Shown here one piece after another: positions 1 through 64,000 of a stretch of DNA of 64,000 nucleotides (position 1 is its first letter; each line of letters starts with the position of its first letter). A program made the translations under genes and the position numbers. Source of the DNA: Asterochloris sp. CNOR1 (Eukaryota; Chlorophyta; Trebouxiophyceae; Trebouxiales; Trebouxiaceae). The stretch spans positions 2,108,001 through 2,172,000 of the forward strand of contig OZ017755.1 in the NCBI GenBank assembly GCA_963969365.1. The letters are read 5' to 3'. The notes below the pieces were generated by a model, which did no database searches, had not been told where the DNA came from, and saw nothing but the letters and a program-made list of their open reading frames with translations.

Positions 1-280
1 AGGTGGGAGGGCTGCAGAACCCACAAATTAGGGGCCAAAGTATAGGGGCCAATGTGCACGCCTCGCTGCCTGCTGGCGACTGTTAGTGGCCTCGTTCCAT
101 GAGGACATTTCTGCAGTGCCAGGCTCAAAGGGCTCTGCCTCCAGCATCTGGACCTCTGCAAACTGCAGGATACAGCAGAGCAAGCTGCCCATCACCAACC
201 CTGCTGCAGGCAGCGCGTCCTTGAAGAGGACGGTGCATGCGACAGAGACATCCACTCCACACTGCGGAATGTGTGTATGT

Positions 281-1725
281 TCAACTGGGCTCTTGCCTGG
301 AGTACCATTGAGCTTGATGAGAGCCAAATGCTTTCAACAGTAGGGCAAGCACTGATCCAGCTAGGATATCAGTCAGCAGCCTGAAAAGTGCTTTGTAGAG
401 CCAGGAGGCCTTGCATCTCACGGATGCATACCTATTCTGGCACATGCAGATGCAATATGCACTCAAATCATGAAACCCATGGGAAGCAATGACCTCGGCA
501 AACACTCACTGTTCATTGCACTCAGCCTCTTGTGTGGATTGTACATCAAAATTGTCTGGCTGAGGTATCTTGGTCATGCGTATGCCATCGCTACATCTGC
601 TGCATGTTGCAACCTCTCAGCTTCGCGCACTGGGTCTGGTGCGCACCACACACTTCCGAGCACAGCAGCCCCTCTAAACCCCATCCCCGCCAGCAACCCA
701 ATGTTGTCTGCAGTGACGCCTGCACCACAATGCAGCACTGAGCAAGCCATTCTGCTGAAATGTTGTCCAGCAAACTCCCGGAGCGGTGGGCCAGCAATAC
801 TTCACCTCCGAGGGCATACACTGGGAATTTGCAATCTGCCAGCTCTTCCTTGAGCTGTTGATGTTGGAATGCAGCCTCATAACCCTCCTTTGAGACTGCA
901 CCAGCAGAGGGTGAGTCAGTAGGCACTGTAAGCTTCTGGCTGTGCACAGGCTGTGCAGCAGCTTGGTCCTGGCCAGGAGGCTGAACACGCTGGTGGCTTG
1001 GTAGACAGGAGATATGCAGCGGCTGTGCTGTTGCAGCACAAGCAAATCCCTGGCAGCGCACAAGCAGGCGATCCCTACTCGTAGGAAACTGCACTATGAC
1101 GTTGCAAGCCAGCCCTTTTCGCCTTTATGAGTATGCTTTTTATTGGCATGTACAACACACTGGGGGCCTGGCAGGCACCAGCAGGCTAAGCCCAGCTTAT
1201 GCTGAGCAGCTCACCGGAGTCAAAGACTGGAGAAATGAAGGCATAGTCCAAGGCGCCATAATCCTGACTGAGCTGATCCAGCGCGTGGAGAGATGTTGAC
1301 AACGTCAGACCTGCACATCCCTGAGTTGCCCCCGACGACATGATCTTAGATACAGAGTGGTAAGTAATGCAGGAGTCTTACCTGGACGCGGTGCCAGTGG
1401 CTCTTTGGGCCTGCCATGCTCAGTAAAGTGCAGGCCCTGCAAGTTCAGGGCAAGATTTGCCACCAAACTCCAAACTGCATAGAATCCAGATCAGCAAGAT
1501 TGGGGCGAGCACCTTGATATCGAACTCCTCTGCAAGCTCATGGCAGGTGTGCAGCACCAGATTGCGCCTCGCCGCTTCTGGAAGGGCCTTCAGAAGCTCC
1601 CTCATGTCCACTGTGGCATACCCAGGCTTGCGGAGGTGGACAGTCATCTGCCGATCAAGCAGGCTATTCAGAAGACTCGGGGGAGTCTTCGGAGCTGTGA
1701 TCACCACCAGCCCAAATGCTGGCAT
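281..1725 (-). CDS. Thiamine-phosphate synthase / TenI-family protein, complete, 6 exons
   Basis: Exons (5' to 3'): 1725-1513, 1436-1382, 1310-1215, 895-806, 707-614, 380-281. All phases agree and give 215 residues, the usual size of a ThiE/TenI barrel. Visible landmarks in order are VVITAP at the N-terminus (first strand), TVHLRKPG, LVLHTCHELAEEFDIK followed across the intron by GLHFTE (family signature around the G-(V/L)-H-(F/L)-T-E loop), DYAFISPVFDSV, SKEGY, YALGG and FRGAAVLGSVW. ThiE joins HMP-pyrophosphate to thiazole phosphate in thiamine synthesis; TenI relatives share the fold but act in thiazole tautomerisation or have unknown roles, and I cannot separate the two from sequence alone. 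No plastid transit peptide is visible before the chosen ATG, so an upstream 5' exon remains possible. The gene is divergent from the UDP-xylose synthase gene. Confidence 0.85.
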
Positions 1726-2321
1726 CGCTCAGAGCGCCTTTAGTATTGAGGAAGATTGCTGTGAAGTCGGCACAGCTGCCCTGCACACAATCATAGAATG
1801 CCAGCCATCAGATACTGATGTCAGTGGCGCAAAAGATGATGACATGGGGGTGTGTTGCAGCTGTGCAACCCTGTGATTCCTTCTACCTGACACTTGGCCC
1901 ATTGACCCTGTATACACTGCCCCGGATTGGATCCGCCTGGATACAAGCAGGCCAGCAAAGCTGGACGTTTGTGTGGCGTCCCTGACAGGACAGCAGCAGC
2001 CAAGTCTGGGGCTTCGAAGCATACCTCTGTCAGAGCAGGCCAAATGTGCAGTGGGAGGGCTTGGTCGGGGTGTGGTATAATGACAAGGAACAAAGCAGAA
2101 CAGAGCCTCTCACCTCTTTGCTGATGTGTGTAGAGGGGGCCAGGGGGCCAGGGGGCAGGCTTTCACACCAGTAAATGGGTTACACAAGTAGAAAGGGTGC
2201 AGAGGCCTAATCACCTGGTTTCCTGTTATCCTCCTGTGCACTTCAGGTCCTGTATATAGCACATGTCAGATAGGAACCTGGGGGGGAAGACAAGCCAAAC
2301 AGAGCCTGCCTGCAGCCAGCG
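1726..2321. promoter_or_regulatory. Shared 5' region between two divergent genes
   Basis: This stretch of about 600 bp separates the start codons of the ThiE/TenI-like gene (minus) and the UDP-xylose synthase gene (plus), so it must hold both promoters. I see no convincing TATA box or riboswitch. A thiamine-pyrophosphate riboswitch would be of interest next to a thiamine gene, but I could not recognise its conserved core here. Confidence 0.4.
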
Positions 2322-5300
2322 ATGAACAAATCATCCAGCACAGATGGACTGGAGCGCCCGGTGAGCCTCGATCTGCGGCGTGTTGGATCTTGGCAGTCCT
2401 GGCACATTTGTGGAACTGAACACGCAGTAACTTGCCACTTCTGCTCCGCCTGTCTTGCTTCCAGCTGCTACAAAATCTGGTGCTCTGCAGGCAAGGCAGG
2501 CGTCCATGCAGCTGGGCAAGCACCCTGCCACACCAGTGAAGACCAAGCCTCGCATTGAACGCAACCGTGTCCTGGTGACTGGAGGTGCAGGATTTGTGGG
2601 CAGCCACCTTTGCACCTTCCTTGTGGAGCGTGGTGACCATGTGCGCAGCTTGCCCATGGCCGGTTCTCTGCATAGCTTGGAGGGGTCAGGACTCGACTTG
2701 AGCAAAGCTTGTTGGCCTGGCAAGATTGCCTGCCGGCCCTGTGAAGCTGGGGCCAGTCTGCCTGCACAGGCAGCCCATCAGTGGAGCTCAGCATCTGGCG
2801 GGCGCCCACTCACAGCTGCCTGTGGGGCGCTTCGCCCAGCCACTGGTGTGCCCGCTGGCAACTCCCTCAAGTGCCTGACCCTTGGCAGGAACAGGTCCCT
2901 TCAAAGGGGCCTGGACCTGCACTTGAGCGCTCCCCAGACTCCTGCTTGGAGGCCCCACTCACATCTTGGCTTGGCCGCTGGCCCAGGTGATGTGCCTGTT
3001 GGGCTGGAGAGCATAAGGATGGGCTGTGGCCTGTGGTGCCAGGCACAATGGAGGACTCACACCTGACCTCATGTGTTCCCCACTTGTCTGGCCGCGCAAT
3101 TGATCTGCTTGGCAGGACTTTGTGGCACAGGGCTGGCAGATGTCAGCCAGCCCCATGAGGAGGCAGGGCAAAGGCAGCTAGGACTCAAGGCTCAGCCACT
3201 TGGCGAGGTCAGCTTCACCTTTTACTTGACTGGTGGTGCAGGTGATCTGCCTGGACAATTTCTTCACGGGCTGCAAGGAGAACGTGTTGCACCTCATTGG
3301 CAAGTCCAACTTTGAGATGGTGCGCCACGACATCACGGAGCGCATCCTGCTGGAGGTGGACCAAATCTACCACCTCGCCTGCCCAGCCTCGCCCATCCAC
3401 TACAAGTGAGCAGGCGTTGTGATGCAGATGAACTAAGAGTGGGCAGGTGGCCCAATAAGCTGACAGCCAGGGCACCCCAACCTGAGGCAGGGCATCTCTA
3501 TGTCTATGCAGGCTGGGCTGTCTGCTTGAATGCAGTTGGCCATCCAGCAAGCCATGCCCTTCACATCAACGCTGCGAGAGAAGCTTTCTTTGAACACCAT
3601 GCCCGCCTGTGTTTGGGCCTCCACCAGGGCTGTTGAGGCCAGCCGCCTGTCCCAACCAAGGTGGCAGGGACTGTCCAACACCAGCCGGAACCTGCCTGCC
3701 AATGCTGTGGCCCTTGCAGCAGAGTCAAGCACACCAAGACCCATACTGTGCAGCAGTTGCCTTGCACTCCTGCCAGCAGCCAGTGGCTGCAGGTACAACC
3801 CCATCAAGACCATCAAGACGAGTTTCCTGGGCACCATGAACATGCTGGGCCTGGCCAAGCGCACAAGGGCACGCTTCCTCATCAGCTCCACCTCCGAGGT
3901 CAGCTGGAGTTCCTGTAGTACTCTGTCGTTAACACTGATAATGCCTGCAACTGTGCTGGCCCGTCATCAGCTCCACTGGCGAGAAAGGCTGAGAATGGTG
4001 GGAACAGCAACAAAGGCGGAATTCTGTTGCACCTCGCAGTGCTTTGCTCTGCATTATGACAGCGGGAACCCTGCTGGCAGGGTGGGATGAGGTGCTGAGG
4101 GAGTGCTACTTCTTCTTTAGCTCCACCAGCGGTGTCAGCGGGGTTCTATGGGCATGTTTGGGGATCAGCAACACATCGACCTGGATGGATATCACAATGC
4201 AGTTGCCTCGTCAGACCCATCAGCTCAATGCGGATAGTTGAGTCGTCCTGCAAAGATCTTGCTGTTGACAGTGGTGGCCCTGGTGTGAGCAGCAAGGTGC
4301 TTCAGGACTGACGTTGTCGTCAGCTCACTTATCTGGCTTGCGCAACAGCCTTGTTGCGCTGTGTGTTGCTTTGTCTGTTGACAAGGGAGGCGCTGCGGAA
4401 GCAGAGGCTTGCGCATCTGCTCCATCAGGCAGGCCAGCAGGCAGGGCAGCCCATTGAAAATTATGCATACCTGGTGGCCAGTACCTGCCTCTTGCAGCGA
4501 CCTGCTGCTGTGCCAACTGAAACCTGCTGCTGTGCCTGCTGAAACCTGCTCTGGCGCATGGTGCAGCCTGGCTGGGCACAGCCTGCAAGGCTGGGCTGCT
4601 GCTGTCCAGTCCCGTGACCGAACTGCTCCCCTGAAGGTGTACTCCACCCCAGCTGCCTGGACCTGAGTGCTGCTGTCTCCCGATACAGCCTGCAGCCCTG
4701 CATGACAGTGCAGCCTCTGCACAGGTGTACGACAACCACCTGCGGCCTGTTGCCCTGAGCTGTCTGAGCTGTTGCGTGAGCTGAGATTCTGTCGCCAACC
4801 ACTGCAGGTGCATGCAGCCCGCTGCATCACCCTGTGATCGAGAAGTATCCTGGAGGAAGGTGCATCTGGGACTGCACTTGCGATTGCTGAGTGGCCCTTG
4901 CCCAATCTGCAGGTCTATGGCGACCCTCTGCAGCACCCCCAGACTGAGAACTATTGGGGGAATGTCAACCCCATTGGCGAGCGCAGCTGCTATGACGAGG
5001 GCAAGCGCGCTGCAGAGTGCCTGGCCTTTGACTACCAGCGCGAACACAACCTGGAGGTGAGACACCGAATGCTTTGCTCCTGCCTTGTGACGGGGGCTGC
5101 TGTGTGAGGGATGCAGCAGCGTCCCTGGCCTTCGACACGCAGCGCAAATGCGACCTTGGAGGTAATGTGTGCTCAGCCCCAGACAGACCTCTTACCTGGG
5201 CGATGCTTTGATTGCACCTGCTCATTGCCAGTGCCCGTGGCCAACGCCTGAGCGCTGAGCAAAGAGTGGCCCTTGAGGCATACAGGGCCTGTTGGGGGGG

Positions 5301-7048
5301 GGGCACTGCTTTGACTAGATGCTGTGCATGGCAGGCCTCTGCACAAGTGGCCATCTTGCTCGTTGAACGCCTGTTCTTTTCTGCGCTTTGAAGTTGCGCG
5401 TCTTGAGAACCTCTGACCTAGATGAGATGTTGTTTGAGTTGTGCTCCACCCCTGCAGATCCGGGTGGTGCGCATCTTCAACACCTATGGGCCCCGGATGG
5501 CACTGGATGACGGTCGCGTTGTGAGTAACTTTGTGGCCCAAGCCCTTATGGACCAGCCCCTCACCGTTTATGGGGATGGCCAGCAGACACGCTCCTTCCA
5601 ATATGTGTCTGATCTGATCAGGGGTGAGGCTGGGTGGTGGGTGCGTGGACCTCTGCGCTGTCACACTCTTTTGGCCGTCCCGCACGTGCAACCAGCAGCT
5701 CCTCATAGATGGCCCTTGAATTCATCAGGGTGATGTTGGCTGTTGCTAGGCTGCACAGCCTCTCACTGTCATGGCAACAGCCACCAAATGCCCTCCTTCT
5801 GCTATGTGTCTGATCTCATCAGGCATGAGGCTGGGTGGTGCCTTTCTGCACAGCATCTCTGCACGGTCCCACTCTGTGGCCCCAGATTGGCATGCAGCCT
5901 GCAGCAGGGCACTTTCACAGAGTCCATCATGCGGCTGTCCCCTGCGGCATCGAGACACCCTCCAGAACCGCCCTCCTCAACATGGCCCTTTGACCGACCC
6001 AGGCTGACAAGTGCTTGACGCTGACGTTGCTGGTGACTGCCTGCAGGCATGGTGGCCGTGATGGATGGCCCCGAGACTGGCCCCTTCAACGTGGGCAACC
6101 CCACCGAGTTCACAATGCTGGAGCTGGCAGAGGTCGTCAAAGAGGTGGTCAACCCCCACGCAAAGATTGTGTACAAGGAGAACACTGCAGACGACCCAGC
6201 CAAGCGGAAACCAGACATCACCAAGGTCCGTCAGCCTGTGGAAAACGAGGCCTGGTAACATGGTTTCCAGGTCCACTGTGAGGAGTTGAGCTGTTTGCAA
6301 GCTGTGACAGTCTCTTGGGTCCTGCACTCTGCCAGCAGCCAGCAGCCGCTTCCCAAAATATCAAGTGTCAGGACGCCATGGGCCCCTGGCCATGCCAGCA
6401 CGTGCCAGCCTCCTCAAATAAAGGTCCTGACTTGTCAAGGATGCTGTGGCTGTGCTGCCTCTGCCTTGTTTCTGAGTGGACCCTTGCCGGACTGAAGGTC
6501 CTCCACGCTGCAGATCAAGAAGGCTCTAGGGTGGGAGCCAAAGGTCTCTCTGCGTGAAGGGCTGGCACTTATGGTTGAGGACTTTGCCAAGAGGCTAGGG
6601 TGAGAGCTTGCTGTCGTGACAGTGTGCTGTGGCGATTATACGGAGGTCAGCAGCTGCATAGTCTTGTGTCGTGTGCTTAACTATTGGACGTCAAGCCCAG
6701 GGCCTCCTGCTGCTGGCTGAGGTCAGAACCTGAGGTGCACCTGCCTGGCACAGACTTCCTCCATCGCCTGCCAGCCGCTGTGCTGCTGTTATCTCACGCT
6801 GACCCCTCCTTTGCCTGTCAGCATCGAGAAATCTTCTGCCTCATGTTGACCCCGTGTCGCCTAACAGCAATACAGCACATTTGCCTGACTGGTGTCTGCA
6901 TATTGCAGCAGATGGTTCCACCTTCATCATTGCTGCCCCCCCAGCACGTGCTCTGCATATGCATGGCATCAGCTCGGCACATCTTTGCCTCTGCAGGGTG
7001 ACTGTGAAGAAGAACCCTGAGGACACCCTGAAGGATCTCAAATCCTGA
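2322..7048 (+). CDS. UXS: UDP-glucuronate decarboxylase (UDP-xylose synthase), complete, 9 exons
   Basis: Exons: 2322-2360, 2491-2640, 3242-3405, 3793-3898, 4913-5056, 5458-5623, 6047-6225, 6514-6599, 6997-7048; total 361 residues. It converts UDP-glucuronate to UDP-xylose with bound NAD+, supplying xylose for wall and matrix glycans and glycoproteins. The short-chain dehydrogenase fold is clear: [14 protein letters not shown]-binding loop at about residues 43-53, [27 protein letters not shown], the catalytic Tyr-x3-Lys in CYDEGKR (Tyr180/Lys184), [28 protein letters not shown] and [12 protein letters not shown] near the C-terminus. The short N-terminus without a membrane anchor suggests a cytosolic isoform. 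The first exon (13 residues) is the least certain part; it joins in frame at 2491. Introns 5 and 6 contain degenerate copies of the preceding exon ends. Confidence 0.95.
5107..5166 (+). repeat. Intronic echo of UXS exon 5 donor edge
   Basis: The segment resembles the exon 5 end and splice donor at 5006-5062, about 100 bp upstream: both carry a 'ccctggccttcga / gcctggcctttga' core, then 'cagcgc', then '(c)ttggaggt(a/g)a'. It is not needed for the reading frame and is best read as a decayed junction-spanning duplicate. Confidence 0.65.
5285..5297 (+). repeat. Poly-G run (11 G)
   Basis: A homopolymer of 11 guanines lies in UXS intron 5. It affects no coding sequence and could be a length-variable or assembly-sensitive site. 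Confidence 0.8.
5793..5882 (+). repeat. Intronic echo of UXS exon 6 donor edge
   Basis: Near-copy of 5592-5680 at an offset of 201 bp. The shared core runs through 'tatgtgtctgatct', 'atcagg', then 'tgaggctgggtggtg', and similarity continues on the intron side to 'ctgtggcc'. The donor GT is lost in the copy, so the real exon ends at 5623. Confidence 0.8.
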
Positions 7049-7500
7049 CTGATTCCCTTCCTCTACACGCTTCAGTTCCCTGGCTCAGTATTGCTTCATC
7101 ACTTGTGCGCTGGAGCTCACAAAAGCTGTGATGCCCACGCTGGAGTGGTTCCAGCACTTCACTGTATCCCCCGCCTTGAATAGTTGACCTTGCACCATTT
7201 TTGCTGTGCAGTCATGTGGCTTTGTTACTGAAGGCCTTCATCTTGGATTTGCCTTCATCACAGCACCTGCAAGATGTATCATACACACTGAACACTTTAC
7301 ACAGGACCCTCAGGCCCTGCATGACTAGCCAACACTACAGCGCTTTTTCAGCAGACATCCAGGGCCCAGTGGTATTGCCGCAGACATTCAAAGCAAGCTT
7401 GAGTCAAGTATGGGATATATAAGGGCAATGTTTTGCTTGTCAAACGTCAGTTTCACTAAGTACGGTCTCTTCAGGAGGTGCCAGAGCTTGTGACAGCTGC
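7049..7500. other. Convergent intergenic region
   Basis: The UXS gene and the minus-strand recombinase-like gene end toward each other here, so this stretch holds both 3' untranslated regions. I see no further gene. Confidence 0.6.
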
Positions 7501-10500
7501 TCAGCTGGCGGCGTCAAATGGTGGCGTGGCAAGTGATGGAGCAGGTTCCTGGTGAGGGACGTGCTCGCCCTCCTGTGCAGCTGGGGCCTGCTCAGGCAGC
7601 GGCAGAGCCTGTGCCTGGGGCGCGTCCGGCATGCTAGGATGCTCGGGTGCCAACATGCCCTCAGGCGCTGCCTCATACACACTTCCATGGCCTGGCACCT
7701 ATACAGCAAGAAAGATACAAGCTCGTCGTCAGGCTGCAGCTGTCTGATTGGTATATGGTTGGTTGGACACAGCTCTCTTGCCCAAGCACCTGCACGCCAT
7801 GGGGCTGTTGAGCTCAGAGGTCCACACTAGTCCACAAGGGCTCTCAAGCAGTCGACCAAGCTGCAATGAGCAGCGCAACGTGTCGGGCTTTGATACCCAG
7901 TCCTTTGCCTCTGAGCTGCATGGCAACTCCTGCTCTGCCATCCTGACAGAAGCCACAGGCATGCAGCAAGCCAGTTGCAGGACAAGGCGTCTGCACTGGA
8001 AGCCATTCGCCAGCCGCTCATGCCGGGCAGGACAAGGCAATAGATGACAGCGGGAATCATAATCAAGGTCAACAAGGGGCAGCTGAGCACCACGTACGCA
8101 AAACAAAGGGCACACAGCAAGTGCAGGCCTGTGCTAGCGATCTGTAACAAATCTGACCTGAGCTCCTGGCGGGAGGTGACCAGCTGCCTGCATGGCCAGG
8201 TGAGCAGCATGCTCCCCACCCGCCACACCCCCCTCCTGCACACCCTGCACGCAATAGAAGTCACTGTGAGGCAGCCGACCATGTGGCCAGTACCACTCTG
8301 CGTACACAGCCCAGGTTAGCCCAACTTTGCCAGCAAAGTGACAGCAAATGCTACATGCTGGTGCACATCAGGGGGCACCGTCTCTGGCCATGTTTTCTTC
8401 AGGCCACCCCAGGAGACACTGCGCCATCCAGCGTGGATGCTGCTGCCTGTGCGACCGCCATGTGCAGGTGAATCTGGCAGCCAAAACACAGTATTCCAAC
8501 TTCTGGGACGCTGCCACCACGACAGCGGCCCCTGTGCAGTCGGCTGCCAGGAAGTTTGAAGACTAATCACCTGGTACGCTGCCGCCGCAGCGGCCGCAGC
8601 CATCTGCAAATGCAAGTCAGCGGGAATGCCCTCCTGCCCCTGCAGGGCAGGGTCTGCGGCCCCCCGCTTGCGCTTGCCAGCAGCAGGCTTGGAGGCATAC
8701 TGGTTGGCCAGCTTCTGCAGTAAGTCAAGCAATTGCTCTCCAATTTTGCAGCATTTGATTGATTGGTTGGCCAGCCGCTGCAGTCAATTGGCTGAGCAGT
8801 TGACGAGCGCAGCTGCAAGGACTGAACTGCTTCGCCTGCTCTGCAGCGTTGAGGGGAGACATGCCCGAGCCTGGGCAGACTCGCCTCGGCATGCACGTCT
8901 GTACACGCACATGGCAAAGGCTACAGGGACCACCAGGCAGTGCCACATCCAGCAGGTGCAACAGCTAGGCCACAGCTGAAGCTGTTGCTGAGCTTGCCTG
9001 CAGGGCGGAGTAGTTCTTGTCAGGCTCCATCTGCTGCAGCTCCTCCTCCAGCTGCTGAATCACGCCTGCACACCAGGAAGTTCTCCAGCTCAAACCCACA
9101 TGTCCAATAGCAGTATGAGGGCAAAGGGCCGCAGCTCCTCCTCCAGGTGCTGCACCACATCACTTGGGGCACATAAGAGGGGGGGGGGGGGGGGGGGGCA
9201 CCATCAGAGATGCAGGCAAGCTGCCTGCCGCAGATGCCAGCCTCCCCAGCAGTGGCAGCGCTGCTCATTGCGCTGCTCGGCACCACGGCTACCACAGCAG
9301 GCTCAGGGGCAGTCGGCCTGCTGCCGCCCTCCACTGCTGCCTGGGCGCCCGTGCATCTGTGACCTGATGTGCATTTGCCAGACAGCAAGCATGCCCCAGC
9401 CTGCTTGCGAGATGCCCTGCATCCCCCTTCCAGCGTGACTGCCCAAACTAGCATGCTCCAGCGCCTCTGTCCCCAACTGTAAGCCCCCTCAAGTGGGGTG
9501 CATTGCAGTGCCATGGTGATGCTGACACTGCTGGATGACTCACTGCCGCGCAAGAAACCTGGCCACTCCGCACGCTGCAGAAGCTTCCAGCCTGCCTCAT
9601 GCACAAGCCCAAGGACAACACTGACAGTGCATCTCACACCCGCCGCGCCTCACCGGCTTGCGAGATGATGAGCGCCTCAACATGCCACTGCACTGCCAGC
9701 ATGGCTCAGCAACCTGCGAGTGGTGCATTTGTGCTGACGACAACAAGCAATGGGCAACGCCTGTACGGCCGCAGGCTTGTCATGTGCTTGCAAGACGGCC
9801 TGCACACCTGTGCTTGAGTGCCCCCCATCCACAGCTGTGTTGGCCACATTGCCCCGCATGCCCCACCTGCTTGCGAGATGCCTAGCGCCTCTGTGCGGCG
9901 CTGCACTTCGGCAGCCAGTCCCCGCCTGAAGGCGCTGAAGCGTTCTGCAGCGTTGTGGCGCTCTGTCTTGTTCCCAGCCCAGCGCCGCGCGCTCATCGCG
10001 CTCAGGGTGTTGTAGGCGTGCATGGCCTGCCTCACTGATGAATAGTTGACTAGGGCAAAGGTCTGCAGGGCAGGAGGTCAGAGTCAGCCTTTGCTGCAGC
10101 TTTCAGCCGTCATCGGGGTTTGGGCTGGTGACAAATACACTTCACCTGCTTCCTGGCAGGCTGCTTGACACAAGAGTGCTCAGTGTGGCGGCAGATGCAG
10201 ACAATGGTAGCTTTGTCAGCTCATGGGCATGTGTGCAAGGTTTTTAAATTGGGCAGATTGAGACCCTGCAGTTCAATGCCTTGCACATGGGGCACCAGAT
10301 GACTGGAACAGACTGCAAGTCTTTGCAGTAGCAGTGCAGTCATGTTTGTCTCAGCATCAGGGCCTTGCTGACAGCTTCAGGCTTCAGTGGGCGCCTCTGC
10401 TTGCGCCGCCCGCCTGTAGAGGCGGCTGATGCACTGTGTTGCATAGGAGGGGTGCAAGAATTCAGAAGCCACCTGACAGGGTCCTACGGCAATCTCTGCC

Positions 10501-13500
10501 ATGCTGCTGCAGCATGCTGGATGCAACAGCGCTCACCTACAGCCGCACTCTGTGCTGCCCTCTGCTCAAGCTGCCTGCCTGCACCTGCCTGGCTCAAGCT
10601 GTGCCGGCCACAGTTCGCTCACAGGCAGATCAGTGAGCTGGCAGCCCACCTGAAGGGGTGCTAGGGCGCCCTGCGTGGTCCTCTGCTTGCGTCTCCGGCC
10701 GGTGGGCGGCGGCTCGGGCTCCCAGGCCATCTGCTGGGCCTCAGCCTCCCCTGGCAGGCCCTGCGGCCCGTGCAGGCCCTCCACCTGCAGGCCGCCTGGC
10801 CCCGCCGCAGCCAGGTGCTGGTACTGCATCTGGGCGGCTCTGCTGTCTGCAGGCAGCACCAGCTTGCTGAAAGGCAGCCTCACCCTGCGCAAGCACACCA
10901 CTCACCAGCCACTTGCCACCTGTGCACCTGAGCGGCTCCATGCCATGCAGACAGCAGTGTTCCAGAATCTGGCAGCGCCAGCTAGGCTCTCCGTGGAGAA
11001 TTTGATTCCTGTCAGGCACAGCTGTGTTTGCTGACTGTACAGAAGCTGGCAGGCAGTCTGCACAGGCAGTTGGCACGGCGCGCACCATGCTGCTGCCATC
11101 ATTCCCTGGCTCTTTTTTGGGCATTGCACCAACAGCAGACACATCCGTCTGCTGGCTGCACACCCACAACGCAAGCAGGCTGGCAGGCAGCAGCCAAGTC
11201 ACAAGGTCGACTCTGCCATGCCAGAGGCCCGGCGGTGCAGCCGTCTGGCACCTCAGCACAGGCTCCAGCATGATGCACACTCATCAGTGGATGCATTTCA
11301 GGGAGGTGCGTTCAGCAGGGGCTCCCATCAGGCCCAGCCCATGTCCTTGGGGGGAGTTGCATCTTCAAGCCAGGGTGAGCTCACCAACTCCGGCCTCCTG
11401 CTTCGGAACCCCATCGCTGCCAGGCACAGCTCCATCTGGCGGCTGCATGCCGGTCACGCCGTCTGTGCCGGCCGCAGCAGGGTCCGCCTGGAGTGCTGCG
11501 CCCTCAGAAGCTGGCGCGCTGCCCACGGCTGCCTGAGCGGCACGGACCTGCGTGAGACATCAGACACATTGCATTGCTTTGCGCATTTTCTGATCTGTTT
11601 GAGCCACAATTGACGGCAGAGCAATTGTGCCCTCAGGAGGGCGGCGCAGTGCCCACTGCTGCCTGAGCAGTGCGAACCTGGACAGGAAGAGGATGGACAC
11701 TGAAGATTGCGCCATGCAGTGGTCGCTGCAGCTACAGCATGCTGCTTGAAGTGGGCGCTGACTAGTAGCAACAGCTGCAGCACAGGGGAAGGCACCACAG
11801 GCCGGACAAGACTCACGGCAAGCCCCACCTGAGCCTCAATGGCCTGGTGCTCCTCGGGGGCGGTGCTCTCAAGCTGGGAAGCTGCCTCCAGTGCCTGCTG
11901 AGCAGCAGCAGCTTCACTTCCTGCAGCACAGCACAGCAGCAATGCAGAGCTTCAATTGACTGTTGCATGTGCCATTGCTGCACAAGGGGCTTGCACTTGA
12001 GTGCTGGATAACAACTGACAACAAGGGTCAAGTGCCCACCAAGATTGCTGCCCCACAGGCCACAACAGCAAGCCTGCAGGCACTTCTTTGAGGGTTGCGG
12101 GGAGGATAGCGGACACTCAAAGTAACACCTGACTGGGACTCCAAGACAGCCCAACTGGACAGGCATGCCGCAGCCTCCACAAGGATACCTGTGACTGCTT
12201 GGCCACAAGCAGCAACACGTAGCTCAGCCCGCAACTGACAAGCCAGGACGTCGTAACTCTGAGACGCCTCATTGACGCAGGTACGCTGCGCACCTGGCAT
12301 CTCAGTGATGGTATCTGGTGCTGCCATGGCCACGCTGGCAGGGCCATAGGCAGCCGACACAGGCATCCCCTCGCTGCCAGGAGCGCCAGGCACCTGCAGG
12401 CAGCAAGACTGACTGTTGGGTTTGGGAGAACCCCAGCTGGTCATGGACAGCAATCCTGATGGCCACACCTGATGGACATCTGCGTCAGCCATGCTGTGGC
12501 CGTCCATCAGAGTCCGTGCCATATGTAGCTGGAGAAGGCCACAGGGGGCACACACAGACTCTGCCGCCACCCACCTGCTGCACGCAGCCACAGGTAGCAG
12601 CTGCAGACAGCCACAGTGCAGCAATCCAACGGCCTGGGACTGGGGATGTGCCAGCAGCGGGCCATGTGCTTGAGTCAGATGTTGTGTTGGCCACATGGCT
12701 GTCCTCCACAGGTCTGTGCCAGGCATCATGGGGCGAGGATACCTGCCGCTGTGATGCATCTGCTGCATGCATCAGAGCTGGACATCTAAGCCGCCCAGCT
12801 GCTGGCCGTTAGAGCCAAGGGCCCGCTCTGCCTCCCAGCTGGGTCGACAGGCCAGCCAGCAGCTGCACGTGCAGCTGGAACCCGAAGCCCCATTCATCCC
12901 CCACCCTCTCACTCAGACCCAGGAATGCAGAGACCATGAGAAGGCTACCTGCTGCATGTAGCCGCCCAGCTGGGCAGACAGTCCAGCCAGCAGCTGGGCA
13001 TGCGCCTGGATCAGGCCCTGCATCTCCGCCTCAGCTGCGTTGTGGCTGTCCACCACTGCCTTCTGGAAATCTGGCCACTGCTCCATGCGGCGAATGGTGG
13101 CCAGCTGCGGGATCTTCGCTGCCCACTTCTCCCCCCACGGCTCCTGCAACTTGAGCACCGCATCCTGCAGGCACAGGACGGGCCCCTTCCCACCAAGTCC
13201 ATTGGCCACAAAAATGCCAAGACAGCGAAACAGCACAGCAGGGCTGCCCAGATTGGTCAGTCTCCCAGTGGGCAGCTGACTCTAGTGGAGAAGGCCTGGC
13301 CCAAAATAGCACACCCAGCAATGCCAGCCATGCTGCCGCACCTCGGCTTTCCTCGACAAGCAGGTCACGTGTGGGACCAGGTGCAGCGCTCAGTGGAGAA
13401 AATGCACTGCTGTGTAGCCGATATTGCAGTGAGGGATTCTTTGCACCTGCATTGACAGCTGCTGCGCCCTATGCATGTCGCCCAGAGCAGGCTGCGATGG

Positions 13501-16500
13501 CTGCAAGAACCCCCACAGGGGCCAGCTTGCAACAGGCAACGTCTCAGGTCTGGGGCAGCCAGCACATGCGCACAGGCCCCAAGGGCTGCAGGAACCGATT
13601 TCACTCAGCTTGCAGCAAGGTAAAGGCAACAGAGCAGGCAGCCCACCTGCATGAAGACCTGCCGCGCCCAGTGCAGGAAGCGCAGCGCTGGCCCGTACTG
13701 GTGCAGGTGTTGTCCTGGCTCAGCGTACAGCAAGCGATCGCTCAGGTCCGGAATGGCCACCTCCAGCAGAGCCTCTGGCACTGGCACATTGCGCCCCACA
13801 CTGTGCTGAGTCATCAGATCGGGGCCCCACCCACCCATCTCAATCAAGGCGTCAATGCTGCAGGCAGATGCGCTGCAGTGTCTCAATGGCTGCGGCAAGT
13901 GATGAGGTCATGGCCCCTGCCCTTATCTGAATCAGCATCGCAGGCAGTGCAGCACGCAGGAGGTTGCATTGCAGTCAATGCTGCACGCAGGGGGGTGCTG
14001 CGGTCAAGGCAGTAGTGTTGCAGTAATGTGCAGCCCACGCAACCAGACTCAGCTGGGGACCTGACAGAATCTTGCATTTGACTAAACCTCGCAGTCCTTC
14101 TCAACATAAGCACCCCACACCAGCCTGCTCACAGACATCAGGGACATGCGAACCCATCCTTGGCAGCCTGCCGGGCGTGCACTCACTTGGGCACAGCCTT
14201 GGCTCTTGCGTAGCCCTCCCCCAGCGCATGCAACTTGGACAGGCTCAGCGCGGTGCAGTGCAGGATCACACAGCTCTTGCCGGCGGTCCCAGGCACAGGG
14301 TCGCAGCTGACGCCTGCAGGCAACCGAGATGGTGTCCTGATGGGCTGGTTTGAGCGAGCATGCGGCCTGGGAGCCTCCTCCAGACATCTGCTGCTGGCCA
14401 TGGAGTGCTTGTGAGCAGCAGCCGAGAACTGCAACAAAATTTCGATATGGCACAGCTGCATCAGGCTAGGCTTGATGGGGCAGCAGATTGCCATGCATGA
14501 TGCAATGTGGCCCTGCATGACCCAACAGCGCCTGCGCGCATCTGTGCTGGGCAGCTTCACAGCAACCAACTGCCTGCAGCGTGTCATGCTGGGGCTCCCG
14601 CACATGAGCAGCGGCGCCCGCCTGCAGCTTGGCTGAGTAACAAAGGACGCAGCAGGCTGCCTAGCCTCAGCTGCAACCTCTGCAGCACTCTAAATGGGGT
14701 TGCTCTGCTTGCCTGGGGCCAGGTGCTAACTGACCCGAGCTGCATGAGCCCCTCACTATGTAACACAGCCCTTACAGCAAAAGCTGCTGACCTAACCTGC
14801 ATCCTCCAGAGTGGCGTCCTCATGTGCTTGATCAGTTATGTCATCAAGCACTCCAGTCAAAAACACATCAGGATTCAACGATCGCTCAGCTGCACACCAC
14901 AGTGCAGTCCTCAAGTGCGCAGTCCAGACACACACTGCAGGTCTGCACCAGGAACTGTCCTCTCCCCTGAAACCTGCATCCTCCCTGGCCTTGTTTGACA
15001 TTAGTATAGTCAGGTCCATGCTCCAAATGACCGAGGTCAGGCACTGGAACCACAACCTTCTGCTGGGAAGGGCAGCCTGCTCAAGACCAGGACGTCCGCC
15101 CGCTCATAGCTGCTGCCACAGCTGCCCTGTGGCTACATGTGCTCGCTCAGCGTGCCGAGGCCCAGTGGCTGCCTAGAAGAGGCTCACCTGCATCCTCTAG
15201 TGCCTTCCTCATGTGCTTGCTCAGCGTGCCCGAGGCGAGGCGCTGAGAACCGGGCGAGTTGGGGGCACGCACCACATGCCGGCACAGGGAAGCCTCCGTC
15301 ACCGAGCCTGGGCTCCCAAACTCCATGAGGGAGAGGTCCACCAGCGCCGAGATGGGGCAGATGGTGACGTCCCTGAATCTGCACCAGCCATCAAGGACTT
15401 GGTGTTGAAGTCCAGCTGCAATCTGTTGAGTCTGTGGCAAGAGGCTGAAGCTGTCCAGATGCGGGGTGGCATGATGCATCAAGGCCCAAGCTTTCTGACA
15501 GAGCACAGTTTGTGCGGCCGCTTGGAAGTACGCTGGGGTTGCAACTGCACCCTGCAGCCCCTTATGGCAGCATGCACGGCTGCCAGGCCAGTCCCACCAA
15601 GTGGGCACCAGCTTACACCAAATATCACAGCGGCACCTAGCAGCTCATGCACCTGATGTCCATCCAGCAGCAGGCCGCCACCACCTAAATGGCAGTCCAA
15701 ACACCTCCCAGGGCCTTCAATCCCAACTGGGTACTGCCCCCCACACACGCATGCTGGATTGGCTGCAGGTGGAGACAAATTGCTGCTACGGTGAATGAAT
15801 TGCCCAGCAGCAGAACAGCAGCGGCAGCATGTACAAGTGCCTGGCCTGTCCCTTAAAGCGCACACCGCCCAGAACACAGGCTGCATCAGCACCAGGCAGG
15901 CGCACAAGACCAGCTAAGATGCATGCAATGCCCAGCAGCAGGCTGTCACAGCCCATCTAAGGCGCGTGTCTACCAATTGCACTTGCTGCCACACCAGATG
16001 CTGCATCAGCGCCAGCAAGGGCATAGGGACAACCATGATGTGTGCAGCACTCTGCAAAATTGACATGTGCAAAGATTGCAACTGACTGACATGTCACCCT
16101 CTGGTGGCAAACGCCTGACGCTCAGGCTGCCCAGCAGCTGGCCAGGACAGCCAACCTGTGCGGCATGCACATCCGCCAGGCCAGCCACCCTCAAGTGGGC
16201 GGCGCCCAAAGCGCTGCATCAGCAGCAGAGCTCTCCACAGCCATCCTGTCGGATGAAAGACTGCATGGCCCACACCAGATGGACAGCGAATGCACAACTG
16301 CCCCTCCCCCTTCATCCCCCCTCCCACACCCCCATGAATCCTGTCCAATTCAGATGCATAGCAGCTGTCAAGATGCATGCAGCGCACAGCAGCAGACAGC
16401 GCACCTGGCAGCGAGGGTGGTCGTCTGTGGCCCGAATCCCTTCTCCAAGCTTGCGGCCCGCACTCCGATGGCTGGGTCTGGCCCTGTGTTGTTGCCCAGC

Positions 16501-17342
16501 TTGACTTTGGCCAAGCCGTGCCAGCGCAGGTCAAACATTGCATCCGGGCGGGCACAGGTTCCGCTCATGTAGGAAAGGGCAAATCTGAGCAGCAGGCCCC
16601 AGTGACCTGTCTTCTCTGCCAGAGACTGGAACATGCCCTGCAGCACTTGCGGCAGGTCAGCCCAGCTTGGCCTGTGTCACCCAGAGTCTGCAACCTGGTC
16701 TGCAGCATCCCAAGCCCCATCAGCAGAGTTCTCTGCCAGGGACTGCACCATGCGCTGCAGGATCTGTCAGTGCCTGGGCAATTGGCCCTGCACATGCCAG
16801 TCTGTGACTTGCTTGCCAGTCTGTGAGTTGCTGAGCAGTAAGAAGCATGCTGGGAACAAGGGGGACACCCGGCAACCCAGGGCGCGGACTTGCAGCATGC
16901 AACTCGAAAGCCTTGGAGCGTTCATGCAGAGAGGTGTTTTCAAGCATAGCCCCAGCAGCCCAGGCCTGTTCTGTGCTGACCTGCTTAAGCTGCTGCTCTG
17001 ACATCTTGTTGCTCTCTGGGATGGCACTGGCCTGCTCCATGGCAGAGCTCATTACGGTAGTGAGCCTGAAGGGCTGGTCAAGGCTAGCGGGCAGAGTCAC
17101 TGGGGTTGGTGGCTGCCACTGAGCCCCGGCCCCCTGCCAACTGACCGGTGCAGTTCCCTCTCCTCTCTGGGCGTCAGATGAGGTGGGCAGGTCAGGTAGA
17201 GCAGGTTCTGTTGAATCACCTAAAAACGACTTAAACGTTTTCCCTGAACAAAGGAGTTCAGATCATCAAGAGCTCGGATCGCTAGCTGCTCAAGGCTTTG
17301 GTGAGCTCTGGACGTCATCTTGCCCTTTGTCAGAGTATTCAT
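7501..17342 (-). CDS. Tyrosine-recombinase/Ndc10-like fold protein with basic coiled tail, 15 exons
   Basis: Exons: 17342-17324 (tentative), 17243-16981, 16637-16405, 15372-15188, 14313-14187, 13857-13647, 13164-12949, 12393-12294, 11920-11829, 11547-11385, 10846-10650, 10062-9867, 9065-8998, 8714-8571, 7698-7501; about 803 residues, and all joins keep phase. Residues ~105-345 resemble the catalytic domain of tyrosine recombinases or Crypton/Ndc10-type DNA-binding proteins: LLRFALSYMSGTCARPDAMF fits the 'TG-R' box I, followed by RDVTICPISALVDL, LSKHMRKALEDAG, and ALIEMGGWGPDLMTQHS fits the box II helix region. The box II H-x-x-R and the Tyr nucleophile are not apparent, so a catalytically dead, domesticated DNA-binding role is inferred. 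The tail has GRRRKQR and GKRKRG basic clusters (nuclear signals?), VIQQLEEELQQ coil, an eight-Ala run and a Pro/Ala-rich end. The intron after the 9065-8998 exon uses a GC donor. The 5' end is uncertain. Confidence 0.6.
8464..8566 (+). other. Possible antisense terminal exon
   Basis: On the plus strand, after an acceptor-like 'gtgcag', an open segment reads VNLAAKTQYSNFWDAA then TTTAAPVQSAARKFED and a stop. It lies inside the last intron of the minus-strand gene. A second plus-strand piece at about 8085-8198 reads RPVLAICNKSDLSSW and ends at a 'CAG|GTGAGC' donor; NKxD is a GTPase guanine-binding motif. I could not find further exons, so this is a weak candidate for a nested gene. Confidence 0.2.
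9130..9170 (-). repeat. Intronic echo of exon at 9065-8998
   Basis: Read on the minus strand, this copy encodes VVQHLEEELRP, against VIQQLEEELQQ in the real exon, about 95 bp upstream in transcript sense. It lies in the preceding intron and copies the acceptor-side exon edge. Confidence 0.6.
9179..9198 (+). repeat. Poly-G run (20 G)
   Basis: Twenty consecutive guanines (cytosines in the transcript of the minus-strand gene), located in an intron. This is a likely polymerase-slippage and assembly-length artefact site. Confidence 0.9.
16725..16770 (-). repeat. Intronic echo of exon at 16637-16405 (acceptor edge)
   Basis: On the minus strand this reads RMVQSLAENSADG after a CTGCAG acceptor, against GMFQSLAEKTGHWG in the exon 120 bp downstream. 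The downstream copy continues into the long conserved exon and keeps phase, so it is the real one. Confidence 0.65.
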
Positions 17343-20300
17343 GGCTCAGGTCATGTCGGCGGCTGCATGCGTCCAAGGCGGTGATGCAAACACAGTGCTC
17401 CCTCTACTGACTCTCTGAGGACATGCACGGCAGGAATCGAACATACACATTGTGCCACTGCTGAGCCTGGGCCCTGCTTCATGAGCTTGCATCATGTGCT
17501 GCCTCATCTGCTTGTGCTGAGCATGGAGTGCATTGTGCGTGGCAACTGCACTGCACACAGAATCTACGTCGGTGCTGACTGCGCATCACTGAGAGCCCCG
17601 TTCCTCTGAACGCTCAGTGTGGCCTGGGCGCAGCTGAGCGTATGATACTGTGGGCCAGAGGGATCGTGCCCAGCCTGGAAGCATGTGCAGTGATCCTGTG
17701 AGCTGCAGATCTGTGTTGCACAACATACTGACGGCTGCCGCCTGTCATGCAGCCTGGCTCATGCTTGCCTGCAGGCCTAGAGGGCAGGTGGCTGTTGAAC
17801 ACTTACTTCTGCAGCATGGGGCATGCACAACCAGTCGACATCTGCTCAATGGGCGACAGTGGCTCTGTGACGCGATCTGGTGGCTGCTTTGAGGTGAGCT
17901 CACTCTTTCAGCCATTGAAAGCCCCTCGGTACACAGCTGCATCTCTACACTGGCAAATCTGGGCAAGGTGCCTTGTGCGTGTTTGCACATCATGGCTGTC
18001 TGCACAATGCTTGACAACATGTGTGCTGGTGGCCCGCCGCATCTACACGAGTCCCCTGATCCGAGCACAGCCCCCCCTCACCCCTCTTCAGCCAGCCCAC
18101 CACCCCTTCTCCCTCACACAAACGCCACGCACATGCGCGCACAAGCTCCCAGTAGAGGCGTTGCCTGGCATAAGCCACCCCGCTCCTGTTGCCAGGTGGT
18201 TGCTGGGAGCTCAGACAAACTGCAATGCCAGACATAAACCGGTGCTGATCCCTCCTCCCGTGGACACGCACTGACCTGTCTCGCTGGCACATGCTTTCCA
18301 AGCTGGACCTGACTATGTCTTCAACAAATCTCTCAGGCGCCTGCCCTTGCCACTGCAGGCACATTGTGGCTCAAGGTGCCTTGCTAGGGCAACAAGAGCA
18401 CAGCCAGCCATGACTCATTCATCTTCTGTCTAGGAACTTACATTCAGGCAAGCCCAGAAGGCTGCCTGGGCAACATAGCATTACTCTTGTTGGGCGTCCA
18501 GCCTCCATGCACACTTTGTACCCCGGACAGCCTTGCCCATCAGTGCCTGGCATGTCCCTGTCTTGTGTGCTACATCGATCAGGGGTCTCGTGTTGCGGCT
18601 TGTGCAGTCTGGTGCGCAAGTTGTGTCTAACAGCACTCCCAACATGCTGCAGGGCTCCATGAGCTAGCCTTCACACCGGCCAACCGGCATGAGTACTTCA
18701 ACAGTTCATCTTCCAGACACGGTGAGATTTGATGTGCTGGTCTGGGAGTTGCCAAGTCCAGCCTTCTTGCCACGGCTGGGGTAGCCCTTGTGCAGTGACC
18801 CTTGCTGCTCACAGATGTGCTGATATTGAGTTGGTTCACTGTCTGATAGGAAGCTGAGCGGGCTTCTGCCATGCCTGCTTCAGTGCCATTTATTGGGTGA
18901 CCACATTGCCCTGCACCCTGCAGGATTGCTCGCAGCACCTGAGGACTGAAGAGGCATTGAGATCACAGACTTGGGGCCCTAGGTGAGGCACCACACTCTG
19001 GTTTGTTGGCTACTTGCATTTGCATGAGGGCTCAGCTGCATCGGCCTGTTGTGACTGCCCAAGTACTGCTCAGTGATGACACCCAATTTCTGTGATAGGA
19101 ACGTGCCGTCTGATCTGAGTGATTGTTAAACCAAACGTCCTGAGAGCAGTCATGCTGAGCAGCACCTCTGCTGCATGTGGGTGTTGGAACTGCGTTGAGA
19201 TTGGAGCTTTGCTGTGCCATGATGCACTGCTGCACTGTTACCATGTGCATTGTGGCCCAGCCTCTCAGCAACCCTGTTGCACTGCACTGTGGGTTAGGTG
19301 GGGCTGCTGGACTGTGATGAAACAATTTGATCTGTCAATCCCCCGAAAGGCATCAGCCTGATGTGGATTCAGTCAAATACCCTCTAAGAAGTACTGAGTC
19401 TTGCATGCCGCAGCCCCCCCTGCCTGCCCTTGAGCTCGGTTGCACTGCATATGTGGTGGGCACCACCTCATTCAGCCAGCTTGCTCTTCAAGACCACCTT
19501 TGAGCGCTGCCTGGAATGCATCCTTCATGCCCCTTGTTACCTGACACTCTTGCCTGCATCTGTCTGTGCTCACAAGGGCCTGGCCTGGGATGATTGCTTC
19601 TTATTGGAATTACCGTCTGATTCATGAGGATAACATGCGGCTTGACTGAGGCCTCCACATGCCCTGTGGTGCAGGCTGTGGCTGAAGGCCAGCACCAGCT
19701 CTGGCGCTGCAGTGCATGTGAGGTGAGCAGGTAGAGAGTGGCAACTCTTGTGCATGTCTGGTTGAAGCACCTCTGTGCTGCTTAACCAGTTTCCTGGCAG
19801 CCTGATCATGGCCAGCACAACCCCTGCTGCATTCATCCGGCGGCATTGGCCAGTCTTTGCACATCTTGGTCTTTGTGCACCTTGGGCAGGCAGCCTTACA
19901 GGGCTGCTGGTGCCAGCCTGCCGCAGTCATGCCCCATCTTCTCTCACTGTCCTGGCTGCCCTGCGGCATCGGGGCAGTCAGAGTGGCTGTGGGATCCCCA
20001 GAGGGCACACAATCACTGCAGCATGTTGAGTCGGCGCTGTGAGAGCCTGTGTTTTCATGGCCAGTCTCGGTATGACCACTGCCGAATAACTGTCTGCAAC
20101 ATGACCCCCTCATCTGCTTTGCAGGCTGGCACAGAGCGCTCTCCAATGGCCTCAGCACACGGCTTGCTGGTGTGCTTGAGCTGCAGAGCGCTGCCTCACA
20201 CTCATGTCCTCCAACAGGCTGCTTGCTCACTCACCCACCGACAGGTGAGGCCATTGGGGCTCTGCAAAGCTGCTGCAGCTGACATTTGCATTGCTGCATG

Positions 20301-22374
20301 CCCCATGGTCTGTGCTGGGCTACAGCCTGGCGGGGGTGCCACACACATTGCTGCAGAGCCTGCCCTGCTGCCTTTCCCAGGCCGGGTGCTGCATGTGTGT
20401 GCTGGGCAATGAGGACACTTTCCCCGTCTGTGCGACGTTGATGACACCACTGCGACACTGTCCTCTTCGGAGGCCAAGCCAGTAAAGCTGAGCCCAATGC
20501 ACACCTCATCACAGCATGCTTTGCTTGTGGTGTGCCTGCTTAGTACTGCCTGTCTTGACTACCTCTTCTGGGCATTTATTTTGCCTGCACTGATTCTTGC
20601 TGCATCTGTCTCTGCACTTGAGCGCTCAGCCAGAAGATGACAAAACTTTTAGATGACGAATCTGCAGCCCTTGTGGCAGTGTTGACAAGCACTTGTCTGA
20701 TGGCCGCTGCTGCAAGTTTGCATGCCTGTGCATGTCTTTGGAGCATCAAGTGATGACACAAACTTAATTAGATGTCAGAGCTGCAGGGTCCATTCAGCCC
20801 TAAAGCACTTAGGTGACGACGAACTGAGGCATTTGTCTGATGATGCTGACACTCCTTCCGTTCACTGCAGGCTTGAGCCATGTGGCTGCTGACAAAGAGC
20901 CTTGATTGCGTGAATGTTTGATACATCCAGGTGAGCTGCTAAGCCTGCAGCACTGCAAAGCATGGCACTGAGCATGGTAGCATTAGCCTGTATTCTGTGA
21001 GAGCTTGCAATGATGACCACTTTAGATCGGTGGCGGACCTGCCACTGCTGAAGCGCAAACCGTGATGGCGGAATCTAAGGGTCTGAGCAACACTACCACA
21101 TATTGGTTTTTGAGTTTGCTTCCTATCTGGACAGGGTGCACATGCCAATTTGCCCCTTGCAGCTGTTCTTGTGCAGTTGTGAGGCTTCCTTGATTTGGCA
21201 AAGATTGAGTCGCGGTGGCCTGGGCATGGTGAAGCTGGCCCAGCCGGAACTGACATTCTTCGTGCTGCCGGCAATGGGCTCCTACCAAATCAGGCTGCTG
21301 CACATGCTGCAGGTGTGGAATGAATGGAGGACCAACAAAGCAGGCAAGGGGTTCAGGATGGCGTTTGATGGTGTCTACTTGACATTGAAACAGTCACTGC
21401 TCCTGTATGTCCTACCCATGTTAACCAAGCTGGAAACAGCTCCAGTTTGTAATTCGAATGGTCAAGCACAGATTCAAGGACTCAGGGTATCAGACAAAGA
21501 GCACATATTCAGAGAGAGGTGCTAAGGCTGTGCCAAATGTAGTGAGCTCCTGGGCTGGCAGTTTCACCCTGAGTGCATCTCCCACTGAGGACAAGGGAGC
21601 TCCTGCAATCTGATGTGTTGCAGCAAGCTGACTAAATGAGCTGCCTCAGTAGAGGTCAGATGTCCAGGGAAGATTGCAGATGCACCGGGAGACCCCCTGC
21701 AGCTGGCTCAGCACTGTCAGCCCATCCCATTGATTGCCAGACTGTCTATATACGTAGTCTGAAAAGCCTGCAGGTCCCCTCACAGACAGCCGCATGAACA
21801 CCTGCTGCCAGACAGATTGTCAGACCCCTGGAATGCCAGCCTAGAGGAAATCAGAGAACGATGGCTTGAGCTTCAAGAGATAACCCTATCGATCTCATTG
21901 AAATGAGAGTGCTAGCAGCAGACTCTTCTGTCCTGAGCAGAGGTGTCAGATGGACATCTGGAGGTCAAGAAGTGCCATGCTGCGTTGTGGATTTCGCATT
22001 GTGCAATCTCAGCTTGCAGGAGTCTGCAAGGCTCTGCCAGCAAGCCAGATCAATGCCAGGTTGTCGAAGGTCTGCCTCGACAGATCCTGCCATGTCATCA
22101 GAGGCAATGGTAGCCCGCAGCTGCACACTGGGTCAGCACAGACATGGCAGAGATTTCCTGGAGGGGTGGCTCGGCCAGCAGGGTCCCCAACTGCAGCAAT
22201 GGCGAGGCAGGTACAACAAATTTGGCCAGAGGCAAGACAGCTCTTAAGGAATATGAGGACCTCAGCACATCCAGGGCAGCGCTTTGAGGTGGGATTGTAC
22301 TTAAAGGTGGCATGTCTGGTGCACTACAGGCACCAGCATAGGCTCCATTTCTTACTTCTGGACAATCTCTGCAG
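17343..22374. other. Five-kilobase stretch with no defensible gene
   Basis: I found no gene I can close in frame. Exon-like pieces flanked by plausible plus-strand acceptors and donors are 18925-18990 (reading DCSQHLRTEEALRSQTWGPR), 19665-19712 (AVAEGQHQLWRCSACE, phase 0 to 0) and 20125-20244 (ending HVLQQAACSLTHRQ, phase 0 to 0). A possible start exon near 17849-17893 reads MGDSGSVTRSGGCFE before a GTGAGC donor. The missing N-terminal exons of the rhomboid gene may also lie at its right end. A retroelement-like ORF is listed separately. Confidence 0.4.
21115..21525 (+). mobile_element. Possible non-LTR retrotransposon remnant
   Basis: An open frame reads IWQRLSRGGLGMVKL, then PELTFFVLPAMGSYQIRLL and HMLQVWNEWRT. 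The 'RGGLG' block followed by a Leu-rich helix and a 'W' is typical of the stretch just after the reverse-transcriptase domain in LINE-type ORF2 proteins of green algae. No YADD motif, endonuclease or poly-A tail is visible, so this would be a short dead fragment. It could equally be an unrelated ORF. Confidence 0.3.
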
Positions 22375-24422
22375 GTCCAAAGCTTTGGTCATCCCCTGCG
22401 AGGAGCACTGGGTGACCCTGACCTGGTGCTAAAGGGGCTAATTGGGGCAAACGTCGCCGGCTTTGTGGTGTGTGAGATTTTCCTGTAATCTGTTGACAGC
22501 AGTCTAAATTCATGCGTCTCTCTGCTGAACCATGCTCTGGTGCTGCAGATGTGGCAAATCAACCCCAAGTTCATGGCGAACCACTTCCTGGTGAGTGATT
22601 TGTGCACAGCAGCTGCCTCTGGTGAATTGCACACTGGAGGCACTGAGGCCTTGCTTGGGACACTGCAGGTCTCCTTGCAGCACCTGAAAGCAGGCAGGTC
22701 AGCCTGCATAGCTGCGCCTTCAGGCACTCATCAAGGTTCAACTGAAGGCACGCGTCTGGGGCTGTGGGCTGGCTATTGCCAGCCCATAGAGACTGCCTGC
22801 CTTTGGCACCCTTGCCGGGAGTGGGCGGCCTGACCAGCACTTGATGCCTTGCAGGGTGTATACTCTGATTACAGCAGGTGGGGCCTAGTGGCTGTTGAGA
22901 CGGTCATCTGCTATGCTGCATTCTGCGCTGAGGCTCCCTGCGGGTCTGGGCAGCTAAGACAATCCCCACCACGCCTTTGGCAGGCCTTGTGCCCATATCT
23001 CTTGCATGCTGGTGCTGGTGGCGGAGCCCAGGCCATATTGCTATGCTGTGGCTCCCTAAAAGTGGGTGTCTGCTGAGGCAGTCCCTGATAGGCCTGCCAT
23101 ATATGCTGCAATTCCCTGCACTTTGAAGCTCAGACAATTTGCAGCCAAGACAGCTGCTGAGGCGCCTTGCACGCTGCAGCCTTCTCCCAGAAGGACATGT
23201 ATCATTTGCTGGGCAACTTGTTCAGCCTTTACTTTTTTGGAAGGCAGCTTGGCATGCTCTTTGGAGGCAGGACGGTGAGCGAGTCTTTCTGTGATGGTCA
23301 GTCCATCGCAGCTTGTGCCTGCTGGCTCGTCTACTGGCATGGCCTCTGCCTTGCCTGCTCCTGGCCCCTTGCTGATGTGCTGTGATGCTCTGCTGGGGGG
23401 GCGGGAGCCCTGAACTGTGTGCTCCTTCAGCGCAGAGTGCCCTGTCTTCTGGCTGCTGCAACTTTGTTTGTCTGGCAGGGCCCCTGCCTCAAACGCAGGG
23501 CAAAGCACATGCGCTGCATGCGCTGCAGCTTTTGGGCTGCATCTGGCAGGGCTGTAATGTTCACCAGTGCCGGGTGTGTGGAGAGCAGACATCTGACTGC
23601 TGCAGCTGTGGCGGGGTGGCGAAATGCCTGTCCCACACAGACCCCACATCTGCATCGCAGTGCCCCCCAAAAGTTGACTGGTTGCTGCAGCTTCTGGGGT
23701 TGTACCTAGCTGGCGGGTTGGCAGGCAGCATGTCCCACGTGCTGTGGTACTGGTGGAAGGCACGCAACCTGCCGCGGAGTCCCTGGGGCGGCCCATCCTG
23801 GGCAGCCCAGTCGCCGGCTGCTCTGGGGGCTAGTGGAGCTGTGAACGCCATTGTGGTGGGTGATGGTGCTGATGACCTGTGTGTGTCATATGCGCTGCTG
23901 CCGCTAAGCCAGCCTGGTTGGGTGGCTCTCCCGCCCCATTGCACTGATACAGCAGGAGCAAGCAGCCTGCCTCTTCCTGGGCTATGAGCATGATGATTGC
24001 TGTGTCTCGGGATGTGCAAAGCTGGTCCATGCTGTGTGCAGGTGCTTAGCATATGCCTGTTCCCAACAAGTAAGCGTGCGCCGTAACAGCGTCACAATGC
24101 CTTGCAGCAAGCTGCTGTGCGATGTCGACTGAGGAGGTGCTCCTCGGTACAGGCCAGATACTTCTGTATGGAGTAATCCCAGTCCCAGCAGCTCTGCTGG
24201 GCGTTGGTCTTCTCTGGTGGTGAGAGTCGTGTGCAGGATGAGGGATGCAGTCTGGTGCTTGAGAGAGCTCCCTCACAGCTGCAGCCTTGTATCTGCAGGG
24301 ACATTCAGGGAGCTAGAAGCGGACAGGACGGCATTGGCCATGTAGCACACCTGGGAGGAGCAGTCACTGGGCTGGCCACCTTCCTGATGTACAGAAGGGG
24401 CTTGGTTCGGCTAAGAAGATAA
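22375..24422 (+). CDS. Rhomboid-family intramembrane serine protease, 5' end not found, 8 exons seen
   Basis: Exons: 22375-22467, 22549-22590, 22669-22697, 22855-22877, 23180-23274, 23691-23855, 24158-24219, 24299-24422; 210 residues with perfect phase agreement. Rhomboids cut membrane helices with a Ser-His dyad. Present are a first membrane helix (GLIGANVAGFV), the L1 loop region (WQINPKFMANHFLV), TAAFSQKDMYHLLGNLFSLY with the TM2 His and Asn, GRQLGMLFGGRT, GLYLAGGLAG, the catalytic-Ser motif GASGA, and GHVAHLGGAVTG with the catalytic His. The order and spacing fit the mitochondrial/plastid PARL-like or plant RBL type. A 16-residue hydrophilic, Pro/Trp-rich insert precedes the GASGA helix. 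An organelle-targeting N-terminus probably lies upstream of 22375. Exons of 29 and 23 nt are unusually small. The gene ends 176 bp before the secreted mucin-like gene. Confidence 0.9.
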
Positions 24423-24598
24423 GGCTGTGTCTTGTCTCGGGCTGGCTACCGCAAGTAATACCAGGCAACTTGCGGAGCCTCTGCCCCCAGATTTGAATGG
24501 AAAGGTTTGAAAGTCCAGTCAAACTTCAGGCGCCAGACAAATCTTAGCATAGCAGACGGGCGATCCATCCGCAGTCCACTGCGCTGAAGGCTGCCGGG

Positions 24599-27500
24599 AT
24601 GCTGTCCATCTTGCTTCTGCTGGCCCTGGCCTCAGGCAGCAGCGCCCAGTATGGTCTCGCACCTATCTTGGCCCCAGCGCCTGCCCCAGCGCCTGGCACA
24701 GCGCTCTCCAACCTTCCTGCAAAGAGTCTGCTGGTGTCCTGCCCGGTCAGCACAACAACGGAGGTGCAGAGCCTGAGTATCAAATCAATGCAGCCGACCG
24801 GATCGCGCACAGAGAGCTCCATGGATTTCACTAGCTGGCTGTACTCTGGAGTCAATGATGCAGGAGGGGTGGCAAACTGCACCAAGGCGTCCACCATGCT
24901 TACCCAAGGTGGGGCCTGAGTTTTGACTGCAGATCTGCATATACAGGTGCGCAGCTTGGACTTGATGCAGCAGCATTCAAATAGCACAGGGTGCTTGAAG
25001 GTGCAGTTGCCTGCCATCGGGTGGCATCATGACGTCTTGTGATGACAAAAGCCTGGGTTCGCAGGCACAGCTGGCAGCGCACAGCAGGGCAGATCTGCAC
25101 CAGCAGGGCAATTCTGCACCTGCAGGATCAGCAGGCACCATTTGTACTGGAAACTGCCCATGGGCCACGGTGCATTGCACACCCTCCTGTCCTACCTTTA
25201 CTGTTCTAGCACAGGAGGCTGCCATACAAGTGAGAGCTTGTGTGGCCCTGCAGGGACTCCTGTGGCCATCCCCGGCAGTTCCCAGGCATCAGTGACCCTG
25301 AACGGGACCAACTTGGACATCTCAATGGCAGGGCAGAGCTCCAGTCTAGCAGTCCCAGCAGGAGCTCAGGTGAGCCAGTGTCTGCCTGCCAAGGCGATCT
25401 GCAGGTTGGTTGCGCATGTGGGCCAGCTAGCAATTTGTTCAAGTCACGACAGCCAGCAGGTCTCCCCAAGCTTTGCTGAGTCAGGATGTGCCCTGGGTGC
25501 ACACAGGTACTTGCTGCTTCCAGTCAATGATCAGACCGACTCTAGCCCAAAGCGGCTGGGCTGCATTCAGGCCCATCAACAATCAGCAGGCGTCACTTCA
25601 GCCTATGCCTGGCACATCTTGCGGGGCAGCAGCCTGCAGTCCCCAAAGCCTCTGCTGCAGCAAATGGGCACTCCCTCGCACCTGATGACTCACCCTGCAG
25701 GTGGCGGTCTGCTAGTGCGCTGTGATGCTACAGCCGGCTCTCGATTCCTGAGTGAGAAAGTGAAAACCTTTCTGTCATTGCAGATGGAGGGCACCCCCCC
25801 AGCTGCGGAACCTTTTCAACAGTCTGCACGTTATATAAGTTCTCTGCCAGCCTGCTGCCCCTGCAGGTGGCAGTCCTGTCGGCCCCTTGCGGCGTCCTCT
25901 AGCACTCTCTATCAGCATGTGCTCTCTGCATTCCTGCAGGTGGGCAGCCTGCCAGTCCAGCACCCACATCTTACCTGGCTTTGGTCCCTTGCAGCATCCC
26001 CCAACACAGTCTCCCACCACCCTGCAGGTGGCGGCCTGCCAGTCCAACACCCTGTATGTCATCAATGTCCAGACAGCCATGGACATCCTGCAGCAGATCG
26101 TGTTCAACAGCGCTACCAGCTGCCTGGGCATGAACGCCAAGCCCCTGCAGATTGCCTCCATTGTCAACTCCACAGTGCCCACGGACTGCACTGACCCCGC
26201 CTATGCAGCCCAGGCAGGCATTCCCCTGCCCACCACCTACAGCGCCCCTGTCACAGAGCCCGCCACCAGTCCCCTCAACACCAACCCCTGCCTGGGCCAG
26301 GACGCCGGGTGAGTGGCCCAGCAAACTTGTGCTGATGGGCTGGTACCTGCTCAGCATGGAGCCTGCCAGGCTTTCAAGGTGAATGTGGTATGCTAGCGTG
26401 CCTTCCTGGGCTAGGATGTCAGCACCTCACTGGACTCTTTCTGACCACACTGGAGGGCACCCCAGAGGACTTTCTCATTGGCAAACCTGCCAGCAGTGTC
26501 ACCTGGTTGCATGCTGGGTGGACTGAGCTGTAGCCTGTTTGCACTGGTTGCTGCCGGGCCATAACAGCATGGCAGGACGCAAGTCATCCATCAGTGGGAA
26601 AGGTGTTTGACAGGCAGCCTGCCATGCTTCCTCATGGATCGCTGGAGGAGTTCTCTGCCTGTCAGGCAATGCTGGCGGGTCCCATGGGTAGGACTCCTCC
26701 TGATGCAGCACAGCTGCTCTTGTGTCTGTAGCCAGCTTCAGCTTGACTGGGACCAGCAGTGTGTGCTGCTCACTTATCTTTGCCATCTGATGATGACTGG
26801 CCTGCCTGCAGTTACTCCAATGGCCTGGCCTCCACCTTCTATGCCAACCTGTACCCAGCAGGCTCCACAGCTAAGGACAATTTTCCGCTTGACTTCCCCA
26901 GCACTCCTACCATCGAGAGGTGAGGTCATCACCTTGACAAGCACGCTTAACTGCTTCCCCACTCTCCACAACTCGCAAGTTGTGCCCATGCATAGGCAAC
27001 CCAGCAGAACCCGCTTCAGGAGCCTCTGCTTTTGCAGGTGCGACTGCCCTGACCAGAAGACCATAAACACCACCTGGCCTGGGGTGCCCGTCCTGCCTGA
27101 TGATTTGGTGAGCAACTATGGGGTGGAGATGACTGGAGAGTTCCTGGTGCAGCGCCCGCAGGACGGAGTCACAGGCGAAACTGCTGCCATCTTCCCCACA
27201 GCCTCAGACTACCACTTGGTCTGCCTGCAGCACGACGGCTCAGCGGGTGTGTGACTGTGACCTGGAGCTGTGCATACTGAGTGCGGGCAGAGTGACTGGT
27301 GCAAGGATCTGCCTGCGGCACAAGCACTGAGCTCAGTGGCTCAGCTGGTGGTTATGTCTGAACATGAAGTCGTTTGAGGGTATGGAAATTTCGTGGGAAG
27401 GGGTCTGCCTGCAGCACAAGGGCTCAGCTTGTGGGTAGCGGTGCATCTATATTGACTGGTGGGTGCCCATGGAGTTGCCGCAGGGGTGCAGGGGCGGGGC

Positions 27501-30500
27501 CTCTGCAGGTGGCTGGCAGCATCTGCATTTCCGCTGGCTTCGGTCCTGCAGGCTATGATCCTGCACTGAGTTGCTTATTAGGCAAAAGCCAGGCCAAAGC
27601 ATGCTGCTTTGAAGCCTCAGCAACTGGCCTCCACCCAATGAGTATGCACGCACTGCTTCAGCATGGTGATTGACAGCGTTAGCGCAAGACAGATATTTCA
27701 AGGTCAGTGTCCTGATGATGGCATGCACTCTTGGTTCCAACTCTGACAGAGTGTGCTGGGCATATATAATGTCATGATCTGCTCAGCCCTGACAACAGCA
27801 TAGGACTGTGACTGCCCAAAAACCCATGTCCTCTGCGTCTGCTGCTGCAGGCATGGTGATCGACAGCATCAGCTACTACAGCTCCACCAATGCCAGTACC
27901 CCCACAGCCGGCTTTGTGCAGTACTGTGTGCCCATCAGTATGGCACCTGGGTGGCACAACCTGACCCTGACATATGGCAACACCCCTGTGACCAGCGGCA
28001 GTGTCTTCAGGTGAGTTATCTGGCAGGCCCTAACCATGTCTGCGTAGGGTGGTGCTGCATGCTGTGATCCCGCTGTGCACTTGTGTTGGGTGACAATTCA
28101 GGGTGGCTTTTCCAGATGAAGCTGATGTACTCCCGCAGGCATAGTTCCAACTCGCTCTGCCTGCTAAAGTGCAGCCATTGTGCAAACAGTAGGGTGCAGC
28201 ATGCACATCTGATGTCTTGAGCGCTTACAGCACTATCATCCTCAAAAGTAGTGCCTCCTGTTTTGCAGGTTCTTTGTCATCAATGCCGCCAATATTACCA
28301 CAGTCAGCAACAACGGGACCTCCTCATACGAGATTGATTGGGTGGGGCAGGGCAAATGCTGCACCAGCGGGTCTGATATCACCTGCCAATCGCCACTGTC
28401 CTGCTGCAACTTCCGCAACCAGGCAGGCACTTGCCCTGCGGCCAATGCCACAGTGGCACCGGTCACAACTGCCGTACCAGCCACACCAGCAACAACTAGT
28501 GCGGTGCCCACCATCACAGCTGGCCCAACCGCTGCAGCAGTGGCCACCACCGCCGTGCCAGCCAGCACAGCTGCAACTACTGCCGCGCCAGCCGCCACCA
28601 CAGCTGCTCCTGCGGTGACCACGAGCCCCCCCACCACACCAACATTGACCACTGCTGTGCCCACCACAGCAGCTGCGACCACGACTGCTGCCCCAACCAC
28701 AACGACTGCGGCTGCAACGCCTCTGACAGCAGCCCCTGTGGTCACCACAACAGGTGGGCAACTGTTGTTCATGAGCCCTGGCCCAGGCCCAGGCAAGGCA
28801 CAGGCTGCTTCCTTTTGTCGTCCTCAAGCATGTCTCTGTCAGGAGACCCTGACTCCCTCTGTACTGTGCATCTGCGCCATGCTTCCAAGCGCAAAGGTGA
28901 AGCCGCTGCTGTACCGGCCTGGTTGCTCATTGACAAGGAGCCATGCCTGCTTACCAGTGACATGCTGACCTGAGATGCTTGTGTGCTGCAGCTCCTGCGA
29001 CCACAACTGCGGTGTCTCCCTCGCCCAACTCAACCACAGGTGTGCCAGCTGCTACCACCGCTGCCCCGGTCACCACAACAGCTGCTGCCACACCTGCTCT
29101 GGCCGACCGGGCATCTGATGCTGGCAGCCCTCCTGGCCAAACTCCGGAGCCCTTGCCCGAGCTGCCAGGTACATGTCATAGCCGTCGCCTGCACGGCAGA
29201 GCACACTTGAGGGCAGCTTTTGATGCTGGCCCTGCTGGGCTCTCTTGCTGCGCCTTCATGCCAGTGGCACACCCTGACACTGTTGAGCCAAGACTGAGCA
29301 TGCAGTCCACCCTGCAGGTCAGCCTGAGACCCCTGTGCAGACTGAGACTCCCGCTCCCACACCACCCCCTGCAACTACAGGTGGGGCCCTTGCAACCCCG
29401 TTGCTGCTCCACGGCCTGACACATTGCAGGTTTCCACCACAGCTGCTTGACACACGTGTCACTGCCACCACTGCCTTTGAGCTATGGCGCCAGCTGAGCA
29501 ATGACGCCAGTGGCACCCCCAGTAGGTGTTCCTTGCCTGTTGCACGCATGCTCTGGCACAGAGGTGCCTGACACTGAAACCACACATGGGTGTGCCTGAA
29601 GGCCTGACTGTCACCTCCAGCCTGTACTCCATGCCTTTCAAAAGCTACGATATGTGCCACAAAGGGTCCTACACCTGGACCAGACTCGTATCTTGACCCT
29701 TGCAGGGTCACTGGGACTGGGACTGACCGCCACAACTGCTGCACCCGCCTCTGTGGCTGTGCCAGCCCCTGCACCTGCGCCAGGACCTGGGGGAGCAGAA
29801 GAGATCGGCTCGGCCGCGTTTGTGCCTGCCCCTGCCCCAGGGCCCGGGGGAGCAAAGGAAATCGGCTCGGCCGCCTTCGTGCCTGCCCCAGCCCCCGCTC
29901 CTTCAGTGTCAGCCACCACTGCTGCGCCCACAGCTGGAGGGGCCGGCGGGACAGCCACTGCCGCACCCAGTTCCCCTGGTGAGCATAATGCTGGAAGCAC
30001 GTAGCAGATGGGGCAGTCTCATGCATGGCTGAGAGTGGCAACAGCAACCTCTGTGGCACCCACTGCCCTTACCGCGTGTCATGTCTGGGTGACAAGCACT
30101 GTGTGCCTCTCCGGCTGGACATGCACTGGCTGCTGCCTACTGTGCTGCCTCTGATGCCTGCCCCTGCCCACTGCAGCGCCTGCAGTGGCAACCGGAGCCC
30201 CTGCAACAACAACAGCTGCTCCCATCACCACAGCAGCAGGTCAGGAAACCGCCTGATGTGTGTTGAGATGGTCCCTGCTGCAGTTCCTGCTACCTGCATA
30301 TAAGTGCAAGAGGGCACCCAGGGTCCAGCAGCACTGCATGCCGATCTGTTTGCCTAGTGGCCAGACAAGCTCGATGTCACGAGACCTGGCATCCACAGCT
30401 GAAGGCTGCCAGAAACGTTTGCGCAGCACACAGCAAGCAGCCCAAGGTCTTTCATGTCCTACAACGCAGTGTGCTTGGCACGCTTCTCATGCTGACCTGC

Positions 30501-33500
30501 CAACACCATTTCGTAGCTGCAGGTGTCACCACTGCAGCCCCAGCCACTACCAGCCATGTTCCACCAGGCGTCAGCAATGTGTCTGCTGCAGCCACCCCAG
30601 CTCCTACTACCTCTGGCATGCCCACCACAACGGCTGCACCCACGACCATCACTGCAGCGCCCACGACCAGCACAGCTGTTCCCACAACAAGCACAGCTGC
30701 GCCCGCGACCACTACAGCTGCTCCCACAACCACAACAGCTGCTCCAACGACCACCACTGCTGCGCCCACCACCACCACAGCTGCCCCAACGACAACCACA
30801 GTGGCTCCAACGACCACCACTGCAGCGCCCACCACCACCACGGCTGCCCCCACGACAACCACACTGGCTCCGAAGACAACTGCTGCGCCCACCACCACCA
30901 CAGCTGCTCCCACGACAACCACAGTGGCTCCAACAACCAGCACAGCTGCGCCAATCAAGGCACCGGCCGCCCCGTCTCCAAGCCCAGTGGTGGTCACTGC
31001 AACGCCATACGCTGCACCAACGGGTGAGCTCCTGACCTAGACGGTGCCCACCTGCACTTGTGCATTGTGTGTATCCCTAACGCTTTATTAGATTTTGCTT
31101 AAGTCCTGCCTTCCATGTGCAATGAACCCTGTTTTGTGGTGCCTGCAGCTGCAGCAACTCCAGCTCCGATATTGACGGCTGCTGCAACCACGGCCACACC
31201 TGTGATCACTACACCCGCCCCTGTCACCACCACAGGAGCACCAGCAATCACCACGGCTGCCTCAGGCGTCCCTGTGGCTGGCAGTGGAGTGGTGACACCT
31301 GCACCAGCGCCCAGAGGAGTACCTGCAACAAGTGCAGCCCCAGGCGTGCCTGTGGAAGGCAGTACGGCAGCCACCCCTGCCCCAGCGACATCTGCAGCAT
31401 TGCCAGCGACCAGCACAGCAGCCCCAGGCGTTCCTGTGGCAGGCAGTGCGGCAGCCACCCCTGCCCCAGCAACGACCGCAGCAGCGCCAGCGACCAACAC
31501 AGCTGCGCCTGGCGTTCCTGTGGCAGGCAGCGGGCAGGCTTCCCCAGCCCCTGTCTTGACAGCAGCGCCTGCAACCACAGCTGCCCCAGCGGTGCCAGTC
31601 GCCGGCAGCGGCGAGGCCTCGCCAGCCTCGGCACCCACCACAGCTCCTGCCGTGCCTGCAACCACAGCTGCCCCAGGGGTGCCCGTCGCCGGCAGCGGCG
31701 AGGCCTCGCCAGCCTCGGCACCCACCACAGCTCCTGCCGTGCCTGCAACCACAGCTGCCCCAGGGGTGCCAGTCGCCGGCAGCGGCGAGGCCTCACCAGC
31801 CTCAGCATCCACAGCTGCCCCAGGAGTGCCAGCTGGCGGTGGCAGTGACAGCGGTGTGGTCAGGGATGCCAATGTTGGCGTCCCTCGCGTCCCTACAAGT
31901 GCCCCACTCTCAACCACAAGAGGTGGGTGGCAGCATGGCACCTCACTTGGTCAGTGCCAGGCCGCTGTGCAGTGCTGCAGGTGAGTTTGGAAGATGCAGA
32001 TGTGAGCCAGCACAGCCCATGTGCAGCCAATATGTTTCCCTTGGGCTTGCGTACTTGGCATTCTGTGGCCATGCTGTGTGAGGTAACGTGCACAAGGCAG
32101 TGACCAGACCACCAGGCCGCAGCGCTGCAGTGATTGACTGTTGGTACTTAAAACCGAGCGCTTGGCTGGCATCCATATCACTTGAGATACCACTTGTCAG
32201 ACTGCGTCATCTCATATGAGGCCTGTTTGCCTGCAGCCCCAACAACCGCAGCAACCACGGCTGCCCCAGCCACCACAGCGGCGCCAGCACCTGCCAGCCT
32301 GCCCTCCACTGGCATCACATCTGGGGAGACCCCTGTGACCACTGCTGCAACTGCTGCTCCTGCTACAACGCCTGCCACAGCAGCACCAACAACAGGAGCG
32401 CCTGCTACCACAGTTGTACCAGCCACGGCAGCGCCCACGACGGCCGTGCCCGTCACAGCGGCGCCCAGCACCGGAGCCCCTGTGGAGACAACTGCCAGCC
32501 CCACTGTCAGTGAGTAAATGCAGCAGCAGCATGCAAAGTCCAGCCAGCCTCACAAGGGGACGATTTGGCAGAAGCCCTGAAAGACAGCCTCCCTTCCCTG
32601 TCTCGTGAGGAATGGGCCATAGCCATCAGCCTGCTCCTGCGACACTGACGTGCAGGTTGCCATCTGCCCAGCGAAGCTACCTGTGGCTTTCTCTTGGCCA
32701 TGGCTTTCTTAGTGCCAGGCCTCATCTCACATCAACATCTTGTGTCTCCCTCGCAGGCGCCCCAGGCCTGACTCTGCCACCAGCGTACGCTGTGCCAACA
32801 TCTGCACCTGTGACCCCAACCTCTTCGAGCCTGTCTGGGACGCCGCCTGCCACAGCAGTGCCAGCTCCCACCACTGCAGCGCCAGCACCCGCCACCAGCA
32901 GCGCAGTGACAACCACGGCTGCGCCTGCAGCCACAACTGGCACCCCTGTTGCTGCCATAGTGCCCTCAGTGGCCACCAGCAGCCCAGCAACAACCACAGC
33001 TGCACCAGTATTGACCCCTGCAGCACCTGCCACCATCACAGCTGCGCCAGCCCCTGCCGCGGGCGTGCCTGTTGCCACAGCAGCCGCACCAGTGGTGACC
33101 CCTGCGGCCCCAGCAGCACCAACCGCCACCACAGCAGCGCCCACCACGTCTGCTGCAGCCGCGCCCACAGCAGCGCCAGTGCTGAGCACAGCCGCACCCG
33201 TCACCACAGCTGCAGGCACCACCACAGCGCCAGTGGTCACCTCAGCCGTGCCAATCACAGCTCCATTTTTTGCTGGCACAGCCCCGCTGCAAACAGCTGC
33301 ACCCACCACGGCTGTGCCAGCAGCCGCTTCAGGCACCCCAGTGACAAGTGCAGCTCCAGCTATGCCTCTGGCCTATGCCTCTGCGCTGCCCACCCCTGCA
33401 CCTGTGCCCACGACTGCCGTGCCATCGACCACTGCAGCCCTCAGCAGTCCTGGGGCCAGCGGTGCAGCAGGCACTCCTGCCCCAGCTCCCCCAGCAGGCA

Positions 33501-36500
33501 AGTGTTTGCAAACAAGCACGGCATGTGGGTTGATGGTTCATGGTCTTGTGGGGGTCCAAGCAAGCGCCAGCAACAAGCCACCGCCGTGCAAGTTGCATGG
33601 AACAATGATATAAGTACCCCTGCCATCCTTGGTATCTCCGATCTTTGCAGTGAGAATGGCATCAGCACCCTTGTGGTTGAGCCTGTCATCACCATCCCTG
33701 TGAGTGAGCTTGGTGTCCTCACCCTCATCAGCAAATGTGCCGGTGCTCTTGCAGTGCATGTGTTAACTGCTGTGGGTGCATTGCCTGCCTGATTGTTGGC
33801 CCTTAAAGGTGCAGAGGAGGGCGCTGACATGGTGTTGTTACCTGTGCAGTGCCATCCACTGCGGCACCCACCAGCACAACTGGCACTCCCCTGGCCGCAC
33901 AGGTGCCAGGAGTTGCCACTGGCGCGCCTGTAGCCACCACAACAGCCACCACAACAGCAGGCAAGCGTACTCAGACCAGCTCCTTCCTCCCACTGTCAAC
34001 TGCATGCCTGGTGTTTGCTGCGCCAGGCACCCTCATACGCTGCCCTGACATATTGTCCTCCATGTTGCAGCACCGACAACGGCTGCCGCTACCACTGCAG
34101 CGCCCACAACTGCTGTGCCGACCACCGCCGTCCCAGTCACAGCAGCGCCCACGACTGCTGTGCCGACCACAGCCGTCCCAGTCACAGCAGCGACCACCAC
34201 CACTGCACCAACAAGCGCCGTCCCAGTCACAGCAGCGACCACCACCACTGCACCAACGACCGCCGTCCCAGTCACAGCAGCGACCACCACCACTGCACCA
34301 ACGACCGCCGTCCCAGTCACAGCAGCGCCTACCACCGCTGCATCAACCGCCGTCCCAGTCACAGCAGCGCCCACAACCGCTGCGCCGACCACCGCCGTCC
34401 CAGTCACAGCAGCGCCCACAACCGCTGCGCCGACCACCGCCGTCCCAGTCACAGCAGCGCCCACAACCGCTGCGCCGACCACCGCCGTCCCAGTCACAGC
34501 AGCGCCCACCACCGCTGCACCTGCGACCACCACCCTGGCCCCTGTTTCAGTGCCCATCAACCACACCCCATTGAACCAGGCCAACGAGATCTCCGAGGAA
34601 CTGCCTCTCCTTACCTTCCTGACCGTCTCAGAGCCCGAGGAAGAGAGTGCGTCCTGCCTCCATACATGCTGCCATGCAAACGTTGCTTGGCCCAGGTGTA
34701 TGCATTGCCCCCTGCCTCACTGACTGCAGCCTTGCCTGCAGACCTGATCCACACATGCCTTGCCAGGCCAACCCTTTGGTCATCTTGCCTGCATCCTTGC
34801 AGAGCATGGTACCTGCATATGCTGAAGGCTGGTCTGCGCACTCATGTCCCAGTGCCCGGGGGGCCTGCAGCTGGCAAGGGCACTTGGCTCTGGCACCTGC
34901 CAGCAGGCTCTTATGGCCTCTGGCCCAGGCAACGCAGCCAAGCATGCTGCCTCCTGGATGGCTGTGTCTGAACCATCTCTTGCACTGCAGGCTCTGGCGC
35001 CCCCAGCCCAGGGGACTCATCCAGCATCCTACCCCTTGGTGTGGCCGACAGCCCTGCATACAATGGCCCAGCTGTGACGCGCCCACCTACCCCCGCCTTT
35101 GCACCAGCCGGCACCCAGCTGGCCCAGTGCGGGACAATCCCGTCCACCTGCGTGTCTGCCAACACCGCAGACGCCCCTTTGGTGGTCAACCTCAACCTCA
35201 CCTGCAACCCCAACCAGACCATCACAGTGAGAGCATGCATAAAGCAGCGTGCTGGACAGCAGCCTAGAGGCTGAGCCAGCATCGCGGTATTGGTTGCTTG
35301 TGCTGATGTGCTGCAGTTGTCTGGGTTGCACATACGCTCTGTTTGCCTTGAATGTCCACCCCAATGCTGCCTGAGTTGGATGCTGTGGTGACTCCAGCGA
35401 CAGCGTCGGCACTTGCTCATCATGTGTTCCTTTTGGGGCAGTGACACCAAGGTGCAGCCAACCAGCACCACCTTGACCTGCCTACTGTGCGGCAGCATGG
35501 CTGATGGTTCCCTGCCTGCAGACCTACCTCCTCCTTGCCTGCAGACTGGCTACACAACCCAGGTCGTCTATACAGTGGGCACCTCTGGATGGCTGGCAGT
35601 CAGCCCCAGCAGCGGGACCATCACTATCAACCAGCCCACCAACCTGCACCTCACCATCAACCCCTCTGCAGCTGGCTCTGGCTATCACACCGCCTACGTG
35701 GTGCTCATGCAGGTCTGCACCTTGGCTTTCAGGCTGCACCCTGAGGGCGGGCATGGGAAGGGCACACAAGCCTTTGCACTGCTGCTTGAGTTGAACTTGC
35801 TGCATTTGCTGCACAGAGCCAGATGCACAGGACTGTCCAGAGTCTGGGGCCGTCTAGGTGCTCTTCAGCACTGCACTACAGCTCTGAGGCTTCAGCAGTG
35901 CTTTGTGGCCTGCCTTGATACAGCATGCAAGACCCCCACTCTCTCCCTTGCATGCTGCAAGGCAGGCCACAAAGTACTGCAGTTTCACCATGAGCAGTAA
36001 CAGGCAGTGTAGTCCTCCACTGAATCCTAAATCTAACATCCGCGCCAGACTGGAGCTCAAGCGCCCCGTGCCTGCTTGCAGACAATTGCAGGCGCCAGCA
36101 CTGAATACATGATGGGCTCAGCCCAGATCAACTTTGTCAACATTGGCCCTGTCACCAGCAACCTGACAAGCATCTCAGTCAACTCCAATGGCACAGCCAA
36201 TGTCACTGCCCAGGTTGCTGTTGACTTCGTGGCCCCTCAGGGCACCCAGGTGGGCGTACAACCTCCTTCTGGCCTGCCTGCTACAGCCAGCTTTTGCCCC
36301 ATTGCTGCCGTTGCACTGTACAGAGAAGCGCTGCTGTGCTGTGTTCTTGCTCGCCCTGACATGCCCATTGCTAGGCTGAGTTGCTGCCAGCATCTGACAG
36401 CTTCGCTGGCTTTAGACGCGTGCTGTGGCAACCACCATGGCGCCACACTTTAGCCATGATCCTGAGCTGGCGCGGCCCCTGCCTGCAGGTGCCAATGACC

Positions 36501-38482
36501 GGGCAGCTGTCTACCAATGCAACCACTGCGCCTGTGAGCTGCAGCGCTGCAGCCCCCAGCTCAGTGCAGGGGAACACCTCCCTGTACAGCTGCGCCTCCA
36601 CTGTGTCGCTGCAGGTGGGGCACCTTCAGACGTGCACACTACTGCACTGTGCGCCGGGTATGACTCCCTGCAGAGTGTGTGTCTGTCTGGTCAAGTGACT
36701 TTCGCAGGCATGCAGCTGCTGCAGCACTGGCACTGGTTGGGACTGCCGCCTGTAAACACAATCCTCTTCTTCTTCTTCTGCGTTTCTGGATTGCTTTGCT
36801 GATCCAGCAGCACCAGCAAGCATGGTTCCAGCTCAACTTGCATTGTAGAGAACGTCATGCCTTCCCGCAGACTGCATGAGCCAGAGGTCAGAGTGCTGCT
36901 GTGCAAGCGCTGGGCTGCATGTGCCTGCTTCAGGCAGCAAGTGGATGTGGCTGCCTTTGGCACTGGCAGACCCTCCTGCCACAGAATTGCCTGCTGCACT
37001 GCTCTCTTTGCACCTGCCTGTGTGCACCCATCTCCCTGCCTGACAGCCACACCTCTGCATGAACCAGCCTCCTCCGCTTCACTCCAGTCTGGCTCAGCGC
37101 AAGGCACCCATTCACCTGCCTCCAGACTTCCTTCTCCCTGGCTCTGCCCACTGCCGCTTGTCTCTGCCTCACATCCAGTCTGCATCGCTGCAGGACCCAT
37201 ACACCTGCCTCCAAACCCCGATCTCCCTGGCAGCCAGCTTCCGCGTCCTCCTGCCCAGCAGCAATGCCAGCGCTCCCCCGGCGCAGTGCGGCGCCTTCTC
37301 CACCGCCTACAGCGAAAACTACTGCACCCAGCCGGTGTGCCAGCTGTTTGCTGTGGACATGGCCTTCTGCGGCAGTGAGGGGCTGGTCACAGACTCATCC
37401 TCGGCCCTGCTGGTCATGGTCTGCACGCAGCCGGTTCAGGTGAGCCTTGTGCAAGGCTGCCTTGTCTTCTGCAGCAGTGAGGGTCTGGTGTCCGTCTTTG
37501 CCCTGCTGTTCATGATCTGCACGCAGCCGGTTCAGGTGAAAAGGAGCCATGACTGCAGGGCTGCGGGTCTCCTGCAGCAGCAGGGCGCTGTGCATGGACT
37601 CCCCCTCGTCCCTGCATGTCATGACTCGCAGCCTGTCCAGATGGGAAAATGGTCCAGACAGACCATCCTGCGCCCACCTTAGGGCGCCATCAAAACGAGC
37701 CAGGGTGCTGGGTGACAGCAGGCAAATTTTTGAGTGCCAGCAGTGTTGAGCGCCCTGCAGCCTCGTCCCAGGCACTGTGCATATCCCCAGCCTCCTGCAC
37801 ACATGGTGGTGCCCTCCTCGCGGCTGCAGGTGTGCAATGACTGCTTCACCATCAGTGGCCCGCAGAATGCGAGCGTGGAGTACTTCAACCAGGCCCCCAG
37901 CACTGCCAGCTCCTACCAGCTGTTCATCAACTGGGACCCTGCCTACCAGGGGCCCATCACTGTTGGCTTGGCCGAGTGAGTTTGCTGGCTGAGGCCATCT
38001 CGCTCTTGAGCGCAAGCCTGGATAGATGATGTAGCTGGCTGGGGCAACAGCTGGCCCCTTCATGCACAATGTACTTCAGCAGGGGCCAGCAACATGCAGC
38101 TCCAGTTGCAGGCAGAGGCTGAGTGGGACTTTCTCAGGGCGCATGGTGGCCCTGTGTATCGCTGGGCCCAGCACCATCTCTCTGGTGTGCCCAGCCAGGC
38201 AGTTGCGCAGCACTGCCTGGCAACAGGCTGCCAGGCCCTGTCTATCCCAGCTAAAGTGGCTACTGCTGTTTGCTAAGCCCAGCTGCCTCCCTGCGCTGCA
38301 GCTCAAGCCCAGTGTGCAACCTGGGCCTGCTGTCGGCCCCAGGCTGCGGCTCCTACTCCACAGCAGCGCCAGTGCCACCCCTCAGCTTCACCGTCCGCCC
38401 CAACGTCCAGATAAAGTCAGTCAGCTACAAGATCCTGGCAGGCACGGAGTGCGGCGGCGGGCAGTGCTCATACAGCCTCTGA
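24599..38482 (+). CDS. Secreted mucin-like Ala/Thr/Pro-rich extracellular protein, complete, 24 exons
   Basis: Exons: 24599-24908, 25215-25369, 26028-26308, 26812-26919, 27038-27246, 27851-28010, 28269-28753, 28992-29168, 29318-29380, 29706-29978, 30177-30239, 30523-31023, 31149-31922, 32237-32509, 32757-33497, 33850-33960, 34071-34646, 34991-35226, 35545-35712, 36082-36249, 36489-36614, 37194-37439, 37830-37975, 38302-38482. The sum is 6,531 nt, 2,176 residues, with every phase consistent. A signal peptide (MLSILLLLALASGSSA) opens the protein. An N-terminal Cys-containing region (~residues 20-460, many N-x-S/T sites) is followed by about 1,300 residues of Thr/Ala/Pro repeats, typical of densely O-glycosylated rods, then Cys-bearing beta-sandwich-like modules (for example VGTSGWLAVSPSSGTITI, which resembles BACON/Ig-like repeats). 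No membrane anchor is present. Probable cell-wall or extracellular-matrix protein. Two introns use GC donors (after 33497 and 33960). Confidence 0.85.
25690..26050 (+). repeat. Repeated acceptor/exon-start motif before exon 3 of the mucin-like gene
   Basis: The motif 'cctgcaggtgg(c)' followed by '(c)agtcc' or similar occurs at about 25697, 25862, 25935 and 26021. Only the last is the phase-correct acceptor (exon from 26028); the earlier ones look like decayed copies of the same exon edge. Confidence 0.55.
31590..31802 (+). repeat. 87-bp tandem repeat (29 codons), about 2.5 copies
   Basis: The phrase 'gtcgccggcagcggcgaggc' recurs at 31598, 31685 and 31772, exactly 87 bp apart each time. Each unit encodes VPVAGSGEASPAS plus APTTAPAVPATTAAPG. 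Copies are nearly identical, so the expansion is recent or homogenised. Confidence 0.9.
34100..34530 (+). repeat. 45-bp tandem repeats (15 codons) in exon 17
   Basis: Successive units encode TAVPVTA(A/T)TTTTAPT and then TAVPVTAAPTTAAPT. Two sub-families sit side by side, one with 'gcgaccaccaccactgca' and one with 'gcgcccacaaccgctgcg'. The unit length is a multiple of three, so copy-number change keeps the frame. Confidence 0.85.
37466..37650 (+). repeat. Two serial intronic echoes of mucin-like gene exon 22 end
   Basis: The exon end at 37365-37445 is copied at 37466-37545 (shared 'cagtgaggg', then 'atctgcacgcagccggtt' and 'caggtga') and again, more decayed, at 37569-37650. The spacing is about 100 bp. 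The first copy keeps a usable GTGAAA donor. Confidence 0.8.
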
Positions 38483-39116
38483 TGAAGCCCCGGGCGCACA
38501 CAGCACCTAGTTCAGAGGAGCCCTGACCCACGGGGTCTTGCCTGCAGTTCGCTTCCTTGCTCGAGACCAGCAGCGGCGCACTGAGACCACCACCGGCTGC
38601 TCAAACCCTTTTTCCTTTGCCCACTGACGTTGGTCCTTACCACCAATTGATGCACTTCTCACCATACACTCTCAAGTGTTGAAATCAAGTGTGGAACAAG
38701 CTTTCATAATCTGGTTCTGTGCTTCCTGTAGATTGGTGCGCCACCACCCTAGCATGAAAGGAGTGGCATTCTGTGCCAGCAGCATAATGACACTTCTCAA
38801 ATGGACTGTGTGGCAGCTGGAGGGACAACAACGGCCTATCCAAGGCAAATGAAAGATGGCAGCAAGGGTTCTGGGCCTGTCCAAGGCAATTAAAAAGAGG
38901 GCAGCCTCCCCACAGATGTATGGTGTGGGTCCTAGCAGCTGCGTCACAGAGCAGCACTGCACTTGCACTGCCAGTCAACCTGCAAATGCGGTCTTGCCAC
39001 TGAGCTGACCGCATCACAGGTGTGGCCTTCTCCATACAGCTGCCCACTGCAGATCACAAACGGCTGGCACTGAACAGCGCCTCAAAAGGCACTGCCCTCA
39101 GCACCGCCTCAGGAGC
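38483..39116 (+). other. Intergenic region between mucin-like gene and receptor kinase
   Basis: This stretch of 634 bp has no ORF I would defend. It holds the 3' untranslated region of the upstream gene and the promoter of the kinase. Confidence 0.5.
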
Positions 39117-42100
39117 ATGAAGGTTCTTTTTACAGCAGCTGCTGGCTTGGCCACAGGTATGGCCGCACCTGTGCATTGTAGCCTTGCAAGTAGTGAAGTG
39201 GGCTGCATTGCATGGCAACCAGAGAAGCATGGCTACAGCGAAGCGTGCTGGACACCTGCAAAACAACCAGCTGTCTGCGTCGACGCTGACATCAGCCCCT
39301 TCTCCTGTGCTGCAGCCTTGCAGGCTGCCGCTGGCCTGGCCCCTGCCCCCACGCCAACTGCGGCTGATGTCTACAGCAACTGGACCTGCCCCAGGGGGTC
39401 ATGCGTTACCACATTAGCCAGCAATGGAGAGTATGTGGCAGACCTGTTTGGCATCGCTAACTCAGACTGTACAGCCATCATTGGCATGCGGGCTGAGTGC
39501 TCAGATGGCCAGGGCACGCAACTGCTGCTGGGAGATGGCCCTATCTCCCTCAACAACAGCAGCAGCCTGATCTCAGCCTCTGGCGCTGCTGGCTGCTTCA
39601 ATGGTGAGGCTTGGCAGGCCATGAGGTCAGGGCTGCATGCACGCCCTGTGGAAGCTATAGCCTGCTAGGCTGTGCACTGCTTGACCAGGAGATCTGGCAT
39701 TTGACAGGATGCTGACAGTCTCATCAAATTCTTGGCGTCTACATCTCCGTTCCACTGCTGCAGCTAAAGTCTGGTCGCAGCCTCCCTGCATAGAACCATC
39801 ACAGCAGTAGTGACTCTCTACAAGCAGCCCAGCATGGCATGATACTGCACATGCTTCCCAGTGTGTCTGCCTCCAGCACTGTCTTGGATGCAAGCTTGTG
39901 CCTGCAGCGCTGGCTGTGTGGACCTTCGGCGTGTACAACAGCCAGGGCCAGGTGCACCCTTTCATCACAGGGGTGAGCCAGGCTGTTGCACATACTCCCA
40001 TGTGCTGGCTCCTACTTGCTAGGCCTGCTGAAAGTGGCTAGCAGTCCTCTCTGGAGTGTACTGTACATGCATGCTTGCAGTGCTGTGGGTGTGCTTCTGC
40101 GGGCTGTGGCCACCAGTTTCCTCAGTGGTGAGAGCTGGAGCTGGTGCACAAACTGGGATGCGGGTTGCTCCTGCCTGTCAACCTTGCGTCATAGTGGCCG
40201 GGTTTCATTGGGGGCACGCTGCACAGCACAATCCTGATGTCAACGTTTTGATACACATCTCACTGCCATGTGGAGGTGGCCAAGACCTGGGACAGTGGTG
40301 CCTGCTGCCTCAAGGACGCCACGCTCTGACTGCTGACAAGTCTCTCCTGTGGGCACAGGTGACTGCCATCAACAACACAGGCCCGGCCAACCTGACAGGC
40401 GGTGGCGGCCACACCATCAACGGCAGCCAGGTCTACTCAGTAGTCTGCGCCCCAGGTCTGTGTTCTGCTTGCTTGTCGACTTGGCAACCACAAGTTGAGA
40501 GGAGACCAACAGAGCAGCTTCGAGCACATCTCCTGTCCCACCTTCAGGAGGTTTCATTGTGGGCATTGCTGGCCTGTCAGAGCAGAGCTATCTGCCAATG
40601 CAGTACTACTGCGGCGCTGCCAATCTGCCTGTGGCGCCCAAAGCCTCAGGCAAGCAAAACAGGCTGCACGTGCATTGATGTGTGAGCACCAGGCAGCATG
40701 ACCTCGCCTGTCTGAGGGAAGCCCACTCCAGCTGAGGACCTCTGCTTGCCGTGAGGTCTCCGTGCTGACAGCAGCAAGAGTGATGCAGCACATCCCTCTC
40801 CTACCCTTACCCATGCAGGTGGCAGCCACACAGCAGCGGCATCTCAGGCGGCGCCACTGCAGGTGAGTGATTCCTGAAATCCCAGGGGATTCCCCACCAG
40901 TCTGTCATCTGGGTTCATCAGCATAACTTTGAGCTGTGTGCATGACTGGGTGGAATGATTCCGCCTGTCACCAAACAGCCAAGCCTGACGTTGCTCCACT
41001 GCTGCAGGCATCGTCATTGGAGCTGCCTTGGGAGCAGCGCTGGTGGCTGCGCTGATCGCTGTTGTGTTGCGCCCTGTCAGGCGCAGGCGCCGGGCTCCAA
41101 GCCCCAGCAACAAAATGTTTGAGAGCAAGCAGTTCCAGAAGTCATCCGACGATGCGCACATGGTGGAACTGGAAGGTATACCCGAGAAGTGTCACAATTG
41201 TACATATTTGTATGGCAAGTCATTAAGGTTGCTTGAAAGCACAGGTTCCCACACATGCTGACCCTGCTCAAAACTATGAAGAGCATGACTTCACACAGAT
41301 TGCCAATGCTGCAGGCAGACGTCTGAAGGCTTCTGCCCCTAAGCTGCCTGGCAAGCTAACCTCATCCGCTGCCAGCACAGATCTGCCCTTGCTTCCTGCT
41401 TTAGATGAGACCTGCATGGTTGGAACTTCCAGTGGACGATCTTCCAGTGGTCTGGAATCCACGCCAGGCTCCAAAGGTCGAGATGCATGGTGAGGCCGGA
41501 CTTGGCAAATGCAGTTGCTTGTGAGGTTGTTGGTGTAGCTTGCGGCCAAAGTGTGCTGACTGAGGCTTCACTGTTGAAATGGTCTCAGCCAAGGATGAGG
41601 ATGCCCTGCACAAGACAGGGCTGCATGACGAGCTCACTACTACTGCTCTGTGCAGGAAGATCATGAGGGACCTTCCAGAGTCCTCCTGGCTTATCCCTGC
41701 AGATAAGCTTGAGATCAGCACCCGCAAGGATGGCAGGCCATGGCACCTGGGCTCAGGTAGGGTGTGTGGCCTGCTGTACATTGTAGCTGCTTGGTGCTGC
41801 CCTAATTTGCATGGGCGCTGTGTTTCCCCTCGTCTGTCAATCTGAGGCACTCAATGCATTGGGCAGCCCTTGACCATGCTGAGCAGCTGTCACGCTCCTG
41901 CGCAGCACGCACCGTGCTGATGTGGTTACATTGCAATGTGTGAATCTGGAGGCTGAATCTGCTGGCTGCTTGCAGGGGGCTTTGGAGATGTGTACCGTGG
42001 CCTGTGGGACGGCCTGTACCCTGTGGCAGTGAAGCAGTTCAGGGGCTCCTCACACTCTGAGGCCCAGGCCAGTATTGTCAGCGAGGTGAGAGAGGTCTTT

Positions 42101-44174
42101 TGAGGTGTATGACATGGCATGCCACAGCCTGCTAGCAGCTCCGCCAGAGCACCACATGACTGAGTGCTTGCAGACCTGCCGCATATGCACTGTCTTGGCT
42201 GTGTGACCGCCCACTGCCATGGGTTGCTGCTTTGCTGAGTGATCTCTCAGTCCTGCTGCCTCATGCCCTGCAGCTGGCCATCCTGAAGGGGTGTCGCCAC
42301 AGGCACATCATCCAGTTCCTGGGAGTGGCAATAAAGGACAGCGAGGTCCTCTTGGTGACTGAGGTGGGCTCACCCTTTTGGCAGGTCTGCACCTCTTGCT
42401 GAGGCATCAGTAGGGCGGATTCAAAGCAGGCCAAGTCACCCTCAGCCACAGCAGGCAAGCATAACAGGCAAGGCAGTGCCAGCCTGCCGGGGCTTGCATG
42501 GCTTGCTGACGAGGCCCCTGCCCCACCTGACCATGTTCACCTGGTGCAGTGTCTGCAGCAGTTCCACACCACCTGGCATTGCCTGCCAGCTTTCCTGTCA
42601 CGGCTGTCAGCCAGTGTCTTGATTGTGATGTGGATGCAGCTGATGGAGTCTGGAGACTTGGGGCACCAGCTGCAGATGGACAGATCTGGGCAGCTGGCCT
42701 GGTACAACAAGTAAGCTCTGCAGGCGCCCAGGTACTGTGTCATCTGCTTGTGGTCAAGCAGGCAGCCCGTACCTTAAGTTTAGCAGCATGAGGACTGGCG
42801 GCTGGCCTGCAGCATGATCAGTGCGCGCTGACGCAATGCCATGGCTAAGAGCCTGCCTGCTCACCTGAATCTCTGCCATGACCAACTCAGATTGGCATCT
42901 TGAGGCATTGCCTGAGGAAGCTTGCCACTACATAGCAGGCTGGCTCTCTGCAGTAACTCACTTGCCCTCCTTGGTAGTGGATTCTAGCAGCTCAAGTCCT
43001 GAGGCTTGCCCTGACTGCAGGGGCAAGCAGATCCTGAAGGATGTTTCTTTTGGCCTGCATTATCTGCATTGCTCCTTCCAGGCTTTCCCAGTGCTTCATC
43101 TGGATCTGGTGAGCCATGGCCGGCAGCGCTGCTTGTGCTGCTCCCCTTTGTCTCGCTTTGCTGCCTGAGCAGCTAAATCCAGTCCCCAGTGACTGGGCTG
43201 CGGCAGAGAGGTGCCATTTGCATGAGCAGCTGACGCCAATTCCAAATGACTGCTGCTGCAGAAAGGTGGTAACGTCCTGCTGAGCAGAGACGGAACGGCC
43301 AAGCTAGGTGATGTTGCTTCCCCATCACACAAATGCGGCCAGCTGCACCCCTGCTAGCCAGGCGCACTGCCATCGTGCATGGTCAACCCTGAGATGGCTT
43401 AAGCGCCCCGCCCAGTACAACTTGGCTGCCATGCAGGTGACGTTGGGCTGGCCAGGTGCCTGACCAAGACACACCTGACTGACCACAGCTCACCCGGGAC
43501 CTTTGCATGGTGTGCTCCCTGCAACAGCCTTGATGCAGTCTGGGGTTGTTGGCATGGCATTGCTACCATCGGCATGGGCGCCTGCAATCGCTCTGCACGG
43601 CAAGCTGCTGAACGCAGTCCTCACAATACTATCAACAGGGTCTCTGCCTTGACCTGGCTGCAGTTCTGATGCACACCTGGCGTCTGCATGCAGGAGCGCA
43701 CCTGAGATTCTTTTGGGCGAGGCCTGCAGCACAGCTGCAGACATCTATTCCTTTGGGGTAGTGCTGTGGGAGGTGGCCACAGGAGAGAAGCCTGAGAGAG
43801 GGAAGTTGAGAGCCCTGCGGTGAGGGAGCTTTGCTGCTCTTATGCTCACACAGAGCTAGCAGGCAGTGGAATCTGTCTGTTGCATCAGTCACCCTTGTGC
43901 CTGGTTGAAATGGCATGCACTGCAGCAGGCAGCATCTGTTTTGGTTTTTAAGGGGCTTGAGTGCATAACAGACGTCCAGTGCTGCACCTTGTTGACATGC
44001 AGTGCTCCCCTGGACGCTCCTGTTGCTGTCGTGGAGCTGTTTCATGACTGCACAGCCAGGGATCCTGCAAAGCGCCCAGACATCCGGCAGGTCATTGAGA
44101 CTCTTCAGTCTGCAATGGATGTTGAGCCGCCAGCTGGATGGCTGGACACCAGCAGATGCAGTGGGGGTTTCTGA
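39117..44174 (+). CDS. Receptor-like protein kinase (TKL type), complete, 17 exons
   Basis: Exons: 39117-39156, 39316-39603, 39908-39972, 40359-40455, 40548-40649, 40848-40862, 41008-41175, 41315-41489, 41656-41756, 41976-42085, 42274-42363, 42640-42710, 43021-43108, 43262-43307, 43437-43509, 43694-43819, 44003-44174; 608 residues, all phases consistent. Signal peptide MKVLFTAAAGLATA; ectodomain ~25-200 with Cys pairs, N-glycosylation sites and a GGFIVGIAGLS segment faintly reminiscent of jacalin-type lectins; one membrane helix from GIVIGAALGAALVAA (~203-224) with a stop-transfer RRRRR. The kinase (~348-600) has LGSGGFGDVYRG, VAVKQF, HLDLKGGNVLL, DVG (DFG variant common in algal TKL kinases), PGTFAWSAPEILL, DIYSFGVVLWEV and DPAKRPDIRQV: all catalytic residues are present, so it should be active. 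Exon 6 is a 15-nt micro-exon; the intron after 40649 has a GC donor. Confidence 0.92.
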
Positions 44175-44504
44175 AGGCTTGCAGAGACTTCTGATGCTTG
44201 CAGAGACGCCTCCCAGCGGGGCCTAGCAGAGTATTCAGCTTACATGGTTTGTGCTCAAAGCATGCCACATTCAGATGTCACTGGCCCTTTATTGAGCAGA
44301 GTCACCTCAGCACTGTGTGCCTTCCAGATCTTCTCAAAATAGTGCATTCCTGACTCTACTTTGGAGTTGGCATCTTGTGCTTCAGCTTCAAATGATAGCC
44401 TTGCCACTTCTTGTTGCGCTGAGGGGGTTACATACATTCAGATGCAAGATTCATGTTTTCACAGGCCGTCAACAGCAGAGCAGGGTCAGCAGCACAGCAT
44501 GGCT
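44175..44504. other. Convergent intergenic region
   Basis: The 3' ends of the receptor kinase (plus) and eIF3b (minus) face each other across 330 bp. I see no gene in it. Confidence 0.6.
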
Positions 44505-47500
44505 TCAATATGTTCTGTCGCCCTTCAAGACCTCCTCGTGGTAGTTGATCTGTGTTTCTGTCTCAACCTCCTGGATGGTGTAGTCATCATCAAGGGAGTA
44601 GTATTGCGCCAAGATTTTTCTTTTGCCCTGTGCCAGCTGGTCGGCATACTCCTTGCGGCTCTCGCACCACTCATCCCACTTGGTCTGTAGGCGCTTGCGG
44701 CCCTCGATGACGTCTGCGTCTGCCTGCAGAAACAGCATTACAACCACTCTCAGTTGCTGCGGTATGAGGCATGGAGCCGTCAATTTGGACGCACGTGTGG
44801 CACTGATCAAAACCTATGTCCACCTGCAGGGGACACTATTCTCCTTGCTGCTGTATGGGGCATGAGGCACGTGACCTGGAGACGCTTGGGGCCCTCAAGG
44901 TCGTCTGCATTGGCCTGCCGGAGGGGAGCAGTCCACCTGATGGGTTGCTGCTTCTAAAACAGGCAGGCCCATGCCATCACAAGGCTATGATGTCTACAAA
45001 CCACTGCTCACTTATCTCCACATGCCCACAAGACTGCACAGCAGAGGAAGGTGCCCCAGAAAGCAATCTGCCTTGTAGCAGCTTTGGATGGAGCAGCAGC
45101 AGGAAGCCAGGCCAGCCCCAGCAAAGCAGACTGATGTGTTACCCAGGGCAAGCGTCTCAGCTCATGGCCCATCACCACCAGTTGAGGCTGAAGCATGACC
45201 CAGAGAGCACCGTCGCAGCACAGCACGGTCGGCCAGTCTCCCATTCGTCAAACAATGCCCCAGCGCAGCATGCAGCTAGCAACACGCCGCCAGACCCTGT
45301 TCAGGAGGCCTCAACTGAGGAGATGGCTGTCAAAGGGAGTGCCGCTGCCTGTTTGGGTGTGCAGAAGCTTCGCATACATCAAGCGATCCCTGATGCAGCA
45401 TGCGGGTCGCGACATGCTGCCTGACCTCATTCATTCCTAACAGATGAAGTGGCTGACAAAAGGAATACCGTTGCTGACTTGCGTGCGAGAAAGCTGCAAC
45501 CTCGGAAACATCAAGCAATGGCCCGTAGATCATGCAGCTGGCATCGAGCTGCCTGACTTCATGCAGGACGCCCAAACAAACATCTGTGCCTGACAATGGA
45601 AGCGCCAGAGGGCGTCTGGGCCCACCTGGGTGTGAATAAGCTCATCCTCCTCCTGATATTTTTTGCTGAACTTCTTGAAGTCCTTCTGGATGGCTGCCTC
45701 TTGCTCAGGCGACAGCAGCGTGTCAGGGCGCGGCCGCCAGCTAAATTGCAGGAAGCGCTCTTTCTTCTGCCTGCAGGGGGTCGATAGAGTTGGGTTCAGC
45801 GCATGCGACCACGATTGGGGTCAACTGGTGCAATGGTTTTGGGCTCAGCAGGGTGCAGTGCAGCACGCCAAATATGCTGCAGGAAGCGCTCCTGCAGAGG
45901 GCCGCAGGAGGAGAGCTCTGCGGGTGGGCTAGGAGTTTGAGTTGTCAACGACAGCAACAAACAAGGGGGAATGGGGCCTTTTTCTTTCTTTTTTTGAACA
46001 TGTCCAAGGTTGCCAGGTACACACCTCCTTGTTCAGTGCCAGCACACGCTCCAGCAGGCAACCAGGCCGAGCGCAACTGCCGCAGGCATCAGCCCCCGCT
46101 ATGCAGCTAGCCACCGGCTGGGCATATGGCAGCGTACACAGCCTTCTTCAGGCTCAGAGGAAGTAGCATGTCCCCTCATACACTGCCAAAAGGCAAGCAG
46201 TGCAGCCATGCAGCAAGTCCTGCTGCCCCACAGACAAGGCAGCAGTCCAGCCAGGGCGCTCACGCATGGAGCTCTGTGCCGTTAAACAGCCAGACATTGA
46301 AGCCATTCTCCATCTGGTGGATGTGGCCAACAGAGGTGGCCACAAAGCGCCCAGTGGGGTCCCACTCTACGTCTGTGCACATGAAGTGCTCGGCCGCGCT
46401 CATGGGCTCAAAGTCGTCCACGTTAAAGAACTCCAACTGCCCATTCATGCCCTGCAGGTTGGGGTTTGTGCTCTGTCGAAGGTCGAGGATTCAGCTGGGG
46501 TGTCCACACAATAACATACAGCTGCCACCCAAACCCTGCAGAAAGGCAGGCGGCAGAAGCACAGGTGTCAGTGCTGGGCCTGGCGAGCCTCTGTGAGGTG
46601 GGCATGACACAGGCACACAAGCAGGAACTGCAGGCCAGGCAGTGCTCAGATCAATGCTCAGACTGAGGACCTCAAGCTGCCCACTCATGCCCTGCAGGAA
46701 TCGAGGCCAGCAGCACTGTCATAAAGGGGTGGCCAGCAGGAGGGCAACTTATTGGCGCCAGCTGCCCAAACATGCCCTGCTGGAGGTGAGTACGGCTAGG
46801 TTTTGGCTCAAGGTGAACAGCAGAGCGTGCTTTGGAGCGCTGCACCACGCAGCAGCTGGCAATGACAGGTGGCAGGGCAGCCCACATCAGGTCTGATCTA
46901 GTGGTGTGAGCGGCGCCCCTGACGCAGTGCTGCCTGTTGTCCACCTGTGTCCCCGCCTTCCAAAGGGTATCCTTGGTTTGCGTCATGCAAGACCTGGCCC
47001 AGTCCAAGATCAGCAAGCACCAGGTGTCTGCCCGGGGCGTCCAGGGGCAAAGTTGGCCTGCTTGCTGGGCTGCCATGCAGGTGCCCCACGCCAAAGTCAG
47101 CCACCAGCATGCAGCCCCTTGAGCAGGCAGCATCGCCAGCCAAAAGTCTTACTTCTCACCTTCAGGCTGGCGAGCACCATGTGTCTGCCCTTGGGCAACC
47201 AGAACATGCAGTAGGTCTGCTTGCTAGGCAGCCCAGCTGACAACCTTTCATGCCTTTGGCCCTCAGGCCAGCCAGCACCAGGTCACGGCTCATGCAGGCA
47301 TCATTGCTTGCTTGCGCTCCATGTGCAAAGCCCTCACCGCACCTTAAGGCCAGCGAGCACCATGTACTTGCCCTGGGGCGACCAGAACATGCAGTTGGCC
47401 TGCTTGCTGGGCTGGCTGCCGACCAGGGACACGCCGCGTACGCTGCTCTTAAGGTCCTGCCGCATCGCATACACGCTGAAGGTAGGGCGTGGGCCGTCGC

Positions 47501-50500
47501 CGTGCAGGATGGCGAAGCGGGACCCCTGCAGGCTTGCAGACATACTCTGAGCAGTATGCATGCTTCGCACAATCTGTGCTTGCTTGTGCTGTGCCTCACT
47601 CTGCATCAACTTGTTGCTAGTGATGCAGAGCAAGTGCTCTGCATCATACGCGGCTCGTCTCTAAATTGCAAGGGTCCAGCTGCCCTTGCAGGGCGCCAAG
47701 TGACATCCCCAGAGGGGGAGAAGGGTACATGAACACCGTGTGAGCACCCTCCAACTGAGCAGAGGACATAAGACATGGACACAGTGAAGACGCAAGTCAA
47801 AGACAATACATGGGAGCCTCACTTGTAAATGACAGTGCAGCATGTCAGAAGGTGCAGCGCATGATGGATGGGCAAAATGTTCGGTGTTACTCACTCTCGG
47901 CTCCCACTGGAAGTCAACAATTTTGTCGGCCTTGCTGGGAAGCTCCAGCACCTCCATGGGGATGCCCACCCCGCCCACGCTGTCCTTCAAGGAGAAGAGC
48001 TGCAACACAGGTGACACCAACATTCACATGCTGTGCTAGCAGTGCACCAGCGATGAGCTGCCTCAGCTGTCCCCAGGCAGTCTTGAGGGCAAAGAACTGC
48101 CCTGTAGGCCACCCATGATCAGATACTGTGCTGAGCAGTGCATTAGCATCACTGCTCCTGCCGGAAATACCTGCACCACAGGTGAGGCTATGGTTGCTGC
48201 ATCTGCCAAGCAGTGCATCAGCAGCGAGCTGCCTGCAGTGTTGCACCGCCTTCAGGGCAATGAGCTGCAGCACAGGCAGATAACGGAAAGTCATGCCAAG
48301 CAGCATATAGTTGGAAGACATGCCAAGCAGTTCGAACTTGCCTGTCCTGTTCTGAGGCAGTCCTTCAGAGTGAACAGCTGCCCAACAGGCACGGTCTTTG
48401 TATAAGATGCCCTTGGTGATCTTTGATGAGATGGCTTGCTGTGCACATGATGAGATGTTGTGCTGGCTGTGACGTCTTGCATCAGCAACGAGGAGTTGCT
48501 GTGCTCTCACTGGCAGGCAGGCAGCCAAGCATGCCGCTTCTAACCTCTGCTAGACAGACCAAGAGCTTGAGAGGTAAAGTCAAGTGAAATGACTTCACCA
48601 ACTAAAGCCTCTGCCGATGGAATGCGTAGCACTGTGGCCTTTGCTTGGGTGGCTGTGCTGCACACCTCCAGTCTGGCCATGGTGCTTGCACATGCAGGAA
48701 GTCCAGCTTCCTGTTCTCAGGTTCAGGTGCCTCTGAGCCGCTTTTAGTTTTAAAGGCATCAGCACCAGCTGGCAGCATGAACATGTGCATGGTCACATGT
48801 TTAGATTACCTCAAAGGATGTGTAGGTTGATTTGCGCGTCTTGGTGTAGCGGTCCACTTGGACTGCCAGGTAGTCGCCCTGAGGGTGCCAGAACATTTGG
48901 ACAGCTGCAGGAACAGGCAGCCCAAAGGTCAGTGCTGGCCAGCGCTGCATGGGTGGTTGCCCTGAGCGTGCCACACTGTCTGGACCCCAGCAGGCCGAAG
49001 ACAGGCCAGATACAGCATCAGACCTGGCGGGCACAGGAGTACATGTGGCTCTCCTCCAGGCTCTGCAGGAGGGCTGTGCGGCAATAAGAATCCAGCAGGT
49101 CACAGCAGGATCTTGGCAGGTCAGAGCGCTTATATGCGCAACCCGCATAACACCACTGAGTGCAAAGCATGCAGAACACGGCAGAGGGGCAGCATGCAGG
49201 CTGCCTTGCACTCAGTGTGTTGCAGATGCTGAGGTCTGCGTTTGCAGCTATGTGCCCATCGACCATTGGAAAGCCAATGGACAACTCTCTCCTTTAGCAG
49301 CCCTGAAAGGCTCAGGCTGACGGTTGAACAGGTTCCTGCGGTGCGGCTTTGCTTGTCTGGGCGCTTGACAAGGCTGAGCTGGGCAGGCATAGTGCATCAC
49401 CAAAAGCTTGCAGCTAAGGGATTTTTGAAAGGCAAAAGAGCCTGCAAACCAGGCTCACTGCTGACCCTGAACAAGCTCTTCTTGCGCAGCTGTGGCCTGC
49501 AACCTCGCAACAAACCCACTAGCCAGCCCAAGTGGCACTGGCTATATCTCTCGCGCAGTGGCGGCAGCACTGAGAGACTCACCGCTGACGCTGAACAGGT
49601 TCTTCTGGCGCAGCTCCTGCCTCTCGGGGAGCTTGATCAGGCTGAGCCGGGCAGGCAGGTTGCCGCCAGCCTGCTCAGACTGGTAGGCACACATGATAGA
49701 GTCTGTGGGCGACCAGGCAAAGTCCTGCAAAAACAAATCGACTTTGAGCATGGAGGTTGGTAGGGCTGGATGCTAACCCTTTCCCGCCCAAACGGCAGCT
49801 GGCCTGGGCACCAGTAATGGATGCAGTGAAGCTGCTGTGCTGAGGAGCCTCTGACAAAGACGGATCTCAATATCTCAAGAGGGCAGGGCATGGGTCAAGT
49901 CCTGATCCAAGCACAACTGTGCTCATGTACATGAAGGGTGCGGCCAGACCCCACTGCCTCAAACAGCGACTCTGCTGCACCTGACCTGCTCCTGGAGAGC
50001 AAAGCACAGGGTGCTGCATTCCTACCTGCACTGCATCCAGCTTGAGCGACTTTTTGTCCAGCAGGCCCATGTCAGGGGCCTCATAGATGCTGATTGCGTT
50101 CTTGTTCATGCGGGCAAAGTACCTGCAGCAGCCGCCAAAGCGTACATTGCTGGGTCACTGTGCCGATGTGCCAAGGGTGCGCAGCAACCTGGTCGTTGAG
50201 GCCGGAGCTTGCACAGATGCTGTGCACAGAAGATGAGATACTGCTCTGCAAGCCCGCCCATGCGGCTTGTATATCGATGTGCACATTGGCAGGGGCAGCT
50301 CCACAGCCTTGCTCAGGCAAAAATGGCAGATGGATGCCCCCCTGCCAGTTGCAGGGGCTGATGAAGTGGCAGGGTGCCAAGCTGAGCATGGTGAGGTGCG
50401 CTGCCAGGGAGCTCCCAGCAGCGGCAGACAGCAGCTGCGCTTACTTGTCCTCCTTGCCGCCGGCCCACTTGAAGACGGGCCACCGCAGCACACCAGCGGG

Positions 50501-53500
50501 GCCTGCTGCTGTGCCCACAGCAAACTCGTCCACGCTGCCAGTGAAGTTACGGAGCTTGCGGCCTGCAGCTCAGGGTGTCAATCTTGACTTCACCAAAGGA
50601 GCTCAATAGGCCACTGTCAGATGCAGGGACATGTATGGCAGGCAGCCCTGCAGCAAAGGCAGCAGTGGGCATCTCCCATGGCCTCACGACATGCTCATCA
50701 GATGAATTCGCGACTGCAGCCTGCTGGGAGGCTCGTGCATGGCAGGCAGCCCAGGAGCAGGCTGGTGCAGCTCTATGCTTGCGGTGTGGCGGTGGACTAC
50801 CCACAAGCTGGCATGCAGGCAATGCGGCACGAAGACAGCAATGCACAGGCTGCCACCGAGGGCGCACCATGTGCGTTTCACAATCGCAAGAACATTGCAC
50901 TTTGCATCAGCAGTGCACATGCAGGCAAGGCACCACCATCTCTGGATGCGCACCTGTCTTCAGGTCAAACACGTTGAAGATGACAGTGGCCTTCTCGCGG
51001 GGGTTGCTGGGGTCCTGGCTGCTGTAGCTGATTAGGTAGCGCTCATTGGGGCTGAAGTCCACCAGGCGCACCTGCAGCACAGAAGAGGACACTGCCTGGC
51101 ACTTTGCAGGTGAGGTTGGGGATTGTCTTTTGCCTTTTTGTGATTACTCAAGGGACTCAGGAGCTTCACCAAACAGCTGCAAGGCAGGGCAGGGCAGGGC
51201 AGCAGCTGTCATCACAGCTATGGCTGGAGATCGTGGCCAGGGCCCCAGGCACAAGGCGTCTACCGGGTGGACCTGCACGGCAGGATAAGGCAGGGTTGTG
51301 ATATGTGCTGTGCAGTGCAGGACATCTACGCAAAGCATTTGGGCCACCAGCAGGGCAGGCCAGTGCCCATCACTGTGCAGGTAAGCTTGGGCGTGCTTTA
51401 TGCTGGGTGCTCAGGGAGCTCACTTGATGGTCCTGCATGGCACAGCAGCAAGGTCAGGGGGAGGCCTGTCATTGCTAGCTAGCATCTAGGGGAAACGCGC
51501 CTGCCAGCATCATGCGTTCAGCCTGGAGAGGTCACACCAGCATGCAGCAAAAGATATGAAATGCAGGTACCTGACTGCCAACAGCCGGCAATACATTGCA
51601 CGCTGCAATGCACAGAGCTTGCAGCAAGATACCCCTCAATTGAGACACAGCCTATATTATTATACTGTTGCCGCCAGACTTTCTGGCATCAGAGGGGCTG
51701 CATTGTTGCCTCAGAAGCCGGACATGCTCTCTTCCTACATTTTAGTGGCACAATGCTTTAGCCAAGCAGCTGCTGCACTGGGTGGCCCTCAAGCTTGAGC
51801 AGGGGCCCCACCTCCGTATGCGTGAAGCGCTGCAGGCGGGCAAAGCTGGGCCCGCCCCAGACTGCCACTCCCCGCGTGTGCACTGTGCCCAGGTAGCTGC
51901 CCTTGGGGGACCACTGGACAAAGCTCTCCGTCCAGAAGCTGCGCTTGTACACCTGCAGCGACACCACTGGCATCACTATCAGCACAGGATGCAAAGATCT
52001 TGCTGGTGATAAGGCTGAGCAGAACTCGCTGAGACACCAGAGTGTCGGTATTGGTGGCAGATGGCTGACTGACCTCCTCAGCCAGAGCCTTCTGGTGGTC
52101 ATTCCAGTAAATCTCTGTCTCGTCACCATATCTGATGGCGAACTGGTCCCGCCCTCGCCGGTCCATTAGCCATTCCTGCACAAGGGCCATTGGGAGTCGC
52201 TCTGAGCAGATGCCATTGTCATATCGTTGGACGGGTGCCATGGGGTGACGCTCTCAGCAGAGTGCCCTGACAATGCTGACACCCAAGCTCCTAAGTTGGG
52301 CAGGGGGGCAGAAAGCAGCCAGACCCTGAGAATACACTTCCACTCCTGCACAGAAACCACAGGGAGAGGTTCAGCCGTACCATCTCAGCGCATGAACTTA
52401 TCATGTACCTGAGGGTACAGGGAACGCAGGGGAAGTGGCCGGACTGTGATCTTGACCATGATCCCACCCATCAGGATTTAGACCGCGCAGTTGCAGGAGG
52501 TCTGTGCCATCACAAGCACAAGACTTGGACATCAACAAGCTGGGCGGCAACTCAGGAGCTGTTCAGTCAGGGCTGTCAGCCTCAACATCAGCACAAGTCG
52601 GCAGCCAGCCAAGCAGAGCCGTTCGGGATGGGCAAAACGAGCCTAGCACAGGCGCTGGCCCCACCACCAGTGCTGACCATGGCTACTGCGACCCTAGCGG
52701 GTCATTCAAGGCTGCCTTTGCTGCAGACAACCTGCAAGTCCTACATGAGTGTGTGCAGCCTGCTGTCTCAGCTGACCTGCAGGTTCTCCATGGGCCTGTA
52801 GGGTTTTTCCTCCGGCTCTTCATACTGGTCGGGCACCTTCGCAAACTGCTCAAACTCGTCGAACATGTTGACCACAAAGGTGTGCGACTTGTCCAGCTTG
52901 TAGCCTTGCAGCATGTCCCTGGCGGCATGAGCCTCCTGCATTGATGTGATGCAACCAACTTTTTAGACTCGATTTGCTGGTGGCGTGGGCCTTCTGCAGG
53001 GATGCAAGCAGGCATCCATGCGGGGTATGCGGGCTGCGCTGATGCAGAGCAGACTCCCCAAGTGGCTGCAGCCTTGTAGCATGTCTGTGTTATCATGGGT
53101 CTCCCACAGTCCCAACACAGTGCTGCCTAGATGGGATGCCCTTGGCAACAGCTGGCTGGTGGGGTCGTGGGATAGCCCAGCCACGCTGCTGGCTGATGGC
53201 AACAGCAAAGGTAACGGGTTCACAAGCAGCAAAGGTTATGGGTGCAGCCTGCCAGCCAGAGGGCAGCCAGGCAGAGGCCCACCTCTGGCTGTAGGTACTC
53301 CACAAAGGCAAAGCCTTTGGTCAGCTTGGTTGCTTCGTCTGCCGGCATCCAGAGTCCACCTGCAGGAACCCAGCAGCGTTGCAAGAGGTCCCAAGGCACA
53401 GCTGCTGCGTTTTGAACCGGTAGGCGACTCATATGGCTATGGCACAGCTTGTTCTCACTGAGAAGGCCACCTGAGCGACAAGCTGTTTAGAAAAGCAATG

Positions 53501-55036
53501 CGGCACAGGCACAGGTTGCCATCATGTGCCTACATCGTAGGGCAACCAGCGCAACAAGCTGCGCAGGCAAGCAGCACAGCACAGCCACTGCTTGCCCTCA
53601 CAAGCCTCTATTACGGGGCGGCCACTGCAGTGGGCTGGGAGGGACTGTGTGCGCCTGACGCTGACCTTCACGAATGGTGCCAATCTGACCAAAGAGCTTC
53701 TTCAGCACTGTTGTGAGCTTGTCGACCTTCTCAGGGGGCACTGTGGGCAGGTTGTCCACCACTGCAGCCAGGGAAGCAAGGCAGTGTCAACCCCTGCCTG
53801 GGCAAGGAGGGCATTGCATCCCACCCAGCATGGACCTGTTGGGAGGAGCTGCGGCAGCTGAGCCCAGCCTTGCAGCCGCATCTACCACTGCAGCCAGAGC
53901 ACTCCAGAGGGTCAGTGGTCAGCCCTGCGTGGTGAGGGAAGGACCAGACAACATGAAGCCCTACCCAGCATAGACCTGATGAGATTGCGGCACCTGAGCC
54001 CCGCCAGTAGCCTCTACCCTTTCAGCCAAGGGAGCTCAAAGTGTCTGGAGGACAAGACAGATGGGACACAGTCTGAGATTCACAGAATCCGATGTGGCAG
54101 TTTGGGATGGCAACTGAGCTGCCGCTTGGTGGGCTTTGCCTTTGACAGGTGCTTGGCTTGCAAACTGCCAGCCACCAGCCTGTTCCTGGTCTGTAACAGG
54201 CCCTCCTTGGCACAGGTGTGTAAGCGACCTGCTGCTCAGCTTGCACACCTGCTGCTCAGCCAAGCCAGCAGCTTGCAGCCGCCACCTCTCATGCAGATGC
54301 AGTGCAGCCACCGGAGCAGCCTGTCAGCCCTGGCATGGCAGCTCAGCAGCCACTCAATGGGGAAAGCTGAGCGACCTGCTACATCAGAGGCAGGAGTGAG
54401 CATCCCTCAGGCCGGACGCAGACCCTTTCAGGCATAATTGGCCCATGCTGACTTGCACCCTGTTGTCAGGCCCCTGTGTTCCCAACCCCATGATGCAATC
54501 AAGACCAACCACCGACTGCACATATCCTGTGCTCCAGCTAGCAGACCCTGCTGCTCATCCACGCCTGCAGCTGCCAGTCACTGTCTGCTGCCCTGCCTCG
54601 TGCCCGGTCACCTGCAGAGCCATTGCCGGCCAGCAGTCCACAACTCTTTCACCTATGACGCAGCCAAAGCCCGTCTCTGTCTGCACGTCCTGCTCCACCT
54701 CCTCATCGTCCTCGCTGGGGATCCCCATGTCATCGTCCGCAGGCAGCATGGCATCCTCGATGTTGAAGGTGTCATAGGGAAAGCCTGCGCAGGGGAGAGA
54801 GGCTTGCATGCGGGGTAAGAGGTACCAGTTCCCATGTGCTTCCACCGAAAGACCACACAGGCAGTGCGCCGCATGCTGGCAGCCCCTGTGCAGCGCACGG
54901 CACAACCTTGGCAGATGTCAGACATCAACACCAAGCAAAACTGCACTGGGAGCTGCCGTGCGATCATGCCTGCTGGCTGCCCCTTGGCGAACAGCTTCTG
55001 CTCCTCCGGGCTGAGGGAGCTCGTGGCGGCAGGCAT
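44505..55036 (-). CDS. eIF3b: Eukaryotic translation initiation factor 3 subunit b, complete, 17 exons
   Basis: Exons: 55036-54970 (tentative end), 54784-54653, 53761-53666, 53359-53283, 52935-52777, 52175-52074, 51952-51812, 51071-50954, 50562-50445, 50122-50026, 49724-49583, 48904-48810, 47999-47895, 47525-47343, 46451-46264, 45770-45626, 44723-44505; about 727 residues, close to plant eIF3b. This scaffold of eIF3 binds the 40S subunit. The N-terminal acidic segment is followed by the RRM (IVVDNLPTVPPEKVDKL, then GFAFVEYLQPEEA), the linker KPYRPMENLQEWL, a nine-bladed WD40-like propeller (FVQWSPKGSYLGTVH, VRLVDFSPNERYLISY, FAWSPTDSIM, FWHPQGDYLAVQVDR, CMFWSPQGKYMVLAGL, DVEWDPTGRFVATSV) and the C-terminal helix RKRLQTKWDEWCESRKEY. 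Exon 1 may end at 54970 with a GC donor, or further on at a GT. Introns carry many echoes of exon edges. Confidence 0.95.
46669..46790 (-). repeat. Serial echoes of eIF3b exon 15 acceptor edge
   Basis: On the plus strand the edge 'ctgcccattcatgccctgcag' style block at 46434-46456 recurs at 46677-46698 ('ctgcccactcatgccctgc') and about 46760-46780 ('ctgcccaaacatgccctgct'). Transcript order places them upstream of the real exon. Confidence 0.75.
46990..47310 (-). repeat. Serial echoes of eIF3b exon 14 donor edge
   Basis: The exon end at 47343-47420 (plus-strand 'cagcgagcaccatgt' and 'gaccagaacatgcag') is copied at 47159-47232 ('ggcgagcaccatgt', 'aaccagaacatgcag'), partly at 47263-47300 and more diverged at 47008-47085. 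Confidence 0.75.
48075..48395 (-). repeat. Serial echoes of eIF3b exon 13 acceptor edge
   Basis: The plus-strand block 'tccttcaaggagaagagctg' at 47982-48002 recurs as 'cttgagggcaaagaactgcc' (about 48082), 'cttcagggcaatgagctgca' (about 48250) and 'cttcagagtgaacagctgcc' (about 48362). Confidence 0.65.
49316..49510 (-). repeat. Two echoes of eIF3b exon 11 donor edge
   Basis: The exon end (plus-strand 49583-49655: 'ctgaacaggttcttctg' then 'caggctgagccgggcaggca') recurs at 49316-49392 ('ttgaacaggttcctg', 'aaggctgagctgggcaggca') and about 49452-49500 ('ctgaacaagctcttcttg'). Confidence 0.8.
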
Positions 55037-56260
55037 GGTGCTCTGCAGAGCAACACACTAGCCTGCTGCGATCTGTGGATCAAACGGACTCCTCTATATA
55101 AAAAGGCTGTCTGGAGGCAGGGCTTCTAAACTCAACGTTGACCTATAGCAGGCCAATGTTACACCACTGCAAACACAGCGTGAAGCTTAGAGGCCTGCTC
55201 CGCAGCAGAGCCTTGTCATGGTGTTCATACCCACAGGAAGACTTTTCGACATTCATGTCAATGAGCTTAGCTCTGTGTGCCTACTAAGAGCTTTTCAATC
55301 CCACTCAGTAGGAAAGCAGGCTAGGATGAAGTCTGAGGCCGGCAGCGGCAAGAGGCAAAAGCGCAACTTTGATTGTTGTCAATCACATCACCATTGACGA
55401 AGACCAGCTGCCTCAGGTCTCGCGGCAGAGCGCTGCGGCCCTGAAGAATGTCTCTGGACATAACAAACAGAAGAACTTAGGCACCTGTCACCACAAGCCG
55501 CACAACGAGCATGTCCAATTCCATGCATGCTTGCCAGCAGCTGCGGCCCTGGCAGACTGTGTCCATTGTGTCTTTGTGTCTCAATGAGATGTGGAGATAA
55601 CTTGTGGGAGGTGCACCTCACCCCAATCTGGGAAGGGGAGGATTGGCCCCAAAGCCATCTGGCTTCCCCCATTCCACCAGGGCAACACTGCTGCAGCTTG
55701 GGGTGTCAGCCTAGTAGAATGTAAGTGTTCGCTGAGTGCCACTCAGTCCAGTCTCCGAGATGCTTGCAAGCACATTTCCCCTGCTATGTCATGTAGACCA
55801 AGCCTGGTGTCAAGCCAAGTCTGAGAGAACAGGCCTCAAGGGGCTTGCCCCGGCGGGAGGCATGTGTGTCTATGGAGTGATCTCTTCACATTCTGAGTGA
55901 TGCGCAATGGAACATTATTTTCAGCAGAGAAGAGTGACCTGTGCATGTGAAGGGCAGTAGGAATCGTCAATGCGAGTCTCAGCAAACAATCAAAGGCATG
56001 CTCATCCACTCTGCTTACGCTTGCTAAGCAGCTTGGCATCCCTGCTGTACCTGCTGCATAGCTGCTGCAGTTAGCTCATTGTCCTGGTGGCAGGGACGCG
56101 ATCACAAAGGAAGCTGCTGACCCTCTCCTTGGGGCATGTCATGACCATGAAGTGTAGCTGGCGCTACAGGCAACTTTTACCTGCAGGCAGGAGCCCGCTC
56201 CGCAGGTGCATTTTGCAGCAGGCAGCTGATGACTGTCACTATTCTGAGGTTCCTTGGCAT
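55037..56260. other. Intergenic region upstream of eIF3b
   Basis: About 1.2 kb with no frame longer than expected by chance and no splice-consistent exon pair that I can support. It should contain the eIF3b promoter and the 3' end of the next minus-strand gene. Confidence 0.4.
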
Positions 56261-56262
56261 GG

Positions 56263-57776
56263 CTAGCACGTCTGCTTGCGCCGCTGCCTGCTCTTGGCAC
56301 TAACCCCTTGCTTGGAGCTTTGCTTGTTATAGGCCCAGCCAAGGTGCTGCTCGCGTGATGCCCTGTTGGTTGGGGAATGCTGTTTAGCATGATGCGGGGA
56401 GGATGGCGCCATCTTGGGCAGTGAGCTGCAGCTTCTCCACACTTCAAGGCCAGAGATGGTCCGTCTCATGATGGCCTGGCTCTCTAGTTGAGTTCTGCAC
56501 TGACAACTTGGCTCACGCTCCCTTGCAGCTTGGCCTGCAGCTTCCCCTTCAGGTGCCCTTGCTTGACACAGAGGTGATAGCTGCGCAGCAACAGCGTAAC
56601 ACAGAGGTGGTCACTGAGCATGGCCTGCTCTGGGCAATGTTGAGGGCAGAGATGGCCAATCCATGATGGCCGGACTTCCCAGCAAGTGTGCCAGCTCACT
56701 GTTTGGCCTGTGCCTGGCTTCAGGTGCCTGTGCTGTGCACAGAAGCGGCTGCTCAGCATCAGCGCAGCGCTGAGGGGACCAGCCCCGGCTTCAGCGATCA
56801 AGTGCACCAGAGCACGGCAGAGCAAAGCTCTCCTGCAGCGCCCCAGCCCTAATGGCATAGTGCGACTGCCCACCACTGTCACCAGCGTGTCCAGGGAGGC
56901 ACTCCAGGAGCTGAGCAGGTGGCTGTGGGAAGCTGCAAAGCTCTGCTCCTAGCACAGCAAGCAAAGGCCCGATACCAGTGCCAATGTGTCAGGTGAGGCA
57001 CTCTGGGATACTGCACTGTACAGGTATACATCCTGCAGAAAGCCATGTTCAGCTGCATGCCATTGCCCATGGAGCTGCACGCGGCGGTCCACAATTGTGG
57101 CCAGTGCCTCCTCCTGGACTTCAGCCTTAAAGCAACACTGCCTGCAAGCAACTGTACGGACAAGTCCAAAGCGCACAGGTTTCCGCAATCGGTGCCTCCC
57201 CTCAGTCAATGTGGACCACCTGCACAGCGTTGTGGGAGGGGTGCATCCAGGTTCCCACAAACTGCTGCTGGCAGCTGTAACCAAGCATTGAAGCAAAATC
57301 TTGCTCTCAGTGCCTGCGAACAAGTTGGTGGCCAAAAACGGCCCATGCTGTCTTCTGCAGGGAAGGAGCTACTGCTGGGCAGGGACTGCCAGTCGGAAGC
57401 GGGGCGGGCTGGCAATGCCGAGCAGCGGGGTGTAACTGAGGCTCAAGGGCAGCAGGGCTGGACTGGCCTGGCATTAGAGTTGTCGGGCTGCTCCCTGCAG
57501 AGGGGCAGGCCCCGTGCGCATGGGGTAGCGCAGATTGGCTTGAGGCTGCATCAGCTGCTCTAGCTGCAGCTGAAGTTACCAGTGGCGGTGAAGCAAAGAA
57601 CGCAACTCACAGACACCAAACTTCCAGGAGGGGATGCCCAGCTGTGGTCTTTGTTTTAGCCATGAGCTCAGCCAACTGCCATGCAGTTGTGCAATGTAGT
57701 CCTCAGCCAGCCCCAGGCTGATGACATGGTTGATGCAGCTGTTGTACTCAGCGGAAAGCACCTGGTAGTGTTGCAT
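56263..57776 (-). CDS. Unrecognised protein gene, structure incomplete
   Basis: I do not recognise this gene. A good first exon runs from the ATG at 57776 to a GTGAGT donor near 57609 and reads MQHYQVLSAEYNSCINHVIS, then LGLAEDYIAQLHGSWLSSWL and KQRPQLGIPSWKFGV. It could join in phase to an acceptor at about 57559, opening an Ala/Ser/Pro-rich frame down to 57303. Further exon-like pieces read AEVQEEALATIVDRRVQLHG with QWHAAEHGFLQD (about 57130-57010) and SLDTLVTVVGSRTMPLGLGR then CRRALLCRALVHLIAEAGAG (about 56905-56800). A short basic frame ending at 56263 (GVSAKSRQRRKQTC) could be the C-terminus. The exon order beyond the first is not settled. The gene is head-to-head with the MOSC-domain gene. 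Confidence 0.35.
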
Positions 57777-58013
57777 GAAGGTCGATCTGGTTTGGCGCGC
57801 TTCAAGGTTGAGACTTAGGGCTCAGGTTACAGGGTGGTACATGGGCTGTCTGATATAATGACCTATCCACACTGCTTGCCAAGTCCATGCAGATTCCAGT
57901 CTTCAGGTCAGCTGATTTCCAGCTGAAGGCTGATCACCACGACTTGTCAACTTGGCATCCCTTCGCGTATTGACCCCAAGTGGATCAGCTGATTATCAAC
58001 AGTGGCTGCATTG
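57777..58013. promoter_or_regulatory. Compact bidirectional promoter region
   Basis: Only 237 bp separate the inferred start codons of the unrecognised minus-strand gene and the plus-strand MOSC gene, so the two probably share a promoter. No clear TATA element is seen. Confidence 0.4.
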
Positions 58014-59307
58014 ATGGTGGTTGAGAGGTGACTGCCATGCCTGGTCACGCCCACCCGCATGCGTGCACAGCCCAGCTGCTGAGCCACCTTCTGCTCCATG
58101 CAGCTTGACTGGCTCTGTTGTGGCCGTGTCTTGCAGCGCAAGCCACAACTTCAGCAAGGAGGTGTGCAGCAGCATCAATCTGCTGAAAGGTGTTGGTGTG
58201 GAGGGAGACTCCCACAGGCAAGCTCCAGAGTTCAGCTGGGATATCACCATATCCTGCTGGTTTTGCAGATCCGAGCAGGTCATGAAAGCATGTATGTCAG
58301 GCCGCTCTGTCAGACAAGGGTCTCTACTATGCATATTGAAGTGTGTGGCCATGCCAGCGCTTGCACTTTGCTGGATGTAGACTGGTCGTTGATGACGAGA
58401 GGCAGTTGTGCTCTGTACTCCCTGTGCACTCCCTCTGCATGCAGCAGGCTTGCCCTCAGGGACTGGCTTTAGCTGCTTGAACTCTGCTGCATGTATCATG
58501 GTATTTTCCCCAATGTAGAGCAGTTGCAATCTGCACTTGTTGTGCTCACCCTCTGCATGACGCCATCTTTCCCACAGGGAGCTGCTTGAGGAACTTTGCC
58601 CACACAAACCTTGGCAGAATGGAGCAGTTGTGCTCCTTGCATCCTGTACTCCCTTCGTATGCAGCAGGCCTGCCCACAGGAACGGCCCTGGCTGCCCAAC
58701 TGCCAACATGTGAACTACTGCTGCAGTGGCGCCACTGTCCAACACCTTTACGATGTGAAGCGTAAGCCAGGCACTGCGAATCTGCGCCAGGTCAGTGCTT
58801 GGAATCACCAGACAGATGCACATCACATCCCCCCAATGCCATTCACCAAGTCCTAGAGCGTCTGGCTCTGCCTTTGCGAGTTGAACAAATACTGCAAACA
58901 CTTCCAGCAAGCCAGCTTTTGATCAGGCCTCTCATGCGCAGGTCCACCTGATGCACGCAGAGCTCTTTGACGAGATGGCATCCGCAGGCTTCAAGCTGGG
59001 GCCTGGTCAGATAGGCGAAAATGTGACGACGCGAGGCATCGATCTGCTGGGCCTGCCAGAGGGTGCCAAGCTGCACCTGGGCAGCTCTGCTGTGGTGGAG
59101 ATCACTGGCCTGCGGTCACCCTGCGTCCAGATAGACAAGTTTCAAAAGGGTCTCATGGGTGCTGTCATGGCCAAGGGAGAGGATGGCAAGCAAGTGCTCA
59201 AGTCGGGCATCATGGCAGTTGTACTGGAGGGCGGCAGTGTGAACACTGGCGATCAGGTGCGGGTGGAGTTGCCAGCAGGCCCTTTTAAGAAGCTGAAGCC
59301 CCTCTAG
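58014..59307 (+). CDS. MOSC-domain protein, complete, 4 exons
   Basis: Exons: 58014-58027, 58104-58217, 58727-58790, 58942-59307; 185 residues. MOSC domains are beta-barrels found at the C-terminus of molybdenum-cofactor sulfurases, in the mitochondrial amidoxime reducing component and as free-standing proteins; they are thought to carry sulfur or bind the molybdenum cofactor. Family marks seen in order are GSVVAVSCSASHNFSKE, INLLKGVGVEGDSH (conserved GVEGD-H), TVQHLYDV, GQIGENVTTRGIDLL, LHLGSSAVVEITGLRSPC with the conserved Cys, and GIMAVVLEGGSVNTGDQV. There is no extra domain, and the length is normal for stand-alone MOSC proteins. The first exon is only 14 nt and was chosen because MVVES joins in phase. 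The intron after 58217 begins with GC (AG|GCAAGC) and its join restores the family motif exactly. Confidence 0.92.
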
Positions 59308-59515
59308 GCAATTTTGCTACAGACATGTTTATGCTATTTGACCACCCTGTTGTGCCAATATACTACATGATATCTCTAAATGCTGGCACAGACAATACAT
59401 GGACAACCGTGGTTCTTTTGCATGACAACATCGAACTATGCATTTGGGTGCTGCTTCATGCAATCATTAATTGCTTCAAATATGCCACACTTTGTACTGA
59501 AATAGAGACTATTGA
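59308..59515. other. Convergent intergenic region
   Basis: AT-rich stretch of 208 bp between the ends of the MOSC gene and the gamma-tubulin complex gene; both 3' untranslated regions fall here. Confidence 0.6.
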
Positions 59516-62500
59516 TCACTGCTGCTGGGCATAGAACTGGTTGAGGTCCAGCTGCAGGAACAGGGGTCGCAGGTGGCCGCGCCCAGCAACGAATTTCAGC
59601 ACTTTGTATAGCATGCGGGTGCGGGTCTGCAGCTCCTGCATGCATTTCTGCAAGGCAGTCCAGGCCACATCGTCCCGCACCACTGCTGCAACGTCCTCTT
59701 CCTTCTGTGCTCTGCAGCCAGCATGAGCAGTGCTGGGAGGGAGCAGGCAGCGGCTGCAGCATATGTCCTTTGCCCCGCTGCTGCTGGCAGCTGCAGGGCC
59801 ACATTTGCTCACCCCTGGCCAGCAGACACCTGGAAAGCCATCACCTGTCAGTTGCATGGGAACGCAAAGGTGTACCGCTGCCGCAGCAGGCCACCTACGA
59901 CAGCCAGTCACATATTACAGAAGGGCATAACTGCACTGCTGTAAGATTCCCCTCAAGCTCAGGGTGACATGCAAGCCAAGAGTCAATGCCAAAGAGTCGA
60001 GCCAACTGGTGTGCTTGCTGGTGGCCCTGGAGTTCAGGATGCGCGGCAACAGCCAGCTCAGCTTTCACCAGGGCGGCACATGTCGACCGCCTGAGGCGCT
60101 CTTGAGTCGGCGTGGCAGTCTGGGAGCATCTAAAGATGACAGATGTGCTGTGCTGCCCCACTGAGCAGGCGGCTGATGCACGCCCCACCTGAGGCGGCCC
60201 AGAACAGCTCTGGAGCCAAGATTGTGCAGCCCCAACCAGCCCCAGCACTCATTGCAGTGCTTTGTGGCACCCACCTGAGGCGCCTCAGGTTGGCTAGGTT
60301 CCTGGATATCTCCAACTTGGACGTGTGTGCCATGCAGCCCACTCAGCACTCGCCAGACAAAGACACATCAGCCACATTGCCCTGATCTTGAAAATGCAAC
60401 AGACACTGCCAGAGCCTGTGATTGTATGCCGCACCTGAGGCGGCCCAAGGTGGCCCTGAAGTCAAGGATGCGCTGCAGGGCGGGCTCAATCACGCCGCGC
60501 AGCTCCCGCTTGTCTGGCGACAGGAGGCACTCCTGCATCGCGCTGCGCAGGTACTCCTGGTGGGCGTCGTGCAGCTCAGAGATGTCCACCACCTCAGCCT
60601 GCACAGCACACAAGCGCTTCTGCAGTTCTGATGGCGTACTGGAGTGCCCTGGGGCACCGTGCAGCTAAGAGATGTTCACCATCTCAGCGTGCACAGCAAG
60701 CAGGCGCCCCTGCAGTTGTGATGGCGTCCTGGAGTCGTGCAGCTCTGACATTTCCATCACATTAGCCCGCACAGCACACAGCTGTGGCTTGCAACCTCTT
60801 GTTTCAAATCAAAGATCTGCCTTGGCGTCGTGCAGCTCGGAAGTGTAGAGCACATTATGCGAGATGTGGAGGGTGGATGGCCAGAAAGATACCTGTAGCT
60901 ATTTGAATCATCAAACAAAGGCCTTGTTCATCACTTCAGGCTGCACAGCACAAATACAATGTTGCATGGGCTGGTCAGGCTTTCAGAGCAAAGCGCACAG
61001 GCATGTATGGGGCAAGTCCATCCGCCTTCCAAACACTGGTGGGAGTGCATGCACGCCTGCACCAATGCCTGACTCGTGGGTCAGGCTTGCCTCCTGGAAA
61101 TGAGATGCTTTGCTCTGTCTCAGCAGCCTCAAAGGTAGCCACACCTGAACATGCTCTTGGAAATGGAAGCTGCCAGCAGGTGCCCAGATGCCGAGATTCA
61201 GGCATAGGCACGACTGCATGTTTGCCTGAAGCTTGATTTTGGCCGCCATATAATGTTTCCTGTTCAGCAGTCTCCCCAACCTACCTCCACACGCTGCTGG
61301 AAGCGCTGCCAGCAGGCGCCCAGCAGCTGGGAGTGCATGTACGCCTGCACCGCGCCCAGGAAGTGCGCGGCCTCATGGCGGAACAGCTGCAGGGCTTGCA
61401 GTCGCTGCTGCACCCAGGCCGGCTGCGGCCCTGCTTCCCCGCCCCTGCCCCCACCCCCTGGCTTCTTGCTGCTGGCAGAGGGGTCCGACCCACGGGCCCC
61501 AGTGCCAGGGGACTGTTGGGGTGTCTGGCGGGAGGTGGGCCCCTTCAGCGGCAGCAGGTCGCCCCACAGGGCGGCCAGCAGGTGGGCCACCCGCTTCAGG
61601 CGCAACAGCATGCTGAAGATGGCGCCGTAGCTCTGGAGGCTCTCCTGTAGGCAGCAGCAGACAGTTGTAGTCGTGCAGGAGGGGCAGGAGTAGGTTCTGT
61701 AGCCAGACGCTGCATCTGGGGCAAGCCAGCCTGCTGTGGCCGGTCAACAAGGTTCAACAAATGTATCCGTACAGGAGTCCAGGAGACAGCAATGTGCCAG
61801 GCACACCACAGCTGCACCCCCGGTGGGCACCAGATATCAGCGGCTTGGATACAGTGGGCCTGTCAGAGCAGACAGGCTGTTCTGCGCAAGCGCCATTGCA
61901 GGGTCTGCCCTGGCAGTGTATCTGACCTCGCTCGGGTCTGCTCACCTCTGTCACAACTGCTGAGAGGGGCCAGTCCACCTGGAATGTCAGCTGGACTGTG
62001 TCCAGTGCTGTCAGCTTGTCATCGTGCACCCGGATGCCACCAATCAGCCTGCACAGCATACATGTACGCTAGAAGCTGCGCCATGCATCCCCTGCTGTTG
62101 GTGGAGCAGGCTGCCAAAGCTGGCGGCTCGCCGTCAACCCTGCTTGTCAGCTTACAGACCAGACCCATGCTCGAGGCTGTGGCACACAGCCGCTGATGTC
62201 AAAGCTGTCATCCGCACATATCAGCGTGCCGCTTCAGCCCACAGACCATGCCCATTAGCCCACACAGCACGCATGCTTGAGGCTGTGACTGCCTCATCTG
62301 CCGCTCCTTTTGCTATCTCCAGCATCCAGGCAGCTTGAGCCACCGCAACAGCATGTCTGCCTGTTCCGCCCTGAGGCGCAGCAGCTGGCGCGCTGCTCAA
62401 GTCCCTCTTGGCTTCCAGGACTGAGACATGTACAGTGGAGGCCCACCAGAGCTGCTAACCCCTAAACCCTCACCCAGGGCGTGGGCGGGTGTGCATGGCG

Positions 62501-64000
62501 CCACTGCTGCCAGCCGGCGATGCAGCCCTCATGCGGATCGGGCTCAGCATGGAGCCGCCGGGCGTGCTGCCTGCAGGCTCACGCTTGTGGCCGGCTGCCT
62601 GCACAGCGGGTGCGCCCTCGCACAGCTGCACCCCTAGACGCTCTGCAGGTGCAACAGCCATGTTATCAGCATGCACAGGAAGAGGTAGCCGCAGGGACAA
62701 AGCATATGCTTGCAGCTCGATGACAGGCCGAGGCAGGCAGGGGGTGCCAGGCACGGCAGAATCCTAGCAGAGGCAACAGAGACCATCAAGGCAAAGCGCC
62801 AGGGGCATAATTTTTGGCATTGTGCCTGGAGAAATTGTACCGATGTTCATTGCTGAAGTGGGCAAAGGACAGCTCCAAATGGCCAGAAGTTGTCTCATGC
62901 TGTTTGTAGTGCCCACCGATAAGATCTCTCATGCCTCGCCCGCAGATGCATCCACTTTACAGCTGGAACTCAGCCTCACTGTGAGCAGCCACATTGCTGT
63001 GCATCCCCTCTCAGACGCACAAAACGCTTGGTTGCCCAGCCCACTGTATGAGCACAGCCTGCTGCCATTTGATGGCAACCCTTGTCCCCGTGCAGCCATG
63101 TTCACCAGCATGCACTCACCTGTGTACATGTCCCCCTCACAACTGGAGCCCCGGAGTGCATCTGCAAGTGCATCCTGCAGTGCATGCTCCTGCAGGTCGC
63201 CTCCCTCGGCCGTGTGCCGGCACAGGCCCTCAGTGAGGGCGCCTGCCCAATCGCCCGCTTCCATGAAAAAGTAGCGCCGCAGGGCGCCCAACAGGTCCAG
63301 CAGCCGGAGCTCCTTCAGGAGCAGCCTGCATATGCACCGGGTTAGAAGCTGCTTGAGGAAAGAACATGATTGCCAAAGCAACCTTCGGGCGCCAGGAACA
63401 CCAGTCCCAAAAGCTCCCCAGCGCAGAGCTCCATCTGGAGCAGCCTGCAAGCACCAGTGGGTGCCAGAGTATATCAACAACGCATCTCAGGGCTAGATGC
63501 ATCGACTGGCAGGAGAAGGTTCTACGCAGCCAGGCCCCTGCAGACGCCATGCATTGCAACACAAGCCTGCAGTGAGCGGCTCCTCTGGTGCAGCATGAGC
63601 ATATCGGAGGCAAGCTGGCAAGCAAGCTGGTGGGGTGTCATAGAGAGCTGGCAGCTGCACCATGCCAGTCGCCCCTGACCATACATATGGTTCACACAGC
63701 TTACCCTAAGCTTGATCCTGCCACACGTCAGTGCAGCGGCGCTCACCCTGCGCACACGCAACCATGTGCCGGCAGTACAAATCATTCCTTCAGTCTGCCC
63801 CGTGCTCACCCCATGCAGGCCCGGCTGATGCAGCGATACTGGTCCAGCAGGCTGCTGATGATGCAAGCATCCAGCACCACTGGCAGCGGCTCCAAGGCCT
63901 CTTCTGTGCCCTCATCCTCAGCTTGCATTGCCATTCCTGCAGGCAGCAGTAACAGCGTGGTCATTGCCGGCACTGAAGGGAATGCACGAGTGCTGGGCCC
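59516..64000 (-). CDS. Gamma-tubulin complex component (GCP family), 5' end outside window
   Basis: Exons seen: 63936-63809, (one unresolved exon near 63740-63690), 63325-63120, 62570-62474, 62048-61946, 61644-61285, 60598-60435, 59711-59516. From 63325 onward every phase agrees. GCP proteins build the gamma-tubulin ring that nucleates microtubules. The linker and GRIP2 domain are visible: PLPVVLDACIISSLLDQY, ELRLLDLLGALRRYFFMEAG with DWAGALTEGL, QLTFQVDWPLSAVV, ESLQSYGAIFSMLLRLKRV with AHLLAALW, RHEAAHFLGAVQAYMHSQLL, DISELHDAHQEYLRSAMQ with ECLLSPDK, and the short C-terminus RPLFLQLDLNQFYAQ. The 'AH-YL...CLLSPDKREL' block resembles GCP3 and GCP2 more than GCP4-6, but I cannot assign the paralogue. 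A Gly/Ser/Pro-rich insert of ~45 residues (ASSKKPGGGGRGGEAG) sits after the LWGDLLPLK helix. Its N-terminal GRIP1 domain is beyond the right edge. Confidence 0.92.
60020..60310 (-). repeat. Serial echoes of GCP exon 60598-60435 donor edge
   Basis: The plus-strand block 'cacctgaggcggcccaa' at the exon end (60432-60450) recurs at 60187 ('cacctgaggcggcccag'), 60272 ('cacctgaggcgcctcag') and about 60088 ('accgcctgaggcgctc'). All lie in the downstream intron. Confidence 0.75.
60645..60865 (-). repeat. Three serial echoes of GCP exon 60598-60435 acceptor edge
   Basis: The plus-strand edge 'gtgcagctcagagatgtcca' to 'ctcagcctgcacagcac' (60569-60610) recurs at 60659-60700 ('gtgcagctaagagatgttca', 'ctcagcgtgcacagca'), 60737-60780 ('gtgcagctctgacatttcca', 'tagcccgcacagcac') and 60831-60860 ('gtgcagctcggaagtg'). 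The spacing is about 80-95 bp and each copy retains a splice-acceptor-like block. Confidence 0.85.
61030..61080 (-). repeat. Echo of GCP exon 61644-61285 donor edge
   Basis: Plus-strand 'gggagtgcatgcacgcctgcacc' style block at about 61041-61063 matches 'gggagtgcatgtacgcctgc' at 61329-61348 inside the exon, about 290 bp away. Confidence 0.6.
63385..63455 (-). repeat. Echo of GCP exon 63325-63120 acceptor edge
   Basis: Plus-strand 'gagctccatctggagcagcc' (63428-63447) matches 'gagctccttcaggagcagcc' (63307-63326) at the exon start, with further weak matches to the left ('ggcgccaggaacaccag' against 'ggcgcccaacaggtccag'). Confidence 0.7.

Follow-up and report, generated by a model that had tools for sequence, protein, structure and literature searches.

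Do the introns of this locus contain decayed copies of the exon edges that flank them, and if so, how did the copies come to lie there? We analyzed the whole 64-kb stretch of DNA (the window) together with 200 kb of another chromosome (C1), using a gene finder trained on both. Of the 349 introns tested, 65 lie in the window and 284 on C1. Each exon edge was compared, in the same orientation, with the intron that flanks it, at a threshold of SW ≥ 28. The mucin tract (28400-34650) was excluded from the counts because its protein repeats would inflate them, and most tests disregarded junction pairs whose offset exceeded 600 bp (one C1 pair lies at 975). Nine window stretches were translated, and six were run against Pfam, the MOSC stretch minus its first two predicted exons.

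Donor edges matched their own flanking intron in 28 of 349 cases and acceptor edges in 19 of 349. The reverse complement of the same introns gave 3 donor and 0 acceptor matches, introns of other genes gave 0.6 and 0.35 (mean of 20 draws), and same-gene non-flanking introns gave 2 and 3 matches in 1392 tests. The comparison against a non-flanking null that the first-pass annotation had proposed, run here on the window and C1, thus revealed an enrichment of flanking matches, and exon-edge copies inside introns are borne out by own-intron matches far above the reverse-complement and other-gene controls. Roughly one in nine of the introns tested contains an eroded version of the adjoining exon edge. 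Copy-bearing introns make up 19 of 65 in the window versus 22 of 284 on C1 (Fisher p = 1e-5).

The annotation was also right that the copies lie on the strand of their parents. Self-comparison (score ≥ 32, offsets up to 500 bp) recovered 47 direct and 0 inverted pairs in the window, mucin tract excluded, and 54 direct and 4 inverted pairs on C1; the copies are, by direct observation, local direct repeats. Extra loci (54.1 kb; 8 of 11 chosen by a CTGCAG-type motif, one being the UXS paralogue) showed copies in 3 of 41 introns (control 0) and 20 direct versus 0 inverted pairs. Altogether, 49 junctions have copies, a figure that includes four C1 junctions with a copy beyond the limits of the predicted gene, as well as junction 56724, which is poorly supported. 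The copies in the window are given below, with identity over aligned length; the alignments of 34 window pairs were inspected, of which those displayed for junctions 8714 and 15187 (offset 75) were self-matches and carry no weight.

5113..5163, plus strand: UXS donor-edge copy; parent 5009-5058, exon end 5056; 76% over 51 columns, offset 104; also in the UXS paralogue
5756..5840, plus strand: UXS donor-edge copy including intron side, the latter above all 200 null draws; parent 5554-5639, exon end 5623; 78% over 86 columns, offset 202; also in the paralogue
8764..8784, minus strand: short, weak acceptor-edge copy; parent 8701-8721, exon 8571-8714; 90% over 21 bp
9128..9158, minus strand: acceptor-edge copy; parent 9033-9063, exon 8974-9065; 87% over 31 bp
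9389..9416, minus strand: second donor-edge copy; parent 9856-9882, exon 9867-10062; 96% over 28 columns, offset 467
9647..9678, minus strand: first donor-edge copy; parent 9860-9891, exon 9867-10062; 84% over 32 bp, offset 213
11626..11680, minus strand: acceptor-edge copy; parent 11497-11550, exon 11385-11547; 78% over 55 columns
12830..12879, minus strand: near-donor copy, match ending 12 bp before the junction; parent 12961-13010, exon 12949-13164; 82% over 50 bp
13444..13492, minus strand: donor-edge copy; parent 13644-13692, exon 13647-13857; 73% over 49 bp
14792..14835, minus strand: donor-edge copy; parent 15183-15224, exon 15188-15378; 84% over 44 columns, offset 391
15136..15161, minus strand: short copy near the donor of exon 15188-15378; parent 15210-15236; 93% over 27 columns
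16729..16760, minus strand: acceptor-edge copy; parent 16612-16643, exon 16405-16637; 88% over 32 bp
25691..25716, plus strand: second acceptor-edge copy; parent 26018-26043, exon 26028-26308; 92% over 26 bp, offset 327
25933..25965, plus strand: first acceptor-edge copy; parent 26021-26052, exon 26028-26308; 91% over 33 columns, offset 88; intron side z 4.9
27402..27436, plus strand: donor-edge copy; parent 27218-27252, exon 27038-27246; 86% over 35 bp
27653..27683, plus strand: acceptor-edge copy; parent 27842-27873, exon 27851-28010; 84% over 32 columns
37072..37142, plus strand: acceptor-edge copy; parent 37162-37231, exon 37194-37439; 76% over 72 columns, offset 90; intron side p 0.01
37466..37580, plus strand: donor-edge copy, clear tandem unit (match length equals offset); parent 37364-37477, exon end 37439; 75% over 122 columns, offset 102
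44868..44918, minus strand: eIF3b acceptor-edge copy; parent 44677-44727; 76% over 51 bp
46668..46698, minus strand: eIF3b acceptor-edge copy; parent 46428-46458; 87% over 31 bp
46758..46783, minus strand: further copy of eIF3b acceptor edge 46428-46458; 85% over 26 bp
47011..47072, minus strand: second eIF3b donor-edge copy; parent 47351-47414; 80% over 65 columns, offset 340
47157..47229, minus strand: first eIF3b donor-edge copy; parent 47340-47412, exon 47343-47525; 85% over 73 bp, offset 183; own locus only in genome search
49297..49389, minus strand: second eIF3b donor-edge copy; parent 49564-49657; 78% over 95 columns, offset 267
49451..49491, minus strand: first eIF3b donor-edge copy; parent 49575-49615; 85% over 41 bp, offset 124
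56547..56607, plus strand: predicted-acceptor copy upstream of MOSC exon; parent 56718-56775, exon poorly supported; 74% over 61 columns; intron side z 4.0
60020..60048, minus strand: second GCP donor-edge copy; parent 60449-60477, exon 60435-60598; 86% over 29 bp
60182..60201, minus strand: first GCP donor-edge copy; parent 60428-60447, exon 60435-60598; 95% over 20 bp
60652..60735, minus strand: first GCP acceptor-edge copy, clear tandem unit; parent 60562-60645; 85% over 84 bp, offset 90; intron side z 10
60731..60780, minus strand: second copy of GCP acceptor edge 60562-60645; 84% over 50 bp, offset 168
60925..60952, minus strand: third copy of GCP acceptor edge 60562-60645; 86% over 28 bp, offset 342
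61040..61063, minus strand: second copy near GCP donor 61285, match ending 43 bp before the junction; parent 61328-61351; 96% over 24 bp
61164..61187, minus strand: first copy near GCP donor 61285; parent 61298-61323; 88% over 26 columns; intron side z 5.9
63406..63449, minus strand: acceptor-edge copy; parent 63287-63330, exon 63120-63312; 82% over 45 columns

Under the strict test, copies were found in 2 of 7 introns of UXS, 6 of 12 of the minus-strand gene at 7261-17040, 4 of 12 of the mucin-like gene, 5 of 15 of eIF3b, and 2 of 6 of GCP. The kinase gene (0 of 7) and MOSC (0 of 2) had none, and MOSC rests on weaker repeats: 56547~56718 beside the poorly supported exon, and an array at 58402. 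Five gene regions therefore pass rather than the seven or more that had been claimed, and the minus-strand gene, which had been called weak, is the strongest of all. A third UXS copy near 5395 (acceptor 5458) scored 17, below the 95% null of 20, and was not counted; the intron of the UXS paralogue passes the edge test at the exon matching this acceptor.

Some decayed copies were in part mistaken for short exons by the gene finder itself (44876-44914, 46671-46691, 60680-60709, and 63402-63444). Edge copies thus mislead gene finders.

What do the repeats look like? Copies had been placed 80-300 bp from their parent; we measured 62-466 bp for pairs with offsets up to 600 bp, a wider range, and the nearest copies sit 62-246 bp from their junction. 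Inclusion of the junction was observed directly, in 79% of donor (n = 38) and 100% of acceptor matches (n = 27), compared with 87-88% in a tandem-duplication simulation. Homology extends into the intron side in 40% of the 47 nearest copies versus 9% for unrelated introns; simulated tandem units gave 57% and 43%, and the observed 40% is compatible with decay of whole tandem units. Match length approximates the offset in the clear cases (37364 and 60562 in the window, 112562 and 124231 on C1), although not for most large offsets. At 9 of 13 junctions with several copies, the first and second spacings agree to within 1.2-fold (shuffled mean 25%, p = 0.001; mean log ratio p = 0.11), so the evidence that serial copies are evenly spaced is no more than suggestive.

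The copies look neutral. Their mismatches are nearly flat over codon positions (0.196/0.188/0.237), and 36 of 65 copy pairs carry a net frameshift, a pattern that gives no sign of the coding constraint expected of tandem or alternative exons. Both UXS copies are present in the paralogue at the same places, with 86 and 75.6% identity, and therefore are older than that gene duplication. Intron windows between the paralogues are 76.5% identical (S.D. 7.6); the UXS copies diverge at the intron rate, one (86%) toward the top of the range seen for introns. Together, direct orientation, intron-side homology, near-flat codon-position mismatches, and the shared UXS copies support the earlier proposal of junction-spanning tandem duplication followed by decay.

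We consider it probable that the copies are the remains of old, short tandem duplications across junctions, visible through their conserved coding parent. Such duplications would have hit these genes in the past, some units spanning an exon-intron junction. The splice site beside the intact exon would have stayed in use, and the duplicated exon border, with its splice site and the first part of the intron, would then have been enclosed in a longer intron and left to drift. Repeated duplication at one place would yield serial copies, and duplications entirely within exons would seldom be retained. Because the parent exon is under selection and only the copy diverges, junction duplications would stay recognizable; intron-only and intergenic ones would have faded because both of their sides decay. 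Production of duplications may have been higher in the past, and the large-offset copies presumably arose in tandem as well, although among the 15 nearest copies with offsets of 160-400, just 3 have homology on the intron side.

The balance of duplication classes bears on this explanation. Clusters collapsed by hand gave junction:intron:intergenic = 51:19:1 (0.72:0.27:0.01), where exon-plus-intergenic pairs and two clusters merely abutting a predicted exon count as junction. This tally omits secondary pairs between copies, pairs between exons, and three pairs whose offset exceeds 600; intergenic duplications are almost missing among detected pairs. Evenly spread ages predict 0.475:0.384:0.141 and were rejected (p = 6e-5). 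Simulated ages of 0.2-0.3 per branch, a model adopted only after the uniform-age model had failed on the data, gave shares of 0.64-0.89:0.08-0.25:0.03-0.11, close to those of the hand-collapsed clusters. At a constant rate, 25-31% young pairs would be expected, as estimated from the detection rates of the age simulation. On this model, old age and a conserved coding parent may account for most of the exon-edge preference.

The same explanation leaves the near-missing intergenic duplications and the short exon parts of the matches unexplained: medians were 47 nt for donors and 33 nt for acceptors, compared with 59 nt under uniform breakpoints (p = 0.004 and 3e-7). Nor does its simulation, in which identity is flat, reproduce the peak near the junction (0.80-0.91 within 20 nt versus 0.74-0.78 at 20-50 nt; 0.83 at 50-70 nt from donors). 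The higher frequency of copies in the window than on C1 also counts against it. Short exon parts, together with the excess of junction over intergenic pairs, are what one would see if duplication were tied to the junction itself, e.g. by breakage at paused or R-loop-prone borders, with units starting a few tens of bases within the exon. A steep fall of acceptor matches in 40-nt windows, from 18/349 at 0 nt from the junction to 3/337 at 20 nt (predicted ratio ∼0.78), points the same way. We nevertheless regard this as unlikely, given that age and parent conservation reproduce most of the class excess and that 19 intron-only clusters exist in the hand collapse. Selection on survivors, by which copies with an exon part long enough for a pseudo-exon were removed or stripped of their splice site, would also leave short exon parts, and donor copies lacking GT do have longer ones (median 61.5 nt, n = 12, versus 38 nt, n = 26). 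This comparison is only suggestive, its p value (0.03) being marginal and detection confounding it, because short matches are found only with an intact junction. Acceptors show no such effect (p = 0.87), and GT is kept in 26 of 38 donor and AG in 20 of 27 acceptor copies, about as neighboring bases predict (∼0.64 and ∼0.63); we judge such selection quite improbable.

That most aligned copies keep their dinucleotide (GT in 26 of 35, AG in 20 of 26), and that one UXS copy is so alike between paralogues, could be taken to mean that the copies serve as alternative or mutually exclusive exons or as functional decoys. The flat mismatch profile, the frameshifts, and the intron-like divergence of the other UXS copy make this very improbable, and the sequence lends no support to the decoy or alternative-exon role that had been suggested. 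Creation of the introns by tandem duplication of AGGT-containing exon segments would also place exon-edge copies within introns, but it predicts an upstream-exon copy ending at the 3′ end of the intron. None of the 60 copies whose position was determined lay closer than 80 bp to the far end, and we give this origin almost no credence.

Did the copies make introns grow, as had been proposed? Copy-bearing introns have a median length of 534 nt (n = 41) versus 302 nt (n = 308) for the others, a comparison confounded by the greater room that longer introns have to show a copy. Under the tandem model, copies would contribute ∼15% of the intron length tested in the window and 3.7% of that on C1, so growth has some backing, although the length difference itself is confounded. 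The abundance of CTGCAG inside introns that the copies were meant to explain does not exist: 392 sites compare with 423 expected under an order-3 Markov model, and the density of 3.07 per kb is below the intergenic 3.46.

Short tandem duplication across junctions, our preferred reading, would tie intron growth to a conserved coding parent, and with growth so tethered, old duplications can be counted and dated in one genome, which makes intron lengthening testable. It is conceivable, if doubtful, that a past burst of short tandem duplications favored exon-intron junctions, that splicing determined where breakpoints fell or which copies survived, and that introns grew by junction units. On this view the exon part is limited to a few tens of bases and intergenic DNA has almost no such duplications; conserved exons would then serve as a clock dating intron growth. 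If the junction bias is real, the way in which intron DNA arises or persists would be connected with splicing or transcription.

Among known systems, introners repeatedly supply intron sequence and are reported chiefly from rapidly evolving lineages, green algae among them (PMC9860276). Introners form dispersed families, whereas the copies here are local to their parent. We searched the genome with six parent-plus-copy stretches (6 of the 49 junction families; a MOSC exon that contains no copy is not counted) by a method that passes over very common words; five matched their own locus only and one also a colinear gene paralogue, and the introner or transposon reading was rejected. The Rogers model of AGGT intron gain is alike in that local tandem duplication in genes yields extra splice-like sites; in the outline given by PMC3443670 and PMC2891723, however, a duplicated exon turns into an intron, whereas what we see looks like the lengthening of introns that already existed. 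Tandem exon duplication likewise copies exon sequence into the adjoining intron, but here only the exon edge is recognizable, and it is decaying. Our search of the literature by topic found no description of serial decayed junction copies. The statement that the pattern has no named description is nonetheless too strong, as tandem genomic duplication is a named process with a boundary-crossing case in potato RdRp (PMC4974935). There, a tandem duplication that took in the 3′ part of an intron plus the 5′ part of the exon after it gave rise to a newly spliced intron; ten nucleotides distinguish the two copies, and an intronic tandem duplication of 83 bp is also mentioned (PMC4974935). The potato duplication resembles ours in crossing an intron-exon boundary. 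In the present case we see no new intron, and the copies have diverged, often occur in series, and are present at 49 junctions.

The edges of exons (at most 60 nt) were compared with their own flanking introns in the window and in a 200-kb sample of contig C1 of the same genome. Matches were found for 28 of 349 donor edges and 19 of 349 acceptor edges. The controls gave far fewer: 3 donor and 0 acceptor matches when that intron was reverse-complemented, on average 0.6 and 0.35 with introns of other genes, and just 2 and 3 per 1392 tests with non-flanking introns of the same gene. These data confirm the claim of the first-pass annotation that introns carry copies of their flanking exon edges, also when flanking introns are set against non-flanking ones; the copies are real. 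Their frequency differs between the window (19 of 65 introns) and C1 (22 of 284); at the extra loci, most of them chosen for a CTGCAG-type motif and one because it holds the UXS paralogue, 3 of 41 introns held a copy. Local repeats at parent-to-copy offsets of up to 500 bp were direct in 47 cases and inverted in 0 in the window, and 54 and 4, respectively, in C1. Positions 1-287 of the extra locus L001, on C1, form a tandem array with match offsets in multiples of 27 bp (73-84% identity), which may be a coding repeat.

The window (C10:2108001-2172000) belongs to a genome of 56.4 Mb in 21 contigs, has a GC content of 53-63% along its length, and contains intron-rich genes. In these respects it is similar to the green alga Asterochloris glomerata, with 56 Mb, GC mostly 56-62%, and about 9 introns per gene (PMC6652019). 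All gene models are predictions, from a gene finder trained on the window and the 200 kb of C1, where it placed 667 exons, 414 of them of high confidence (45 bp or longer, with a coding score of 5 or more). Nine window stretches were translated and six submitted to Pfam; five of these were supported, as epimerase (UXS), kinase, eIF2A plus RRM (eIF3b), MOSC, and GCP C-terminal, and the sixth, the minus-strand gene at window 7261-17040, had no match. The gene finder labelled bits of decayed copies as short exons (window 44876-44914, 46671-46691, 60680-60709, and 63402-63444), a likely annotation hazard.

Five of the eight gene regions examined in the window pass the edge test; one of the eight, window 21226-24450, has no testable intron. 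The earlier count of at least seven genes, with the minus-strand gene affected weakly, is thus not borne out: MOSC showed edge copies in 0 of 2 introns by this test, and the minus-strand gene is the strongest and densest, with copies in 6 of 12 testable introns. The kinase gene likewise gave 0 of 7; between its predicted exons lies a tandem repeat (window 43162-43268, period 57 bp, 1.9 copies, 76% matches). The Thr/Ala/Pro-rich mucin-like coding tract at window 28400-34650 contains several tandem repeats with units of 15-87 bp, one at 96% matches. An eIF3b intron holds a repeat pair (window 53820-53896 and 53960-54028) with one member predicted as an exon (53825-53887), and no high-confidence exon parent was recognised for it.

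We listed 66 parent-copy pairs and aligned 34 from the window, discounting two of those as self-matches. Among 38 donor pairs, 79% had a match extending to the junction, as did 100% of 27 acceptor pairs. Mismatch by parent codon position was 0.196, 0.188, and 0.237 (65 pairs), and 36 of 65 pairs had a net frameshift on the exon side. Aligned copies retained GT in 26 of 35 cases and AG in 20 of 26, about the level expected from neighbouring identity. In a whole-genome search with six parent-plus-copy stretches, four from the window and two from C1, five matched their own locus only; the UXS stretch also matched a paralogue on contig C4. Of the 60 copies with a measured position, none sat at its intron's far end. 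This counts against intron gain by tandem duplication of AGGT-containing exon segments, a model that we set aside.

Tandem duplication across a junction would have to copy the intron side as well. Significant intron-side homology was present in 40% of 47 nearest copies, compared with simulated values of 57% at matched divergence, 43% at slightly higher divergence, and 9% without homology; the share was 59% among the 17 copies with offsets of 60-110 and dropped to 20% among the 15 with offsets of 160-400. At junctions with at least two copies, the second spacing was within 1.2-fold of the first in 9 of 13 (shuffled mean 25%, p 0.001); the mean log ratio of spacings at these 13 junctions was not significant (p 0.11).

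Duplications placed evenly in genes and over time would give junction, intron-only, and intergenic shares of 0.475:0.384:0.141. The observed 51:19:1, with clusters collapsed by hand, rejects this uniform model (p 6e-5). Modelled divergence of 0.2-0.3 per branch since duplication shifts the shares to 0.64-0.89:0.08-0.25:0.03-0.11, because pairs that contain exon sequence decay half as fast when the parent is conserved. The identity distribution fits old age: the 48 pairs that span 45 bp or more include none at 0.95 or above and 3 at 0.90-0.95, fewer than the 25-31% estimated if the rate had been constant (p 8e-4 to 3e-5), although identity above 0.9 does occur in some shorter matches. Together, these results indicate that most of the exon-edge preference can be explained by age, fitted post hoc, and coding conservation.

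A residue is left beyond age and conservation. The exon part of copies had a median of 47 nt at donors (p 0.004) and 33 nt at acceptors (p 3e-7), versus 59 nt under uniform breakpoints. Few exon windows lying 20 nt or more from the acceptor were copied (at 20 nt, 3 of 337, versus 18 of 349 at 0 nt; predicted ratio about 0.78). Over the first 20 nt from the junction, identity exceeded that at 20-50 nt; on the donor side it recovered to 0.83 at 50-70 nt. The simulated profile was flat. Intergenic local direct-repeat pairs numbered 0 in the window and 1 in C1, versus 8.6 and 6.8 under random placement. Selection against copies resembling whole exons could account for the short exon parts and the rest of this residue, as could breakpoints tied to the junction; we give a junction-linked process a modest chance.

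The UXS paralogue provides a date for two copies:

Extra locus L031 (C4:1382001-1392000), 2019-6889, aligned with window 2293-7324: paralogue of UXS, its exons and introns colinear with those of the window gene, 78% along an alignment of 4.5 kb

Over the colinear 4.3 kb or so, exons are 92.6% and introns 76.9% identical. Both UXS edge copies occur at the same positions in the paralogue (86% and 75.6%), indicating that they are older than the gene duplication. Against 60-bp intron windows (76.5%, sd 7.6, between paralogues), the two have changed at roughly the rate of intron DNA, with the first on the slow side of the range. The paralogue can help to date changes in introns.

Introns are known to arise by tandem genomic duplication (PMC3443670), and in potato one such duplication that crosses a junction has been described (PMC4974935). 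In the open-access literature searched, no account turned up of junction copies, serial and decayed, as a common residue in introns. We regard the event as one of a known kind, tandem genomic duplication, and the copies reported here as a new form of it.
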